Source: Lutjanus erythropterus (lineage: Eukaryota > Chordata > Actinopteri > Lutjaniformes > Lutjanidae). Taken from it: 64,000 nt of DNA. Positions within the stretch are counted from its first letter, which is position 1. Every line of letters begins with the position of its first letter. Position numbers and translations under genes: made by a program. This document shows, piece by piece, positions 1-64,000 of this stretch. Where the stretch lies: NCBI GenBank assembly GCA_020091685.1, contig CM034603.1:39131209-39195208 (forward strand), read 5' to 3'. The notes beneath the pieces were generated by a model. That model was not told the origin of the DNA and made no database searches. It was given only the letters and a program-made list of their open reading frames with translations.

Positions 1-2212
1 CCCCGCCTCCAAACAGCAACTGTCCAGTCACAGGTTAGCAACCGTTACTAGATCTGTCAATCTTTGTCTCCATGTTGAAGGTGAGCAGGAAGTTCTGAGG
101 AGAGAGAGACTCAGAGTTTATCAGTCTGGACAGTTTGTTGTGAAACACAAGAGCACAACGACTTAAACTCTGTCTTCATCTGCTCTGACACAACCTGCAA
201 ACGTTAGCATGTTGGGCTAACTAATGTTAGCTTTAACTTTACCTCCAGTCAAACTTGTTAGATCCACTGCATCTGCATTTGTTCTGTGGGGGTTTGAGGA
301 TGTGGGCTGATGAAGAATCAAAGTGGGTCGATGATGATGCATCTCTCTCTGGCTCGCTGTCTCAGGTCTAAGTCAGGTTAGCTTAGCTCTTATCCCGGCT
401 CTCTTCCTGTGGTGATCGTGGTCCAGCTGGTCTGGCTGGGTGACCCGTCTCAAGGTCCACTGCACTAAACGAGTCCCTGCTCTTCCTTTTCCCACGTTAA
501 TGAGTGTATTTCTGTCATCTATCATGTAGATATACCTGCTGTATTTCACCATCTGACCAATGTTTGCTGAGATGTAAGCTAGCTTTAGCCTCAGTCTGTT
601 AGCATTAATGTTATATCATGTACGCAGCTGTTAGCTAACTTTACATAAACACTTTCACAGGGTTCTTGTTTTAAAACGTGTCAGATGGAAACATTAAAAC
701 ATCAGCTGGAGACTCGGCTGACTCAAGTCAAGTTAGCATTAGCATTAGCTTACATCAGCAGCTACACTCATGAAATCTACTTGTGAGTCTTTACTTTAGT
801 GACAAAATCCACCGTCATCAGCTGGAAATGAGAATCTGCTTTTGTTTCTAAGGAATCACAGACCTCATGTTTCTACAGTTAAGTTACACGACTCACACAA
901 CAACAACGTGGTGTAGACAGAGTTCACTTTATTCTTCACTGGCAGGATAAGTAAAACATGCAAGTCACGATGTAGCAGCGGGAACACACACCTCCGACAA
1001 AACGGGGCTCCGTCTAACCACTGAAAACTTCTGCTTCTTCTACTACTTGATTGGCAGTTATTAACCACATTCAGTTTCACTCTGCCCCCTGCTGGCAAGT
1101 TCAATTACAACTAATCAGACAAAAGAACTACGTGCCTGTTCCTTAATTAAATGTTAAATAAATAATAAGGAATGCATTAATAAAAAAAATATGTTTCTCA
1201 GGTGCAAAAATTACTCACAATTTACATGTTAAATCTGCCGCCGTTTTCACTGTAAACTGAATGAATACAGAGCGAGAATGGAAAGTCTGGCAGATGTAAC
1301 AACGATAACTAAGGAGGGCGGGGCTTAGTGAAGAGTCAGTTGTGTTTTCATGCTGAGTTTTAACTTTGTGAGATGCTGCAGATGTTTCATGTTACAGGAT
1401 TTTTTATTACTAACCTGAAGTCACACATCAAAACTCTTCACTCAGTCAGTGACACAAACACCAAACTGCTGTCACTGTTTTCACTGTCCACATTTCACAA
1501 AATCCATCAACTCTTTTCTCATTCAGACTCGACCACCTGCGAAACACGCAGCACGTTTTTCACGCTGACACAGTTTTCAAAACAACGTTGTTACATATTT
1601 CTGCAGCAACCATGTTGAAACGGATATAAATCTCACAGAAATAATAATTATTACCAAACAGACAAAAGAGGACGTCTTTAGATTGACGGTTTGGAAAGAA
1701 ATGGATCACAGGTTGTTGTGGAGAAACAGCAAGAATTATTGCAATTAAAGTATTATAATTACTGTTTCATATCAGCCCTGCAGAATTACTTTATCTGTTT
1801 GTTTCAACTTTTTATTTTTCACATGTAAATCACTACGACAGAAAAATAGACATTGAAGCTAATTGGTGCATTTGGATTCATTCTTATAATTTAGTACAGT
1901 TACAGAAATAAAGTGAAGACGTTTTCTTCTCTATAATGAAATACTTCATCATGTGAAAGATAAGAGTAAGATTTACATGAAGCTTCCTGTTGTTGGTGTT
2001 TTATGTCGGTGTGTTCTGAGTGATGATCTTTGACACATTTGAAGAGTTTTGAGTTTTTTTGGTAACAGACTGTGAAAAACACAGTGTGATAACTGATAAC
2101 AAATCAAACAGATCAGTGATCAGTGTTTGTGATCAGCTCAAACTGGATCAATTCTGTCTGTGGTTTCCTGTTTGTTCTGCTGCACAAAACACAGCAGCAT
2201 TACAGAGATAAG

Positions 2213-2214
<2 letters not shown>
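1..2214. other. Intergenic DNA without recognisable gene
   Basis: I see no coding exon or RNA gene here. The DNA is moderately AT-rich, and gttagc/gctaac-type hexamers are scattered through the first 750 bases. Short open frames at 865-1104 and 1373-1618 show no family resemblance and no codon bias. Confidence 0.5.

Positions 2215-2270
<56 letters not shown>
2215..2270. repeat. (TG)n microsatellite
   Basis: Uninterrupted TG dinucleotide run of about 28 units, just upstream of the LINE fragment. Confidence 0.95.
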
Positions 2271-2275
<5 letters not shown>

Positions 2276-2304
2276 ACACTTCTGTCTTTGTGAGGACCAG
2301 TTTT

Positions 2305-3362
2305 ACTTATATATACATATTTTACAAAAACATGGTGTGTCTTACCATTTTTATGCAGATGATTCACAAATGTACCTCTGAGATCCTCTGACCCTAATAT
2401 GTTTGATTCACTACATGGCTGTCTGTCTGAAGTAAAGGATTGGATGTCACAAAATTTTCTGCAACTAAACGCTGACAAAACTGAAATCGTGTTGATTGGG
2501 CCCCAGCAAATGATCACACAAATCCCACCATTTGCTGGTCCCCTAACAGATCATATGAAGCCTGTTGCTAGAAATCTGGAAGTGTGGTTTGATAGAAACC
2601 TAAATGTTGAACATCATGTTTTTATCATCTAAGAAATATTTCAAAAATACGTTCTACACTATCTTTTAAAGACACAGAAACCATTTTACAGGCTTTTATC
2701 TCATCACGCCTGGATTTCTTCAACAGCCTTTTTACCTGCCTGAACCAAAAATCTATTAACAGACTTCAGATTGTTCAAAACTCAGCTGCCAGACTTTTAA
2801 CCAGAACTAGGAAACATGATGACATCACTACTGTTTTAGCGTCTCTACATCGACTCCCTGTATGTTTTAGAATAGATTTTAAGATTTTACTGATGACTTT
2901 TAAAGCTGTCAATGGCCTCACACCTCCATATATCTCTGACCTGTTAGTACCTTACATACCAGGATGTTCCTTGAGATCCTCAGGCAGAGGTCTCTTGTCT
3001 GTTCCACAGGCCCGACTGAAAACTAAAGGGGACAGGGCCTTTTCAGTCAGGGCCCCAAAGCTCTGGAACAAACTGCCTGAGGAAATTAGATCAGCCGAGT
3101 CATTGATCTTCTTTAAATCTCTTCTTAAGACAAACTTTTATCAGAGAGCCTTTCCTGATTTTATCTAAGTTTGAACTGTTGTGCTCTGCTTTTCTTAAAA
3201 ATGTTTTTACCTTCCTATTCTTGCTCTGTACCATCTTATTTTATCTGTTTGAGTTGTTGTGTGACACCTGATCCTGTCTGTTTTATTTTGTTGCCTTTGT
3301 GAAGCACTTTGTAATGTGAATTTTGAAAAGTGCTCTATAAATAAAGATTATTATTATTATTA
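2305..3362 (+). mobile_element. 5'-truncated L2-like LINE, reverse transcriptase C-terminal part and 3' tail
   Basis: The translated sequence contains the reverse transcriptase active-site box FYADDSQMYL at about 2340-2377. It is followed by the typical L2/CR1-type stretch (SEVKDWMSQNFLQLNADKTE, 2429-2488) and the end of the RT region (FKAVNGLTPPYISDLL and KLWNKLPEEIRSAESL, 2899-3110). The frame is broken by a stop after the YADD box and by further frame changes, so this is a dead copy. The 3' end has the fish L2-type tail, a CACTTTGTAATGTGAA-like segment, a tATAAATAAAG stretch and a (TTA)n tail at about 3343-3362. The 5' portion, with the endonuclease and most RT motifs, is missing, as is usual after incomplete reverse transcription. 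Confidence 0.85.
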
Positions 3363-3423
3363 CTTTGACAGTTTAACTCTTTAATAATTAAATTGTGAAT
3401 GTAGAAATACACAACATGTCCAG

Positions 3424-3426
<3 letters not shown>

Positions 3427-3467
<41 letters not shown>
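3427..3467. repeat. (GT)n microsatellite
   Basis: GT run of about 20 units, shortly after the LINE tail. Confidence 0.9.
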
Positions 3468-3472
<5 letters not shown>

Positions 3473-3707
3473 TCTGTTATGGCTCATGTTGGGAGGGGTT
3501 GAGGTCAGGACTCTGCAGACCAGTCAGGTTCTTCTGCTCCAAACTCTGAGAACCATTTTCTTTATGGTCTGTGTCTGTGTGTTTATTGAGATTCAGAAAA
3601 ACAAGGATCAAATAATTATGATCTATAACAAACAAACTGAACAAGACGTTCTATCTGAGCAGGAGACCAGCCTGAGTGTTTCTGTCAGAGTCTGATGCTG
3701 GGTGCGC

Positions 3708-3935
3708 AGACTTACCTGTGGACACAGACTTACCTGTGGACACAGAGTTACCTGTGGACACACGGAGTTACCTGTGGACACACGGAGTTACCTGTGGACA
3801 CAGAGTTGCCTGTGGACACAGAGTTGCCTGTGGAGACAGAGCTGCCTGTGGACACAGAGCTGCCTGTGGACACAGAGTTGCCTGTGGACACAGAGTTGCC
3901 TGTGGAGACAGAGTTACCTGTGGATATATCCAGTG
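3708..3935. repeat. 18-bp minisatellite
   Basis: About 12 tandem copies of an 18-base unit close to GTTGCCTGTGGACACAGA, with variants ttacctg and gagacag. Some early units carry two extra bases (cacacgga). Because 18 is a multiple of three, all frames stay open over part of it; the resulting peptides are artefacts. Confidence 0.92.
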
Positions 3936-3965
3936 GGTCGGATCACCTCTGCTCTCCACTGCACC

Positions 3966-3966
<1 letters not shown>

Positions 3967-4011
<45 letters not shown>
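3967..4011. repeat. (TC)n microsatellite
   Basis: Pure CT/TC run of about 22 units, 30 bases after the 18-bp minisatellite. Confidence 0.92.
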
Positions 4012-4015
<4 letters not shown>

Positions 4016-4018
4016 CTT

Positions 4019-4785
4019 CAGCCAGCTGAGCTGCACAATAATGATGATGATAATCATTCATTATAAAATACAACAGAATTTCAAGGTGCTTCAGTGTAAA
4101 ACAGAACCAGTTACATATCTGCATGACTTCTGTAGTAGCATGTATTAGTTTTTGCAGGTGTTAAACTATTTACACATGAAGCTGTTTTGGAGACGTCCTG
4201 TTGTCTCTGTGTATTTTGTGCTCTCATGCTTTTACATCTCAAACCAGCAGATTTGTCTCCTTGCTTTAGAATCTTTTCTCTCTGTTTCCTCCTGGTAAAT
4301 CTGCCGTCATGCTGACATGCTGATTCACCTGCTTCTTAAAGGTGATGAGAGCTGACTCTCTGACTGGTTTGTTACATGTTCGGCCTAAACTCGCCCATGA
4401 ATTAATCATGGAACTTGGGCACAGCTGATAGGTTTATCCTGCTGTGCTCTGCTGGTGTGTGGGGCAGGAAAGGACAGGATACTCCTGCACCTCATGATTT
4501 AAATCAGCATGAGATAAAGTCCTGAAACTTCAAACATGCAGGACTCCAGACTGAATAAAACTTACAGTTCTGACAGACTGATAATGAAACTAAACAAGTT
4601 TTTGTTCTCATCATTCTGACAGTTCACTCATAAAAATGACACCAGTTGTCAGAGACGTGGAGGCTGTGCTGAGGAAAAATGTCTCCATGTTGTTCCTGTG
4701 GTGAACTTCAGAATCATCATCAGTCTGATCTGTTCAACAAGCAGACTGAGTGGAAATGATGGAAACCACAGAGTGTAACTCACAG

Positions 4786-4820
<35 letters not shown>

Positions 4821-5004
4821 TCACTTCCACTCCACCTGTTTTCCACTGGCACTGTCCCAGAGAGTTCATCTGCAAATGTTCAGAAACATCCCAAAACCAC
4901 TGAAATAATTTGATTTGAAGTTACTTGGAACATCACAAGTGAACTGTAACATAATAATAAAGAATGATAATAACAATAATGTAAATAATAACAGTAAAAG
5001 GTGT
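4019..5004. other. Intergenic DNA with a short (GT)n run
   Basis: No gene recognised. The interval contains a (GT)n run at about 4788-4819 and short AT-rich simple sequence at 4950-5000. Confidence 0.5.
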
Positions 5005-5405
5005 CATTTCATTTGACATCATTATCAGACTGAGGATTTGATCATATTTGTCATTATTCTGCTTTTTAAAGCTAAAGTCATCAGATCAAATGGAAGTTTC
5101 TGCCTTTTGCTTTGGTTCGACCCAATATTTTTTGGTATGAACCAATATTTTTTGGTATGAACCAATATTTTTTGGTTCGCTCTGCAAAGGCAGAATACAG
5201 GAACTTCCAAATAAGGTCAAAGGTCAAATCAGAGGTCAGGATTAATATGTAGAAACTATAACCTGATATAAAGATATAAAACTGACACATATACAATTAT
5301 CTGTCTGCAACAACAAGAAAACTTTACAGTCATTTTTCTCAGTTCTGCTCTCTGAGAAGTTCCTGCCCTTTTCCTTTGTAGGGCAGAATAAATGGCCTAA
5401 AGCCT
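5005..5405 (-). mobile_element. Dispersed MITE-like repeat, family Q, copy 1 (minus)
   Basis: Minus-orientation copy of a unit also found at 45310-45665 and, truncated, at 38478-38695. The centre holds three tandem copies of a 20-base unit near ACCAATATTTTTTGGTATGA (5120-5178). Imperfect inverted arms flank it, with GGAAGTTTCTGCC on one side and the inverse of GGAAGTTCCTGTATTCTGCC on the other. One 20-base window is itself nearly self-complementary (CCAATATTTTTTGG). No transposase is encoded. I cannot name the family, and target-site duplications are not clear. Confidence 0.7.
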
Positions 5406-6387
5406 TACCGCCCTCAGATACTGCAGGGAAACACACAGGGTGACACCGTCAGCTGATTTCTTTTTAAATGATATTGTTTCCTGAGTTTCTGTTGTATCAT
5501 CATCAGTTTTCAGACAGAAAGATTATTGATGATTATTAATTGTTCACTTAATAAGAGTCACAGTACATGGGAGCAGCACCCTTAATTAAATGTTCAAAGT
5601 AATCAGATTATTTTAAAAGTAATATTTGCACATCCAAAAATGAGTCCTGCAGTCCAAACAGTGAGTTGGAGCCACAGACTGTATATTAAATTAAACTGAA
5701 TCCCCCTTTAATATTGCAGTCAGCTGTTCATAACTCTGTCAGATGATGTAAAGTTTGTTATCCTCAAAACAAAAGTCCACTGCTCTGAAAAGACACACTC
5801 TGCCAAACTCCATTAACATTTTGATCAGTTTATAAAGATCTCCTCCTCCTGACAGATTATTAATGATTTCTGATCAATCGTAAACAGACACTTGGTTTGA
5901 CACTTGGCAAACATCCGGCGATTTTGATTTTTGATCTGACTAACAGGAAATAATTAAACTAAAACAGTTATTCTGTCCTGAAGTCAACATTTCAAAGGAG
6001 GACGCCGCGGCCATAGTGAGCGTCCCAAACTTAACATGTCTCCTTAATCTCTGATGACACATCACGGTCATTTTATGATTTATTACAGTGGATATATTAT
6101 AGATTTCTCCTTTAAGAAAGATGAGCACTACAGTTAATAAAATGAAATAAATACATGAATATGACTGAAAAAAGTAAATAAATAAATGTCACCAAAAGTA
6201 TAAAACAGCAGATCAAACCTTACTTATTTATATTGACATAAAAACATCTGTCTACTTTAACACAAAGTAAAAGTTCATGTTTTTTTCAGAAGTGTAAATC
6301 ATTATCTATCATTCTGTGGGGGTGTTTGTATCTGCGATCTGATTGGCTGCTGCTGCTGGAAAATCTTCTGCCTCACTGTTTCCACAG
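5406..6387. other. Intergenic AT-rich DNA
   Basis: No gene or repeat family I can name. AT-rich stretches lie at 6120-6290. Confidence 0.4.
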
Positions 6388-6482
6388 GATGTGGTCGCTC
6401 GATGAAGACGAGCTGCACGAAGACGCCTGCGTCACAGACGAAGGCGGCGGCGGTTTCTGCCTCAAAGCCTGCTGGGGCAGGA

Positions 6483-6485
<3 letters not shown>
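6388..6485 (+). CDS. Candidate single coding exon of unknown gene
   Basis: A short, locally GC-rich open stretch lies between a good 3' splice site (tgtttccacag, ending 6387) and a plausible donor (GTGAGT at 6486). It begins one base before an ATG (6389) and would encode about 32 residues starting MWSLDEDELHEDACVTDE, followed by a four-glycine run and FCLKACWGRK. The acidic and cysteine-containing composition and the base content contrast with the surrounding AT-rich DNA. I do not recognise the protein and see no neighbouring exon, so it could be an alternative first coding exon of a gene extending beyond the window, or chance. It is followed at once by a (GT)n run. Confidence 0.3.
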
Positions 6486-6515
<30 letters not shown>

Positions 6516-6879
6516 CAGGGGGCGGGGAAATCGAGGTCAGGCGGTGCTGAGGTGAAGACGCATCATCAGGTGTGGCCTCAGAATCAGTGTGAGAAACAGA
6601 TCAGAGGCCTAAATATAAACCCTGAGAGCGGCAGGTCACAGAGCTCGTGTGTGATAAATGTGTCACTGAGTCGTTTAGATTCAGGTGTAACGTAGAACCA
6701 GGTGGACGCACACACAGCTGCTCAGGGGCCTGAACTCACCACGAGGCCCCAGACCTTGTTCAGTTCAGTTCAGTTTTATATTTCATTCTTGGTCTTTTTG
6801 AAGGTCTTATTGTTCTAATGTTGCATCAATTACAAACAAGCTTCATTAATTTTCTGTCAGGATTCATCTACAAACTCTT

Positions 6880-7916
6880 ATTTAAAAAAGTTGGGAACTT
6901 GTGTAAAACAGGATTAAAACCAAAATGCAATGATTTGCAAACCTTTTTGACCTGTAATCAAGAGAACACAGAACAAAGAGCAGATATTTCCTGATCAAAC
7001 TGATCAACTTTAATGTTTGTTGTAAATCTGCAGTCATTGTGTTTCAGGATCATGTTTCTCATCATCTTTTCTTCTAACACTCAGTCAGTGTTTGTGAACT
7101 GAGACACTAACTGTTGAAGTTTTAAAGGTAAATTCTGTCCTTTTCCTCTTTAGCCCAGAGGACATGACGTCCATGATTAGTGAAAACAGTCTGAAATGTG
7201 GACTCGTCAGACCACAGGACACTTTTCCTCTTTGCGTCAGTCCATCTCAGATGAGCTCTGGTCCAGAGAAGTCTGCAGTGTTTCTGGATGTTGTTGATAT
7301 CTGTCTTTGTCTTTGCATGGTAGAGTCTGAACTTACATTTGTAGATGCAGAGACAAACTGTGTTTACTGACAACGGTTTTCCAAAGTGTTCCTGAGTCCA
7401 TGTAGTGTCCTTTATACAATGATGAGGGTTTTTAATGCAGTTTTTAATGCAGTGCTGCCTGAGGGGTCAAAGGTCACAGACATTCAGTGTTGGTTTTCAG
7501 AGATTTCTCTGGATTGTAGATGTGAAATCTATAAATTCCTGCAGTTTTGTGTTGACAGACGTTCTTAAACTGTTTTTCACAAAGTGGTGATCCTGACCCC
7601 ATCCATGTTCGTGAACCAGAGTTTTTCCAGGACGCCCCTTTAACACCCAATCATGATCCTGTCACCTGTTTACCAGCTCACCTGTTTACCTGTGGAACGT
7701 TCCAAACAGCTGTTTTTGGAATGTTCCTCAACTTTCACAGTCTTCTGCTGTTGATCCTGAACCAACAGAATGAGTTTATATTTACAAAAAACAGTAAAGT
7801 TTATGAGTTTGAACATTAAATATCTTGTGTTTGTGCTGTTTTCATTTAAACACAGGTTGTAAATAATGTGTCATTGTCAAAGTCATTCTGTTTTTATTTA
7901 TGTTTTACACAACATT
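6880..7916 (-). mobile_element. Degenerate Tc1-related DNA transposon with long terminal inverted repeats
   Basis: The left end (6883-7020: aaaaagttgggaacttgtgt, then aatgatttgcaaa) is the inverse of the right end (7790-7914: aacattaaatatcttgtg, then tttttatttatgttttacac). This gives imperfect terminal inverted repeats of about 130 bases typical of a very common teleost element. Inside, the minus strand at 7373-7122 reads as a Tc1/mariner-like transposase piece (LLWTRAHLRWTDAKRKSVLW and SDESTF). The DDE domain after that point is lost and the frame ends early, so the element cannot move itself. Its length of about 1.03 kb suggests an internally deleted copy. Confidence 0.75.
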
Positions 7917-9361
7917 TGTATATATTATTACATGGTTATGTTCTTCAGTGGCTTTAAAATCTTTGTAAGAATGAAATAAGACAAGATGAAACAACATGCA
8001 AACAAATAAAACATCTAAAACAAGATAAGATAAAATTTCATAATTAGTGTTTCTAAATATAAACAGTAAACAGGAAGAGAAAACATCAATAATGGACTTC
8101 ATCATATCTGATATTGAGTGTTGGAAGGACCTGCTTTACTACGTCACTAAATTCTTTTGAATTGAAGACTTATTTTTATTGATTTGTGTCTTTTGATCTT
8201 AACTCTTAAATACTGAGTTGCACTCTTTTTTATTCTTGATTAACATGTTTGAAGTTTCATTGAACAAAGTGTTTGGATGTTTTATCCTTGATATTTTTAT
8301 TCATGGTTTTTAATCATCCATTGTTTTTAGGTTTCATTCTTCTTTTATTTCTTATACTTTCCTGTTCACTTACACACATTATTGTGTATTTCATTGTTGT
8401 TGTTGTTTTTATTTGTAACACTGTTTTTTGCTGTACAAATAAACATTTATATTTCATTGGTTTGATCTTTTTCTCTCTGTGTACATTTTTTAAAAAGAAA
8501 GTTATGATGAGCTCAGAGTGAAGGATGTATTCAATCAAAGAAAAGACAAACAACAAGTAACGACTGACTTTCAGTATTTAAGAGTTTTCTCTCCAGTGAT
8601 TTGATGTTGATTTGTTGGATTAACACCACAGAAATAACGTGAACACTTTCATTTTCATCTGCATCGTCCTGTCATTTGTTCTCTCATCGCTGCTGATGGA
8701 ATCATGAATTAGTTTAAACTGCAGTTTGATGAATTTTTGACAGTCAGTATTTGATGTTTGTTGTTTTGAACATGGAGGAGGAGCCCTCAGACGTCCAGGG
8801 GTCAAAGTTCCAGGTTCACTGTGTGTCAGTTGTTTGTCAGTACTTTGATTACTTTGACAGATTTGTTGGAGAATTTGTCTCACTAGTCGTAGAGATGTGC
8901 ACCTGAACCCGACGGGATGCAAAGGGACATGATAGGATACGACCCGACCCGACGGGTTTGGGTTGGTTCAGGTCATTTTTCTCACATATTTCAAGATCTA
9001 TGTCGGGTTAGAGTTCAAATTCCCCTCATGTACTGTTCCTGTCACTACAACTCCTACTGTTAGTCACTAGTGCAACATCAACTACAGCAGGTCGAACATT
9101 ATCACATCTTAAAGAGTATCACAATCTCATTCTTTATAGTTTATACACTTTATAGTTTTATTTTTCAATTAAAACACAAAAAAGGCAAAAATGACAAATG
9201 ATATTCAGTACAGAGAGGAAAACAAACTCCAGAGGACTTATTTGAAGCCTCCACCTGAATAAAATCTCCACAAAGTTACCAAGAACTCACAAATACAGAA
9301 AACACAGAAAAAAACACAAATAATACAAGTGATAACAAACTAATAGTAAGTTTCTTTATCT
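7917..9361. other. Intergenic DNA; possible old transposon end near 8895-9000
   Basis: No gene. Around 8895-8960 the sequence repeats ccgacccgac/cgacggg motifs (cctgaacccgacggg, then gacccgacccgacgggtttg), a pattern often seen at ends of fish DNA elements. I cannot delimit it. Confidence 0.3.
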
Positions 9362-9362
9362 A

Positions 9363-9421
9363 TGATTATAAAGCACTTTGTACTACAATTCTTTTTGTAT
9401 GAAAAGTGCTATACAAATAAA

Positions 9422-9470
<49 letters not shown>
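9363..9470 (+). mobile_element. 3' end of an L2-like LINE with (TTA)n tail
   Basis: Only the extreme 3' tail is present: taaagcactttgtactac, then gaaaagtgctatacaaataa, ending in about 16 TTA units (9424-9470). It matches the tail of the longer LINE copy at 3300-3362. Confidence 0.8.
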
Positions 9471-9471
<1 letters not shown>

Positions 9472-10916
9472 TACGTCTTTTTGTCTTTTTCGTCTTGTTA
9501 CATCATTTTTCACTTTGTTTTGTCTTGTTACGTCTGTTGTGTGTGTCAGACACTGACAGACACTGACAGACACATCAGGGAATCGTCTCTTGTGTTTGTT
9601 ACTGTCACAGGCACCGTGACACAAAATAAAAATAATCCATAATTCCCCTCCAATGCATTAGAACTAAAGTAAAGAGCTGGTTTTGATTTTTTGAGTAGGA
9701 AGTTCACGTTTATGTTAAAATGTAGGGAATAAAAGTACAGATACCTGAACTCAAGTTCTTCAGTTGTACTTAGTTACTTCTGCAGTGTCACCTGCACATG
9801 TTTTCTGTATGTTAGTTTGATGAAACTTTATTTAAAAAAAATGCACCATTAGAGAAAAATATAAATGAAAGCCATCAGTCATGATTTCACATGATTATGT
9901 TACATTATTTTTGCATTTGTCCAGTATGACATCACCGTATCTTTTCTGTACGTTTGGTTGTCTGAAGAAATAAAAATCATCATCATCACCATCTTCATGA
10001 TGAAGGTGACCTGCTGTGACACTAACCTCCTGACTCTGTGTTAACGGTGGTGGAAACTTGTTTGTTTGTTGGTTTTGTTTGTTGTTTTTCTGCAGCTTCA
10101 CCGCTGACAGGAAGTCAGCAGCAAGATGTGCAAGAGGTTAAAAACAGAGGAAGAAAGAAACGAGGCTGCAGCAGCGAGAAGCTTTGAGGTCAGAATCTGA
10201 CAAACATCCGTCGACAAACAGAGAAAAAGAAAAAAACGAGAACCTCAGAATGTTTCCAACACGTGGTGGAAAAAAAAAACCTGCAGCTGAAAGTGTTTCA
10301 CAACTTTCAGGAACCCAAAAGAAAATAATGAGACAAACATATTAAATCATCTTTTAAATTCATGTAATTCAAATTAATTTTATCAGCCTCGTTGAAATCA
10401 AATATGTCTTTTACAAGAGAGATCAGACCAAAGCAGCAGCTAAACAAGATCACAACATATTAAGATGCAACAAATACAACATGATTTACAAAAGTACACA
10501 ATGAAACAGGAACAAATATACAAACACAAACACGTCTCGATCATCACATCCTTTATGATGCCCTTAAATTCATCAGTGGATGGTGAGCTGTATCTCCTTT
10601 TAGATATTTCTGATCTGTGCCTCTGGTGCAGAGAAGAAAATGATCTTTTTTTCTAGATCTGTTCATTAAAAATGATCCAGCTGGTAACAGCTGGAGCTGA
10701 AACAGAGGAGGGTACAGAGAGAGGCTGGACGTTTACTCAGTGTCACTTTATAGATAAAAATATAGCAGCGCTGTGGTCTGCAGGTCGTCAGTGACGTCCA
10801 ACCCGCCACATCATAAAGAATGTAGTGGTGAGTGACGGACTTCGTAATGAAACAGAGACATGATTCACTGAATCAAGGCTACAGAAGATGGAGGAGGCTG
10901 CATGCAAACATACAGT
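9471..10916. other. Intergenic DNA
   Basis: No gene recognised. 9473-9545 holds short degenerate repeats of a cgtcttgttac-like motif, the inverse of the A-rich motif that builds the array at 32800-33250. Confidence 0.4.
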
Positions 10917-10935
10917 ACATATATATATGTATATA

Positions 10936-10981
<46 letters not shown>

Positions 10982-11000
10982 TATATACATATGTATATAT
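10917..11000. repeat. (AT)n-rich microsatellite
   Basis: Alternating ATAT/GTATAT/CATATAT sequence, almost entirely purine-pyrimidine alternating and self-complementary. Confidence 0.9.
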
Positions 11001-11317
11001 AATATGTCACCATAATCAATCACAGACTGAACAGCAGCTTCTACAAGTTTTTTTTTTATTAGCATTTAAAGTAAAGAAAATAATAAAATCTGTCCGTCAC
11101 TCTGAGCTTCCTAACTAGATGAACAATGTGCACATGAAAGAAAAGCTGCTCATCTGTCCTGAGTTCTTATATGAGGACACTTTTTAATGGATTTACTGTC
11201 AGATGTTAAAATGCTAAACTCATCAAACAACAGTGAGCAAACTGTTGAGAAACATTTAAAACCGTCTGGTTTCATGTGACTTCAGTCAGTGACTCATCAG
11301 TCAGTAAGATCCTCTCT

Positions 11318-11505
11318 TTCTCAGTCCTGGTCTTCAGACTCACTGTCCTGCATGTTTTAAATGTTTCTCTGCTCCAACACACCTGATTCAAATGATCAGC
11401 TGATCATGAAGCCTGACAACAACCTGATCATGTGAATCAGGTGTGTTGGAGCAGAGAAACATCTCAAACATGCAGGACAGTGAGTCTGAAGACCAGGACT
11501 CATAG
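11318..11505. mobile_element. Palindromic MITE, about 190 bp
   Basis: The left arm (cctggtcttcagactcactg, then cctgcatgttttaaatg and tctctgctccaacacacctg) is the near-perfect inverse of the right arm ending at about 11498. The arms are roughly 75 bases with a short loop (tgatcagctgatcatgaagc). This is a common teleost MITE layout; no protein is encoded. The unit can fold into one long hairpin. Confidence 0.85.
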
Positions 11506-12089
11506 ACTGTCACTGTCATTTGTTATTTCTTTATTATTTTTATTCCTGTCCTTCATAAAGGTTTGATTCTGCTCTTCTCAATCATTTCTGTCAGGTAAAT
11601 AATTTCCTGGTCTGTAACATCAGGTGTCACTTTTATTTCACGCTGAAGATGCAAACTTCATCCTGAAGTGAAACCTTCGTGATGATCTGGTCAGAAGCTG
11701 AGAGTTGCAGCTGCAGTGTTTTCTGCTGGATTCAGATCAGGTCTGCAGGAGGAAACGGGACTCGTCTGTCCAGTAGGTGGAGCAGCGAACACTTTGCTTT
11801 TGGTTTTTGATGTGACACTAGCGCCATCCAGTGGCCTCTTTAATGAACTGTTACACACAAGTCAACAGGTCATTTCTATCACGTGATGAAGAAACGTCAT
11901 TCTTCTGGAAATAAAAAAAGGATGAGTTTATACTTTTCCTGTAAATAGATTTTGGTTATGTCAAGTAAAAAAAAGGAATAATAATGAAATGAAAATTTGA
12001 CCAGGTTGGACTTTTTAAATGACATAAAACATGTCAGGACCTGAACATCTGATACAGACAAACTGTTAGCATTAAGGTCATTATAAGAG
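11506..12089. other. Intergenic DNA
   Basis: No gene or clear repeat identified. Confidence 0.4.
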
Positions 12090-12800
12090 CTGGAAGTAAC
12101 TAATTACCAATATTCAGATTACTGTAATGGAGTTTTATTTATTTATTTATTTATTTGGTACTTTCATGGTACTACGTACCACCATGACTGAGAATCTTCA
12201 CAGACATATTTTTTGATACTTGTACTTCTATGAGTACATTTCCAAGTCTGTACTACTTGTACTTAAGTATACATTACAGTTTTATTTCACTAAAATTCGC
12301 CTTCAGTTCGTTTTTATGAGCTGCTTTCACCATTATTTTGACAGTTTGATAATAATAATAATTGTGGGGTGGGACAGTGAGAACAGGACATGCCAGTAAA
12401 AGTTTGGGGACGACTGCATTACACCGTGTAATCTACTTAGTTACTTTTAAAATCATAATGCACTACTGAGTGCAGTTTGAATTCATCTTCAAACTTCTCA
12501 TCTGCAGGAGAGTTTGAAGTAATTTAGACTGAACAGAAACAGAAGCGGCTGCTGTTAATAATATCAACTGTTAAAAAGTAACTAATACTCTGAGTAGTTT
12601 CTGATAAGAATACTGTGAAATTTTGTGTTTTTAACAGCAGTAGTTTTACTTGTAATTGAGTCATATTTTAATAAAATATTAAGAGTACTGAAAATATGTA
12701 CTTAAGTACAAGTACTGTTACATTGCGAAATTATTACTTAATTACAAGTAAAAGTACTGGAATTAGAAAATATACCTGAGTATTGATTGTAGAAACTACT
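12090..12800. repeat. Teleost 'ACTTAAGTAC' interspersed repeat
   Basis: Dense in AGTACTTGTACTT, ACTTAAGTAC and taaaagtactgg motifs (12170-12275 and 12690-12780). The same family occurs at 29490-29870, 33400-33485, 50695-51715 and 63795-63990. It is AT-rich, non-coding and internally inverted-repetitive. It is probably a non-autonomous DNA transposon; the best-bounded copy is at 50695. Confidence 0.65.
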
Positions 12801-14449
12801 CAAAGTTTAAGTTGCTTTTAACCGTTGATGTCACGTCTTCAAACTAGGGATGAAAATTTGTGTGTTTTCATGAAACAATAGTTGAAAACACAAACAATCA
12901 GTTAATCAATAATAATTAATAAGACACATAACACATGTTTATTTCTGCATTTTCTTTTTTTTTGGTCTTTTTTTCTCATTCTGTCAGACAAAATAATGTA
13001 AGAATAAAAAAGAAGTATGTAAAAATATATACATTCTACTGCAAAATGTAGTGATAATATGACAATAACAATATGAACAAATATATGTGAAGGTGCAGGT
13101 GCCTGATGTTTGTTAAAGCAGCATTAAAATATAAAACTGTGATATCTGGAAAACATACGTCTGTGTTCTTCACCTGTTTTCATGTTTGAACTCACTTTTT
13201 AATTCACAAGATGAATTAATTAAGTAGGTAATCCAAACAGAGAGGAAAGTAATCAGACTACATTACTTTAATATTGTGATGCTACTGTGAACTGTGATAA
13301 ATGATGACGTCAGAAACTGGTCTCTGCTGCACTGCAGGATCCTGGTTTGGTTTTTTGATGTGACTTCGGCGCCACCTTGTGGCTTTTCTCAGGAACTGGA
13401 TGATGATGAAGATGATGAAGATATTCCTGCCATATGACGTGTAACAGCTGCTTGTTTTTCTCTTTTGGATGCAGAAGATAAAAAGTTTGCTGCTCAGAAC
13501 GTCTTCAGCTTGTAGGAGCAGATTTTGAATTTAGTGTTTCACATGTCAAATAATCGATTATCTGTCGTTTAATGACAGAAATGTACTTAAGTGTGATGTA
13601 AACATTAGTTCATTATGCTGAATATAGATTCACTGTTTATTTTTATATGGATGGAATAATTGATGTTGATCCAAAATTAAACAATAAATAACAAACAATT
13701 ACCATCAAATATTTCAGATTTTCTTTCCTAAAATTCACTTTGAATGGCAGAAGACTGGATCTAGCTGAACCAGTGTACTGTCTTTAATCTGACAGTTATT
13801 TATTAATAACATTAATAATATACACAAATAATAATATCACAAATATATTCACTTTATTAACTTACACATGTTGATTAACTTTATTTTCATTTTAACAGAA
13901 TCAATCAATATCAACATTAATATTTATTGATAGACACACACTGATTGATTTATTGATAGTTTGTATATATTCATGTCCATTAGTCACACAGTTCTTTGGT
14001 CAGCTGCTATCTTTATTTTTTATTCCTATTCATGTAACAATAACAACAACAACAATAATAACAACAAATCTCAGGTAAATACATAAATAATTATAAAATA
14101 CTATGCAAATAGCAAATCATGAGATAAAGAAACAGATGGAATCAAAAACAACTAAGGAATCATCATTTTTAACATTATTATTTCTTGTATTTATTTGTTT
14201 AACATTATCTGTTTACTACAAAAGTAAAAAAAAAAACTTAATAAAAAAAATAATTCACATATACAAACATTTTATCTGCTCAGCCAATGGTGTTCAGAGA
14301 AATAAGTACATTTAAATAAACAAACATCTAAATACATGTTTAAAAAAACAAAACAAAAACACAAAAACACTGGATTAGATTGAGAAGGCTTTACGAGATG
14401 TGATTGGTTGATTCAATCACGAGAACGGAACGCGTTGCCAGCGTCAACA
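12801..14449. other. AT-rich intergenic DNA
   Basis: No gene. Very AT-rich from 12880 to 14350. 13200-13270 contains another scrap of the 'taatcagactacatta' type repeat. Confidence 0.45.
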
Positions 14450-14724
14450 GTCGTGTATAGAAGGGAACCCCAGACCCGCGAAAGATCTCTCAAAAGTTTC
14501 TTTTCAACCCAGAACCTGATCCTTCTCCGACTCTGACCGGCTGTTTTTGTTCCTCTTTGTACCGCAGCCACAGTTACATTATAAAATGTAATGAGTTTCT
14601 ATAACATTCAGAATGAAGAAACAACGCCTCCAAATCTCGCGAGAGTTTCGCAGACCTAGGATTCCCTTCTAGACACGACCAGCGTCCCCACCTGTCAGTC
14701 ACCACACCGGCTTTCAGTTCAGAG
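14450..14724 (+). promoter_or_regulatory. CpG-rich promoter with TCTCGCGAGA element
   Basis: GC and CpG content rise sharply here after about 2 kb of AT-rich DNA. The perfect palindrome TCTCGCGAGA lies at 14635-14644, a known vertebrate promoter element often found near start sites of housekeeping and bidirectional genes. A first exon with a donor follows at 15085. The transcript's gene cannot be named because downstream sequence is lost in the 500-N gap. Confidence 0.55.
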
Positions 14725-15085
14725 ATGAGGAAGGAGCCGAGGAAGAGGAGGAGGAAGAGGACGTCGATGGTGAAGAAATACGTTGTTGGGATTTTACCGA
14801 GAGGTGAAGAAAAAGGAGGAAAACGAGGAATATTATCGGACAGTTGTTGATTTCACGGCGGAGGTTTGGTCGTTTTTTTTTTGTGACGTTGAGGTTAAAT
14901 TTGCTGAGAGACTCACAGAAACATGGAGGATTTGGACATTTTCGGCTTTTACATCTAAACATTTCTGCGGCGTTTTTGGTTGTAAACTGTTTTTAAGTTG
15001 TTTTGGCGCCAGAAATGTGACGCATCTTAGCTAGCTTAAGTTAACTCAGCCTGCTAACAAGAAGCTAGTTAGCTTCACCTGTCAG
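14700..15085 (+). other. Putative non-coding first exon with short upstream ORF
   Basis: The CpG-rich sequence ends in a strong donor, CAG|GTAAG after 15085. An ATG at 14725 opens a 41-codon frame rich in Arg, Lys and Glu (starts MRKEPRKRRRKRTSMVKKYV) that stops at 14848-14850, well before the donor. It is therefore more likely an upstream ORF in a 5' UTR than a coding exon. The exon start is a guess. The next exon is not visible before the N gap at 15421. Confidence 0.4.
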
Positions 15086-15374
15086 GTAAGAAAAATCAAC
15101 TCTGCTCTTTTATTTCTTGTACAAACATGAACGTTGTTGGTCTGTGGCTTGTGTTGTGGTTTTGTGGTAAAGCTTCAGTAAAGTGCAGTTTACATTTATT
15201 TTACACTGAAGTGGTTTGTTTCTGTTAACTTTAAAAATAGATTACAATACAGTTACTAACTACCTGTTTAATAACTGATTAAAAACTGCTGGATCTGGAT
15301 CTGTCTGTGCTCTGAAAACTGTTTTTTCTTGCAGTAAGTAGGAAGGAGTAGTAGTTTGAAAAAGGTTGAAAAGT

Positions 15375-15420
15375 AGGGCTGTCAGTTTAACGCGTTAATT
15401 AGATTAATTAATTACGCTGC
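15375..15420. mobile_element. End of a hAT-like element, cut by the gap
   Basis: agggctgtcagtttaacgcg followed by attaattaatta is the familiar terminal sequence of a widespread fish hAT-like transposon. Everything beyond its first 46 bases is inside the N gap, so only one end is seen. Confidence 0.5.
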
Positions 15421-15920
15421 NNNNNNNNNNNNNNNNNNNNNNNNNNNNNNNNNNNNNNNNNNNNNNNNNNNNNNNNNNNNNNNNNNNNNNNNNNNNNNNN
15501 NNNNNNNNNNNNNNNNNNNNNNNNNNNNNNNNNNNNNNNNNNNNNNNNNNNNNNNNNNNNNNNNNNNNNNNNNNNNNNNNNNNNNNNNNNNNNNNNNNNN
15601 NNNNNNNNNNNNNNNNNNNNNNNNNNNNNNNNNNNNNNNNNNNNNNNNNNNNNNNNNNNNNNNNNNNNNNNNNNNNNNNNNNNNNNNNNNNNNNNNNNNN
15701 NNNNNNNNNNNNNNNNNNNNNNNNNNNNNNNNNNNNNNNNNNNNNNNNNNNNNNNNNNNNNNNNNNNNNNNNNNNNNNNNNNNNNNNNNNNNNNNNNNNN
15801 NNNNNNNNNNNNNNNNNNNNNNNNNNNNNNNNNNNNNNNNNNNNNNNNNNNNNNNNNNNNNNNNNNNNNNNNNNNNNNNNNNNNNNNNNNNNNNNNNNNN
15901 NNNNNNNNNNNNNNNNNNNN
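15421..15920. other. Assembly gap (500 N)
   Basis: Exactly 500 N, the same size as the gap at 32170-32669, so it is a placeholder and not a measured distance. Confidence 0.99.
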
Positions 15921-16097
15921 TTTTTAAGTGGGTTTTCTCTGGGTGCTCCAGTTTTCCCCACCGCCCCCCAAAAAAGACAACAACAATAATAATCATATTA
16001 TAATGTACTTAATGTGCATTATAGTATATTTTTAAATAAAAACATTGAATCAACTGAAAAATAACATGAATGTGTGTTTGTGTGTGTGTGTGTGTGT
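15921..16097. repeat. 177-bp direct repeat, copy 1 (after gap)
   Basis: By eye identical to 31993-32169. Copy 1 begins right after the 500-N gap. Copy 2 begins right after a single N and ends right before the next 500-N gap. Such placement points to an assembly overlap and not to a biological repeat. Confidence 0.9.
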
Positions 16098-17104
16098 TTT
16101 GACAGGTTTTCTGCTTTAACTGTAAGAAATTATACTGAATGATGATCGAAATTATAAACTTCATCAGTCAAAGGTGTCCTTATCATTTTGGCTGTGGTCA
16201 AACAAACAAAACATTTGCAATTTAAGAAGCAAAAAGTCATGATAAATTCTGACAAAGGTAGATAGAAAATGTTAAGTCATTGTGCACAATGGCACAATTC
16301 AGTGTAGTGAAATATTATTAATGTATGTAAACACGAGCATAACCCTGGTGGGGGGGAAGTGATCTGTGGTTCCGACCCCTTGTGGTTATTTAATTAAACC
16401 TAAAGTTAACTAGACTATACACCATTTAAACTTTGGCACAGGTAGCCAAGATGGGCAATGGTGCAGAATCTTTGTTGAACCTGAGAGCCCTTTATCACTT
16501 GTGTGATTTGGGGATGCATATCCTAAAGTCATTTGCAGTTTATCAAATTACAACTGACCAGTGGATACGCAATAAATTTCAGGCCAGAGATTCAAATTAA
16601 AAGTTTAATTTTTTTCTGCACAATATTAGCATTTTAAGTAAACTGGTATTTTATTTAAATGTTCCCTTCTATTTAATTTTTATGGCACTGCAGCAGTAAC
16701 TTCAGATGCGGCCTTTGTTTTGTGCATGTAAAGATGATGCAATCATTCCTGAATACTGAAAATTAAAAAAATATATATTTATATATTTTATAGATTTAAA
16801 AATGGTTTTTTTGCTTATCCGGAGGTTATGATCAGAACTGTGTTCATATCAACAGCCTGTTATTCATGACAGTGGTCTGCTATCCAGAAATAACAGCCCT
16901 TAGAATGCTTTAGTTGACCAATCAGAATTGAGTATTTAATAAAGTTGTGTAATAAACAGAGATGGTCTTCACAAGTAATATAAATTACTGATGATGAAAA
17001 CCTGAAAATACTGAATGATGATGATATTTACTCTTACACAGTGGAATAGTTTTGCATTGCAAAAAAAAAAAAATTATAACTTGGTTTTGTATTCTGAGCG
17101 CGAG
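16098..17104. other. Upstream region of METAP1D
   Basis: No other gene recognised. AT-rich; ordinary intergenic DNA up to the METAP1D promoter. Confidence 0.4.
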
Positions 17105-17155
17105 TCATGCACCACGTGACTCATGCACCACGTGACTACCCATAAAGATGGCGGC
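17105..17155 (+). promoter_or_regulatory. METAP1D core promoter: duplicated E-box and YY1-like site over the start codon
   Basis: A 16-base unit, TCATGCACCACGTGAC, is tandemly duplicated (17105-17120 and 17121-17136), giving two CACGTG E-boxes at 17113-17118 and 17129-17134. CACGTGAC is the core favoured by USF and TFEB/MITF-type bHLH-ZIP factors. AAGATGGCGGC at 17145-17155 is the canonical YY1 motif and overlaps the METAP1D ATG at 17148, an arrangement common in housekeeping and mitochondrial genes. Occupancy is inferred only. Confidence 0.6.
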
Positions 17156-17187
17156 GCCCTGCTCTGCCGGATTTGCTACAAGATCAG
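17148..17187 (+). CDS. metap1d: METAP1D exon 1
   Basis: ATG GCG GCG start, 13 codons plus one base ([13 protein letters not shown]), donor CAG|GTACAG. The ATG was chosen because MAAP also begins the human protein and the YY1 motif overlaps it. Confidence 0.75.
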
Positions 17188-20100
17188 GTACAGAGCCAAG
17201 ACACTGCTCGGACTCCTGTAAGCAGGTAGCTTTAGCGGCTGCTCCGACCACCTGTGCTCCTGCGTAACAAACGACTTATTTAACAAATACATTAAAACAT
17301 GGCAGCAGTCGTGATATTTTCTAAATAAAGGGGCGGTGTTTTTGCTAACACATGCTAGCTGCTAGCCTCCCGGCGTTCGTTTATGGACTGATCTCACATC
17401 CAGCAGTTGGTGGTGGACAGACTCAGGTGTGATTCACAACCGTAGTTCAGTCCACTTTGACAACACGTGTGACTTCAGTTTAGTCTATTCTGAGGTCGGA
17501 CTACGTTATTTTGAGGTGTTTCTGTTTTTATGTCCCCCTTATTTACTGGCATAAGGGCGTCAGAAACAGCCCTGAATATAATGCAGTCCAATATAACACC
17601 ACTGACAACGACCTCACTGCTAAAACACAACATTTAATTAGCAGCATCAACAAAAACTAAACATTATGTGCATTACAAAAGTAGATGATGGTAGAAAAGT
17701 TGTTTTAGGTTGTACAGATGTGCTTATTAAGGTGTATGTTGCACATGACTGCACCCAAACCTTGTGAACTGGTTATGCCTCCAGTTCCCAGCGCACACAA
17801 CAGACTGTGCACTGGAGATTCATTATTTACCCAGACACCGACCAGCACGTCTATGCTGGAATAATAAATACTTTCACCAGGTTTTATAAAATGAATTAAC
17901 GTCTTAAAACTAGATTTTACCACAGGCCTACCTTATAATCACATCACAAACATTTTAATATGTTTTCCAATTTAAATGAGAATAATGATGTAAAAAGTAT
18001 CATTCTGTCTAATATCACAAATCATAATCATTTAGCCCAAACTGCTAGTGACACACACTGAGTCCTCTTACCAAATGCAGATCTTCTTGGTGAAGCTTGA
18101 GCTCATCTGTAGTCTTCAATGTGGCTCACACTATACATAGAATAAAATAAAATACACATTGTTGTGAGTCATTGTTGAACAATTGGCTAAAAAGAGAGCA
18201 CTGGTTAGTGGTAACAGTAAGAAGCATTGCCTCTTTGCCACTTATTCTTAATAGAAAAGCGTGTCATAGAGAGCATTTTCTTCTTCATTGTGCTGCTTTC
18301 TTTTTCCCCAGGACTGGGTTCTTTCCTGCAGAGACTGTGTCGTCGAGGAAGCTGTGGCCCCCCCACAGCGCTGCCTTGTCAGCAACGTCGGCACTTCTTC
18401 TGGAGGAAGTGGAAAAGTTCTCACAATGTAGTTCGCCCAGCTACTGTTCGGCCTGCGTACGCAGTACCTGAGGTACAGTACCTCATGTCCCCATAATGCC
18501 TCAGTCCTGAGCAGTATTCTGATTGGAAAGGGCAGAAGATAGACATTTTATTTAAGGATACTTGTAGCTGGAAGTTTTACTTGCTTAATTGAAATTACCA
18601 CTATACAGGGAACCCTGATATAATAGAAAACTGCCTAAAATGACCCTCAAATTACTTGAATCAACAAAGGTTTAAGGTATATAATTTAGTTTTTTAAGGC
18701 TAATTTAGATAAGAATTATTAGTACTTTACTGTAAGGTGAAAATGTTTAAAATGGAAAATTGTGATGAGATTAACTACCATAATTGGAAGTTAAACTTCT
18801 ACCATTATAATTGTGTTTTGTTGAAGAAAATTCTTAAAGTAATAGTTTGAATTATTTGAAGTGGTTTTGTATGATGTACTTATTGGTCATCATTATAGAT
18901 GGCAGTAGACGCATCCTCAGTTTGGAGAAGCAGAGATGGCTACCAGAACAGAAGCTAAATAATGTACTGATGTGAATGATGTGAGCAACAAAAAGCATAT
19001 TAGCCACCTAAAAAAATAAACATCAGTGTGCAGTATATTTAGAATATTTTCACTGCTTTACCCTGCTGCCAGACCAGCTTTTCTGATGGGAAACTGCCGT
19101 CATATAAGCCAAATGTCGCTCTCTCTCCAAAGCCACCAGCCGGCTTTGGAAAAATGTTTGTGTTATTGTGTGATTGAGTGAATCTGAACTAATCTTTTAA
19201 AACAGTAAACAACAACACAAATAAACTAACAGATCGAGGTAACTGCAGACCAGCAGCTCCTGTGTTCTGCGGTGACTGTTAATTACTGTTTTTGGCAGTA
19301 GACTTTGGTTGGTTTGGCGAGAGCAATATCTTATATATAATGTTGGTCTCCTGTCAGAACAGGCTGCCTGACAGCAAGGTAAAGTGGTGAAAATATTCTA
19401 AATATAGCGTACACTTAAAGAGATACTGATATTTTTAAGAGCCCCTTTTAAGTGGCTAAAGTACATTTTGTTGCTGATCCTGTCCACAGCAGTTTATTGC
19501 TTAGCTTCCTGCAGCAGCACCCCTGCTGCTTCCCTGAACTGGAGGCGTGGCAACTGCCATCTGCTGTCGGTAAAACACTGATTATGGATAAGTCTGTCAT
19601 AGAACCCCGCTTTAAAGCATTGCGACTGACTCAAGTCTTCCATTCTTTACTATCACACTCTATCACACAACTGAGAGATACGCACTTAAAAATTTCATAA
19701 CCCATCTTTCCTCTCCTCCCTGACTGTAGCACATTGTGCGGCCTGATTATGTAAAGTCTAGACTGGTCCCAGAATGGCCAGACTACATAGAGATCAAAGA
19801 CCAAGAGCAGATCGAAGGCCTGGCCAGAGCGTGTCAGCTAGCCAGACATGTACTGCTTCTAGCTGGACGCAGCCTGAAGGTGAACGCTTACTCACTACAA
19901 GTAATATCTCCATTTCTATGTCATGAAAAACAACAAAAACAACTTAATAATTTTGACCTGTGGCTTCCAGGTGGGTATGACAACAGATGAGATCGACTTC
20001 ATCGTGCACCAGGAGACAATCAAGAACAACGCCTACCCATCCCCTCTCAGATACGGGGGCTTCCCCAAGTCAGTGTGTACATCTGTGAACAACGTGGTCT

Positions 20101-20940
20101 GTCATGGTATACCTGACAGGTAAATGGGCAGGATATTCATTCACAGCATGAATTAGAGAATATCACTCCTATGGGAAACAGTGATGCTGAGAAAGTCTGC
20201 CACAGAGAGAGCACTGAGGCGATCAGTACATGTAGTGACACCCAGTGTCCACAATCGAAACTGCATTTTAATATCCACAGCAGGCCAAATGCAATTTTTA
20301 AATATATTTTTGGCCATAGGACAGCTGAAGCTATGACAGGAAAGGGGGAGAGAGAGTTGGAGGGGCAGCAGTGGGCTGTAGGCTGGAGCTGAACCCACGA
20401 CTGCTGCAGGGGACTCACAGTAAATGGGGCAGATGCTCCACCGACTGAGCTACCAGGCCACCAACCAAATACAATTTAAACTTTAAAATTACTCTCGAAC
20501 CATATGAAATCAGGTGTCCAAATGACAGGCGCCCAGTGACACAAAAACTGCATTGTTGTGAAAATGTTCATGGTATTCAGAACTCATGATTGGACAGTTG
20601 GTTCTCTTTTAGACAAGTATAATAAATACAAATTTGTTGGAGTCTGTACCAAACAAAGATGTTTTCTTACATCTGGAGAGCAAGATTTGTAGGTCTGGTC
20701 ATCTCTGCGGCACTATGGTACTTCATGATCGTGCTTTTTTGTCACTTCTTCAATTTGGATGTTGCACTTGGCTATATTACGATTTTGATGATATTTGATT
20801 AATTGTGCAGCCTGAGTTGGACATCATTAAAAATGTTAGGAATTCCCTTTATGCCTGTTTGCACCATTCATTTTTTTTATATCCTCGTTTCCTGCAGTCA
20901 ACAACTTCAGGATGGAGATATCATCAACATTGACGTCACT
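17148..20940 (+). CDS. metap1d: Methionine aminopeptidase 1D, mitochondrial: exons 1-5 only (3' half absent)
   Basis: The enzyme removes initiator methionine from nascent proteins in mitochondria (M24A metallopeptidase family). Five exons with matching splice phases give 181 codons of an expected 330-340. The N-terminus is short and Arg/Ser-rich, as in a mitochondrial targeting peptide ([20 protein letters not shown]). It is followed by the conserved start of the peptidase fold: [68 protein letters not shown], then VVCHGIP and GDIINIDVT. The CHGIP histidine corresponds to the catalytic His of bacterial MetAP, and the Asp of NIDVT to its first metal ligand. The remaining ligands (HGDT Asp, the later His and two Glu) would lie in exons not found in this window; CACTIN sequence begins about 600 bases later. 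The gene is therefore truncated here by rearrangement or misassembly. Confidence 0.9.
18312..18472 (+). CDS. metap1d: METAP1D exon 2
   Basis: Acceptor tttttccccag, donor GAG|GTACAG. Encodes the Arg-rich leader [20 protein letters not shown] and on to VRPAYAVPE. Phase 1 in, phase 0 out. Confidence 0.85.
18880..19660. mobile_element. Long-inverted-repeat MITE, family P, in METAP1D intron 2
   Basis: The left half (gatggcagtagacgcatcct, then cagtttggagaag) is the inverse of the right half (gttgctgatcctgtccacag, then cagtttattgcttagcttcc and actgccatctgctg). Related copies are at 24930-25575, 30000-30675, 34100-34440 and 48130-48545. There is no coding capacity. Each copy can fold into a hairpin of several hundred bases. 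Confidence 0.75.
19730..19879 (+). CDS. metap1d: METAP1D exon 3
   Basis: Acceptor tgactgtag, 50 codons, donor AAG|GTGAAC. Encodes [20 protein letters not shown] through LAGRSLK. Phase 0 at both ends. Confidence 0.93.
19971..20119 (+). CDS. metap1d: METAP1D exon 4
   Basis: Acceptor tggcttccag, donor CAG|GTAAAT. Encodes [20 protein letters not shown] through VVCHGIPD, including the catalytic-histidine box. Only 91 bases of intron separate it from exon 3. Confidence 0.94.
20312..20462 (-). mobile_element. tRNA-derived SINE in METAP1D intron 4 (minus)
   Basis: On the minus strand, tggcctggtagctcagtcgg followed by tggagcat is a pol III A box of tRNA type, and about 35 bases further on gggttcagctcc is a B box. 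After that comes a CT-rich body ending in tcagctgtcctatggcc. This is the layout of a common teleost tRNA-type SINE; it is not a functional tRNA gene. Confidence 0.75.
20898..20940 (+). CDS. metap1d: METAP1D exon 5 (last one present)
   Basis: Acceptor tttcctgcag, donor ACT|GTGAGT. Encodes [15 protein letters not shown], the strand carrying the first metal-binding Asp. The donor is intact, so a further exon is expected, but none follows. Confidence 0.93.
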
Positions 20941-21558
20941 GTGAGTTGATGCCTTAACAGACACGCACTCAAACTCAAACACCGTACTCATCACGCCAGA
21001 GCAGCAACCTTGGGTTGCTTAATCCATAGCAGTTTGTTATAGTCTATAAGATTATCACTATTTGAGAATTTATGGTATGTTATTTTAGAGAAAATGTGTA
21101 TATTGATATATATATATTGTATATCGTGGCATAGCATAAGTCACATTGCCGAGCCCTAACATGAAATAGGTTTCAAATTGCATTTATAATGGTCTAAATT
21201 GTTGAAACCTGTGGAAACCCCACTGTAAATCCCAAAACCAAGACAATTTTCTATTACTATGTGACAGTAAAGTTTTTTTCTTTTTTATCATGAATCAACA
21301 ATCTTTTGATTATGCAACTTCCACTACAAAAAAGAAGCCAGTATGTCTGTAAACAAGAAGACCTGCTTGTTGGTATTAACCCTATTAATAACTGAGGAGT
21401 TTCTGGTGTATCTGGATTCAGGTTTTAGAGGGTGGATGGATGTATGGAAAATCTTCCCCATTACAGTCTGTTGATGCTGAAGAGGAAAGAATAAATATAT
21501 TTGGTGATGGCTGCCCATCCAGGAGCAAAAATGTACTGAATCACCTTTTCTGTCTCAG
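20941..21558. other. Junction between METAP1D intron 5 and CACTIN
   Basis: No METAP1D exon 6 and no recognisable CACTIN first exon. At 21085-21160 an AT-rich stretch ends in gtcacattgccgagccctaa, resembling the end of a hAT-type element. This short interval therefore joins the 5' half of one gene to the body of another. Confidence 0.55.
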
Positions 21559-22153
21559 TTCTGATTCAGATGATGGCAAAATGAGGAGGAGGAGAAAGGA
21601 GATGGAAAACCGGCAAGGAACATCCCGAGAGTGGAGAAGGGGACGGTCCCATCACAGCTCTGACTCCCGTGATGGAAGCAGCGACAGAGAGAGGAGAAGA
21701 CAGAGAAGTCCTGACAGAGGGAGTCCAGTCAGAGACAGACAGAGGAGGGAACGAGACAGGGACAGAGAGAGGGACAGAGACAGAGACAGGTGGAGGAGCA
21801 ACAGCAGAGACAGGGAAAGAAAAAGGGACAAAAGCCGGGAACGACGGAAAAGGAGCGAAGACAGGGGCAGAGACAGAGGGAGGCAGCGCTCCAGCTCCGC
21901 AGAGTCGTCCGACAGCTCCGGGTCTGATCATGTCCACGCAGCCAAAGAAAAGGAGGACAAGAAGAAACAGAAAGACATGATGAAAGCTCTGGAGACACCA
22001 GAGGAGAAGAGGGCCAGGAGGCTGGCAAAGAAGGAAGCGAAGGAGAAGAAAAGGAGAGAGAAGATGGGCTGGAGTGACGAATACATGGGATACACCAACG
22101 CAGACAATCCATTTGGTGACAACAACTTATTAGGCACATTCAAATGGCAGAAG
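21559..22153 (+). CDS. cactin: CACTIN exon A (RS/RD-rich)
   Basis: Acceptor ttttctgtctcag, donor AAG|GTGAGT. Takes two bases from a missing upstream exon. Encodes SSDSDDGKMRRRRKEM, a long RDRERDRD low-complexity part, then NPFGDNNLLGTFKWQK. The internal ATG at 21581 could be a start if no upstream exon exists, but the incoming phase and acceptor argue against that. Confidence 0.88.
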
Positions 22154-25100
22154 GTGAGTTGGAAAGCAGTATTTGATGAGTTTTCATTAAAGACCATATT
22201 CACAATTTGTTTTTTGGAAAGTTGCCTGGCCTTAAATATCATAAATCATCCAAAATTCCTGTTGACTGTGTATTTTTTCAGGCATTGGATAAGAAAGGCA
22301 TTGGCCATCTTGGAGAAAAGGACCTCAAAGAACGGAACAAACGTATTCAGGAGGAGAACCGCAGAGAGCTGCAGAAGGTATGAGCTGTGGGATAGGTTTT
22401 CTTTGTTGCTGTACAATGTTTGTGTTAGCAGCGACAGCCTCTTCATTAATCATACTAACTTTGTGTATGAAGGTCAAACAGCTGCGTCTGGAGAGGGAGC
22501 GAGAGAAGGCGATGAGAGAGACGGAGCTGGAGATGCTGCAGAGGGAGAAGGAGGCGGAGCATTTCAAGACCTGGGCTGAACAGGAGGACAACTTCCATCT
22601 GCATCAGGCCAAACTAAGGCGAGTGAAAAGTGCTTTACGAACAGATTTGTTCTTAAGTGGTGTGTACGAGTGATTTAAGAGAACTTCTAGCATTCACCAG
22701 TTTTTTCATATTTTAAGTTTTCTTTCAGATGCACGACTGGTCCAGACCTGTCACAGAGTCATGTGTAGTCAATCTGCTGTTACCACACTGAATTTTTTCA
22801 CTGATGACTATATATTTCATTCATTTGAAAACATTATGAGTTTGAAAGCTAAATTACACTTCATAATTATGTCACCATTATGCTGTTTGACTGTATTTGA
22901 AATTAAAACATAATTGTAAATTTACACATAAAGTCTATCATCATTCATTCAGTGATCTATTATTACCTGCTGTCAGGTGTATTGGCCTTATATCATGCAG
23001 GTTTGTGATGTCTCTGTCAAGGTGAACATCCTCACTTATTTTGTCATCTCCTGATGAAAACTTCCCCAAAACTCTCCTCCTGCTGCAGTCTTGGATCACC
23101 CCTTAGTGTGGCGAGTCGTTTTTTTTTCTCTTAAGTAATTTTCATATTGAGACATTTCTTTATTTCAGTGACAGTCCGAACCTCCGGTAACAGCATTAAC
23201 AGCATTCGCTTTTCCCGTTTCTTTGCTTTAGCAGGTCTTTTGATTCCACTGCTGACACTGTTAAAATGACATATCTTCTTTTATGGATTTCTTAAAGCAG
23301 AACGTCAAACTTCAAACTTGTAACTTCCTGACATATGGAGCAGAAAGCATTATTATCGGGGCATTAATTATGCTGATTTACAAGTCTCATGCTCTTGCAG
23401 TCAAATATGCACAGGTGGATAATTTACATATGAACATATGAAAAATAGTAAGAGAAATTTGAGACAAGAATACGAAAAAGTTCTTGCATGAGGCCCATTG
23501 TCTTTTTCAGAATAAGAGCAAAAATTTGTGTATTTTTTTTTCATGTAGTGAGTTACTGCACATGTCCATTAGCAGCTTCCCCTTTTCATGTCACAGAGGA
23601 TTTCTCTTGCTGTTTAATTTCATCTGTTTGTTTGCACATTTGCAGTTACGCTCTAGGCTCCTACAGCTGCTCCTTAATATGTCTATGCCCTGTCTGACAA
23701 TAATGTGTGTCCTGTGTGTGTGCAGGTCTAAGATTAGAATACGTGATGGTCGTGCCAAGCCTATTGACCTGTTGGCCAAGTACATCAGTGCAGAAGATGA
23801 CGATCTCGCTGTGGAGATGCATGAGCCGTATACGTTTCTTAACGGGTTAACCGTCACCGACATGGACGACCTGCTGGAGGACATTAAGGTGTGTGGCTCT
23901 GTTCCATTCAGATGTAAAATTAGAACAGCTCGAATCACACATGGCTATAAGAACTGCTATAAACACTGCAGCCTCTTTTAACTCTTGTAAAATATCCAGT
24001 AAATATGCTTCCACACTGTAAAAGCTGCATCACCAACATATGTATTTACTTAACGCCTACATTGTTACCACAGCAACCTGTGCAGATAGGTAGGTGACGT
24101 CGGGACACACAAATCAGATCTGATCATGTTCAATTAACAGTGGAGACAGTCTGTCTTAAAGACCTGATATAGAGAAAAATCTGATTTCCCTCAAGTCTGA
24201 ACAAAGCCTCTGTGTCTGAGTCACATCTGTCTGCCATTGTCTTTTTCTGTCACTGAGGGGCGCCAAATCTTAAAACTAAGATGTGTTCAATTTAACTTGG
24301 ACATGAAACCTGTGAACAGTGATGCCTCAAGCCCAAAATGTAAATTGATTATAAATGTTTTATCTCCTGCAGATTGATCCTAAACATGAGTGAGGCCTTG
24401 TGTTAAAATGAACTCCGTCTGTTTATGGTTTACTGTATGAGTGTTGTTGTGCTGGCAGGTGTACATGGAGTTGGAGCAAGGGAAGAACGTGGACTTCTGG
24501 AGAGACATGACGACCATCACCGAGGACGAGATCAGCAAACTGAGAAAACTGGAGGCCTCTGGGAAAGGACCAGGTACGAAATTTTCCTGTTAAACAGTTT
24601 GTGTTGACGTGTTTTGGGTTTTTTTTTACATATGAGTCCTGCAACAATTTGTCTCACACCTGTGTCTGTTCATGCAAACTTTTTAATTCTCAGGTGATCG
24701 CCGTGAGGGCATCAACACAGCCGTGAGCACTGATGTACAGACGGTGTTCAAAGGAAAGACATACAGCCAGTTGCAGGCGCTACACGTGAACATCGAGTCG
24801 AAGATTCGGGCCGGAGGGTCCAATCTGGACATCGGTTACTGGGAGAGTTTGTTGCAGCAAGTCAGAGTCTACATGGCCAGAGCAAGGTATTAAAGTGGGA
24901 ACCCTTACTGTGTTTCTGCTGTTGTAATAATATAAGGGATAGTTCCTACAGTAGATGGCTGTTGAAACAACCCCAGTTTGGAGAAGAAGAGCATGGAAGC
25001 TGAGCAATAAACTGCTGTGGACAGGGTCAGCAACAAAATATATTTTAGACACTTAAAATTATCCACCTAAAAAAAAAAACAATCAATATCAGTTTAAGTG

Positions 25101-27400
25101 TACACTATATTTAGAATACTTTGACGGAGACTGCTGTTATAAAAGCCAATATCACTTGCTCACGCTGCTGGTCTGCTTCTGCCTTGATTGGTTTGTTTGT
25201 TTATGTTATTGAGTGACTGTGATGTTGTAAAATGATAGTTTGGATTAAATGAAGTCACACAATAACACAAATGAACTGATTGTGGACCAGAAACAACATA
25301 AAATTATTAGTTTGGAGGCTGATATTTTGCTTTGATAACTGCAGTTATGCATCAGTAAAGGCTGTCTGACAGCAAAGTAAAGCAGTGAAAATATAAATGT
25401 AGCGCATAACTTCCACTGATACTGTTTTTTAGGTGGCTAAAACACCTTTTGTTGCTGAACCTGTCCACAGCAGGACATTGCTTAGCTTCTGTGCTGAAGG
25501 CCATCTACTGTAGCTAATACACTATGAATAAATACCTCATACAATCACACACTAAATAATCCAAATTATCCCTTTAAATTCCTGTTTTGAACACATGTAC
25601 CCAACATAAATATAAAGTTTGAAGTTACATGGATAGACACTAGAAATGTGTGTTAAACTACAATTTTCTGTTCCAGGCTGAGAGAACGACACCAGGACGT
25701 GCGTCAGAAGCTGTTTGCTGAAACAGGAACAAGGAGTCCCAAATGACCCCTTGTTCCCCATCATCAAAGAGGAGCAAACAAGTGACGAAGATGTGTAAGT
25801 TACCTAGAAACCACACACATCCTGGAAATGTGGGGAAATGGTGGCTCAGTCTGTTTACATCCATATTTTCAGTAGCAGTGACCTGGGGTTCAAATTTCAC
25901 ATCACACTATGTCAATTCTCACTTCTGTGTTTCTTTTGAGGATGTGTATTATAGTACAGTGGGTCAATATTTGCATCAACTTGTCCCTCAAAGAAAATTT
26001 GAACCCAAATGTTTCTGCACCATCAGGAGAGAGCAGAAGAGCAAACGAGGGCGACAGTAACCGAAGAGCCTGGTCCATCTTCATCCTTCTCCGCAAAACA
26101 GAAGAGCAGAGAAACAGAAGAGGACGAAGAGGAGGCCGGTCCGTCGACATCAGCAGCAGGAGACCAAGATGAGCATGGAGGAGAAGAGAGTGATAAGAAG
26201 GATGAGGAGGAGAAGGGCGAGGTGGTGGAAGCTGTGTTGACGGAGGAGGACTTGATCCAGCAGAGCCAGGCGGAGTACGACTCGGTCGCTACAGCCCCAC
26301 GCTGCTCACGTCCTCCGAGCTGCCGCTGGACTCGCACGATCACGCCGAGGAGGACCTGCACAGGCTGCAGTTAGCACGACAGACTACAAGTCACCGGTAA
26401 GAGACCACACACAGACACGAAGAGCCTCTCAATCAGAATCACAAAATTATCAGGAAAAATAACCTGTAATAGTTACAGTTTGGTTACATTTAGCCAGCAA
26501 AATGACACAAAAATATTTTGGTAGGTTTGTTTAGTGTTTGGAACCAAGAAATACTGGAATAGGGTTAGGAGCAAGAAATACTTGGGTAGATTTAGGTTCA
26601 AATATGTACATTAATCCATTAAGGTGGGCGTGTCTTATACATTGAGGACAGATGGACCCTTCTCCACTTTTCCACGTACTTTAACTCTACATGTTGTTAC
26701 AACCATACATAATGTAGCCTATACTACTAATTTCTGACACCTAGCTTACTTTACTCACTCCAAAACAGCTGACTGAAACATGTCTATTTTTCTTTTTGAC
26801 ATTTCAAAATTTGCTTCAAACTCACCAATGAGATGAAAACATGGCGTATGATGTATGAAATATGTTGATTTATACATATGTGTATTTTTCCTCAAGACGC
26901 CACTCTTGCTTCTTTGACATCTGTGTCAGGTGATGCCAACGAGCGCCGAGGATGCTTTCGTCGTGCGTGCAGAGAGGGCATGGGCAACGACGAGGCCCAG
27001 TTCAGCGGAGTTCCCGTCACGGGAAGATGTACTTGGCGGACAAATACCGTCCCAGGAAGCCCGCTTCTTCAACAGGGTCCACAGGATTCGAGTGGAACAA
27101 GTACAACCAGACGCATTACGACTTCGACAACCCTCCGCCCAAGATCGCCCAGGGTTACAAGTTCAACATCTTTATCCAGACCTGATTGACAAGCGCTCCA
27201 CCCCGCAGTACTTCCTGCCCAGTCCCGACAACAAGGACTTTGGGATTTTAAGGTTCCACGCAGGCCCTCCGCACGAGGACATCGCTTTAAGATTGTGAAC
27301 AGGAGTGGGAGTACTCGCACGACACGGCTTCCGCTGTCAGTTCGCCAACGGAATCTTCCAGCTGTGGTTCCACTTCAAGAGGTACCGCTACAGGAGATAG
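21559..27400 (+). CDS. cactin: Cactin, spliceosome-associated factor (5' end missing, 3' exons damaged)
   Basis: Cactin is a conserved nuclear protein that joins the spliceosome and also modulates NF-kB/IkB signalling. Nine exons are visible. The N-terminus is an Arg/Ser/Asp/Glu-rich region (about 150 residues), then the EKRARRLAKKEAKEKKRREK and MGWSDEYMGYTNADNPFGDN signature, the central Cactin_mid segment (SKIRIRDGRAKPIDLLAKYI, LLEDIKVYMELEQGKN, ITEDEISKLRKLEASGKGPG, LDIGYWESLLQQVRVYMARA), an acidic linker, and the C-terminal Cactus-binding domain (NKYNQTHYDFDNPPPKIAQG, RFHAGPPHEDIA, FANGIFQLWFHFKRYRYRR). Exons 21559-24886 read cleanly. Exons at 25677, about 26027 and 26930 carry several small deletions and would not give one frame as written. 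The exon with the start codon was not found. A candidate poly(A) signal ATTAAA lies at 27591. Confidence 0.93.
22282..22377 (+). CDS. cactin: CACTIN exon B
   Basis: Acceptor tattttttcag, donor AAG|GTATGA, 32 codons (ALDKKGIGHLGEKDLKERNK through RRELQK). Phase 0 at both ends. Confidence 0.94.
22473..22618 (+). CDS. cactin: CACTIN exon C, followed by a GC-AG intron
   Basis: Acceptor tgtgtatgaag; encodes VKQLRLEREREKAMRETELE through DNFHLHQAKLR. The only boundary that keeps LR-SKIRIRD in frame is CTAAG|GCGAGT, a GC donor (22619-22620) with otherwise good consensus. Confidence 0.9.
23726..23888 (+). CDS. cactin: CACTIN exon D
   Basis: Acceptor gtgtgtgtgcag, donor AAG|GTGTGT. Encodes SKIRIRDGRAKPIDLLAKYI through MDDLLEDIK, close to residue-for-residue with mammalian Cactin. 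Confidence 0.95.
24459..24573 (+). CDS. cactin: CACTIN exon E
   Basis: Acceptor gtgctggcag, donor CAG|GTACGA. Encodes VYMELEQGKNVDFWRDMTTI through ASGKGP. Confidence 0.95.
24694..24886 (+). CDS. cactin: CACTIN exon F
   Basis: Acceptor tttaattctcag, donor AAG|GTATTA. Encodes GDRREGINTAVSTDVQTVFK through LLQQVRVYMARA. The last 11 bases are also the left edge of the duplicated segment. Confidence 0.95.
24930..25575. mobile_element. Long-inverted-repeat MITE, family P, in CACTIN intron F (copy 1)
   Basis: The left arm (ctacagtagatggctgttga, then ctgctgtggacagggtcagc) is the inverse of the right arm (gttgctgaacctgtccacag, then gccatctactgtag). The outer ends aagggatag and attatcccttt are also inverse. 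Belongs with 18880-19660. Confidence 0.8.
25677..25794 (+). CDS. cactin: CACTIN exon G, copy 1 (frameshifted)
   Basis: Five bases shorter than the clean copy at 30783-30905: ctg is missing after GACGTG and aa after TGTTT. The frame breaks after LRERHQDV. Donor GT|GTAAGT is unchanged. Confidence 0.8.
26027..26396 (+). CDS. cactin: CACTIN exon H, copy 1 (acidic linker; indels)
   Basis: The first boundary is uncertain: the likely acceptor caccatcag does not fit the phase of exon G, probably because of a nearby indel. It encodes an acidic stretch (SRETEEDEEEAGPSTSAAGD), then VLTEEDLIQQSQAEYDS. After that, indels relative to copy 2 destroy the frame (cc to c in GACTCCGG, loss of ac in CACACG, changes in GCAGACAGC). 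Donor CACCG|GTAAGA. Confidence 0.7.
26930..27400 (+). pseudogene. cactin: CACTIN last exon I with many small deletions
   Basis: Acceptor ctgtgtcag. The C-terminal domain is recognisable but spread over all three frames: SAEDAFV, then KMYLADKYRPRKP, then YPDLIDKRSTPQYFLPSPDN, then GIFQLWFHFKRYRYRR and TAG at 27398. Most breaks are losses of one base from a short homopolymer or dinucleotide: ggga for ggg-aa at MTGK, cccgc for cccc-gc, tttaag for tttt-aag, aggagtgg for agggagtgg. The pattern fits uncorrected long-read errors better than slow decay, because amino acids between the breaks are hardly altered. Confidence 0.85.
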
Positions 27401-27799
27401 AGGCCACATACCAGGACGGACCAAGAGCCCAGTCACTGGGTTTTAACCATATACAGCATTTTAGACATGTGCGGTCAGTGTGCTTGTTGCATTATTTTTT
27501 GCTCTCACAGCAAAAAACTGTTTCTAAAGCTACAAATCACTCTGTACTGTTGTCTGAAAAGTAAATTGTAATTTAGTTTGAAAATTACACATTAAAGGTT
27601 TTTGTCCCATTTTTACTATTTGCCTCTGGTTGATGTTTTTCTGTTGTCAACTCCTATTTAAAACATGTAATTTTACAGTTAAAAGACTGAACATCTGAAA
27701 CTTAGTCTGCAGAAAGAGACGATAAGACATAAGAGACAGTATCTTCAAAACCTGAGCTGTCAAATGCAAAGAACAAAGGTGATTCATAACGCACCTGAC
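27401..27799. other. CACTIN 3' UTR and flank
   Basis: No further coding sequence. ATTAAA at 27591-27596 is a plausible poly(A) signal about 190 bases after the stop. Confidence 0.45.
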
Positions 27800-28218
27800 T
27801 TCCACATTTGTTCTTCACATTCTTTGCAAGTCCAATCTTGCTGAAAAATAGTAAACCCTGTTCGCTGTATTTGGAAACGCCTGAGAATGAAGACAGGCAC
27901 GAAGACCAAGATTATCTTTGTGGTGGTTTAATAGAGCTTTGCAAAGGATCAGTACACAGTCACACAGAAAGCGTAAAGGGAACTGATGATGAGTCAAGAA
28001 TGTAAATCTGTCTTATAGGGTGAGGAGATGAAGGAGGTTGGGTCAGGATGGACCTGAAGTGCTTATTGGGAGAGTCAGGATGTGATTGTGTTATCAGAAG
28101 TTGTTGGGAGAAGGAGAACATCTGTGTGTTCAAGGACAAGTAACCAGTTAGTGTCTGACAATACATGAGAAGTAACTATGAGGAACAACAGTGACCAGTT
28201 CAGTATATAATTTTCCCA
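27800..28218 (-). mobile_element. Retroviral LTR (minus), 3' LTR of an endogenous retrovirus remnant
   Basis: Read on the minus strand, a purine-rich tract (aaaggggattatag) precedes TGGGAAAATT at 28218, a likely LTR start. About 200 bases on is a TATA box, ccctataaga (inverse at 28012-28021), and about 90 bases further a poly(A) signal ATTAAA (inverse at 27926-27931). That is the U3-R-U5 order. The exact U5 end near 27800 is uncertain. Orientation and position match the pol remnants just upstream on the same strand. No second LTR was recognised. Confidence 0.55.
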
Positions 28219-28839
28219 CTATAATCCCCTTTGATCATACGTGATCACATAAAAGGAAAGTAAAGGAAAATATAAAAGACCATAAAAGATCACACCTTCA
28301 CTACAAATAATAATCCTCACATATGATAACAATAGTAAAGTATAAGAAAGTGAAGAAAGAAAATCTGCAATACTACGTCAATTCTGATTTTAAAACATTA
28401 CTTCATAAAATACTACCCTGGAAAAAGCAAGATGCTGTTGTTACAGGTGGGAGAATTCAGTATAACAAATGCAAGCAACTTAGGAAAGTTACATATTTAT
28501 TAATACATAAATGTCAAAATCTGGATTGTCAACAGGATCAGGAATGTCTTCAGCATTCCATGGTGGGAGCCAATCAGCAGTAGCTAACTGTGTCGTCTGA
28601 TGGAAAACAGTTTTTTTCTCTGTAGGGCATGAACTCGTGAAAAGAAAACACACTGAACCTCACAGGCCACACCATCCAGGGTGTCTGAATGCATGTCATG
28701 GCTGCTGTTGGAGTTCCATCTCTGATCCCACGATCACTGAGGTTCACTCAGCACGCCACTTAGTTGGAGCCGTGCAAGTTCTCTGGACAGTATGCCAATA
28801 CTGTTACCTCTTCTTCTCGTCCCGATGTGATGACCTGTT
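28219..28839 (-). other. Probable deleted part of the retroviral insertion
   Basis: Lies between the integrase remnant and the LTR on the minus strand, where an envelope gene would sit. No envelope reading frame is recognisable; the stretch is AT-rich and far too short. Confidence 0.35.
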
Positions 28840-29504
28840 CTGTCATAGGTGTCTCTGGTGGAGGTGGAACCCTTTGCAGTGGCTGGCATGGATTCAGGTG
28901 ACCCTTTCGGCAAATTTTACTGCCGTCTGTGTGGTCAGCAGCACCTGGAAAGGACCCATCCGCTGCGTCGAGCGCCAGGTCTTTTGTCTCAGGTCTCTCA
29001 CCACTACCTAGTCACCAGGCTGCAGGTCATGAAGAGGTCCTGTGGCTGGAGCTGGTAGTGCTTTTTCACCTGCTTGTACGTTAGATAAAACAGCTGTAGG
29101 AGTGGAGGGTGTGTTAGGGTCATCATATAGAAAGAAATTCAGACATAGTTCATTCTGGCAGCTGCATCTCCTTTGTGTTCTCCTGTGAAACCTGGTCATT
29201 GTTACAAGTGTGAGCATGACATTTACACACAGCAACCTGTTTTGGGAGCAGAACAGCATCCAGCAGTTGTAAAACAAGAGTGTGATGCTATACGTTTACC
29301 AGATGATATTTAAAAATTTCTGTTTTCAAATTGTACCAAAATCATGCATAAAGCCAAAACACATCTACTGTCTGTGTAGATATTCACTGTTTTGTCTGTT
29401 GCTAGATTACATGCTTCTATGAGAGCTGTGAGCTCTGCTGTTTGTGCAGACAGTGAAGCAGGAAGTGATTTGGCATTGAGTGTACCATGTGCAGTTACCA
29501 CCAA
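28840..29504 (-). mobile_element. Endogenous retrovirus pol remnant: RNase H and integrase C-terminal pieces
   Basis: On the minus strand, 29504-29355 reads as an RNase H segment with the conserved QTAEL and YTDSR boxes of gammaretrovirus-like elements. About 29060-28845 reads as the SH3-like C-terminal part of integrase with its PGD and GPFQVLL boxes. The integrase catalytic core between them is missing (29060-29355 shows no match) and stops and frame changes are present. This is a defective, ancient copy. gag, most of pol and a 5' LTR are not seen. Confidence 0.75.
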
Positions 29505-29870
29505 TGGTGGAAAGGGTACTAGAAATCTTTATTCAAGTACAAGTACTGTTAGACTGCTAAAACCTTACTCAATTACAAATAAAAGTACTGGCGTTAGAAA
29601 TATACTTCAATAAAAGTTCAATAGTTGAAAGCTTTAACTGATTAATCATTGATCATTTATAAGATTCATAACACCATTTATTTTCCTAATTTTTTTTTTT
29701 TTTTTCTTTTAAGTCAAAGTTTAAGTTTCCTTATTCAACAAACAATATCAAATGAGGTGCAGTTACTTCCATGATTATTGATTTATCATCAATGAACACA
29801 TTTCTAATTAGGTAAATCCTAAATGCCAATTAATTGACTAATGATTAATCATTAACACCTTAACAGTTGT
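29490..29870. repeat. Teleost 'ACTTAAGTAC' interspersed repeat, copy
   Basis: Starts accaatggtggaaagggtac and runs through ttcaagtacaagtactgtta and aaataaaagtactgg, matching 12690-12780. It abuts the retroviral remnant. Confidence 0.7.
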
Positions 29871-29999
29871 TGCCAACACCATTTTGTTTTGTTTTTCAGT
29901 TGTTTGTCTTTTCATTGGCTCGTTTGTGTCAGAGTCTACTTTGCCAGAGCAAGGTATTAAAGTGGGAACCTTACTGTGTTTCTGCTGTTGTAATAATAT

Positions 30000-30675
30000 A
30001 AAGGATAGTTCCTACAGTAGATGGCTGTTGAAACAACCCCAGTTTGGAGAAGAAGAGCATGGAAGCTGAGCAATAAACTGCTGTGGACAGGGTCAGCAAC
30101 AAAATATATTTTAGCCACTTAAAATTACCCACCAAAAAAACCCAATCAATATCAGTTTAAGTGTTCACTATATTTAGAATAATTTTGACGGAGACTGCTG
30201 TTATAAAAGCCAATATCACTCTCTTCAAATCAACCAAACTCCATAGTCGGAATTGGTCATTTTACCGCAGAACACAGGAGCTGCTGGTCTGCTTCTGCCT
30301 TGATTGGTTTGTTTGTTTATGTTATTGAGTGACTAAAGTAAAATGATAGTTTGGATTAAATTAAGTCACACAATAACACAAATGAACTGATTGTGGACCA
30401 GAAACAACATAAAATTATTAGTTTGGAGGCTGATATTTGCTTTGATAACTGCAGTTTTGCATCAGAAAAGGCTGTCTGACAGCAAAGTAAAGCAGTGAAA
30501 ATATAAATGTAGCGTACACTTCCACTGATACTGTTTTTAGGTGGCTAAACACCTTTTGTTGCGAACCTGTCCACAGCAGGACATTGCTTAGCTTCTGTGC
30601 TGAAGGCCATGTACTGTAGTTAATACACTATGAATAAATACCTCATACAATCCCACATTAAATAATCCAAATTAT
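30000..30675. mobile_element. Long-inverted-repeat MITE, family P, copy in the duplicated segment
   Basis: Same element and position as 24930-25575. It includes a block at about 30222-30285 (aaccaaactccatagtcgg, then cgcagaacacaggagct) that copy 1 has lost and that other family members have. Confidence 0.8.
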
Positions 30676-30782
30676 CCCTTTAAATTCCTGTTTTGAACAC
30701 ATGTACCCAACATAAATATAAAGTTTGAAGTTACATGGATAGACACTAGAAATGTGTGTTAAACTACAATTTTCTGTTCCAG

Positions 30783-30905
30783 GCTGAGAGAGCGACACCA
30801 GGACGTGCTGCGTCAGAAGATGTTTAAGCTGAAACAGGAACAAGGAGTCCCAAATGACCCCTTGTTCCCCATCATCAAAGAGGAGCAAACAAGTGACGAA
30901 GATGT
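30783..30905 (+). CDS. cactin: CACTIN exon G, copy 2 (intact)
   Basis: Encodes LRERHQDVLRQKMFKLKQEQ, then GVPNDPLFPIIKEEQTSDED, in one frame that fits exon F (phase 2) at its start. Donor GT|GTAAGT. Confidence 0.9.
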
Positions 30906-31107
30906 GTAAGTTACCTAGAAACCACACACATCCTGAAAATGTGGGGAAATGGTGGCTCAGTCTGTTAACATCCATATTTTCAGTAGCAGTGACCTGGGGT
31001 TCAAATTTCACATCACACTATGTCAATTCTCACTTCTGTGTTTCTTTTAAGGATGTGTATTATGGTACAGTGGGTCAATATTTGCATCAACTTGTCCCTC
31101 CAAGAAA

Positions 31108-31256
31108 CTTGATCCAGCAGAGCCAGACGGAGTACGACTCCGGTCGCTACAGCCCCACGTTGCTCACGTCCTCCGAGCTGCCGCTGGACTCGCACACGAT
31201 CACGCCGGAGGACCTGCACAGGCTGCAGTTCGCACGCAGACAGCTACAAGTCACCG
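31108..31256 (+). pseudogene. cactin: CACTIN exon H, copy 2 (lacks the acidic half and its acceptor)
   Basis: Encodes LIQQSQTEYDSGRYSPTLLT, then SSELPLDSHTITPEDLHRLQ and RRQLQVT in a clean frame with donor CACCG|GTAAGA. The exon's first 220 or so bases and its splice acceptor are deleted: intron sequence (cttgtccctccaagaa) runs straight into acttgatccag. No last exon follows, so this copy cannot make a complete protein. Confidence 0.8.
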
Positions 31257-31561
31257 GTAAGAGACCACACACCAGACACGAAGAGCCTCTCAATCAGAAT
31301 CACAAAATTATCAGGAAAATTAGCGTGTTCTGCATCAGACACATCAGCCAAAAGGCTTAGACTGCATTAAAATACAAGGATCTAGATCAGAAAAGTAGAG
31401 TGTCTGATCAGAAAGCCAGTCAAGTACAGTTATTTTGACTGAGGTTTATAGATGTGGTCCGTGTGTGTACATGGTTGTGTTTGTAAATGAAAAAAAATGA
31501 AATAAAGTTTTTTTTTTTTTTAAGTTCAGTTCCACTCTAGACCGTTGTCTCGCTGGTGCTA

Positions 31562-31623
31562 TGACGTCATCGTGACGTCAGAGCGGCATGCTTTGATGCG
31601 TCACTCCGACTGTCTATATAAGC
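31562..31623 (+). promoter_or_regulatory. Tandem CRE sites and TATA box
   Basis: Two perfect CRE palindromes TGACGTCA (31562-31569 and 31573-31580, 11 bases apart), a TGCGTCA half-like site at about 31597, and TATATAAG at 31616-31623. This is a compact RNA polymerase II core promoter of the kind seen in cAMP/stress-inducible genes and in viral early promoters. It directs transcription towards the ORF at 31752. Confidence 0.6.
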
Positions 31624-31751
31624 CTTAAAGGGCTCTAAGTACATTTTTTCGTCAAATTGTGTAGGAGACAGTACAAATTCATTTGTGAAGTCACATTAAA
31701 AAGAGCAACAGACATTTTTTTTAAACTTCCAATTCAGACACTAACAGCATC

Positions 31752-31991
31752 ATGTTTGCGATTGGTTTCATTGTGGGAGCTGTAATAACAAAAGGTGTTA
31801 GAAAACTCGTGGAGACATACTTGTCTTCCGAAGAAACGGACAAAATTGCAGATGGGGAATCCACAACAGAGCCCGGACAGGATCAGTACGATAAGACCAA
31901 AGGTGTTAAAGAACTCATGCAGTCACACTTGCTGCAAATGCTGCCAGCGCAGTGCAGTGCTGACACAACAGACAAAATAAGAGCAGAATAT
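31752..31991 (+). CDS. Unrecognised ORF start (80 codons), cut off by an N
   Basis: The ATG (context catcATGT) lies 129 bases after the TATA box and opens an 80-codon frame that reaches the single N at 31992 without a stop. It begins with a hydrophobic stretch (MFAIGFIVGAVITKGV), which could be a signal-anchor. It then has an internal duplication: TKGVRKLVETYL with ETDKI, and about 45 residues later TKGVKELMQSHL with TTDKI. The codons show no intron signals. Sequence after the N is a copy of 15921-16097 and is not its continuation. I do not know this protein. It could be a single-exon inducible host gene, or the start of a mobile or viral gene. Confidence 0.5.
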
Positions 31992-32169
31992 NTTTTTAAG
32001 TGGGTTTTCTCTGGGTGCTCCAGTTTTCCCCACCGCCCCCCAAAAAAGACAACAACAATAATAATCATATTATAATGTACTTAATGTGCATTATAGTATA
32101 TTTTTAAATAAAAACATTGAATCAACTGAAAAATAACATGAATGTGTGTTTGTGTGTGTGTGTGTGTGT
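31992..32169. repeat. Single N plus 177-bp direct repeat, copy 2
   Basis: 31993-32169 equals 15921-16097 and ends at the start of the next gap. The lone N at 31992 marks a join of unknown length. Confidence 0.9.
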
Positions 32170-32669
32170 NNNNNNNNNNNNNNNNNNNNNNNNNNNNNNN
32201 NNNNNNNNNNNNNNNNNNNNNNNNNNNNNNNNNNNNNNNNNNNNNNNNNNNNNNNNNNNNNNNNNNNNNNNNNNNNNNNNNNNNNNNNNNNNNNNNNNNN
32301 NNNNNNNNNNNNNNNNNNNNNNNNNNNNNNNNNNNNNNNNNNNNNNNNNNNNNNNNNNNNNNNNNNNNNNNNNNNNNNNNNNNNNNNNNNNNNNNNNNNN
32401 NNNNNNNNNNNNNNNNNNNNNNNNNNNNNNNNNNNNNNNNNNNNNNNNNNNNNNNNNNNNNNNNNNNNNNNNNNNNNNNNNNNNNNNNNNNNNNNNNNNN
32501 NNNNNNNNNNNNNNNNNNNNNNNNNNNNNNNNNNNNNNNNNNNNNNNNNNNNNNNNNNNNNNNNNNNNNNNNNNNNNNNNNNNNNNNNNNNNNNNNNNNN
32601 NNNNNNNNNNNNNNNNNNNNNNNNNNNNNNNNNNNNNNNNNNNNNNNNNNNNNNNNNNNNNNNNNNNNN
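32170..32669. other. Assembly gap (500 N)
   Basis: Fixed-size placeholder, as at 15421. Confidence 0.99.
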
Positions 32670-32716
32670 TTAGTTTGAATGACTCTGAGGTGAATTATTG
32701 ATTATTGTTATTTTGC
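32670..32716. repeat. 47-bp match to the end of the window
   Basis: Equals 63954-64000. The match begins exactly at the gap edge and is still running at the window end, so its true length is unknown. Confidence 0.85.
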
Positions 32717-32799
32717 ATCATTGTGCTCCGCCTGCAAACATCAAGACTGATTTGAACCTAAATGGACAAAACAATAAGACAGAAATCCATCAGAGGACA

Positions 32800-33250
32800 T
32801 CACACAGGACAGACGGGACGAGACAGAGACAATGTAAAAGATGTAACAAGAAGAAAACAAGGTAATAAAACGTTACAATATGAAGACGAAGTAACAGGAT
32901 GAAAACAACATAATAAAACGTAAAAAGACAGAAAAGAGGGAACAAGAAGAAAACAAGGTGACAATACAAAACAAGCAAAATAACATAACAATATATAGCA
33001 AGACAAAAACAGGATACCAAGATGAACAGGATGTAACAACATATAAGAATACTGGAACAACATAATAATATGTAACAAGAAGAACATGCTGAAACAGTTT
33101 GCAAGAAGACGAGGACGGGATAACAAGACAAAAGGCATGTAAACACCTAACGAGACAAACAAATATGTAAAGATGTAAAAAGACGTGTCTACAAGAACAA
33201 GTTAACAAGATGAAAACGATGTAACAATACAAGAAAGATGAAAACTACAT
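32800..33250. repeat. Degenerate A-rich tandem array
   Basis: Imperfect repetition of units near gtaacaagatgaaaacaa and aagacagaaaac. Scraps of the same motif are at 46380-46465 and 59465-59530, and inverted at 9473-9545. Long open frames on the minus strand arise from the lack of T-rich stops and are not genes. Confidence 0.6.
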
Positions 33251-33399
33251 AAAAGACGTTACAAGATAAAAAATATATATATATATGAAAAAAAACACTG
33301 GAGAAAAGCTTCAGTTGTCTTTGGACAGAAACGGTCAGTAGAAATGTCCTTCAGAAGACGACTTTCTACTTTTATACTCTGAGGACATTTCAGAGCCTG

Positions 33400-33485
33400 A
33401 ACTTTTTCACTTTTACTGCAGTAAACAAGTTGGATCAGTACTTCTACTTTTACTCAGGTATCTGTACTTCTACTGCAGTAAAGAC
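33400..33485. repeat. Teleost 'ACTTAAGTAC' repeat fragment
   Basis: cacttttactgcagtaaac, then gtacttctacttttactcag and gtatctgtacttctactgca, of the same family as 63795-63990. Confidence 0.6.
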
Positions 33486-33553
33486 TGAGAGGACGTCTGT
33501 CTCCTCTTCTTCAGTATCTGACTGATGTTTTCTGTCCAACTAACAGCTCATTC

Positions 33554-33554
<1 letters not shown>

Positions 33555-33592
<38 letters not shown>

Positions 33593-33597
33593 ACTGT
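33555..33597. repeat. (AC)n microsatellite
   Basis: AC run of about 16 units, then acagacacac. Confidence 0.9.
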
Positions 33598-33866
33598 CTC
33601 CATGGAAACTAATATGGGTCAAAGTTCTCAGTTGACTGACTGCAGCTTCTGTCCTCATGTTGTTCATTTAGTTAACAGCTCTGAACTCAATCAGTCGTGA
33701 GTAAAAACAGTGGATTGTGACTTTAATCTGAGCTTTTATTGTGATGAGAATTCACCTTCCTGTTTCACCTCTGTGTCCTCTGACACTCACATCCTGACTG
33801 GAGAGAAAAGGCTGAGGTTTTTAGTTAAAGACGCGATCATGACACACGTCTCCGTCGTCTCCACAG

Positions 33867-33984
33867 TCAGTCTGTCGTCTCCTCTGGACAAATGGGACGA
33901 GGTGAACCTGGACGTGGAGGACGGAGGACGCAGAAGATATGAGAAGAGATGCACGTCGCACCACTCCTCCAGTGAACTGCTGTG
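33867..33984 (+). CDS. pex5l: PEX5L exon, LDKWDEV segment
   Basis: Acceptor gtcgtctccacag, donor TG|GTAAAT. Encodes [20 protein letters not shown] through SSSELLW. It needs one base from the previous exon, which is what the exon ending at 63551 supplies (G + TC = Val). Confidence 0.88.
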
Positions 33985-35654
33985 GTAAATAAACACTGAC
34001 ACACCGACTGAGCGACCCAGAGTCATAAAGGAACAGTCCGTAGTATCTGCAGTGTGGTTCTATGAGGTTCTTCTTCACAGTCAGTGTTTTTCCTTCAGTA
34101 GGTGGAGGTCAGTTTGGAGAAGCAGCAGGACCCTGCTGTGGACAGGGTCAGCAGCAACACTGATTATAGACACCTTAAAAATCAATATCTGTCTACACTA
34201 CATTTAGAATATTTTCTCCTCTTCATCTTTCTGTCAGACAGACTTTTCTGACAGGAAACAAACCAGTTATATCAGACAAATATCGAGTCTACAAACCAAC
34301 CAAACTCCATTCATAAAATCAGTGATTTTAGCTCAGTGAACACAGCAGTTTGTTGGTCTGCTGCTTCATCTGTCAGTGTGTTTGTGTTGTTGTGAGACTT
34401 CAGCCTGTGGGGTTTGGTTGGTTTAAAGGGTGTGATCTTCAACGTCAGTCATAAATTGACCTAACAGATTGATTTTAAAAAGAATTTCATCATCATCTGA
34501 CTGTGTCCATAGCAACAACCTCCTCTTCATAGCAACAGTCTGCCATAAAAAAAATGACAGGTTGTACAATACTGTAACAGACCAATCAGACTCGAGTGTT
34601 TAACAAAGTGTGTAATACTGTTATTTTGTCAATGTTAGCTGTTTGAATTCATGAAATGGTCTCGTCTTCCTGAGATATTTTCAGTTTGGTTCCTTGAACG
34701 TGCTTGAAAACTCTGGAAAAGTGACTCTGTTGAAGCTCTACGAACTCCTGCTGTCACGGTTGATGTTGTTGATGTATAACTGACAGTATACTGACGTCTG
34801 TAGGCTGCATGTTGTCGTGTGTCTGCAGTGACCTGTACGGCCTGTAGGGGCGCTAACAGAACCTCCACACTGACTGCAGGTGTTCTGTCCTCGTTCTGCA
34901 GGTCTGCAGAGTTTAAAACTGACCCTCTGACAAAGAACTCCTTCGACATCCACAGCTTCGACGACCTCGACTTCATCTCATCCACACAGCAGGTCAGCTG
35001 CCGCCTCGCCGCACGACGATACGTCAGTCAGCTGATCTTATCAATCATAAGATGATTATCAATCAGCTGATACTATCGGCCTTGTACAGCTTCATCATTA
35101 CTAACAGTGATGTTAATATTGTTATAAATATTAAAAATACGAGTGAAAGTTTATTGTTTCAGCGACTTGAATCATTTTGGATTTCATTTCAATCCTTTTG
35201 CTTCGCAGATCTAGAAAATAATTATTTATTATATAAAAACTACATAAAACTAATAAACTACTTGATTAATGGAGAAGACGATCAATGGATTAATCAATAA
35301 TGAGAATAACTCACAGAAACAACTTCCAGATATTCAATAATCCTGTCCTCCACGTGTTTGGACCTACTTTTCAACTGACAAGATTAGTTAATCAATTAAT
35401 TGATAAAATAACAGACAAATGAATCGATAATGAGAATATTGCTGATGCTTCTCCTGCAGCAGTGCCTCATCCTGACTGACTGCAGCACTCAACACACACC
35501 TTAACACATCACCATGTGTAGTTCAGGGAGCGTGGGACAACAGGACGTCCCCCTCAGAGACTCCTGCTGGTTACTTCAGGTGTCTCTTCAAATACGACTT
35601 TGTCTTTCTTCTCAAGTTTTTCAGTGTCTGAAGTTGGTTTGTCTGTTCCGTCTG

Positions 35655-35705
<51 letters not shown>

Positions 35706-35829
35706 TTTGTGTGTCTTTGTGTGTCTTCAGGACTGCGGGGTGTCCAGACGCCGCAGACGGACTCGTTCCCTGTTGGCCAGAAAGGAGTCTCTGGAGGACG
35801 AGTTTGTCAGAGCGAAGGCTGCTGTCGAG

Positions 35830-35865
<36 letters not shown>

Positions 35866-36109
35866 ACACACACACACACAGACACACACACAGACACACA
35901 CACACACACACGCACAGACACACACACACACACACAGACACACACACACACAGACACACGCACAGACACACACACACACAGACACACACACACACACACA
36001 CACACAGACACACACACACACCTGTCCTCGCTGTCATCTGCTCTCCCGTGAGCATTAAATATCATATTTGAGTTGATCTGCAGAAACCGACACCACCATC
36101 ATCATCATC

Positions 36110-36155
<46 letters not shown>

Positions 36156-36168
36156 CCACCATCATCAC

Positions 36169-36234
<66 letters not shown>

Positions 36235-36282
36235 CACCATCATCATCATCACCATCATCACCATCATCATCATCACCATCAC

Positions 36283-36359
<77 letters not shown>

Positions 36360-36770
36360 GAACTCTGAGATTCAGCAGACGTTCAGATTAATGACGCTGC
36401 TTCAGGATCAGTTTGCAGAAGTGAAATCAGATCTGAGCAGAGAGTCCTCGTCTCCGTGTGAACAACAGTCTGACTGACAAAGAGCTGAATCAACAGTCAG
36501 TCAGTCCATCAGTCAGTCAGTCAGTCCATCAGTCAGTCCATCAGTCAGTCAGTCAGTCAGTCAGTCAGTCCATCAGTCAGTCAGTCAGTCAGTCCATCAG
36601 TCAGTCAGTCAGTCCATCAGTCAGTCAGTCAGTCAGTCAGTCAGTCCATCAATCAGTCCATCAGTCAGTCAGTCCATCAGTCAGTCAGTCAGTCCATCAA
36701 TCAGTCCATCAGTCAGTCAGTCAGTCAGTCAGTCAGTCAGTCCATCAGTCAGTCAGTCCATCAGTCAGTC

Positions 36771-36803
<33 letters not shown>

Positions 36804-36806
36804 ATC

Positions 36807-36839
<33 letters not shown>

Positions 36840-39800
36840 ATCAGTCAGTCAGTCAGTCAGTCAGTCAGTCCATCAGTCAGTCAGTCCATCAATCAGTCCA
36901 TCAGTCAGTCCATCAATCAGTCCATTTACATGAGGAATTAAAAACAGGCTGGTTCCGATCAGTTCTGGATGGTTCTGGGTGGTTCTAGTTGGTTTTGGGT
37001 GGTTCTAGTTGGTTCTGGGTGGTCCTGGGTGGTTCTGGTTGGTTCTAGGTGGTTCTAGTTGGTTCTAGTTGGTTCTGGGTGGTTCGAGTTGGTTCTGGTT
37101 GGTTCTGGTTGGTTCTGGGTGGTTCTAGTTGGTTCTAGTTGGTTCTGGTTTGTTCTGGTTGGTTCTGGGTTGTTCAGGTTTGTTCTGGTTGGTTCTGGGT
37201 GGTTCTGGTTGGTTCTAGTTGGTTCTGGGTGGTTCTGGTTGGTTCTAGTTGGTTCTGGGTGGTTCTAGTTGGTTTTGGGTGGTTCTAGTTGGTTCTGGGT
37301 GGTTCTGGGTGGTTCTGGTTGGTTCTAGTTGGTTCTAGTTGGTTCTGGGTGGTTCTAGTTGGTTCTGGGTGGTTCAAGTTGGTTCTAGGTGGTTCTAGTT
37401 GGTTCTAGTTGGTTCTGGGTAGTTCGAGTTGGTTCTGGGTGGTTCTAGTTGGTTCTAGTTGGTTCTGGGTAGTTCTAGTTCGTTCTAGTTGGTTCTAGTT
37501 GGTTCTGGGTAGTTCTAGTTGGTTCTGGTTGGTTCTAGTTGGTTCTGGATGGTTCTGGTTGGTTCTCATTGGTTCTGGGTGGTTCTAGTTGGTTCTGGTT
37601 GGTTCTAGTTGGTTCTGGGTGGTTCGAGTTGGTTCTGGTTGGTTCGAGTTGGTTCTGGGTGGTTCTAGTTGGTTCTAGTTGGTTCTGGGTGGTTCTGCTG
37701 TGTGGCGGTTCTGGTTTTCTTTGGTCTGGAGGATTTTGAAGTGGGTGGGTGGTTCGAGTTGGTTCTGGTTGGTTCTAGTTGGTTCTGGGTGGTTCTGGTT
37801 GGTTCTAGTTGGTTCTGGGTGGTTCTAGTTGGTTCTGGGAGGTTCTGGGTGGTTCGAGTTGGTTCTGGTTGGTTCTGGTTGGTTCTGGGTGGTTCTAGTT
37901 GGTTCTGGTTGGTTCTGGGTGGTTCTAGTTGGTTCTAGTTGGTTCTGGTTTGTTTTGGTTGGTTCTGGGTGGTTCTGGGTGGTTCAAGTTTGTTCTGGTT
38001 GGTTCTGGGTGGTTCTGGTTGCTTCTGGTTGGTTCTGGGTGGTTCTGGGTGGTTCTAGTTGGTTCTGGGTGGTTCTGCTGTGTGGCGGTTCTGGTTTTCT
38101 TTGGTCTGGAGGATTTTGAAGTGGACAAGCAGCTCTGTGATGAAAATGCTGGTATTTAATCTGAGGCTCTCGTGTCGATGAGTTCATGGCGTTCTGCTCT
38201 TCAATCCTGTCAGTTCGGCTCAGTGAACCAATCAGAGTCTCCCGTCTGATTAAAGCTCCTCTTCATCACAGCTGACAGGTTCTGATTTTAGCTGCAGGTG
38301 TTTTAATCCACAGGTCGACTCTGACTGTGAATATTAACCTGTCAGAATCAAGTTAATCATCTCAGTGTTTCTGACACACAGTTTCAAAACTTCTATAATA
38401 TTATTATCATGTCAGATGTTACTACATGTTACTGATGATGATGATGATGATGATGATGAAGTTACTTAATATAAAGCAGAACTGAGAAAAATGACTGTAA
38501 AGTTTTCTTGTTGTTGCAGACAGATAATTGTATGTGTGTCAGTTTTCTATCTTTATATCAGGTTATTGTTTCTACATATTAATCCTGACCTCTGATTTGA
38601 CCTTTGACCTTATTTGGAAGTTCCTGTATTCTGCCTTTGCAGAGCGAACCAAAAAATATTGGGTCATACCAAAAAATATTGGGTCATACCAAAGCCACGG
38701 TTGTGGACCGACAGTCAGGGTGTGTGTCTTCGTGTTTCAGTCGGACACAGAGTTCTGGGACAAAATGCAGGCGGAGTGGGAGGAGCTCGCTCGGAGGAAC
38801 TGGCTGGAGGAGTCTGAGGACCAGGGTCCGATCCCGCCCACCGTCTCACCTGCTGAGAAGGTAAAAAACTGCTCACACAGAAATACACCACTGTCTCATC
38901 CTGGTCCTGTCGACCTGCCGTCTTCACGCGTCACACTGCAAACAGAAAGATTGAACTCTAGAAATTAATGTCGTCCTGTCGCCACATTGATCACAGGTGA
39001 AGCGCACAGACATACGCTCCAAAATGAGACATTTGAGGACGTCATCTTGGACTTTGATCAATGTTTTCTGACATTTTATGAACCGAACAACTTATTGATT
39101 AGTGGGATGACACGCAGCAAATGTGCCGCGGGCGGGAGTCAAACCGGCGGCCGCTGCAGAGGACTGACGCTCCACCAACCGAGCCGTAGAGGGGAGGAGT
39201 CTCTCTTTAAGCTGAAGACAGAAGGAGCATCAGTTATTAATGATGACAGATTATTACAGCCATGATGTTTGTCAGCATTAATCCTCTGACGCTGTAATCC
39301 TGCACTAATCCTCCTCCGCTCAGGTGTTACATCACCGTGGCGACCAAACATCTGTTCACATGTGTCCGACACGTCAGGAGCTGCTCATCTTTTTATTCTT
39401 CCTCTTCTTTTTGTTTCCAGATCAGCTGCAGATGGTTTGGAGGTGTTTCTGAATTTTTATTTTTGTGTTGTTGTTTTTTTTTGAATGACTCCATCAGTCA
39501 CTTCCTGTAAATTCTGATATTCTGATGAATCAGCTGCACGATGTGATGAAGTCACTTCCATCAGTGCAGCATTGATCTGATTCACCTGTGCTGAAGCTCA
39601 GGTGGCTGTAACTGACAGTCTACACTTCCTGCAGGTGTTTCACATTAAAAGCCTGTCAGGTCGGTCTTTGAGTTTGTCTGCAGGCAGCTGCGCTCTGTCT
39701 GCACCAAGCAAGCAGCAAACCAGCCTGTTACCACGGTAACTGCTGAAAAAACTCCCAAAATACAAAATAAGATAAAAGAATTAACAGTGTTCTGATTCTG

Positions 39801-41937
39801 TGTGTATCTGATCCACCAACCAGCACTTCTTATAGAAATCTACAGTTTTAAATGAGTTGTCACAGTGAAACAGCTCAGCTGACCAACAGAGGCCGACAGA
39901 AATACACTTTATGTTTATGGATTATATTGATGCCGAATTGACTAGAAGACTGTCAACATGTGACACCTTTGATCTTGTGTTTCTACACTTTTGTGTTTTT
40001 ACAAACTTGTAAGAATTTGTTAAAATGTTGTGTTTTTAAAGGGAGCTTCAGTTTAATTCAAACTGCTAATTTATATATTTTTCAATATTTTGTCACCACT
40101 ACAGAAACACTCTAACCTCTAAAGTGTGATAAGATTGTCTGACTTTGACTGCTGTTAGTTGTTAGTTTGATCAATGGTTCAGTAAAGTGTGTATTGATTA
40201 TCGGCGATGGCTGATCAGACTAATTATCCTCAGTCTGTAACAGCAGTAGAAGAACACGATGAACACAATGATATTTTAATATAAGAGTGTGATATGTTAA
40301 ATGAGTGATGGCCAAAAGTATGTGGACAGCTGAACATACGTGACTGTGACATCATGTCACTAACGGCCTCGTCTGGTTCCAGATGTGTTTCTGTTTGTGA
40401 ACGTAAGAACAGAATCTGAGCTGCAGCAGAATCGATGTGTCTGCTGACAGCTGAGCTCCGTTTGTTTCCATCAGTTTATTGATTGATTTGACAGAGACAG
40501 AACACACTGATCAATATGAGCAGAATCACAGAAAACCACAAAACACCTGAAGAGCTGCTGATAAAAACACACAGAGCTGCTGTAGAAGGTTTCCTCAGTG
40601 AGCTCAGAGGATCTCAAACTGACTGCAGAGCTGCAGGTCGTCAGCCTGATCACTTATTACATGGTTCTCTACCAGAACAAATGTGTGCCACGAAATATTC
40701 ATTTCAAAACAATCTGTAGGATTCAAAAATGTTTTTTTGTATTTAAAAATGATTTTAGCCTCCAGAGTCTGATTGCATCCCTAGCAACAGTCTGTTCTTT
40801 CATAGCAACGGTCTGTTCTTCATAGCAACGATCTGTTCTTCATAGCAACGGTCTGTTCTTCATAGCAACGGTCTGTTCTTTCATAGCAACCGTCTGTTCT
40901 TTCATAGCAACCGTCTTGTTCTTCATAGCAACGTCTGTTCTTCATAGCAACAGTCTGTTCTTTCATAGCAACCATCTGTTCTTTCATAGCAACTGTCTGT
41001 TCTTCATAGCAACGGTCTGTTCTTCATAGCAACCGTCTGTTCTTCATAGCAACCGTCTGTTCTTTCATAGCAATGGTCTGTTCGTCATAGCAACGATCTG
41101 TTCTTCATAGCAACGGTGTGTTCTTCATAGCAACCGTCTGTTCTTCATAGCAACCGTCTGTTCTTTAATAGCAACCGTCTGTTCTTCATAGCAACGGTCT
41201 GTTCTCCATAGCAACCGTCTGTTCTCCATAGCAACCGTCTGTTCTCCATAGCAACCGTCTGTTCTTCATAGCAACAGACTTTCATGTAAAATAATGCAGT
41301 AATAATATGAAGGTGAAACCATGAACGCTGCCGTCTCTGTGTCTGTGCTCGCCTCTGCAGTCATATTTCACAGGTCATGTGACCTGTGTTTGGCGTCATG
41401 TGACCGTTGTGCAGGATGTTTTTGTCCTTGAGTTGTTGAGTGAACATATGGTTCCTGTCAGAGGCGCCGGTTCTTCTTCTGCTGCTCAGTGAAATACTGA
41501 ACCATTAATCTGAAACCTGCTGCTGTGATGAGACTCAGCCTGCAGGGGGCGCCGCCGTCACGTGGTCATCTCTGTCTTCTGAATTGACATATTTCATCCA
41601 GCATGTACTTTGTTCTCTGTGCTGCAGACTGAGTCATTGTGCAGTTTCACTTAATCACATAGCAATTAGAAGATAAATATGTTTAATACGATTTCTTTTA
41701 TAATCAAATCTGCTCCCCATAGAGGGAAATAAAGAAAAGTTTTTTTTTTATGTTTCAGTTTTTATTAAACAAAAACAACTGAATTCTTTCAGGCTGGGTT
41801 ACAAATCCAGATTAATTTTTAAACCTGATTAAATCCTTTAATTGCACCAGACTTTTAAACTAGATTAAAATGAAGAAAGATTTATTTTAAATCTTGGTTT
41901 AGTTTTACTGTAAAAATAGATTAAATGTAATTCTGTT

Positions 41938-41989
<52 letters not shown>

Positions 41990-44913
41990 TAAACTGTGAT
42001 CCAATATTAAAAGTTTAAACTGACTCTTGAGGAGGTTCAACGTTGTTTCTTTATTTCAGATGGATTAAGAAAAATAATCTTATAAATCAATCTGTCAATG
42101 GATTTGAATTCAGGTGAACAAACATCTGAACTCTTTCTTTGTTATTTAAACTAAACTGAGATTAGTTTTTAGTTTAATTTAAATCTGGATTTACTCATTC
42201 TAAAACCTTGATGAATATTTGTTGCAGCTCAGACTGAAGAGGTGAATCAGCTCACAGACAGAGAGGAGAGAAAATGAAGGTTAGCTGCTGATTTTAAAAT
42301 GATGCACCAAGAAAAGAGAAAGTTGACACTGAAATCCAAACTAAAAATGATCTCAATTCAGTTTAAAGAAAGAAAAAAGAAAGAAAATTAAACTTGTATA
42401 TTTTATGTAATGTATTCATCATACCAATACAACAAGAACACAATATTAAAATGCAGCTAAAAGAGTAGAAATTGTTTAAAAATATTTAAAAGGATCAAAC
42501 CAGAGAAATAAATATCAGACATTCAAACCCACTGGAAATAAAAATCAAACATCTGGTCACTGATCTGTTCAATAACCCTTAACAGAGTAACATAAATCTA
42601 TTGATCGTCTGCAGTCTGGACATACGTCTGTGTGCTTCACCTGTCGTCACATGTTTGGACCTATTTTTCAATTGGTGATCAATCTCCACTGATCGATTAG
42701 TTCTTTGGTCCATAAAATATCAGAAAATATTGATCAGAGTACAAGATGACGTCCTCAAATGTCTTGTTTTGTCCACAACTCAAAGATCATCAGTTTCCTG
42801 TCAGAGACGAGGAAAGAAACCAGAAAATATTCACAGTTAAGAAACTGAAATCACAGAATTTAGACTTTTTTTTTTTTTTTTAATTACTCAAAATGATTAA
42901 TCAAAGTCTTGATGTCTTTAAATTAAATTTGGGTTCTTTATGAAAATGTTTCAGTTTTCTTATATTTCATAAGCTGACAGTTCAGTTGTGGTGAGTATGA
43001 GATGTGATGGAAACATTTAAATGTTGAATGAAAGAGGTCTGAGGACTGAGCCCTGAGGAACTCCACACGTCATATTGATCCATGAAAAGATAAATATTGA
43101 TCCTGGATGTCCCCCAGTAACCAGGTCTGATGTGTCCCGTGTCCCCTGCAGGGTTACTACTTCAACACCAACAACCCGTACAGAGACTGGCCCAACGCCT
43201 TCGCCGAGGGTCAGGAGAAAGCTCGGGAGGGAGACCTGAACGCCGCTGTCCTGCTGCTGGAGGCCGCCATCTTACAGGACCCGCAGGACTCTGAGGTGAC
43301 TCTGCACCTGAACACCAGTTAACATGTCTTCTCCAGGTCAGACCTGCTCCAGCTGCCGGGTCTTCAGACCAAACTGTCATCTGAATAATCTTTAAATCGG
43401 GGCTCTACGTCTTTAAATCTGGGTTTTACGTCTTTAAATCGGGGTTCTACATGTTTAAATCGGGGCTCTACGTGTTTAAATCAGGGTTCTGCGTCTTTAA
43501 ATCGGGGCTCTGCATGTTTAAATCGGGGCTCTACGTGTTTAAATCGGGGTTCTACGTCTTTAAATCGGGGCTCTGCGTGTTTAAATCGGGGTTCTACGTG
43601 TTTAAATCGGGGCTCTACGTGTTTAAATCGGGGTTCTACGTGTTTAAATCGGGGCTCTACGTGTTTAAATCGGGGCTCTACGTGTTTAAATCGGGGGTTC
43701 TACGTCTTTAAATCGGGGCTCTACGTGTTTAAATCGGGGCTCTACGTGTTTAAATCGGGGCTCTACGTTTAAATCGGGGCTCTACATGTTTAAATCGGGG
43801 TTCTATATGTTTAAATCGGGGTTCTATGTGTTTAAATCAGGGTTCTACATGTTTCTGCTGCAGAACAGCTGTTTGTGTGTTTTCAGGCCTGGCAGGTTTT
43901 AGGAATGACTCAGGCTGAGAACGAGAACGAACAGGCCGCCATCGTGTCGCTGCAGAGGTCAGACTTCATTGAATTCAGATGAGTTTTGTTTATTATTCTA
44001 GACCAGATCCAGACCAGATCACCTGCTCACCTGCCGTATCATCTGTCACAGGTGTCTGGAGCTCCGCCCCAACAACCTGCCAGCTCTGATGGCGCTCGCC
44101 GTTAGCTTCACCAACAGCGGCATGCAGCGGCAGGCGTGTGACGCTCTGCGCCGCTGGATCTGCCACAACCCCAGATACAAACACCTGGTCCTGGACCACA
44201 GGAGTCCGCTGCCAGGCTCCCCGGCCACGCCTCGCAGGGGCCCCTGCTCGCCAGCCAGGTACGACACGTCCTCCTGAGGTCATCAATGTGGTCTCAATAC
44301 TACACTACCCACGAGTCTCAGCTGCTGTTACCATGGAGACAAGCCCATCTACAGCTGTGACATCAGAATTTATCAGACGAGATCAAATCTTCAATCATCT
44401 GATGCTCTCTGATCGGACGGTTCTGACAGCAGTGAATTCTGGGAGGTGTAGTTTGATTTCTGCAGGTTACTGATTACAATCAGTCCAGATTACATTTTAA
44501 AATTGTGTAATGCAAACATGCATTTTATTTGAACATGTGTTGAGGCGTTCAAAAGAAAAAAAGAACATTTCAGTACTTTTGAAGTAATTCAAAAGTACTG
44601 AAATTACAAAAAGGGCTGCGTAAACAGTTATTATGGTCACTTAATCTGTTGCAAATGTACGTTTCAACTAGTGATCAATCAGGCAATCATTTTTCCATTA
44701 ATCAATTAGTTGTTTGATTCATAAAATATCAGAAAATGAGTCCTCAAATGTCTGGTTTTGTCCATAAATCAAAGATCATCAGTTTCCTGTCAGAGACGAG
44801 GAAAGAAACCAGAAAATATTCACAGTCAAGAAACTGAAATCAGTTGAAGCTGTAATGATTCAAACACGATGATTCTGCAGCATTAAAGGAGCATTTCAAC
44901 ATTTATAAAACCC

Positions 44914-44996
<83 letters not shown>

Positions 44997-47406
44997 CCGT
45001 GTCCATCCAGGTGTGAGCTGCAGGACGTTCTGTCCCTCTTCCAGGATGCGGCTCTGTTGAATCTGGACTGTGTGGATCCGGACCTGCAGACCGGTCTGGG
45101 AGTTCTCTTCAACCTCAGCTGTGACTTCAACAAGGCTGTGGAGGCTTTTACTGCAGCGCTGTCTGTCAGACCACAGGTAACACACACACACACACACACA
45201 CACATTAACCCTTTTAGTGTGGTCGTCATGGTTACATCACGGCGTTCACTGGAGGCAAACACAGAGTTTTAGACCACATGATGAAGAGAAGGTCTGCCCC
45301 CCAGAGGAACTGGGCAGAACTGAGAAAAATGACTGTAAAGTTTTCTTGTTGTTGCAGACAGATAATTGTATATGTGTCAGTTTTCTATCTTTATATCAGG
45401 TTATTGTTTCTACATATTAATCCTGACCTCTGATTTGACCTTTGACCTTATTTGGAAGTTCCTGTATTCTGCCTTTGCAGAGCGAACCAAAAAATATTGG
45501 GTCATACCAAAAAATATTGGGTCATACCAAAAAATATTGGGTCAAACCAAAGCAAAAGGCAGAAACTTCCACCTGATCTGATGACTTTAGCTTTAAAAAG
45601 CAGAATAATGACAAATATGATCAAATCCTCAGTCTGATAATGATGTCAAATAAAATGACACCTTTTACTGTTATTATTTACATTTATTGACAACATGTCC
45701 TGTCACAATCTTGTCAATTGAAAAGTATTTCTCACTTAGTGATCAATCTGGTAGTAATTTTCCCACTAATCAATTACTTGTTTGGTCCGTAAAATGTCAG
45801 AAAACATTGATCAGTCTTTCTCAGATATGAAACACCATCAAACCTTTTCTGATAAAATATGACACTGACACAGAATTATAGTTTTATCTGCAACCACCAA
45901 AAAAATAAAGACGACTGTGGTTTAAGATGATGGAGTGACACTGTTACAATAATCAATAAGTCCCTAACTGACATCACCTGTGTTCAGGACTACCTGCTGT
46001 GGAACCGCCTGGGGGCGACGTTGGCGAACGGTGACCGCAGTGAGGAGGCGGTGGAGGCGTACACCAGAGCTCTGGAGCTGCAGCCCGGATTCATCCGCTC
46101 TAGATACAACCTGGGGATCAGCTGCATCAACCTGGGAGCTCACAGGTAACACTCACCTGTCTGCTCGCAGGTAACATTCACCTGTCTGCTCGCAGGTAAC
46201 ACTCACCTGTCTGCTCACAGGTAACACTCTCCTGTCTGCTCACTGTGATGAGCTCTCTCTTAACCCTTTGATGCAGAATAAGGTTCAGGTTCAAAATCAA
46301 CCTGGAGTTTTTAGTTTTTCTATCTTTGAAGTTAATTTAGTTAATTTCATCACTCAGTATTTGAGGTATCAGTTACATAAACAAGATAAAATGACATATC
46401 AAGACAAAAACAACAAAAAAGACAATAAGACAAAAACTACGTAACATCATGAAAACAATGAAAGACAGAAAACAGCTGCAGATCCGATTTTCAGTCTAAG
46501 AACTATAACTGACAGAACATTTTTGTAACTTTTCTTTAATGTAAAATTAAATTAGTTGTTACATTTTCTCCAAAGGTTCTCCAGGTCACAGCCAGGCTTT
46601 ATTGTATTATTATATTCAGATTCTGGACCAGAGGGAGCAGGATCATGATTTCACAAACCGCAGACTGACACAACGCAACAGTTTGCTGCAGTAAAGTTCT
46701 TGAGAAGAACAGAAGCAGAAGTTAAATGAGTCTGGATGAGAAACTGTTTGAGGAGACGCATCATCACAGTCTGTGGACAGCAGTCTGCTGCTGGCTAACA
46801 TTAGCATGAAGAGCTACTGTCTGTCTGCTCTTCATCCTGTTCTTAGGATGTGTGAGTGTGAGCAGCGCTGCTGTGGCTGTGATGTCACTGTCTGTGTCGC
46901 TGCGTGCATGATGTGACCAGAACAGAGTCAGATGTGTGACACTGACCGGTCACGCTGAAAACCGTCCGGTTCAGGACTCTGGCTGGTCAGTCGATGCCAC
47001 AGATACGGGTCTTTACCAAACGCAGGGACTCGATCAGTGCGAGTCTCTGATCTGCACTCGGTGGGATTTCATCCTTCACATCATGAGGACGGTTTAGTGG
47101 GTTAAAGGTTCAGACAGTTTGTCATCAAAGGGTTAATGCACCTGTCAGCAGAACAGGACAGTTTGATGTTTGACTCGTGCTCACAGCAGGTCTTGTGTGT
47201 CCTGCAGGGAGGCGGTCAGTAACTTCCTGACGGCTCTGAACCAGCAGAGGCGGAGTCAGCGCTGCAGCCACCAGCAGATGTCGGCCAACATCTGGGCCGC
47301 CCTGCGGATCGCCATCTCCATGATGGACCGCCCCGAGCTGTTCCAGGCCGCCAACATCGGGGACCTGGACCTGCTGATGAGGGCCTTCGATGTGGGCGAC
47401 GTCTGA
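33867..47406 (+). CDS. pex5l: PEX5L (TRIP8b, PEX5-related TPR protein): middle and C-terminal exons
   Basis: PEX5L is a mainly neuronal cytosolic protein that binds and regulates HCN pacemaker channels, with a TPR domain related to the peroxisomal PTS1 receptor PEX5. Ten exons with fully matching phases end in a stop at 47404-47406. In order they encode [11 protein letters not shown]; an Arg-rich stretch, [13 protein letters not shown]; the [20 protein letters not shown] box; [20 protein letters not shown]; then the TPR repeats ([100 protein letters not shown]) and a C-terminus [20 protein letters not shown]. That C-terminus is PEX5L-like and not PEX5-like. The preceding exons are not upstream; two of them are downstream at 58971 and 63273. 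A poly(A) signal AATAAA lies at 47936. Confidence 0.95.
34100..34440. mobile_element. Family P MITE, copy in PEX5L intron
   Basis: Contains cagtttggagaagcagcagg, gctgtggacagggtcagcag, gtcagacagacttttctgac and aaccaaccaaactccattca, as in the 48130 copy. Roughly half-length. Confidence 0.7.
34902..34992 (+). CDS. pex5l: PEX5L exon, acidic/hydrophobic segment
   Basis: Acceptor tcgttctgcag, donor CAG|GTCAGC. Encodes [20 protein letters not shown], then [10 protein letters not shown]. This stretch diverges from mammals but lies at the matching place and phase. Confidence 0.82.
35655..35704. repeat. (GT)n microsatellite upstream of exon
   Basis: GT run up to 35704 forming the polypyrimidine-poor lead-in to the acceptor at 35730. 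Confidence 0.9.
35731..35829 (+). CDS. pex5l: PEX5L exon, RAKAAVE segment
   Basis: Acceptor gtgtcttcag, donor GAG|GTACAC. Encodes [20 protein letters not shown], then [13 protein letters not shown]. It is squeezed between a (GT)n run ending 26 bases before it and a long (CA)n array that starts in its donor. Confidence 0.92.
35830..36022. repeat. (CA)n array with CAGACA interruptions
   Basis: Begins with the intron's donor GTACACACA and runs nearly 190 bases, with periodic cagacacaca interruptions. Confidence 0.95.
36091..36359. repeat. (CAT)n array, about 90 units
   Basis: CATCAT with occasional CAC units. It reads as poly-histidine in one frame and poly-methionine on the other strand; both are artefacts of the repeat. 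Confidence 0.95.
36498..36925. repeat. (CAGT)n array with CCAT interruptions
   Basis: CAGT tetranucleotide over about 430 bases, interrupted by CCATCAGT and CCGTCAGT units in irregular higher-order blocks. Confidence 0.95.
36950..38078. repeat. 10-bp GGTTCTNGNT minisatellite, about 1.1 kb
   Basis: More than 100 units of a 10-base motif: GGTTCTAGTT, GGTTCTGGTT or GGTTCTGGGT. It is interrupted at 37697-37743 by a non-repeat block that recurs right after the array at 38078-38124 (ctgctgtgtggcggttctgg, then tttggtctggaggattttga). The strand is strongly G+T-biased. Confidence 0.95.
38478..38695 (+). mobile_element. Family Q repeat, copy 2 (truncated), next to a PEX5L exon
   Basis: Matches 45310-45540. 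Only two central tandem units remain and the right part is missing. It ends 45 bases before the acceptor of the exon at 38741. Confidence 0.8.
38741..38860 (+). CDS. pex5l: PEX5L exon, DTEFWDKMQ segment
   Basis: Acceptor cgtgtttcag, donor AAG|GTAAAA. Encodes [20 protein letters not shown], then [20 protein letters not shown]; the first 20 residues are nearly identical to mammalian PEX5L. Confidence 0.95.
39093..39200 (-). mobile_element. tRNA-derived SINE fragment (minus)
   Basis: On the minus strand tacggctcggttggtggagc is an A-box region and gccggtttgactcccgccc holds a B box, in the same relative order as the SINE at 20312. Confidence 0.65.
39201..40789. other. PEX5L intron DNA without feature of note
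   Basis: AT-rich intron. gatggccaaaagtatgtgg at 40308-40326 resembles the end of a fish Tc1/hAT-type MITE and recurs at 61390-61408. Confidence 0.4.
40790..41278. repeat. 20-bp CATAGCAAC minisatellite
   Basis: About 24 tandem units of cATAGCAACNGTCTGTTCTT, with lengths of 19-21 caused by one extra T in CTTTC/CTTC. Single ancestral-looking copies lie at 34506-34540 in the same gene. Confidence 0.95.
41279..43151. other. PEX5L intron DNA with (CA)n and common interspersed fragments
   Basis: A (CA)n run lies at 41939-41987. 42650-42890 contains the frequent teleost fragment with aaatgtcttgttttgtccac, then gatcatcagtttcctgtcag. The same fragment occurs at 44640-44850, 45720-45850 and 49430-49830. 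No exon seen. Confidence 0.5.
43152..43295 (+). CDS. pex5l: PEX5L exon, first TPR
   Basis: Acceptor gtcccctgcag, donor GAG|GTGACT, 48 codons: [20 protein letters not shown] through [11 protein letters not shown]. Phase 0 at both ends. Confidence 0.96.
43390..43855. repeat. 21-bp TTTAAATCGGGG minisatellite
   Basis: About 22 units near TTTAAATCGGGGCTCTACGTG. One unit is shorter (18 bases, about 43761) and one has an extra G. The array lies in the short intron between two TPR exons and keeps a frame open; that frame is not a gene. Confidence 0.95.
43887..43957 (+). CDS. pex5l: PEX5L exon, TPR (AWQVLGMTQ)
   Basis: Acceptor tgtgttttcag, donor AG|GTCAGA. Encodes [20 protein letters not shown], then SLQ. 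Confidence 0.95.
44052..44258 (+). CDS. pex5l: PEX5L exon, TPR plus proline-rich linker
   Basis: Acceptor atctgtcacag, donor AG|GTACGA. Encodes [20 protein letters not shown] through [17 protein letters not shown], then a Pro/Ser/Arg linker ([18 protein letters not shown]) that varies between species. Confidence 0.94.
44640..44860. repeat. Common teleost interspersed fragment
   Basis: Contains ctagtgatcaatcaggcaat and aatgtctggttttgtccata, then gatcatcagtttcctgtcag and gagacgaggaaagaaaccag. Close copy at 42655-42850. Confidence 0.6.
44917..44991. repeat. (GT)n microsatellite at acceptor side
   Basis: About 37 GT units ending 20 bases before the exon at 45011. Confidence 0.95.
45011..45176 (+). 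CDS. pex5l: PEX5L exon, TPR ([12 protein letters not shown])
   Basis: Acceptor gtgtccatccag, donor CAG|GTAACA. Encodes [20 protein letters not shown] through [13 protein letters not shown] short (CA)n run follows the donor. Confidence 0.95.
45310..45665 (+). mobile_element. Family Q repeat, copy 3 (full)
   Basis: Begins gggcagaactgagaaaaatg and ends gatgtcaaataaaatgacac. Three central units of about 20 bases (accaaaaaatattgggtcat, 45486-45545). It is the plus-orientation counterpart of 5005-5405. Confidence 0.8.
45988..46145 (+). CDS. pex5l: PEX5L exon, TPR ([13 protein letters not shown])
   Basis: Acceptor gtgttcag, donor AG|GTAACA. Encodes [20 protein letters not shown], then the helix pair up to [13 protein letters not shown]. 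The donor is followed by three short direct repeats of gtaacactcacctgtctgct. Confidence 0.96.
47208..47406 (+). CDS. pex5l: PEX5L last exon
   Basis: Acceptor gtgtcctgcag. Encodes [20 protein letters not shown] through [20 protein letters not shown] and [15 protein letters not shown], stop TGA at 47404. Confidence 0.96.
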
Positions 47407-48129
47407 CGGCGGTCGGGGTCTCCTGGGTCAGTCCGCAGGGGTTCAGAGACGGTTTGGTTTGAAACCAAAGAGGCGACAATGGAGAGTCCTTTAACAGCAC
47501 AACAACCCTTTATCCTCCTGTGAGAGCACTGTTTCTAACTGATGATGACATCAGAGACGCCACGTCTGTTCAGCATGACCATGCTGTCCTCACAACGTCC
47601 TGAAAGCGTCCTCGGTTCACTTTAAAATTAGGCCTTAAAGCCATTCAGAGTCTGTCAAGTCTTTAACCACGCCCACCAGTGATGTCACAGTGTACTGACT
47701 CACCTGAGTACACGTCAGCATCACTGCAGCACGCCGTGTTAGAGTTTAACCACCAGAGGGCAGCAGGGAGGAGACTTCAGGGCTGTTAAGATTCTCTTTT
47801 CTGATTTCCATCTTTTACATTTGATCATATTTGAGTTTGAAGCTTCTGTTTTCTGTTGAACTCTTCCTCCGTGTTTACTTGTTGTCTTGACTAATTTATA
47901 TAAAATATATATAATAATATAATAATAATATATATAATAAATAGTCTGATGTTTATTTCACAACAACAGAGTCATGAAGTGACAAACAGGGATGCTCAGA
48001 TCAATCGATCGGCTGCTGATCGCTAACAGCTCATATTCAATTAAAACATGTAAACTGGAGATCAGGATTAACACTTTCCAGTCACCAACGACAGAAAATG
48101 ATCATAGACACAAAAACCTTCATGGTGCC
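47407..48129 (+). other. PEX5L 3' UTR and flank
   Basis: No further coding sequence. AT-rich run at 47895-47942 with AATAAA at 47936-47941, a plausible poly(A) signal about 530 bases after the stop. Confidence 0.6.
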
Positions 48130-48545
48130 TCCACATGAACATTAAATGAATCCAAACACACTCATGCAGTATATTTTCACCTCTGTATCTTTCTGTCAGA
48201 CAGACCTTTCTGACAGGAAACCACCGTTATATAAGACAAATATCACTCTCTACAAACCAACCAAACTCCTTAGACAAGACTGTGGTGAATCTGAATTTAA
48301 CCCTTTAAAACACTGATGTCTCACAACAACACAAACACACTGACAGATGAAGCAGCAGACCAACGGCTCCTGTGTTCTGTGAGATAAAATCACTGATTTT
48401 ATGAATGGAGTTTGGTTGGTTTGTGCAGAGTGAGATTTGTCTTCTATAACGGTGGTTTCCTGTCAGAAAGGTCTGTCTGACAGAAAGATAAAGAGGAGAA
48501 AATATTCCAAATATAGAGAAAACTTAAATTGATATAGATTTCAAG
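48130..48545. mobile_element. Family P MITE, copy downstream of PEX5L
   Basis: Near-perfect inverted halves: tatcactctctacaaaccaa, then ccaaactcctt, against gaatggagtttggttggttt and agagtgagatttgtc; and gtcagacagacctttctgac against gtcagaaaggtctgtctgac. Able to form a stem of about 190 bp. Confidence 0.8.
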
Positions 48546-50164
48546 AACAGTCACCCCACCATTTTAAACTAACTGTCATGTTACTCGTGTTGTTAGCGAG
48601 CTAGCTAGCCAGCTGTATAGTAACACATCAGAACTACAAAGTCTTGTTTTGATCTGTTCCTATTAGTCCTGTTAAAGTTACTGCATTACACTGTTAATAC
48701 TAACTCAACACTTCCTGTATGCCCTTCAGATTAAAAGTCTAGCATGTCAGTAAACTGAAACCTTGACTCCACAGATTCTGATCAGAGTAAAACCTGCTGT
48801 TTGTCACTTCCATCGTTCAAACTCATCTTCTTCTCGTTTGTTTCTGTCTCTTTGTTCCCTTTAAATTTTTGAAGCCATAAAACGTCACTGGTGATGATCA
48901 TGTGACTGATCATGTGACTGTTTGCTCCACACTGTAAAACTCTGTCTCACCTGTCGATGGTTCTGCGGCTGCTCTCAGGTGTTTCGATTCTTCGTCTCTG
49001 AACTCGACCGTCTGCTTGATTTATCCTCTGTCTGTGTTCTTTTATTCTGGCGGTCTCTTCCTTCCTGTCGTTGGCTCTCAGGTGAAGTTTGATCCGACAA
49101 CAATTCAAACCTGCAGCAGTTTCTCTGCTTCATGCACAAAACACACAAATAGCAAATATATTTATACAGCATCAAATATTAAAGGTCACATTTTAACCTC
49201 AGTATCAGAACTATTAATAAATATCTACTGTAATGTACTCCTGTCAGTCCAGTTAATCAATATTTAGTCAATACTTTTGACAAACACTTCAGTTTGTTGC
49301 AGGAACCAAAGTTAATTTAAAAATCTGAATGTTTGATCTTTCAGTTCTTCGCTCGACGAGCTGCAGCTGAAGGAAACGTCTTCATCACGAAGACGACAAA
49401 CGCTGCTAAGAAATAAAACGTCACAGCTGCAACGATTCGTTGATTTTTAAATGAATCCCAACCGCTTTGATCTTGGACTCCGATCAATATTCTCTGACAT
49501 TTCATGAACCAAACTACTGACTGATAAGTAGAAAAATTAGATTGATCACTAGTTGAAAAATAGATCCAAATGTGAAAACAGGTGGAGCTCCGCCATGTTT
49601 GGATCTATTTTTCAATTGATAAGATTGTAAAAATAATCAATCAATTAATTGATTTACATTATTATTAGCTGCTCCTGACTGTTCATCTAAGAGCTCAAAA
49701 TGGTGAAAAATGTTGACGTCCAAGACGACGTCCTCAAATGTCTCGTTTTGTCCACAACTCAAAGATTTTTTTCAATCAATTGATCGATAATCAAAATAGT
49801 TGGGGATTTATTTAATAATCAGTTAATGGTTGCAAATATTTTTTTCTCGTAGCTGAAAATGTTTTTGTTTGAAACTGCAGCCCGTCGGTTCGTCACGTTT
49901 AAAACTTTGTTCACTGCTGAAGAAGCTTCAGTGTTTAAAGATTCACAAACTTTAAATTTCAGTTTTCAGAGGCTCCGAACTGAAATATTTACTGTACATT
50001 AACGTTAAGTTTTCCTTCAGGTGATGTGATTGGTTGATCAGTTGATCAGTTGATCAGTTGGTCGATCAATAAGCACTGACAGATGCTGGCTGTGGATCTT
50101 CTGTTGAATCCTTCATATGTTTATTTAACGACAATAATCACATGTAAACTGATGATATTTTAGA
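48546..50164. other. Intergenic DNA with common interspersed fragments
   Basis: No gene. 49420-49830 carries two inverted fragments of the 'aaatgtctcgttttgtccac' family. 50035-50065 has short gttgatcagttgatcag repeats. Confidence 0.45.
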
Positions 50165-50650
50165 AATTAAACTGATATAGAACCTGAAGAACTTCTTCAT
50201 GTGTCGGTTCTTTAGTCCTAAACATGTGGAACAAATCAATCAGTGTGTGCAGTGCACCACGAAGAACACTATTAGAAATAAAGGTTCTAACTAGAACCAG
50301 AGTAGGTTCTACAGATTGTTCCCATAGGAGGATACTTTTTAATTATAAAGGTTCAAGGTCCAAAGCAAGATCCGTTTCAGAGAGTTCTCTATCTCAAACT
50401 CAGCATAAAAGGTTAAACCTAGAACCATCTGTGAAAGGTTCCACCCAGAACCTGCATGAAAGGTTCTACAGAGAACCCTTCTATGGTGTAATGATTCCAC
50501 CCAGAACCCTCTCTGAGGGTTTTATGTAGAACCGTTTTGCATGCTAAGGGTGCTGAAAAGAACTCATACGTGAGGTTCTACCAAGAACCTTCGTATGTTT
50601 CAGTTTTCATTTAGAACCCACCTATGGGGTTCTACTGAGAACCTTTTTAT
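50165..50650. repeat. Imperfect GGTTCTA...AGAACC repeat cluster
   Basis: At least ten short inverted units, such as aaaggttctaactagaacc, aggttctacagagaaccctt and aggttctaccaagaaccttc, spaced 30-60 bases apart. Each can form a small hairpin. This resembles a known fish simple mobile or satellite sequence; the 101-codon frame across it is not a gene. Confidence 0.7.
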
Positions 50651-50694
50651 ATTCCCATTAAGGGTGTAACGATTCACTCATGCGTCTGATTCAT

Positions 50695-51715
50695 CGGACC
50701 AGCGGTGGACAAAGTACTCGACCCCAGTACTTGAGTCAAAGTACAGATACTCCTGGTCAAATATTACTCAACTACAAGTGAAAGATGATCAGTCAAAATT
50801 TTACTCAAGTTAAAGTACTAGAGTACATGCTTTTAAAAATACTTAAGTATTCAAAAGTACATGTTTCTAAAAAAAAACTTAAGTATTCAAAAGTACAAAT
50901 TACAAAGTACATTTTCTAATATCAGTACATGTTGTATTGTTCTCATGATGCATTTACTGAACCTTGTAACTCTGTAAACCACCTGATGAAGCTCTGACCT
51001 GCTGTAGATCCTCTCTGATACATAAAGTCTATAGAAACACCTTAAAAACTTCAACATAGAAACACAATCAAAAACAAAAACAAACAGCTGTTGTCATTTT
51101 CTGATGTAACTGTATTAAAATCACATCATTAAATCAGATTGAAGTCGACTGTAAGGATTTCTCCAAGTCTGTTAAATAACTCAGATTTCTGTCTGTATTC
51201 AGAGGCAGTATATATACATGAATTATGTGGTATTTTTCACTCCGATAAAAACAATCCAACTTTAAAAACTACCTGGAATAATGAATAATTATAATAACAT
51301 GTTGAGATTTAGTTCAGTTTTTCTCCATGACCTCTTTCTGTTTGAATGACAGAGGGAGAGTTTGTTCTTGTTGCAGACGCCTGGATGACGTGTTTCCACT
51401 TTCACATCAGTCACATTTGAGAGGAGCTCTGTGATTGGTTTCCTTCTGTGAGGAACACGTCATGTGACCAACTGCATTTTAGAAAAGAAAAAACACCAAC
51501 AGCTGACTTCAAAGCTGCGCTTAGTGGAAAAGTAACAACAACCTTCATAGAAATGTAGTGGAGTCAAAAGTACAATATTTGTCTTTGAAATGTAGCGGAG
51601 TGAAAGTCTGAAGTTTACAAAAAAACAAATACTCAAGTAAAGTACAGATACTCAAAAAAAGACGTAAGTACAGTACTCAAGTAAATGTACTTTGTTACTG
51701 TCCACCACCGCATAT
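50695..51715. mobile_element. Non-autonomous DNA transposon of the 'ACTTAAGTAC' family, bounded copy
   Basis: Starts cagcggtggacaaagtactc and ends gtactttgttactgtccacc followed by accg, which are inverse of each other, so both terminal inverted repeats are present. The interior is non-coding and rich in agtactcaagtaa motifs at both ends. About 1.02 kb. Confidence 0.75.
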
Positions 51716-52394
51716 ACATGTACAGAAAATATTACACAACACATTCACTGTATCCTGCAAACAGCACCACACCAGTAACTTTTCATGTTTTGTCCACTTT
51801 ACTAACATCGACACAAACTTAACACGACTAAATGTGACTGTAGATTCATGGTCTCGTTTATATCTTACGGGCAGCCGTTGGTTTCCATTCATTTCAGTAT
51901 AGTAAGAGAATCAACTTCCAGACACTTGAAATGTCCAGATATCACATTTGGCCAAAAGAGGATAAAATGTTACTCAATGTTCTGCCTAAGAATCACTGTG
52001 GTAGAACGAGTTTGGTTCTGAAGTGTGGGACTGTGAGGTGGCTGCCGTCCAACATCCTGTCTTCTAACATTAATGCATCAGTGCTGCTGATGAAGGTTTG
52101 TTCTTAGAAATTATTTTGTTTTTCACTTTAGACTTCAACTGAAAAAAGGTTTTCCATGAGTTTGAGATGGAAAAGGTTCCAGAAATGATGCAAATGTATT
52201 TATTTGTTCTCCTCCAGAGAGGCTTCGTGTTAAAACACAGGAGCAGTTTTGTCTTCATTAAAATTATTTGTGGACAAAACCAAAGATAATTGTGCAAGTG
52301 GGGTAGAAGATTTAAATATTTTCTCTTAACTCTGGACTTCTCTTCTGTGTGATTGTCTCTCAGGCAGGAGAAACCTGCAAACCTTAAAAATCCT
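51716..52394. other. Intergenic DNA
   Basis: Nothing recognised. Confidence 0.4.
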
Positions 52395-52780
52395 TAAAGG
52401 GCCCATATTATACAAAATGCACTTTTTCAAGGTTTTCCAGTGAAAATCTGTCCTCCTGCCTGCAGACTCCCCTGATTGGAGAACAGCTCTCTCTCTCCCT
52501 CTCTTCTTGTTCCACCTTTCACAATGTAGACTAAAACGCTCCGTTTGGATTTGGTTCCCCTTAGGACGTCATAAGGGGAACCGCCTCCTCTGAGCAGGAG
52601 ACACTCCCTGTGCTGTCTGTCTGTGCCGCCCCCTGAAAACCTGAGAGTCCGTCTCCCAGTCGCCATGTTTTTGTCCCCGCTAACGCTGCTCTGAACAAAG
52701 TGTTCTGTTGGTACCTGCAGGAACCAAGTCTTCATCTGTTCTCCTCGTCTGACCCACAGAACACCCAGTGGATCCATTTT
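52395..52780. mobile_element. Teleost 'GGGCCCATATTAT' element
   Basis: Begins taaagggcccatattataca, then aaatgcactttttcaaggtt, the typical end of a common fish non-autonomous hAT-like element. The right boundary is estimated. Confidence 0.6.
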
Positions 52781-52838
52781 TATTATATCAATTTTATTTT
52801 TAAGTATTTTAAGTAAAATATCCCCTCAACGCTCGGTA

Positions 52839-52841
<3 letters not shown>

Positions 52842-52887
<46 letters not shown>

Positions 52888-52888
52888 N

Positions 52889-52946
<58 letters not shown>
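52842..52946. repeat. (GT)n microsatellite with one unresolved base
   Basis: About 52 GT units with an N at 52888, where the phase also slips. Confidence 0.95.
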
Positions 52947-52949
<3 letters not shown>

Positions 52950-54496
52950 CAGAGGCTGTGTTGTATAAGGCACCACTGAGTTTGACTTGTTTATGAGACA
53001 CTAAAACTCTGCAGTCTGGACAGACATGATTCATGTTTCATCACAGCGTGATGCAGAAATCTACCAGGAACCTTCAGTCATTTGATGGACGACGTCAAAA
53101 CTTGAGTCTAGTGCCACTTTTTGCAGGACGACCCTGAAGGCCTCTGACTCTGACACTCAGTTTAGAGTTGCAGAGTCAGATTCAAAGAAAAGATTCATGC
53201 ATTCATTCAACCTTTATTTTACCTCAGAAATACACTGAACACAGCCAATAAAATAAAATAATCTAGATACAGAAACACCAAAGAGAAGCTTACAGAATAG
53301 TGCCAACAGGAAGTAAAAAAAGCAATAAAAGCCACAATAAAATTTAAAAATAAATAAAAACATCAGTTTTATGTGACAGACTCATTACGATGTCTTTATG
53401 TTGACACTGATTATCATCATCATTTCTGTTTTCTGCCTTTATTGTTTCCAATTCATTTATTTTTAAATTGCATTCGATGTTTTTATTAAACATTCATCGA
53501 AATTTAATGGAAATCACAATCTGGTCTTCTGTGATTGTCAAATCACAGGAGGTGCAATATTTGATAAAACTTCACTTTTGTTTGTAAAGTTGTTGTGATG
53601 CTGCAGAGACGTCAGATTCTACAGACTGAAGAAAATCATTCAGCCCCGACACTCAGGTTCCAGACTGACTCTTTGTTTGTTTGTTTGTTTGTTTGTTTCT
53701 TCTCGATGACTTAACGTGACTGGCGTTGACGTTGACTCATGTCTTTATATGGTTAAAGTGTTAAAGAGACAGGAGGTAAAATGTTTTGTTTGAGAGTGTG
53801 AACAGAGCGGCTGGAAATGAGCAGAACAGATCCTGTAACCCTCATCTGTGTGGAACTCATGAAGAGTTTGGTTCCACGATAAAAAGTTTGTGTAAAACAT
53901 TCTTAAATAAATCAATCATGGTAGCGTTTGTTGCCGTGACTGAGTGAACGTGACCCTCCTGAACGAATGAATGAATGAATGAACCTGTCGATCTGCCTGT
54001 TGTAGGGGAAAGGGGAAAGGGTCGTTGCCATGGTGCTGAAGGAGCTTCCTGGTAAAAAGGCATCCTCAGAAGGAAACCCCCTCCTCACCGTGACAACCAA
54101 GGTTGGCATGACGACCACGCTTGTTTGTTATCTGGCACTGCTCAGAGATTCTTTTCTTTATCATTATTTTCTTTAAATATTTTGCTTGTTTGCTTCTAAG
54201 CTGCAGCTTCATGTTCAGTGACAGACGTGAATCATCCACATCATCACACCACAGTCTGTGAAACAGCTTTAAAACTTCTACCTGTTCTTTTCTCTGATAT
54301 GATTTTATGGCACTGATCTGTTAGAAACTCCTGTAGAACCAAGAGAACCAACAGGACAGAACGTGAGCAGGAGAGCTGAGCTGACAGTGACAGTAAAACT
54401 TTATGGCACTAACATGTTGATGTAAACGTTCCTTCAGAACAATAGAACCTGCTGAGGGACAAATGTGTTCTCATGATGTCATTGAATTTTAATCAC

Positions 54497-54497
<1 letters not shown>
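52950..54497. other. Intergenic DNA
   Basis: No gene. A short (TTTG)n run lies at about 53672-53698 and gaatgaatgaatgaatgaat at 53962-53982. Confidence 0.45.
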
Positions 54498-54539
<42 letters not shown>

Positions 54540-54540
54540 C
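54498..54540. repeat. (GAT)n microsatellite
   Basis: About 14 GAT units. Confidence 0.92.
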
Positions 54541-54692
54541 AGATTGATCACAGAGGATGTGTGACTGTGTCTGTACATGAAAAAAGAAATATCGTAAAAG
54601 AAAATCCGTAAAACAAAACTGAACTCGACATTAGTGAGTCATTAAACCACAGTAGTTTATTCTTCACCTCCATCACAACGTGCAGACCAACA

Positions 54693-54751
54693 ACATGGAC
54701 GTGGACATGGACATGGACGTGGACATGGACATGGACATGGACATGGACACA
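54693..54751. repeat. (GGACAT)n / (GGACGT)n hexanucleotide repeat
   Basis: About nine units of ggacat/ggacgt preceding a unique stretch. Confidence 0.9.
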
Positions 54752-54854
54752 CACCCCAACTGCATCATTAATATAAAACACACTTCATTCAAACTCAACA
54801 GAAATAAACTAAAAATTAATTTCACAATCATCAAAATATTCACCATCACAATAC

Positions 54855-55031
54855 AGAGGGACAGACAGAGAGACAGAGAGAGAGAGAGAGACACAGAGAG
54901 AGAGAGACAGAGAGAGAGAGAGACGGACAGAGAGAGAGAGAGAGAGAGAGACGGACAGAGAGAGAGAGAGACAGAGAGAGAGAGACAGAGAGAGAGAGAG
55001 ACAGAGAGAGAGAGAGACGGACAGAGAGAGA

Positions 55032-55067
<36 letters not shown>

Positions 55068-55150
55068 CGGACAGAAAGAGACAGAGAGAGAGAGAGAGAG
55101 AGACGGACAGAGAGAGACAGAGAGAGATGGACAGAGACAGACGGACGGAC
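54855..55150. repeat. Polypurine (GA)n array with ACAGA/ACGGACA interruptions
   Basis: Roughly 295 bases almost wholly purine on the + strand, with periodic gagacagagag and acggacagagag blocks. Apparent frames on either strand (Arg/Glu-rich or Ser/Leu-rich) are artefacts. Confidence 0.95.
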
Positions 55151-56759
55151 ATGTTGTCTGGTGACTCATCACAGGTTACCTCTCACCTGTCTGTCATGCC
55201 GTCTGTGTTATTCTTCCTCTTCTTTGTGTTTATCTTATTCAGGTTGTGTTTTATTTAAATTGTGTCTCTTTACATTGTGGTTTTGTGTTTGTGTCATTTT
55301 TACATGATGTTTTCTGACCTTTGAGCTGAAGTCGTGTGAATTCTGAGGTAGTGAGCAGAAGTTTAACAGACGTTTTCTGGATGTTTGTCTGAAGTTGTAG
55401 GGAGGTTGGATGTTCTTTAATGGACAGTGGAGCTCTTGTTCTCTTTCACAGGATTAAATACAAGCATATTCCAGTTGACATGTGGACGGACACGGCTGTG
55501 TGGATTAGGATTAGGACACACACACACACACACACACACAGATCAGTGATCAGGTTAAATCAGGTCTCAGACTGAACCAGTGAATTAAACGTTCTTGTAC
55601 TTTGTCCTACATTTCCCAGAAGGCCTTTCAGTAACCTCAGGAGAGCTGGCAGCAGTTTGTGTTCTTAAAGGAGCCAGATGATTCTGAGAGTTCCTGTAAT
55701 GATTATTTTCATTGTCAATTAATCAGTCGATTACTTTATTGATTAATGTCAGAAAATGTTGATCAAAGTCCATGATGACATCCTCAGATATTAAATATCA
55801 AACCTTTTCTGATGAAATATGACACTGATTGGTTTTTTTCTCATATTTTCTCCAAAATAAAACTAATAACACAAATTCTTGACCAAAAAATTGAAGTTAC
55901 AGCCTTTTTCCTTTGTAGTTGTGTAGAGTTATGTGTCATCTGCATAAAGAGATATATTCCATAATCTGAGTGAGGGGGAGCGTTTACATGTTGAACAGAA
56001 GAGGTCTGAGACTGCAGCCTTTTTTTTTTTTTGTTGTTTGTTCGCTCAGATCTTGTCTTGTGAATATGAACTTTAAAAGCTAGCTTTACTTGGTGCTAAC
56101 TGGTCCGGCTGTGTTCACTGGGAGCAGGAAGAGTCAGCTAACAGGAACGCCCCCCCTCCTACATCTGCAGTTCATGTTATCTGCATGGCATTCCTCCTCC
56201 CTGGCTGCCTGTTTTTTGCAGGAAGCATGTAAGGAATAAGCTGCTTCACTCACTGTTTCATATGAACTTTAATATTTGATGAGGCTGCTGATATTCTCTC
56301 ATTTCATGTCTGTGATGGGCTCAACTTACAGAAACAGCTGGAGCAGCTGTGGGGGGGTGAGAGGTCAGGAGGTTTTCAGATTGTCTGAGTGTGTTTTCAT
56401 GCTCCTCTGCTCCTCCTGTTTCTGCCCTGCTCACATGAATTAAACATTTAAAGATATTGTAACGGTGAAGTCAGCAGCAGCAGCTGTGTTCATGAATGGA
56501 TTTATCACTGCGTCCTCCGCTGCTTCACACACTAAAGAATTCTTTCAGCTTTAAAAATACATGAAGAGGATTTGATCATGTCTGTGACTCATTTAGAAAC
56601 ATTTCAGTCACATCATCCTTTAATAAAGAGACATGTTCATGTTTGTTCTCACTCTGCCATCAGTCAGCAGCACACATGGAACCACAGTCTGTAAAAACAT
56701 CAGTTTTTCTGTTTTATTCTTTTAACATTAATGTGACAGGAAGAGACACAAAGAGCCTG
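55151..56759. other. Intergenic DNA
   Basis: No exon recognised. (AC)n at 55516-55541. 55700-55870 has fragments of the 'gatgacatcctcagat / cttttctgatgaaatatg' family also present near 45790-45860. Confidence 0.45.
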
Positions 56760-57815
56760 TTCACACCGGGTGTCAACACGTTCACACCAGGTGTCAACAC
56801 GTTCACACCTGTTGTCAACACGTTCACACCTGCTATCAACACGTTCACACCTGGCGTCAACACGTTCACACCTGCTATCAACACGTTCACACCTGTTGTC
56901 AACACGTTCACACCTGCTATCAACACGTTCACACCTGGCGTCAACACGTTCACACCTGCTATCAACACGTTCACACCTGTTGTCAACACGTTCACACCTG
57001 CTATCAACACGTTCACACCTGGCGTCAACACGTTCACACCTGCTATCAACACGTTCACACCTGTTGTCAACACGTTCACACCTGCTATCAACACGTTCAC
57101 ACCTGGCGTCAACACGTTCACACCTGCTATCAACACGTTCACACCTGTTGTCAACACGTTCACACCTGCTATCAACACGTTCACACCTGGCGTCAACACG
57201 TTCACACCTGGTGTCAACACGTTCACACCTGCTATCAACACGTTCACACCTGGCGTCAACACGTTCACACCTGCTATCAACACGTTCACACCTGGCGTCA
57301 ACACGTTCACACCTGCTATCAACACGTTCACACCTGGTGTCAACACGTTCACACCTGCTATCAACACGTTCACACCTGGCGTCAACACGTTCACACCTGG
57401 TGTCAACACGTTCACACCTGCTATCAACACGTTCACACCTGGCGTCAACACGTTCACACCTGGCGTCAACACGTTCACACCTGCTATTAACACGTTCACA
57501 CCTGGCGTCAACACGTTCACACCTGCTATCAACACGTTCACATCTGCTATCAACACGTTCACACCTGGCGTCAACACGTTCACACCTTTTGTCAACACAT
57601 TCACACCTGCTATCAACACGTTCACACCTTTTGTCAACACGTTCACACCTGCTATCAACATGTTCACACCTTTTGTCAACACGTTCACACCTGCTATCAA
57701 CACGTTCACACCGGGTGTCAACACGTTCACACCTGCTATCAACACGTTCACACCGGGTGTCAACACGTTCACACCGGGTGTCAACACGTTCACACCTGCT
57801 ATCAACACGTTCACT
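56760..57815. repeat. 21-bp minisatellite with 84-bp higher-order unit
   Basis: About 50 tandem units of GTTCACACCTGCTATCAACAC. The variable core triplets are gctatc, ggcgtc, ggtgtc, gttgtc or tttgtc. From about 56846 to 57181 four successive 84-base blocks show the fixed order ggcgtc-gctatc-gttgtc-gctatc. Because 21 is divisible by three, a 480-codon frame and several others on both strands stay open. None has a promoter, splice signals or a family match. Confidence 0.96.
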
Positions 57816-58194
57816 GCATCTCAGTGTCCCATTATGAACAAATCTCCTGCAAGGACAAACAAACACAATTATTTATACACAAAGAAAAAAGAACTCAATG
57901 TAGAACATTTACTGAATTTACGAGAACGCCCTTTGTGTCTCTTTGTGGTCCCTTTTGGTCTTTGTAGTCATTGTGTTTCTGTTTGTGATCATGTTGTGTC
58001 CTTTTGTAGTCACATGATTGATTTTTGTAAAGAAATATTAATTATCTGGGGCCCTGGGTGTGTGTCCAGTCGTCCCGTTCAGTAATCTGTCACAATCAGA
58101 TTGTATTAATCAAATATCTATCAAACATTCTGACTCCTCATAACAGCAGAGCCTCAGACTCGTCCTCGTTTTAATTTTTTTTCAGTATGACTGT
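57816..58194. other. DNA between two minisatellites
   Basis: No gene. 57920-58030 has loose repeats of a ctttgtggtcccttttggtc-like motif, typical of degenerate tandem sequence. Confidence 0.4.
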
Positions 58195-58735
58195 GATCCA
58201 GATGTTGTCTTCAGTATTACAGTGATCCAGATGTTATCTCCAGTATTACATTGATCCAGATGTTGTCTTTTGTATGGCAGTGATCCAGATGTTGTCTTTT
58301 GTATGGCAGTGATCCAGATGTTGTCTTCAGTATGTCAGTGATCCAGATGTTATCTCCAGTATTACATTGATCCAGATGTTATCTCTAGTATTACATTGAT
58401 CCAGATGTTATCTCCAGTATCACATTGATCCAGATGTTGTCTTTACTATTGCAGTAATCTAGATGTTGTCACCAGTATAACAGTGGACCAGCTGTTGTTT
58501 TTTGTATTACAGTGATCCAGATGTTGTCTTCAGTATCAGAGTGATCCACATGTTGTCTTCAGTGTCGCAGTGATCCAGATGTTGTTTTTAGTATGACAGT
58601 GATCCAGATGTTATCTCCAGTATCACAGTGATCCAGATGTTTTCTTTACCATTGCAGTGATCCAGATGTTGTCTTCAGTATGACAGTGATCCAGATGTTG
58701 TTTTTTGTGTGACAGTGATCCAGATGTTGTGTGTC
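58195..58735. repeat. 29-30-bp CAGTGATCCAGATGTTGTCTT minisatellite
   Basis: About 18 diverged units of acaGTGATCCAGATGTTGTCTT followed by cagtat. It lies 235 bases upstream of a PEX5L exon. Confidence 0.93.
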
Positions 58736-58970
58736 CATCCAGGAGCTGCTAACAGCTCACTCACATGATTGGAGGACATTAACTGTAAACTAATATAAAC
58801 TAAAAATGTGTCTGAAGTTGTAGCTGACAGCTAACTGACTGTCTCCATGACAACAGTATTATAATGTTGGTTTGTGAGTGTGTGTGAGTTGATGGAGCTG
58901 TCCTCCTCCTCCTCCTCCTCCATCACCTCCATCACTCTTCCTCTCTGACTCTGGTGTTTCTGCTCTCCAG

Positions 58971-59085
58971 CTGGTCCGGGAGCAGCAGGAGAGTCGACCC
59001 CTGCTGAGTCCCTCCATCGATGACTTCCTGTCGGAGAGCCGCGGCGATGCCCCGTCCACGCGACCCCTCACCTCCAACACAGCAG
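58971..59085 (+). CDS. pex5l: PEX5L exon, [12 protein letters not shown] segment
   Basis: Acceptor tgctctccag, donor GCAG|GTAGAC, 38 codons plus one base. Phase 0 at its start, so an upstream exon ending in phase 0 is required. Confidence 0.94.
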
Positions 59086-62000
59086 GTAGACTCCCGCTAA
59101 TTATCACCTCTTCACCCCCCTCTGTCTGTCCCCCTCCTCCTGTCCTCCACAGCTCAGCAGGAGTCCCCTTCTACTCATCATCACCTCCTCTTCATCCTGC
59201 AGCCTCCTCCATCAGCCTCTGATCTACTTTCTGTTTTCTGCTAATTAGCTAATATTAGCATGCTAACGTGATGAAGTGGTGTTGATTCAAACCTGCACAT
59301 CACTTTGCTCTGATGCATTTTGTGTCACAAGACAAAAGTCAAAGCAAAGGCAAAAATATGTTTGTGCTCCATGTTTGGACTTAACTTTTAATTGACATGA
59401 TTGAAATAGGATTAATTAGTGCATCACACACAGCACACGCAAACCAGATGAGGAAGATGTTAAAGACGTAATAAAGACGAAAACATTGTAACAAGATGAA
59501 AACAATGTGAGAGACCAAACAAGACAAAAAAAAAATACTGTTGACTGCTAATTAGCTAATGTTAGCATGTTGACATGGTGAACATGCTAAACATACCTGC
59601 TAAATATCAGTGTGCTAATGTCATTGTGGGCTTTTTAATTATTTTATTGTGTAAATGTGTCAGTGTAAACCAGCTGGTAGCAGATGAAAAGTCAGAGGAT
59701 CTCCAGAGTTATGACATTTCATCATGAGTCTTATTTATGGTGGAGACAGTGGAGATATTGTCACTGTCAGTTAATCTGTCAGTATTTTTTTTTTTTTTTC
59801 AATTAATTAAACCTGTTATAATCGCATCAGTTGAAAATTAAGTCCAAACGTGGAGCACATGGACATATTTTGTGTTTTTGCTTCTGATTTGTCTCGTGAC
59901 ACAAAATGCATCAAAGTGAGGTGATGTGCATCATCAGCAGTTTAAACAGTTGAACTGCTTTGATTGGCTGCTCCTGATGATTAATCACCTTTTACTGAGT
60001 CGAAGAAACTCCTGCAGAGTCGTGGTCTTTTGTGTAGGATCACAGGAAATGCAGTGGAACACGGGGAGGAGCTTCAGACGTCCTGTCAGGTTTTTGTCCC
60101 CACCACTTTGTAAACTCATCCTGAGAAGAACATGAATGTGTCAGATACTGTTGAGATCATCAGCGATGTTCCTGCTGCTCTTCATCCTCATCTTCCTCTA
60201 GAGCAACAGTCTGCAACCTTTACGATCAACAGAGACATTTTTGGCCACAAAAAGACAAAAATCTTTTCTTTTTTTGATTCAGTATCTAAAGCTTCCTGAA
60301 GTTCCTAAAGCCACGCAGACATTTTAGTTGGCAAAATATTAACAGAAAATAGTTGAATCAACTTCAAATTTCTACGTAACGAACTGCAGTAGATTTTTTT
60401 TTGTTTTGAGCCCAACTCAAACTTTTTGAAAAAAGTGAAATAAACTTTGAAAAAATTCAAAACTCACTTGTCTCCTGCAGTAAGTTGTTTTGAATTTTTG
60501 AGTTTTCTCAACTTTTTTGATAAACAAAAGATAAATTTAAAAAAAATACCAGTTCTTCTTTCTCGCCAAAGTCACAGGGATCCTCTGGGGAGGAGCTGAT
60601 GCTGCAGATCTCCTCCTCTCTGTCTCTGTCACCTCCTTTTGTCCACCTTCTGCTCCTTCATGATTCTCCTGAAGCTCCAGCTCCCCCTGTGTGTCTGTCC
60701 TCCTGTCCTCCTCTGACCTCGTCTCTTCCTCGTCTCTCTGACCTCCTCCTCTCTTCCTCTCTTCCCTCCCAAACGTCTCTAACTTTGTGTCCTTGGCTGT
60801 CCTCCGTCCTCCTCTGTGCCCATCTGTCTCCTCTGAGTCAGCAGGTACACTGGACATTAATTAACACCTCTGACCTGCTCTGTCCTCCTGTCTGCTCCCT
60901 CCTCCTCCTCCTCCTCCTCCTCTTCCTCACTTCCTTTAGGATTCATTAAGAGACTCTCTGCTCTTTGTTTGTTTCAGTAGTTTTTAAAAAAAGAACTTCC
61001 TCAGCTGATATTTCATCTGTTCTGCTTCAAACTGCAGATCGGACGTTCTCATCAGGTTTCAGAACATTTAAAGGTCACTGAGCTCAGGTCAGCTGTTAAT
61101 GCATATCATCGTTCTCCTTCACTTATTCTTATTTAAGATGATCTAATATTCAGCAGCTGAGCTCCAATAAAATCATCAGTAATGCAGTAAAACTGTTCAA
61201 ACTGCAGTTTTTTCTGACATGTTGCTGATCCAGTGGACTGAAATGTCCTCAGTGTCTTTGTCAGGTTCACATTTCATTTATCACACAAAACACGTGGTCA
61301 CCTCCTCCTCTGACTGCACAGTAAGAACAACAGGAACATCAAACGTGACAGAACAAGATGAAGAACACGTGTAGAACATGTACAGTATACGGCCAAAAGT
61401 ATGTGGACAGATGGACACTTTTACTGTACATGATAATAAACCATCAGGATTTCATGATGTTCACCTCACTACACGTCTGTTTGTTTTAATCAACTGAGTA
61501 CAATCACTGCAAACCACTGTCAGCCAATCAGTGATCAGTGTTTATTTCACTGGATAAAAAATCATTTACGATGAAATCTATGAAACAAGTAAAACAAATA
61601 CAAATAAGATGGAAGTGTGAGGGAGGGACGAGCAGAATCAGATGTGTTTATTCCTCCGGAAATATTTATTAATCTGTTATTAATATTAAATAATCACATG
61701 TTACACCTGTTTGATTTTAGTAAACACACCACACAGAGTCACACAGTAGTATTTAGGTGACACTGCTGCCTCCTCAGCTGCAGGAACATCGTTCTGCGTG
61801 ACTGAAGCAGCCATGTGATCATCTTTGCATTAGAGTTTTCTGTTCATGTCTTTGTGTTTTTTGATTTTCAGAGTGTGTTGGACATGCAGTTTGTTCAACA
61901 ACCTCTCAGCTACTGTAGTTTATTGTCTTCATCTCACAACTGAACAAAAGTCTTAAAGTCTTTACAGTTTCTGTGAAACACTGCAACAGCGTTGAATGAT

Positions 62001-62252
62001 CCCACGAGACGGTTTAGATCAGTTAGGAGTGTCAGTGAACCGACAGGACAGACGTTCTGCAGCTCGTCTCTGAAGAGACACTGATTTAAAAACTGTCACA
62101 TCACTTCAATTGAGTCAAACAAGTGTAACTGGTCAGGCTGTTGTCATAGAAACGCATCATAAGTTTGTAATATTTACTGAAACTTTAAAACTGCTGTCTG
62201 AACTTCTACACACACACACACACACACACACACAGAGACACACAGACACACA

Positions 62253-62312
<60 letters not shown>

Positions 62313-62346
62313 TACACACAGAGAGACACACAGACACACACATACA

Positions 62347-62378
<32 letters not shown>

Positions 62379-62388
62379 TACACACATA

Positions 62389-62427
<39 letters not shown>

Positions 62428-62456
62428 ACAGAGAGACACACAGACACACACATACA

Positions 62457-62497
<41 letters not shown>

Positions 62498-62661
62498 ACA
62501 CACACACACACATACACATACACACAGAGAGACACACACACGCACACACACATACACACACAGAGAGACACACACACACACACACAGAGAGACACACACA
62601 CACACACACACATACACACAGAGAGACACACAGACACACACACACATAAACACAGAGAGAG

Positions 62662-62693
<32 letters not shown>

Positions 62694-62786
62694 ACAGAGA
62701 GACACACACACACACACACATACACACAGAGAGACACACACACGCACACACGCACACACACACACACAGAGAGACACACACACACA

Positions 62787-62823
<37 letters not shown>

Positions 62824-63551
62824 CTCCTCTCAGCTCAGCGGAGCAGCTCTGTGTCTGTCTGTCTGTGACTCGGGCTTCAGTGTTGATTGGCTGTTACTTT
62901 TAACCAATCAGCAAATTATATTTACCAGTACGTTACTATGGTAACAACTACAGACAGGAAGAGATCAAAGCCTGCTGAATTTTTAAAATTATTTTAACCC
63001 TAATCACAGTTTTTTTTCCTGATACATGATCCATGAAATGATCCAAACTGATACGATCTGAACCGTGAGTTCTGTGATCTGTTACTGTTTAACACGTCAG
63101 ACTGAGATAATTCAGTTCCAAAACTGATCAAATCAAATATATAAATCTGGATTTTCTTTGTTTGAAACACAGTCAGATTTAAAGTTGAGGTTCAGGACGC
63201 TCGACAGACCTGTTTGACTTCAGGTTGACCAGCTGTTATCAGACATTAACCCTCCTCCCTGTCGTCCTGCAGTTCTGTCCACGGCTCTGGACCTGGTGGA
63301 CCTCAGCGAGCCGGGGGAGAGCAGCGGGGGCAGCAGCGGGGGCAGCAGCGGGGGCAGTAATGGCGGCAGTAATGGGGGCAGTAGCGGCAGCAGCAGTAAC
63401 AGGGAGCAGAGGAGGAGTCCTCTGAGGAGGAAGGGCAGCTCAAAGAGCCCTCGGCGCCGGACGAGACCTGATGAGACGGAGCTGATCCAGGTGGAGGTGG
63501 AACACCTGCCTGCCAGTCCCAGAACACCTGAGAGGATCTCACTGGAATCAG
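58971..63551 (+). CDS. pex5l: PEX5L preceding exons, found downstream of the gene's 3' end
   Basis: Two exons encode the part of PEX5L that should precede the LDKWDEV exon. The first gives [20 protein letters not shown], then [18 protein letters not shown]. The second gives [16 protein letters not shown], a Ser/Gly run, and [14 protein letters not shown]. Human PEX5L has the same order ([30 protein letters not shown]), so the identification is firm. Phases fit each other, and the last exon ends with one base, exactly what the exon at 33867 needs. Exons before 58971 (the alternatively spliced N-terminus) were not found. The order in this window therefore cannot be transcribed into one normal mRNA. 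Confidence 0.92.
59086..63272. other. PEX5L intron DNA
   Basis: No exon seen. 60600-60950 is pyrimidine-rich (cctcct runs). 61385-61410 holds another acggccaaaagtatgtggac transposon end. The (CA)n array at 62208-62821 is listed separately. Confidence 0.5.
62208..62821. repeat. Compound (CA)n array, 0.6 kb
   Basis: CA/CATA/CAGAGAGACA compound repeat of about 610 bases, with repeated blocks catacacacagagagacaca. All open frames across it are artefacts. Confidence 0.96.
63273..63551 (+). CDS. pex5l: PEX5L exon, LDLVDLSEP segment with Ser/Gly repeat
   Basis: Acceptor gtcgtcctgcag, donor TCAG|GTAGTG. Encodes [16 protein letters not shown], then a coding minisatellite of 12-base agcagcgggggc units (63318-63390; Ser-Ser-Gly-Gly and Ser-Asn-Gly-Gly), then a basic stretch ([20 protein letters not shown]) and [20 protein letters not shown]. 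Ends in phase 1. Confidence 0.93.
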
Positions 63552-63794
63552 GTAGTGAGGATGAGGAACATGTGACAACAGATAATTAATATTTTATTCT
63601 TCATGAGCTGATGAGTTCCTGCAGCTGTGTGCTAACGTGTTAGCATCAGCTCATCTGATGATATTATGGTCTGTATTTACAGACTGTTCTGTTACCAAGT
63701 GATCAAAATGAGTTAGTGCAGCTTTAAATGTACAAAATGTATCTGCACTCATCAGCACCAACGTTTAGAGGATCTGAACGTTCCAGCCTGACAG

Positions 63795-63990
63795 GTAAGC
63801 AGAGGAGTGGGAGTAACTGAGTACAAATACTTAGTTACTCTACTTTTCACTTTTCAGGTATCTGTACTTTACTTATTATTATTTATTTTTCTACATCTGA
63901 ATAGAAATACCTGAACTTTCTCCTCCTCACATTTTCTAAACTGACTCTTTACTTTAGTTTGAATGACTCTGAGGTGAATTATTGATTATT
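63795..63990. repeat. Teleost 'ACTTAAGTAC' repeat fragment at window end
   Basis: gagtaactgagtacaaatac, ttagttactctacttttcac, gtatctgtactttactta. The adjoining last 47 bases equal 32670-32716. Confidence 0.65.
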
Positions 63991-64000
63991 GTTATTTTGC

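Follow-up and report, generated by a model that had tools for sequence, protein, structure and literature searches.

The pex5lb gene of Lutjanus erythropterus is printed in rotated exon order, most likely through an assembly misjoin

Results

Gene content and exon order at the pex5lb locus

The window (i.e., the whole stretch of 64,000 nucleotides that was analyzed) contains the exons of pex5lb, whose product, a PEX5-related protein with the alias TRIP8b, is a neuronal partner of HCN channels. These exons lie in one piece (32670-64000), with the 3' exons (33867-47406) upstream of the 5' exons (54006-54101, 58971-59085 and 63273-63551), and the two halves of the gene are separated by a single n at 52888, which is absent from the preliminary description of this stretch. 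The sequences on either side of the n are referred to as blocks A and B (Table 1). Block A starts directly at a 500-N gap and ends in the (GT)n tract ahead of the n, and 3,000 N directly follow block B (64001-67000). When block B is placed before block A, the outer ends of the resulting stretch are both in long (GT)n tracts.

Table 1. Features of the pex5lb locus, in window coordinates.
Feature	Position	Strand	Basis or remark
500-N gap ahead of block A	32170..32669	.	sequence
Block A: pex5lb 3' part (last 10 coding exons) and downstream flank	32670..52887	+	probable true place, after block B
47 bases identical to 63954-64000; block A start	32670..32716	+	exact match
Dispersed element, 3' part	32717..33507	+	9 of 10 examined copies elsewhere join both parts
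pex5lb exon with LDKWDEV, phase 1 entry; next in protein after 63273-63551	33867..33984	+	homolog search, frame
pex5lb exon	34902..34992	+	homolog search, frame
pex5lb exon	35731..35829	+	homolog search, frame
pex5lb exon	38741..38860	+	homolog search, frame
pex5lb exon	43152..43295	+	homolog search, frame
pex5lb exon	43887..43957	+	homolog search, frame
pex5lb exon	44052..44258	+	homolog search, frame
pex5lb exon	45011..45176	+	homolog search, frame
pex5lb exon	45988..46145	+	homolog search, frame
pex5lb last exon, contains stop	47208..47406	+	homolog search, frame
(GT)n tract interrupted by one n at 52888, with 47 bases to its left and 58 to its right; proposed false A-to-B join	52841..52946	+	sequence
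Block B: pex5lb 5' part (3 coding exons found)	52889..64000	+	probable true place, before block A
pex5lb alternative 5' exon GKGERVVAMVLKELPGKKASSEGNPLLTVTTK	54006..54101	+	tblastn with P0002 and P0003; borders checked
pex5lb exon	58971..59085	+	homolog search, frame
pex5lb exon, phase 1 at end	63273..63551	+	homolog search, frame
Same dispersed element, 5' part, cut by contig end	63795..64000	+	matches to copies elsewhere
47 bases identical to 32670-32716; within dispersed element	63954..64000	+	exact match

When read from block B (52889-64000) to block A (32670-52887), the 12 main exons (58971-59085, 63273-63551 and then the series from 33867), all with AG/GT borders, form a single open frame of 588 codons that ends at the stop at 47406; no internal stops were found in this order, as compared with 15 in the printed one. 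The translation is 94.6% identical to its nearest homolog (P0003, residues 38-620), with phases that fit throughout; read in this order, the exons thus code for a full-length PEX5-related protein free of stops, i.e., a member of PEX5L (pex5lb). Among the best 120 of 2,798 hits in a homolog search with these exons, query coverage was 99-100% in 118, the lower values being those of P0081 (78%) and P0111 (65%); the closest named homolog with full coverage came from Symphorus nematophorus. One or more motifs of each block were present in 119 of these 120 homologs, with those of block B first in every one, and in P0114 motifs of block A alone were found. The printed order therefore contradicts the gene order of the relatives and its reversal restores it, as expected of an assembly misorder. 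At the phase-1 junction between the halves, the last G of the exon that ends at 63551 is completed by the TC at 33867 to a Val codon, GTC; the six homologs viewed have Val here too. Furthermore, an intron running through the B/A join would measure 1,599 bp, a size that falls among those measured for the other pex5lb introns (94 to about 4,870 bp). The MYQVQ exon of pex5lb was not found in the 64,000-nt window.

The preliminary description had proposed that the PEX5L exons are permuted, with the 5' part downstream of the 3' part, and that a codon is completed between 63551 and 33867; both claims are confirmed by the exon borders and the single frame from B to A.

A dispersed element is split at the block boundary

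A second, gene-independent indication of misorder was provided by a dispersed element whose two parts lie at the far ends of the piece and are restored by the B-to-A order. The element copy at 9749-9432 aligned through the B/A join with an E value of 2e-23; the B side and the A side, taken singly, gave 4e-16 and 2e-13, respectively. Ten other copies were tested (7 loci from one set of 40 matches and 3 loci from another set of 71), of which 9 aligned unbroken through the join; the exception, L042, matched in the far 3' part only. Through the join, two of the copies match the B-then-A sequence without a difference, L004 (C5:44.30 Mb) over 69 bases and L041 (C19:1.12 Mb) over 61.

The last 47 bases of the window, as previously noted, exactly repeat 32670-32716. 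Its two copies abut N, at 32669 ahead of block A and at 64001 past block B, so that the match constitutes an end-to-end overlap. L004 and L041 also contain this 47-base sequence without a change, thus the match is neither due to chance nor unique; by itself the repeat is weak evidence for adjacency, and it was rejected as proof thereof, since element copies elsewhere contain identical bases. For this reason, the order of the blocks was rested on the exons and the split element. As a point against the misjoin discussed below, a 47-base pattern was found in only 3 of the 11 piece ends compared, namely both ends at the B/A boundary and the end of piece 1, which is a 47-base word with two further occurrences, each match being exactly 47 long; the ends at 67001 and 98558 lack such a pattern, and those of piece 2 differ.

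Because the exons form a single open frame and the dispersed element is rejoined, we conclude, as judged from sequence, that the true order is block B then block A. A true genomic rearrangement, in which the 5' exons were put downstream of the 3' exons and pex5lb was broken, would produce the printed exon order; however, every exon found is intact and conserved, and such an event would not leave the element cut in half, with one half at either extreme of the piece and the bases at the cut identical. We regard it as the least probable of the readings considered. Extrachromosomal circular DNA containing the segment, sequenced and assembled beside the chromosome, would agree with a piece that closes on itself in sequence, but the closing 47 bases are common to copies on other chromosomes, and the pex5lb copy described here is the sole one found in the assembly, where a chromosomal copy should also exist; this origin is very improbable.

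Search for a second copy of the gene

Past the window, 64001-67000 reads N and is followed by 31.6 kb of sequence (67001-98558), in which neither a copy of block A nor any pex5lb exon was found. Comparison of this sequence with block A yielded just two short matches, of 110 and 145 columns (E 1e-10), and tblastn (E 1e-3) detected no pex5lb exon there or in the 30 kb ahead of the window; the adjacent second unit expected of a tandem duplication was thus found on neither side. A genome-wide exon search gave 13 matches on C13, one per exon and all within the window. In the assembly, neither the exons nor the block A start nor the block A outer flank were found a second time, by searches that score best candidates only and are blind to stretches reading N. 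With regard to the false-duplication criteria of Ko et al., which combine haploid depth with a gap separating the doubled sequences, gaps or N runs are present and no gene part was found doubled. The same genome-wide search gave 10 matches to a paralogous gene on C7, by inference pex5la, and these follow the normal protein order on the minus strand (26.60 to 26.53 Mb), as opposed to those of pex5lb.

It had been suggested that position 64000 continues into 32717, which agrees with the chromosome as reconstructed here and fails for the assembly, where N occupy 64001-67000 and the sequence of 67001-98558 does not copy that from 35717 on. The alternative, a genuine tandem copy at a distance of about 31.3 kb, gained no support, with no copy in 67001-98558 and one C13 match for each of the 13 exons. 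The permutation was to have been refuted by the joint presence of unrelated sequence past 64000 and another LDKWDEV exon, and no second such exon was found.

These searches bear on a real, near-identical 31.3-kb tandem duplication of pex5lb without its MYQVQ exon. In this reading, two (GT)n tracts would have recombined to produce the duplication, and its copies would have collapsed into one cycle printed from mid-gene, with A-n-B as the true duplication junction. The A/B join does lie within (GT)n on both sides, as expected of a microsatellite exchange, a collapse would account for each exon being found once, and the MYQVQ exon was not found in the window, as such a unit would predict. Against this stand the failure to find a block A copy in 67001-98558 or pex5lb exons in the 30 kb preceding the window, the single set of exons, block A start and outer flank among the best candidates in readable sequence, and the identity of the genes ahead of the 500-N gap before block A, which are metap1d and cactin, not block B. 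We consider this duplication rather unlikely.

Neighboring sequence and the single-n junction

Piece 2 (15921-32169) begins and ends with the same 177 bases, a block similar to the repeat units at C13:32.594-32.610 Mb (9 hits for bases 1-140). The piece is a rotated copy of C13:32.588-32.625 Mb, about 97% identical, with a gap-free junction at 21006/21010. For these features, it was rejected as a second instance of the same artefact; it may be a real tandem neighbor or another misjoin, and no support was counted from it. Since its rotated junction is gap-free, real tandem or circular structures may exist in this animal, which counts against the misjoin. Sequencing error is a less likely source of the frame breaks in the cactin copy of the window, because the exon concerned contains stops in the copy at C13:32.62 Mb as well.

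The arrangement at the n, unique-(GT)47-n-(GT)58-unique, has the same look as a correctly bridged long microsatellite, which would make the A-to-B order real.

In one published linked-read assembler, k is 48, adjoining edges have k-1 bases in common and lines may be circular, and gaps are written as 100 or 10 N, not as one n (PMC5411770). Supernova was not adopted as the assembler, as k=48 fits and the single n does not. A Hi-C assembly report describes 500 Ns appended after 3D-DNA (PMC12879420); the 500-N gaps found here are compatible with that practice and identify nothing.

Discussion

Taken together, our results indicate, with a probability of roughly 80%, that pex5lb is one normal gene whose halves were misjoined in the wrong order by the assembly. 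A contig that is joined to itself or misordered, one of the options of the preliminary description, is supported by the exon order, the open frame, the split element, the failure to find a second copy and the n inside (GT)n. The scrambled order is most likely not a real feature of the animal's DNA.

Such a misjoin might have arisen as follows. The contig graph would have broken about 400 bases beyond the exon end at 63551, at a word that copies of the dispersed element have in common, leaving the same 47 bases at the end of block B and the start of block A. The scaffolder, to which both blocks would have been known as neighbors and their relative order not, would then have joined the (GT)n end of A to the (GT)n start of B and written one n. 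The joined piece would have been put next to other pieces, at about 0.5 Mb from the chromosome end, with the MYQVQ exon and the true flanks placed elsewhere or missing.

It is quite unlikely that the rotated contig hides a 31.3-kb tandem duplication of pex5lb that arose by (GT)n exchange and is either heterozygous or very recent. Such a duplication, considered along with the metap1d-cactin piece, which is likewise rotated, would suggest that contig rotation close to chromosome ends is a sign of collapsed tandem duplications, for which a systematic search could then be made. If the duplication were real, it would constitute a modest copy-number variant of pex5lb.

The printed order could lead automatic annotation to split pex5lb into two partial genes, or to call a broken or duplicated gene. 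A gene can thus be rotated within an apparent single contig, the sole mark being one n in a microsatellite, and exon order combined with an interrupted repeat element offers a simple check for such cases.

Two kinds of known assembly error are comparable. The false duplications of vertebrate assemblies (Ko et al., 2022; PMC9516828) likewise involve gap-side repeated sequence that imitates gene duplication, whereas here no exon was found doubled and the repeat is limited to 47 bases within a dispersed element. Scaffolded draft genomes also contain contigs in the wrong order, as tabulated for Hi-C scaffolders (PMC6719893); these errors share with this locus the neighbors in wrong order and the 500-N gaps nearby; in contrast, the wrong order is sealed here by a single n in (GT)n instead of a scaffold-sized gap, and for that reason 32670-64000 looks like one contig.

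Exon order and reading frame of pex5lb

Twelve coding exons of pex5lb were located by reading frame and splice borders, with those encoding the N-terminal part in block B (52889-64000) and the remainder in block A (32670-52887), which is printed first. The gene reads B then A: joined in this order, the twelve give a single frame, 588 codons plus a stop, with all phases fitting, and in printed order the same exons hold 15 stops, so that the exon-order anomaly reported in the preliminary description is real. The codon across the B/A boundary (last base of 63273-63551 plus first two of 33867-33984) encodes valine, the residue also present in each of the six homologs compared there, and the protein is 94.6% identical to residues 38-620 of the homolog P0003. 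The exon bearing the start MYQVQ was not found within the window. An exon start at 35748 was replaced, based on homologs, by 35731.

The homolog search used a 581-aa query, built from the exons in B-to-A order before this correction. Among the best 120 of 2,798 matches, query coverage was 99-100% in 118, being lower in P0081 (78%) and P0111 (65%), and the protein was closest to those of percomorph fishes, such as Symphorus nematophorus (94%) and Sparus aurata (93%). At least one B motif and at least one A motif were present in 119 of these 120 homologs, with B ahead of A in all 119; the sole homolog with A motifs only was P0114, and all five motifs occurred in 31.

Coordinates of features in the window and of their C13 counterparts
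Feature	Window	C13	Strand	Identity or basis
Single n	31992; 52888
500-N gaps	15421-15920; 32170-32669
Extra pex5lb 5′ exon	54006-54101			homolog comparison
Piece 2, first segment	15923-20584	32593208-32588625	minus	97.1%
Piece 2, second segment	20632-21006	32588455-32588093	minus	94.7%
Piece 2, third segment	21010-31991	32625123-32614222	minus	97.3%
Piece 2 cactin copy, several last-exon frame breaks and second partial copy	26942-27397; 30778-31258
Direct repeat enclosing second partial cactin copy	24861-25999 / 29928-31110			91%
Minisatellite in pex5lb intron, 42/63-base units (25.1 copies of the 42-base unit), both strands with long open frames	56759-57814
Young interspersed repeat family, including a 20-base tandem unit	4974-5348; 38476-38693; 45314-45689		both orientations	97.6-99.5%
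Open frame resembling C-terminal part of LINE reverse transcriptase	2611-3165			judged by eye

A dispersed element across the B/A boundary

Bases 32670-32716 are identical to 63954-64000 (47 bases), and each stretch borders N at its outer end; this match is weaker evidence than it appears, because two copies of a dispersed element, at C5:44.30 Mb and C19:1.12 Mb, contain the same 47 bases in full. The window's final ~200 bases are part of this element, as matched by all 40 scored candidates (self included), and the opening ~840 bases of block A are part of the same element. One copy in this window (9749-9432) aligns in one piece across the join of the B end to the A start. Ten genomic copies were tested, obtained by searching with the window end (L002-L008) or the block A start (L041-L043), and nine run unbroken through the join and beyond the 47-base overlap, so that the element is split here, the 5′ part lying at the B end and the 3′ part at the A start; the tenth, L042, matches the far 3′ part only. 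Read B then A, the window is letter-identical through the join to L004 over 69 bases and to L041 over 61 bases. The element is a witness to the B-to-A order independent of the gene.

Search for a second copy

The preliminary description had offered two causes, a misjoin and a tandem copy, and had suggested that 64000 continues into the sequence from 32.7 kb onward. In the assembly, 64000 is followed by 3,000 N, readable sequence at 67001-98558, and N up to 123792 (last base fetched; window coordinates). A tandem continuation would put the equivalent of 35717 at 67001; the 31.6 kb from there matched the window eight times at E 1e-10; block A accounts for two of these matches (110 columns, 91%; 145 columns, 77%), and piece 2 (15921-32169) for the longest (692 columns, 74%). 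No pex5lb exon was found in these 31.6 kb, nor in the 30 kb before the window. Searching the whole genome (937.6 Mb, 444 contigs) with the nearest homolog yielded 26 matches: 13 on C13, each exon once and all within the window; 10 on C7, where they follow the normal protein order, at a paralogue, probably pex5la; and 3 on C5. The block A start gave one full-length match, namely itself, and so did the outer flank of A, besides a dispersed repeat in the first ~510-530 bases of that flank. All of these genome-wide searches, the one with the homolog included, score best candidates only and are blind to stretches reading N. No second copy of the pex5lb block was found in the flanks or in whole-genome searches; of the two causes named, the misjoin is the likely one.

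Origin of the printed order

We consider the A-n-B order to be an assembly misjoin, with a probability of about 0.8. The n at 52888 sits within (GT)n, and the last bases of block A are exactly 47 of (GT)n. The contig graph would have broken where the repeated dispersed element lies between B and A; the outer (GT)n ends would then have been joined in the wrong order during scaffolding. The same letters would be printed for a real, collapsed tandem duplication generated by exchange between (GT)n tracts; this is improbable, and the misjoin is preferred because it requires no missing copies. The anomaly is thus likely an assembly matter, with a small chance that a recent duplication is hidden within it.

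Piece 2 and its setting on C13

The window (C13:39131209-39195208) lies ~0.5 Mb from the end of C13 (39,665,718 bases) and comprises three pieces parted by the 500-N gaps. Piece 2 holds 5′ exons of metap1d, identified with a human query sequence, and exons of cactin, the last of which has frame breaks; a second, partial cactin copy is also present. Stops also occur in this last exon in the cactin copy at C13:32.62 Mb, and a further copy lies near C13:31.69 Mb. In most species pex5lb and cactin seem to lie on one chromosome: in two homolog tables (120 rows each, 40 species comparable in both), they lie on sequences of equal size in 32 species and differ in 8, several on short scaffolds, an agreement that fits both pieces belonging to C13.

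Piece 2 is a rotated, ~97% identical copy of C13:32.588-32.625 Mb (minus strand), whose gap-free junction at 21006/21010 would join an intron of metap1d to one of cactin. Its first and last 177 bases are identical; at the chromosomal copy, the sequence beyond the equivalent of 31991 does not run on as the 177-base block. Piece 2 could represent a genuine tandem neighbour or duplication, or a further misjoin, and is not counted as support for the pex5lb misjoin. Between the cactin and metap1d blocks, repeated units at C13:32594081-32609961 are 91-94% like bases 1-140 of piece 2 (9 matches).

Contig ends and comparison with a known assembler

The last 47 bases of piece 1 (15374-15420), the stretch before the first gap, recur on the reverse strand at 76876-76922 and at -7619 to -7573 (window coordinates), with matches that are each exactly 47 bases long, a possible sign of contigs ending at repeated 47-base words. 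The pattern is absent, in the sequence in hand, at the ends 67001 and 98558 and at both ends of piece 2, which counts against the assembler of Weisenfeld et al. (2017; PMC5411770), as does the single n printed here, whereas that paper has gaps written as 100 or 10 N. The paper also describes k=48, with k-1 bases shared between edges and with lines that can close into circles; a k=48 graph would yield contig ends at repeated 47-base words, and a link to this assembler is offered as a suggestion only.
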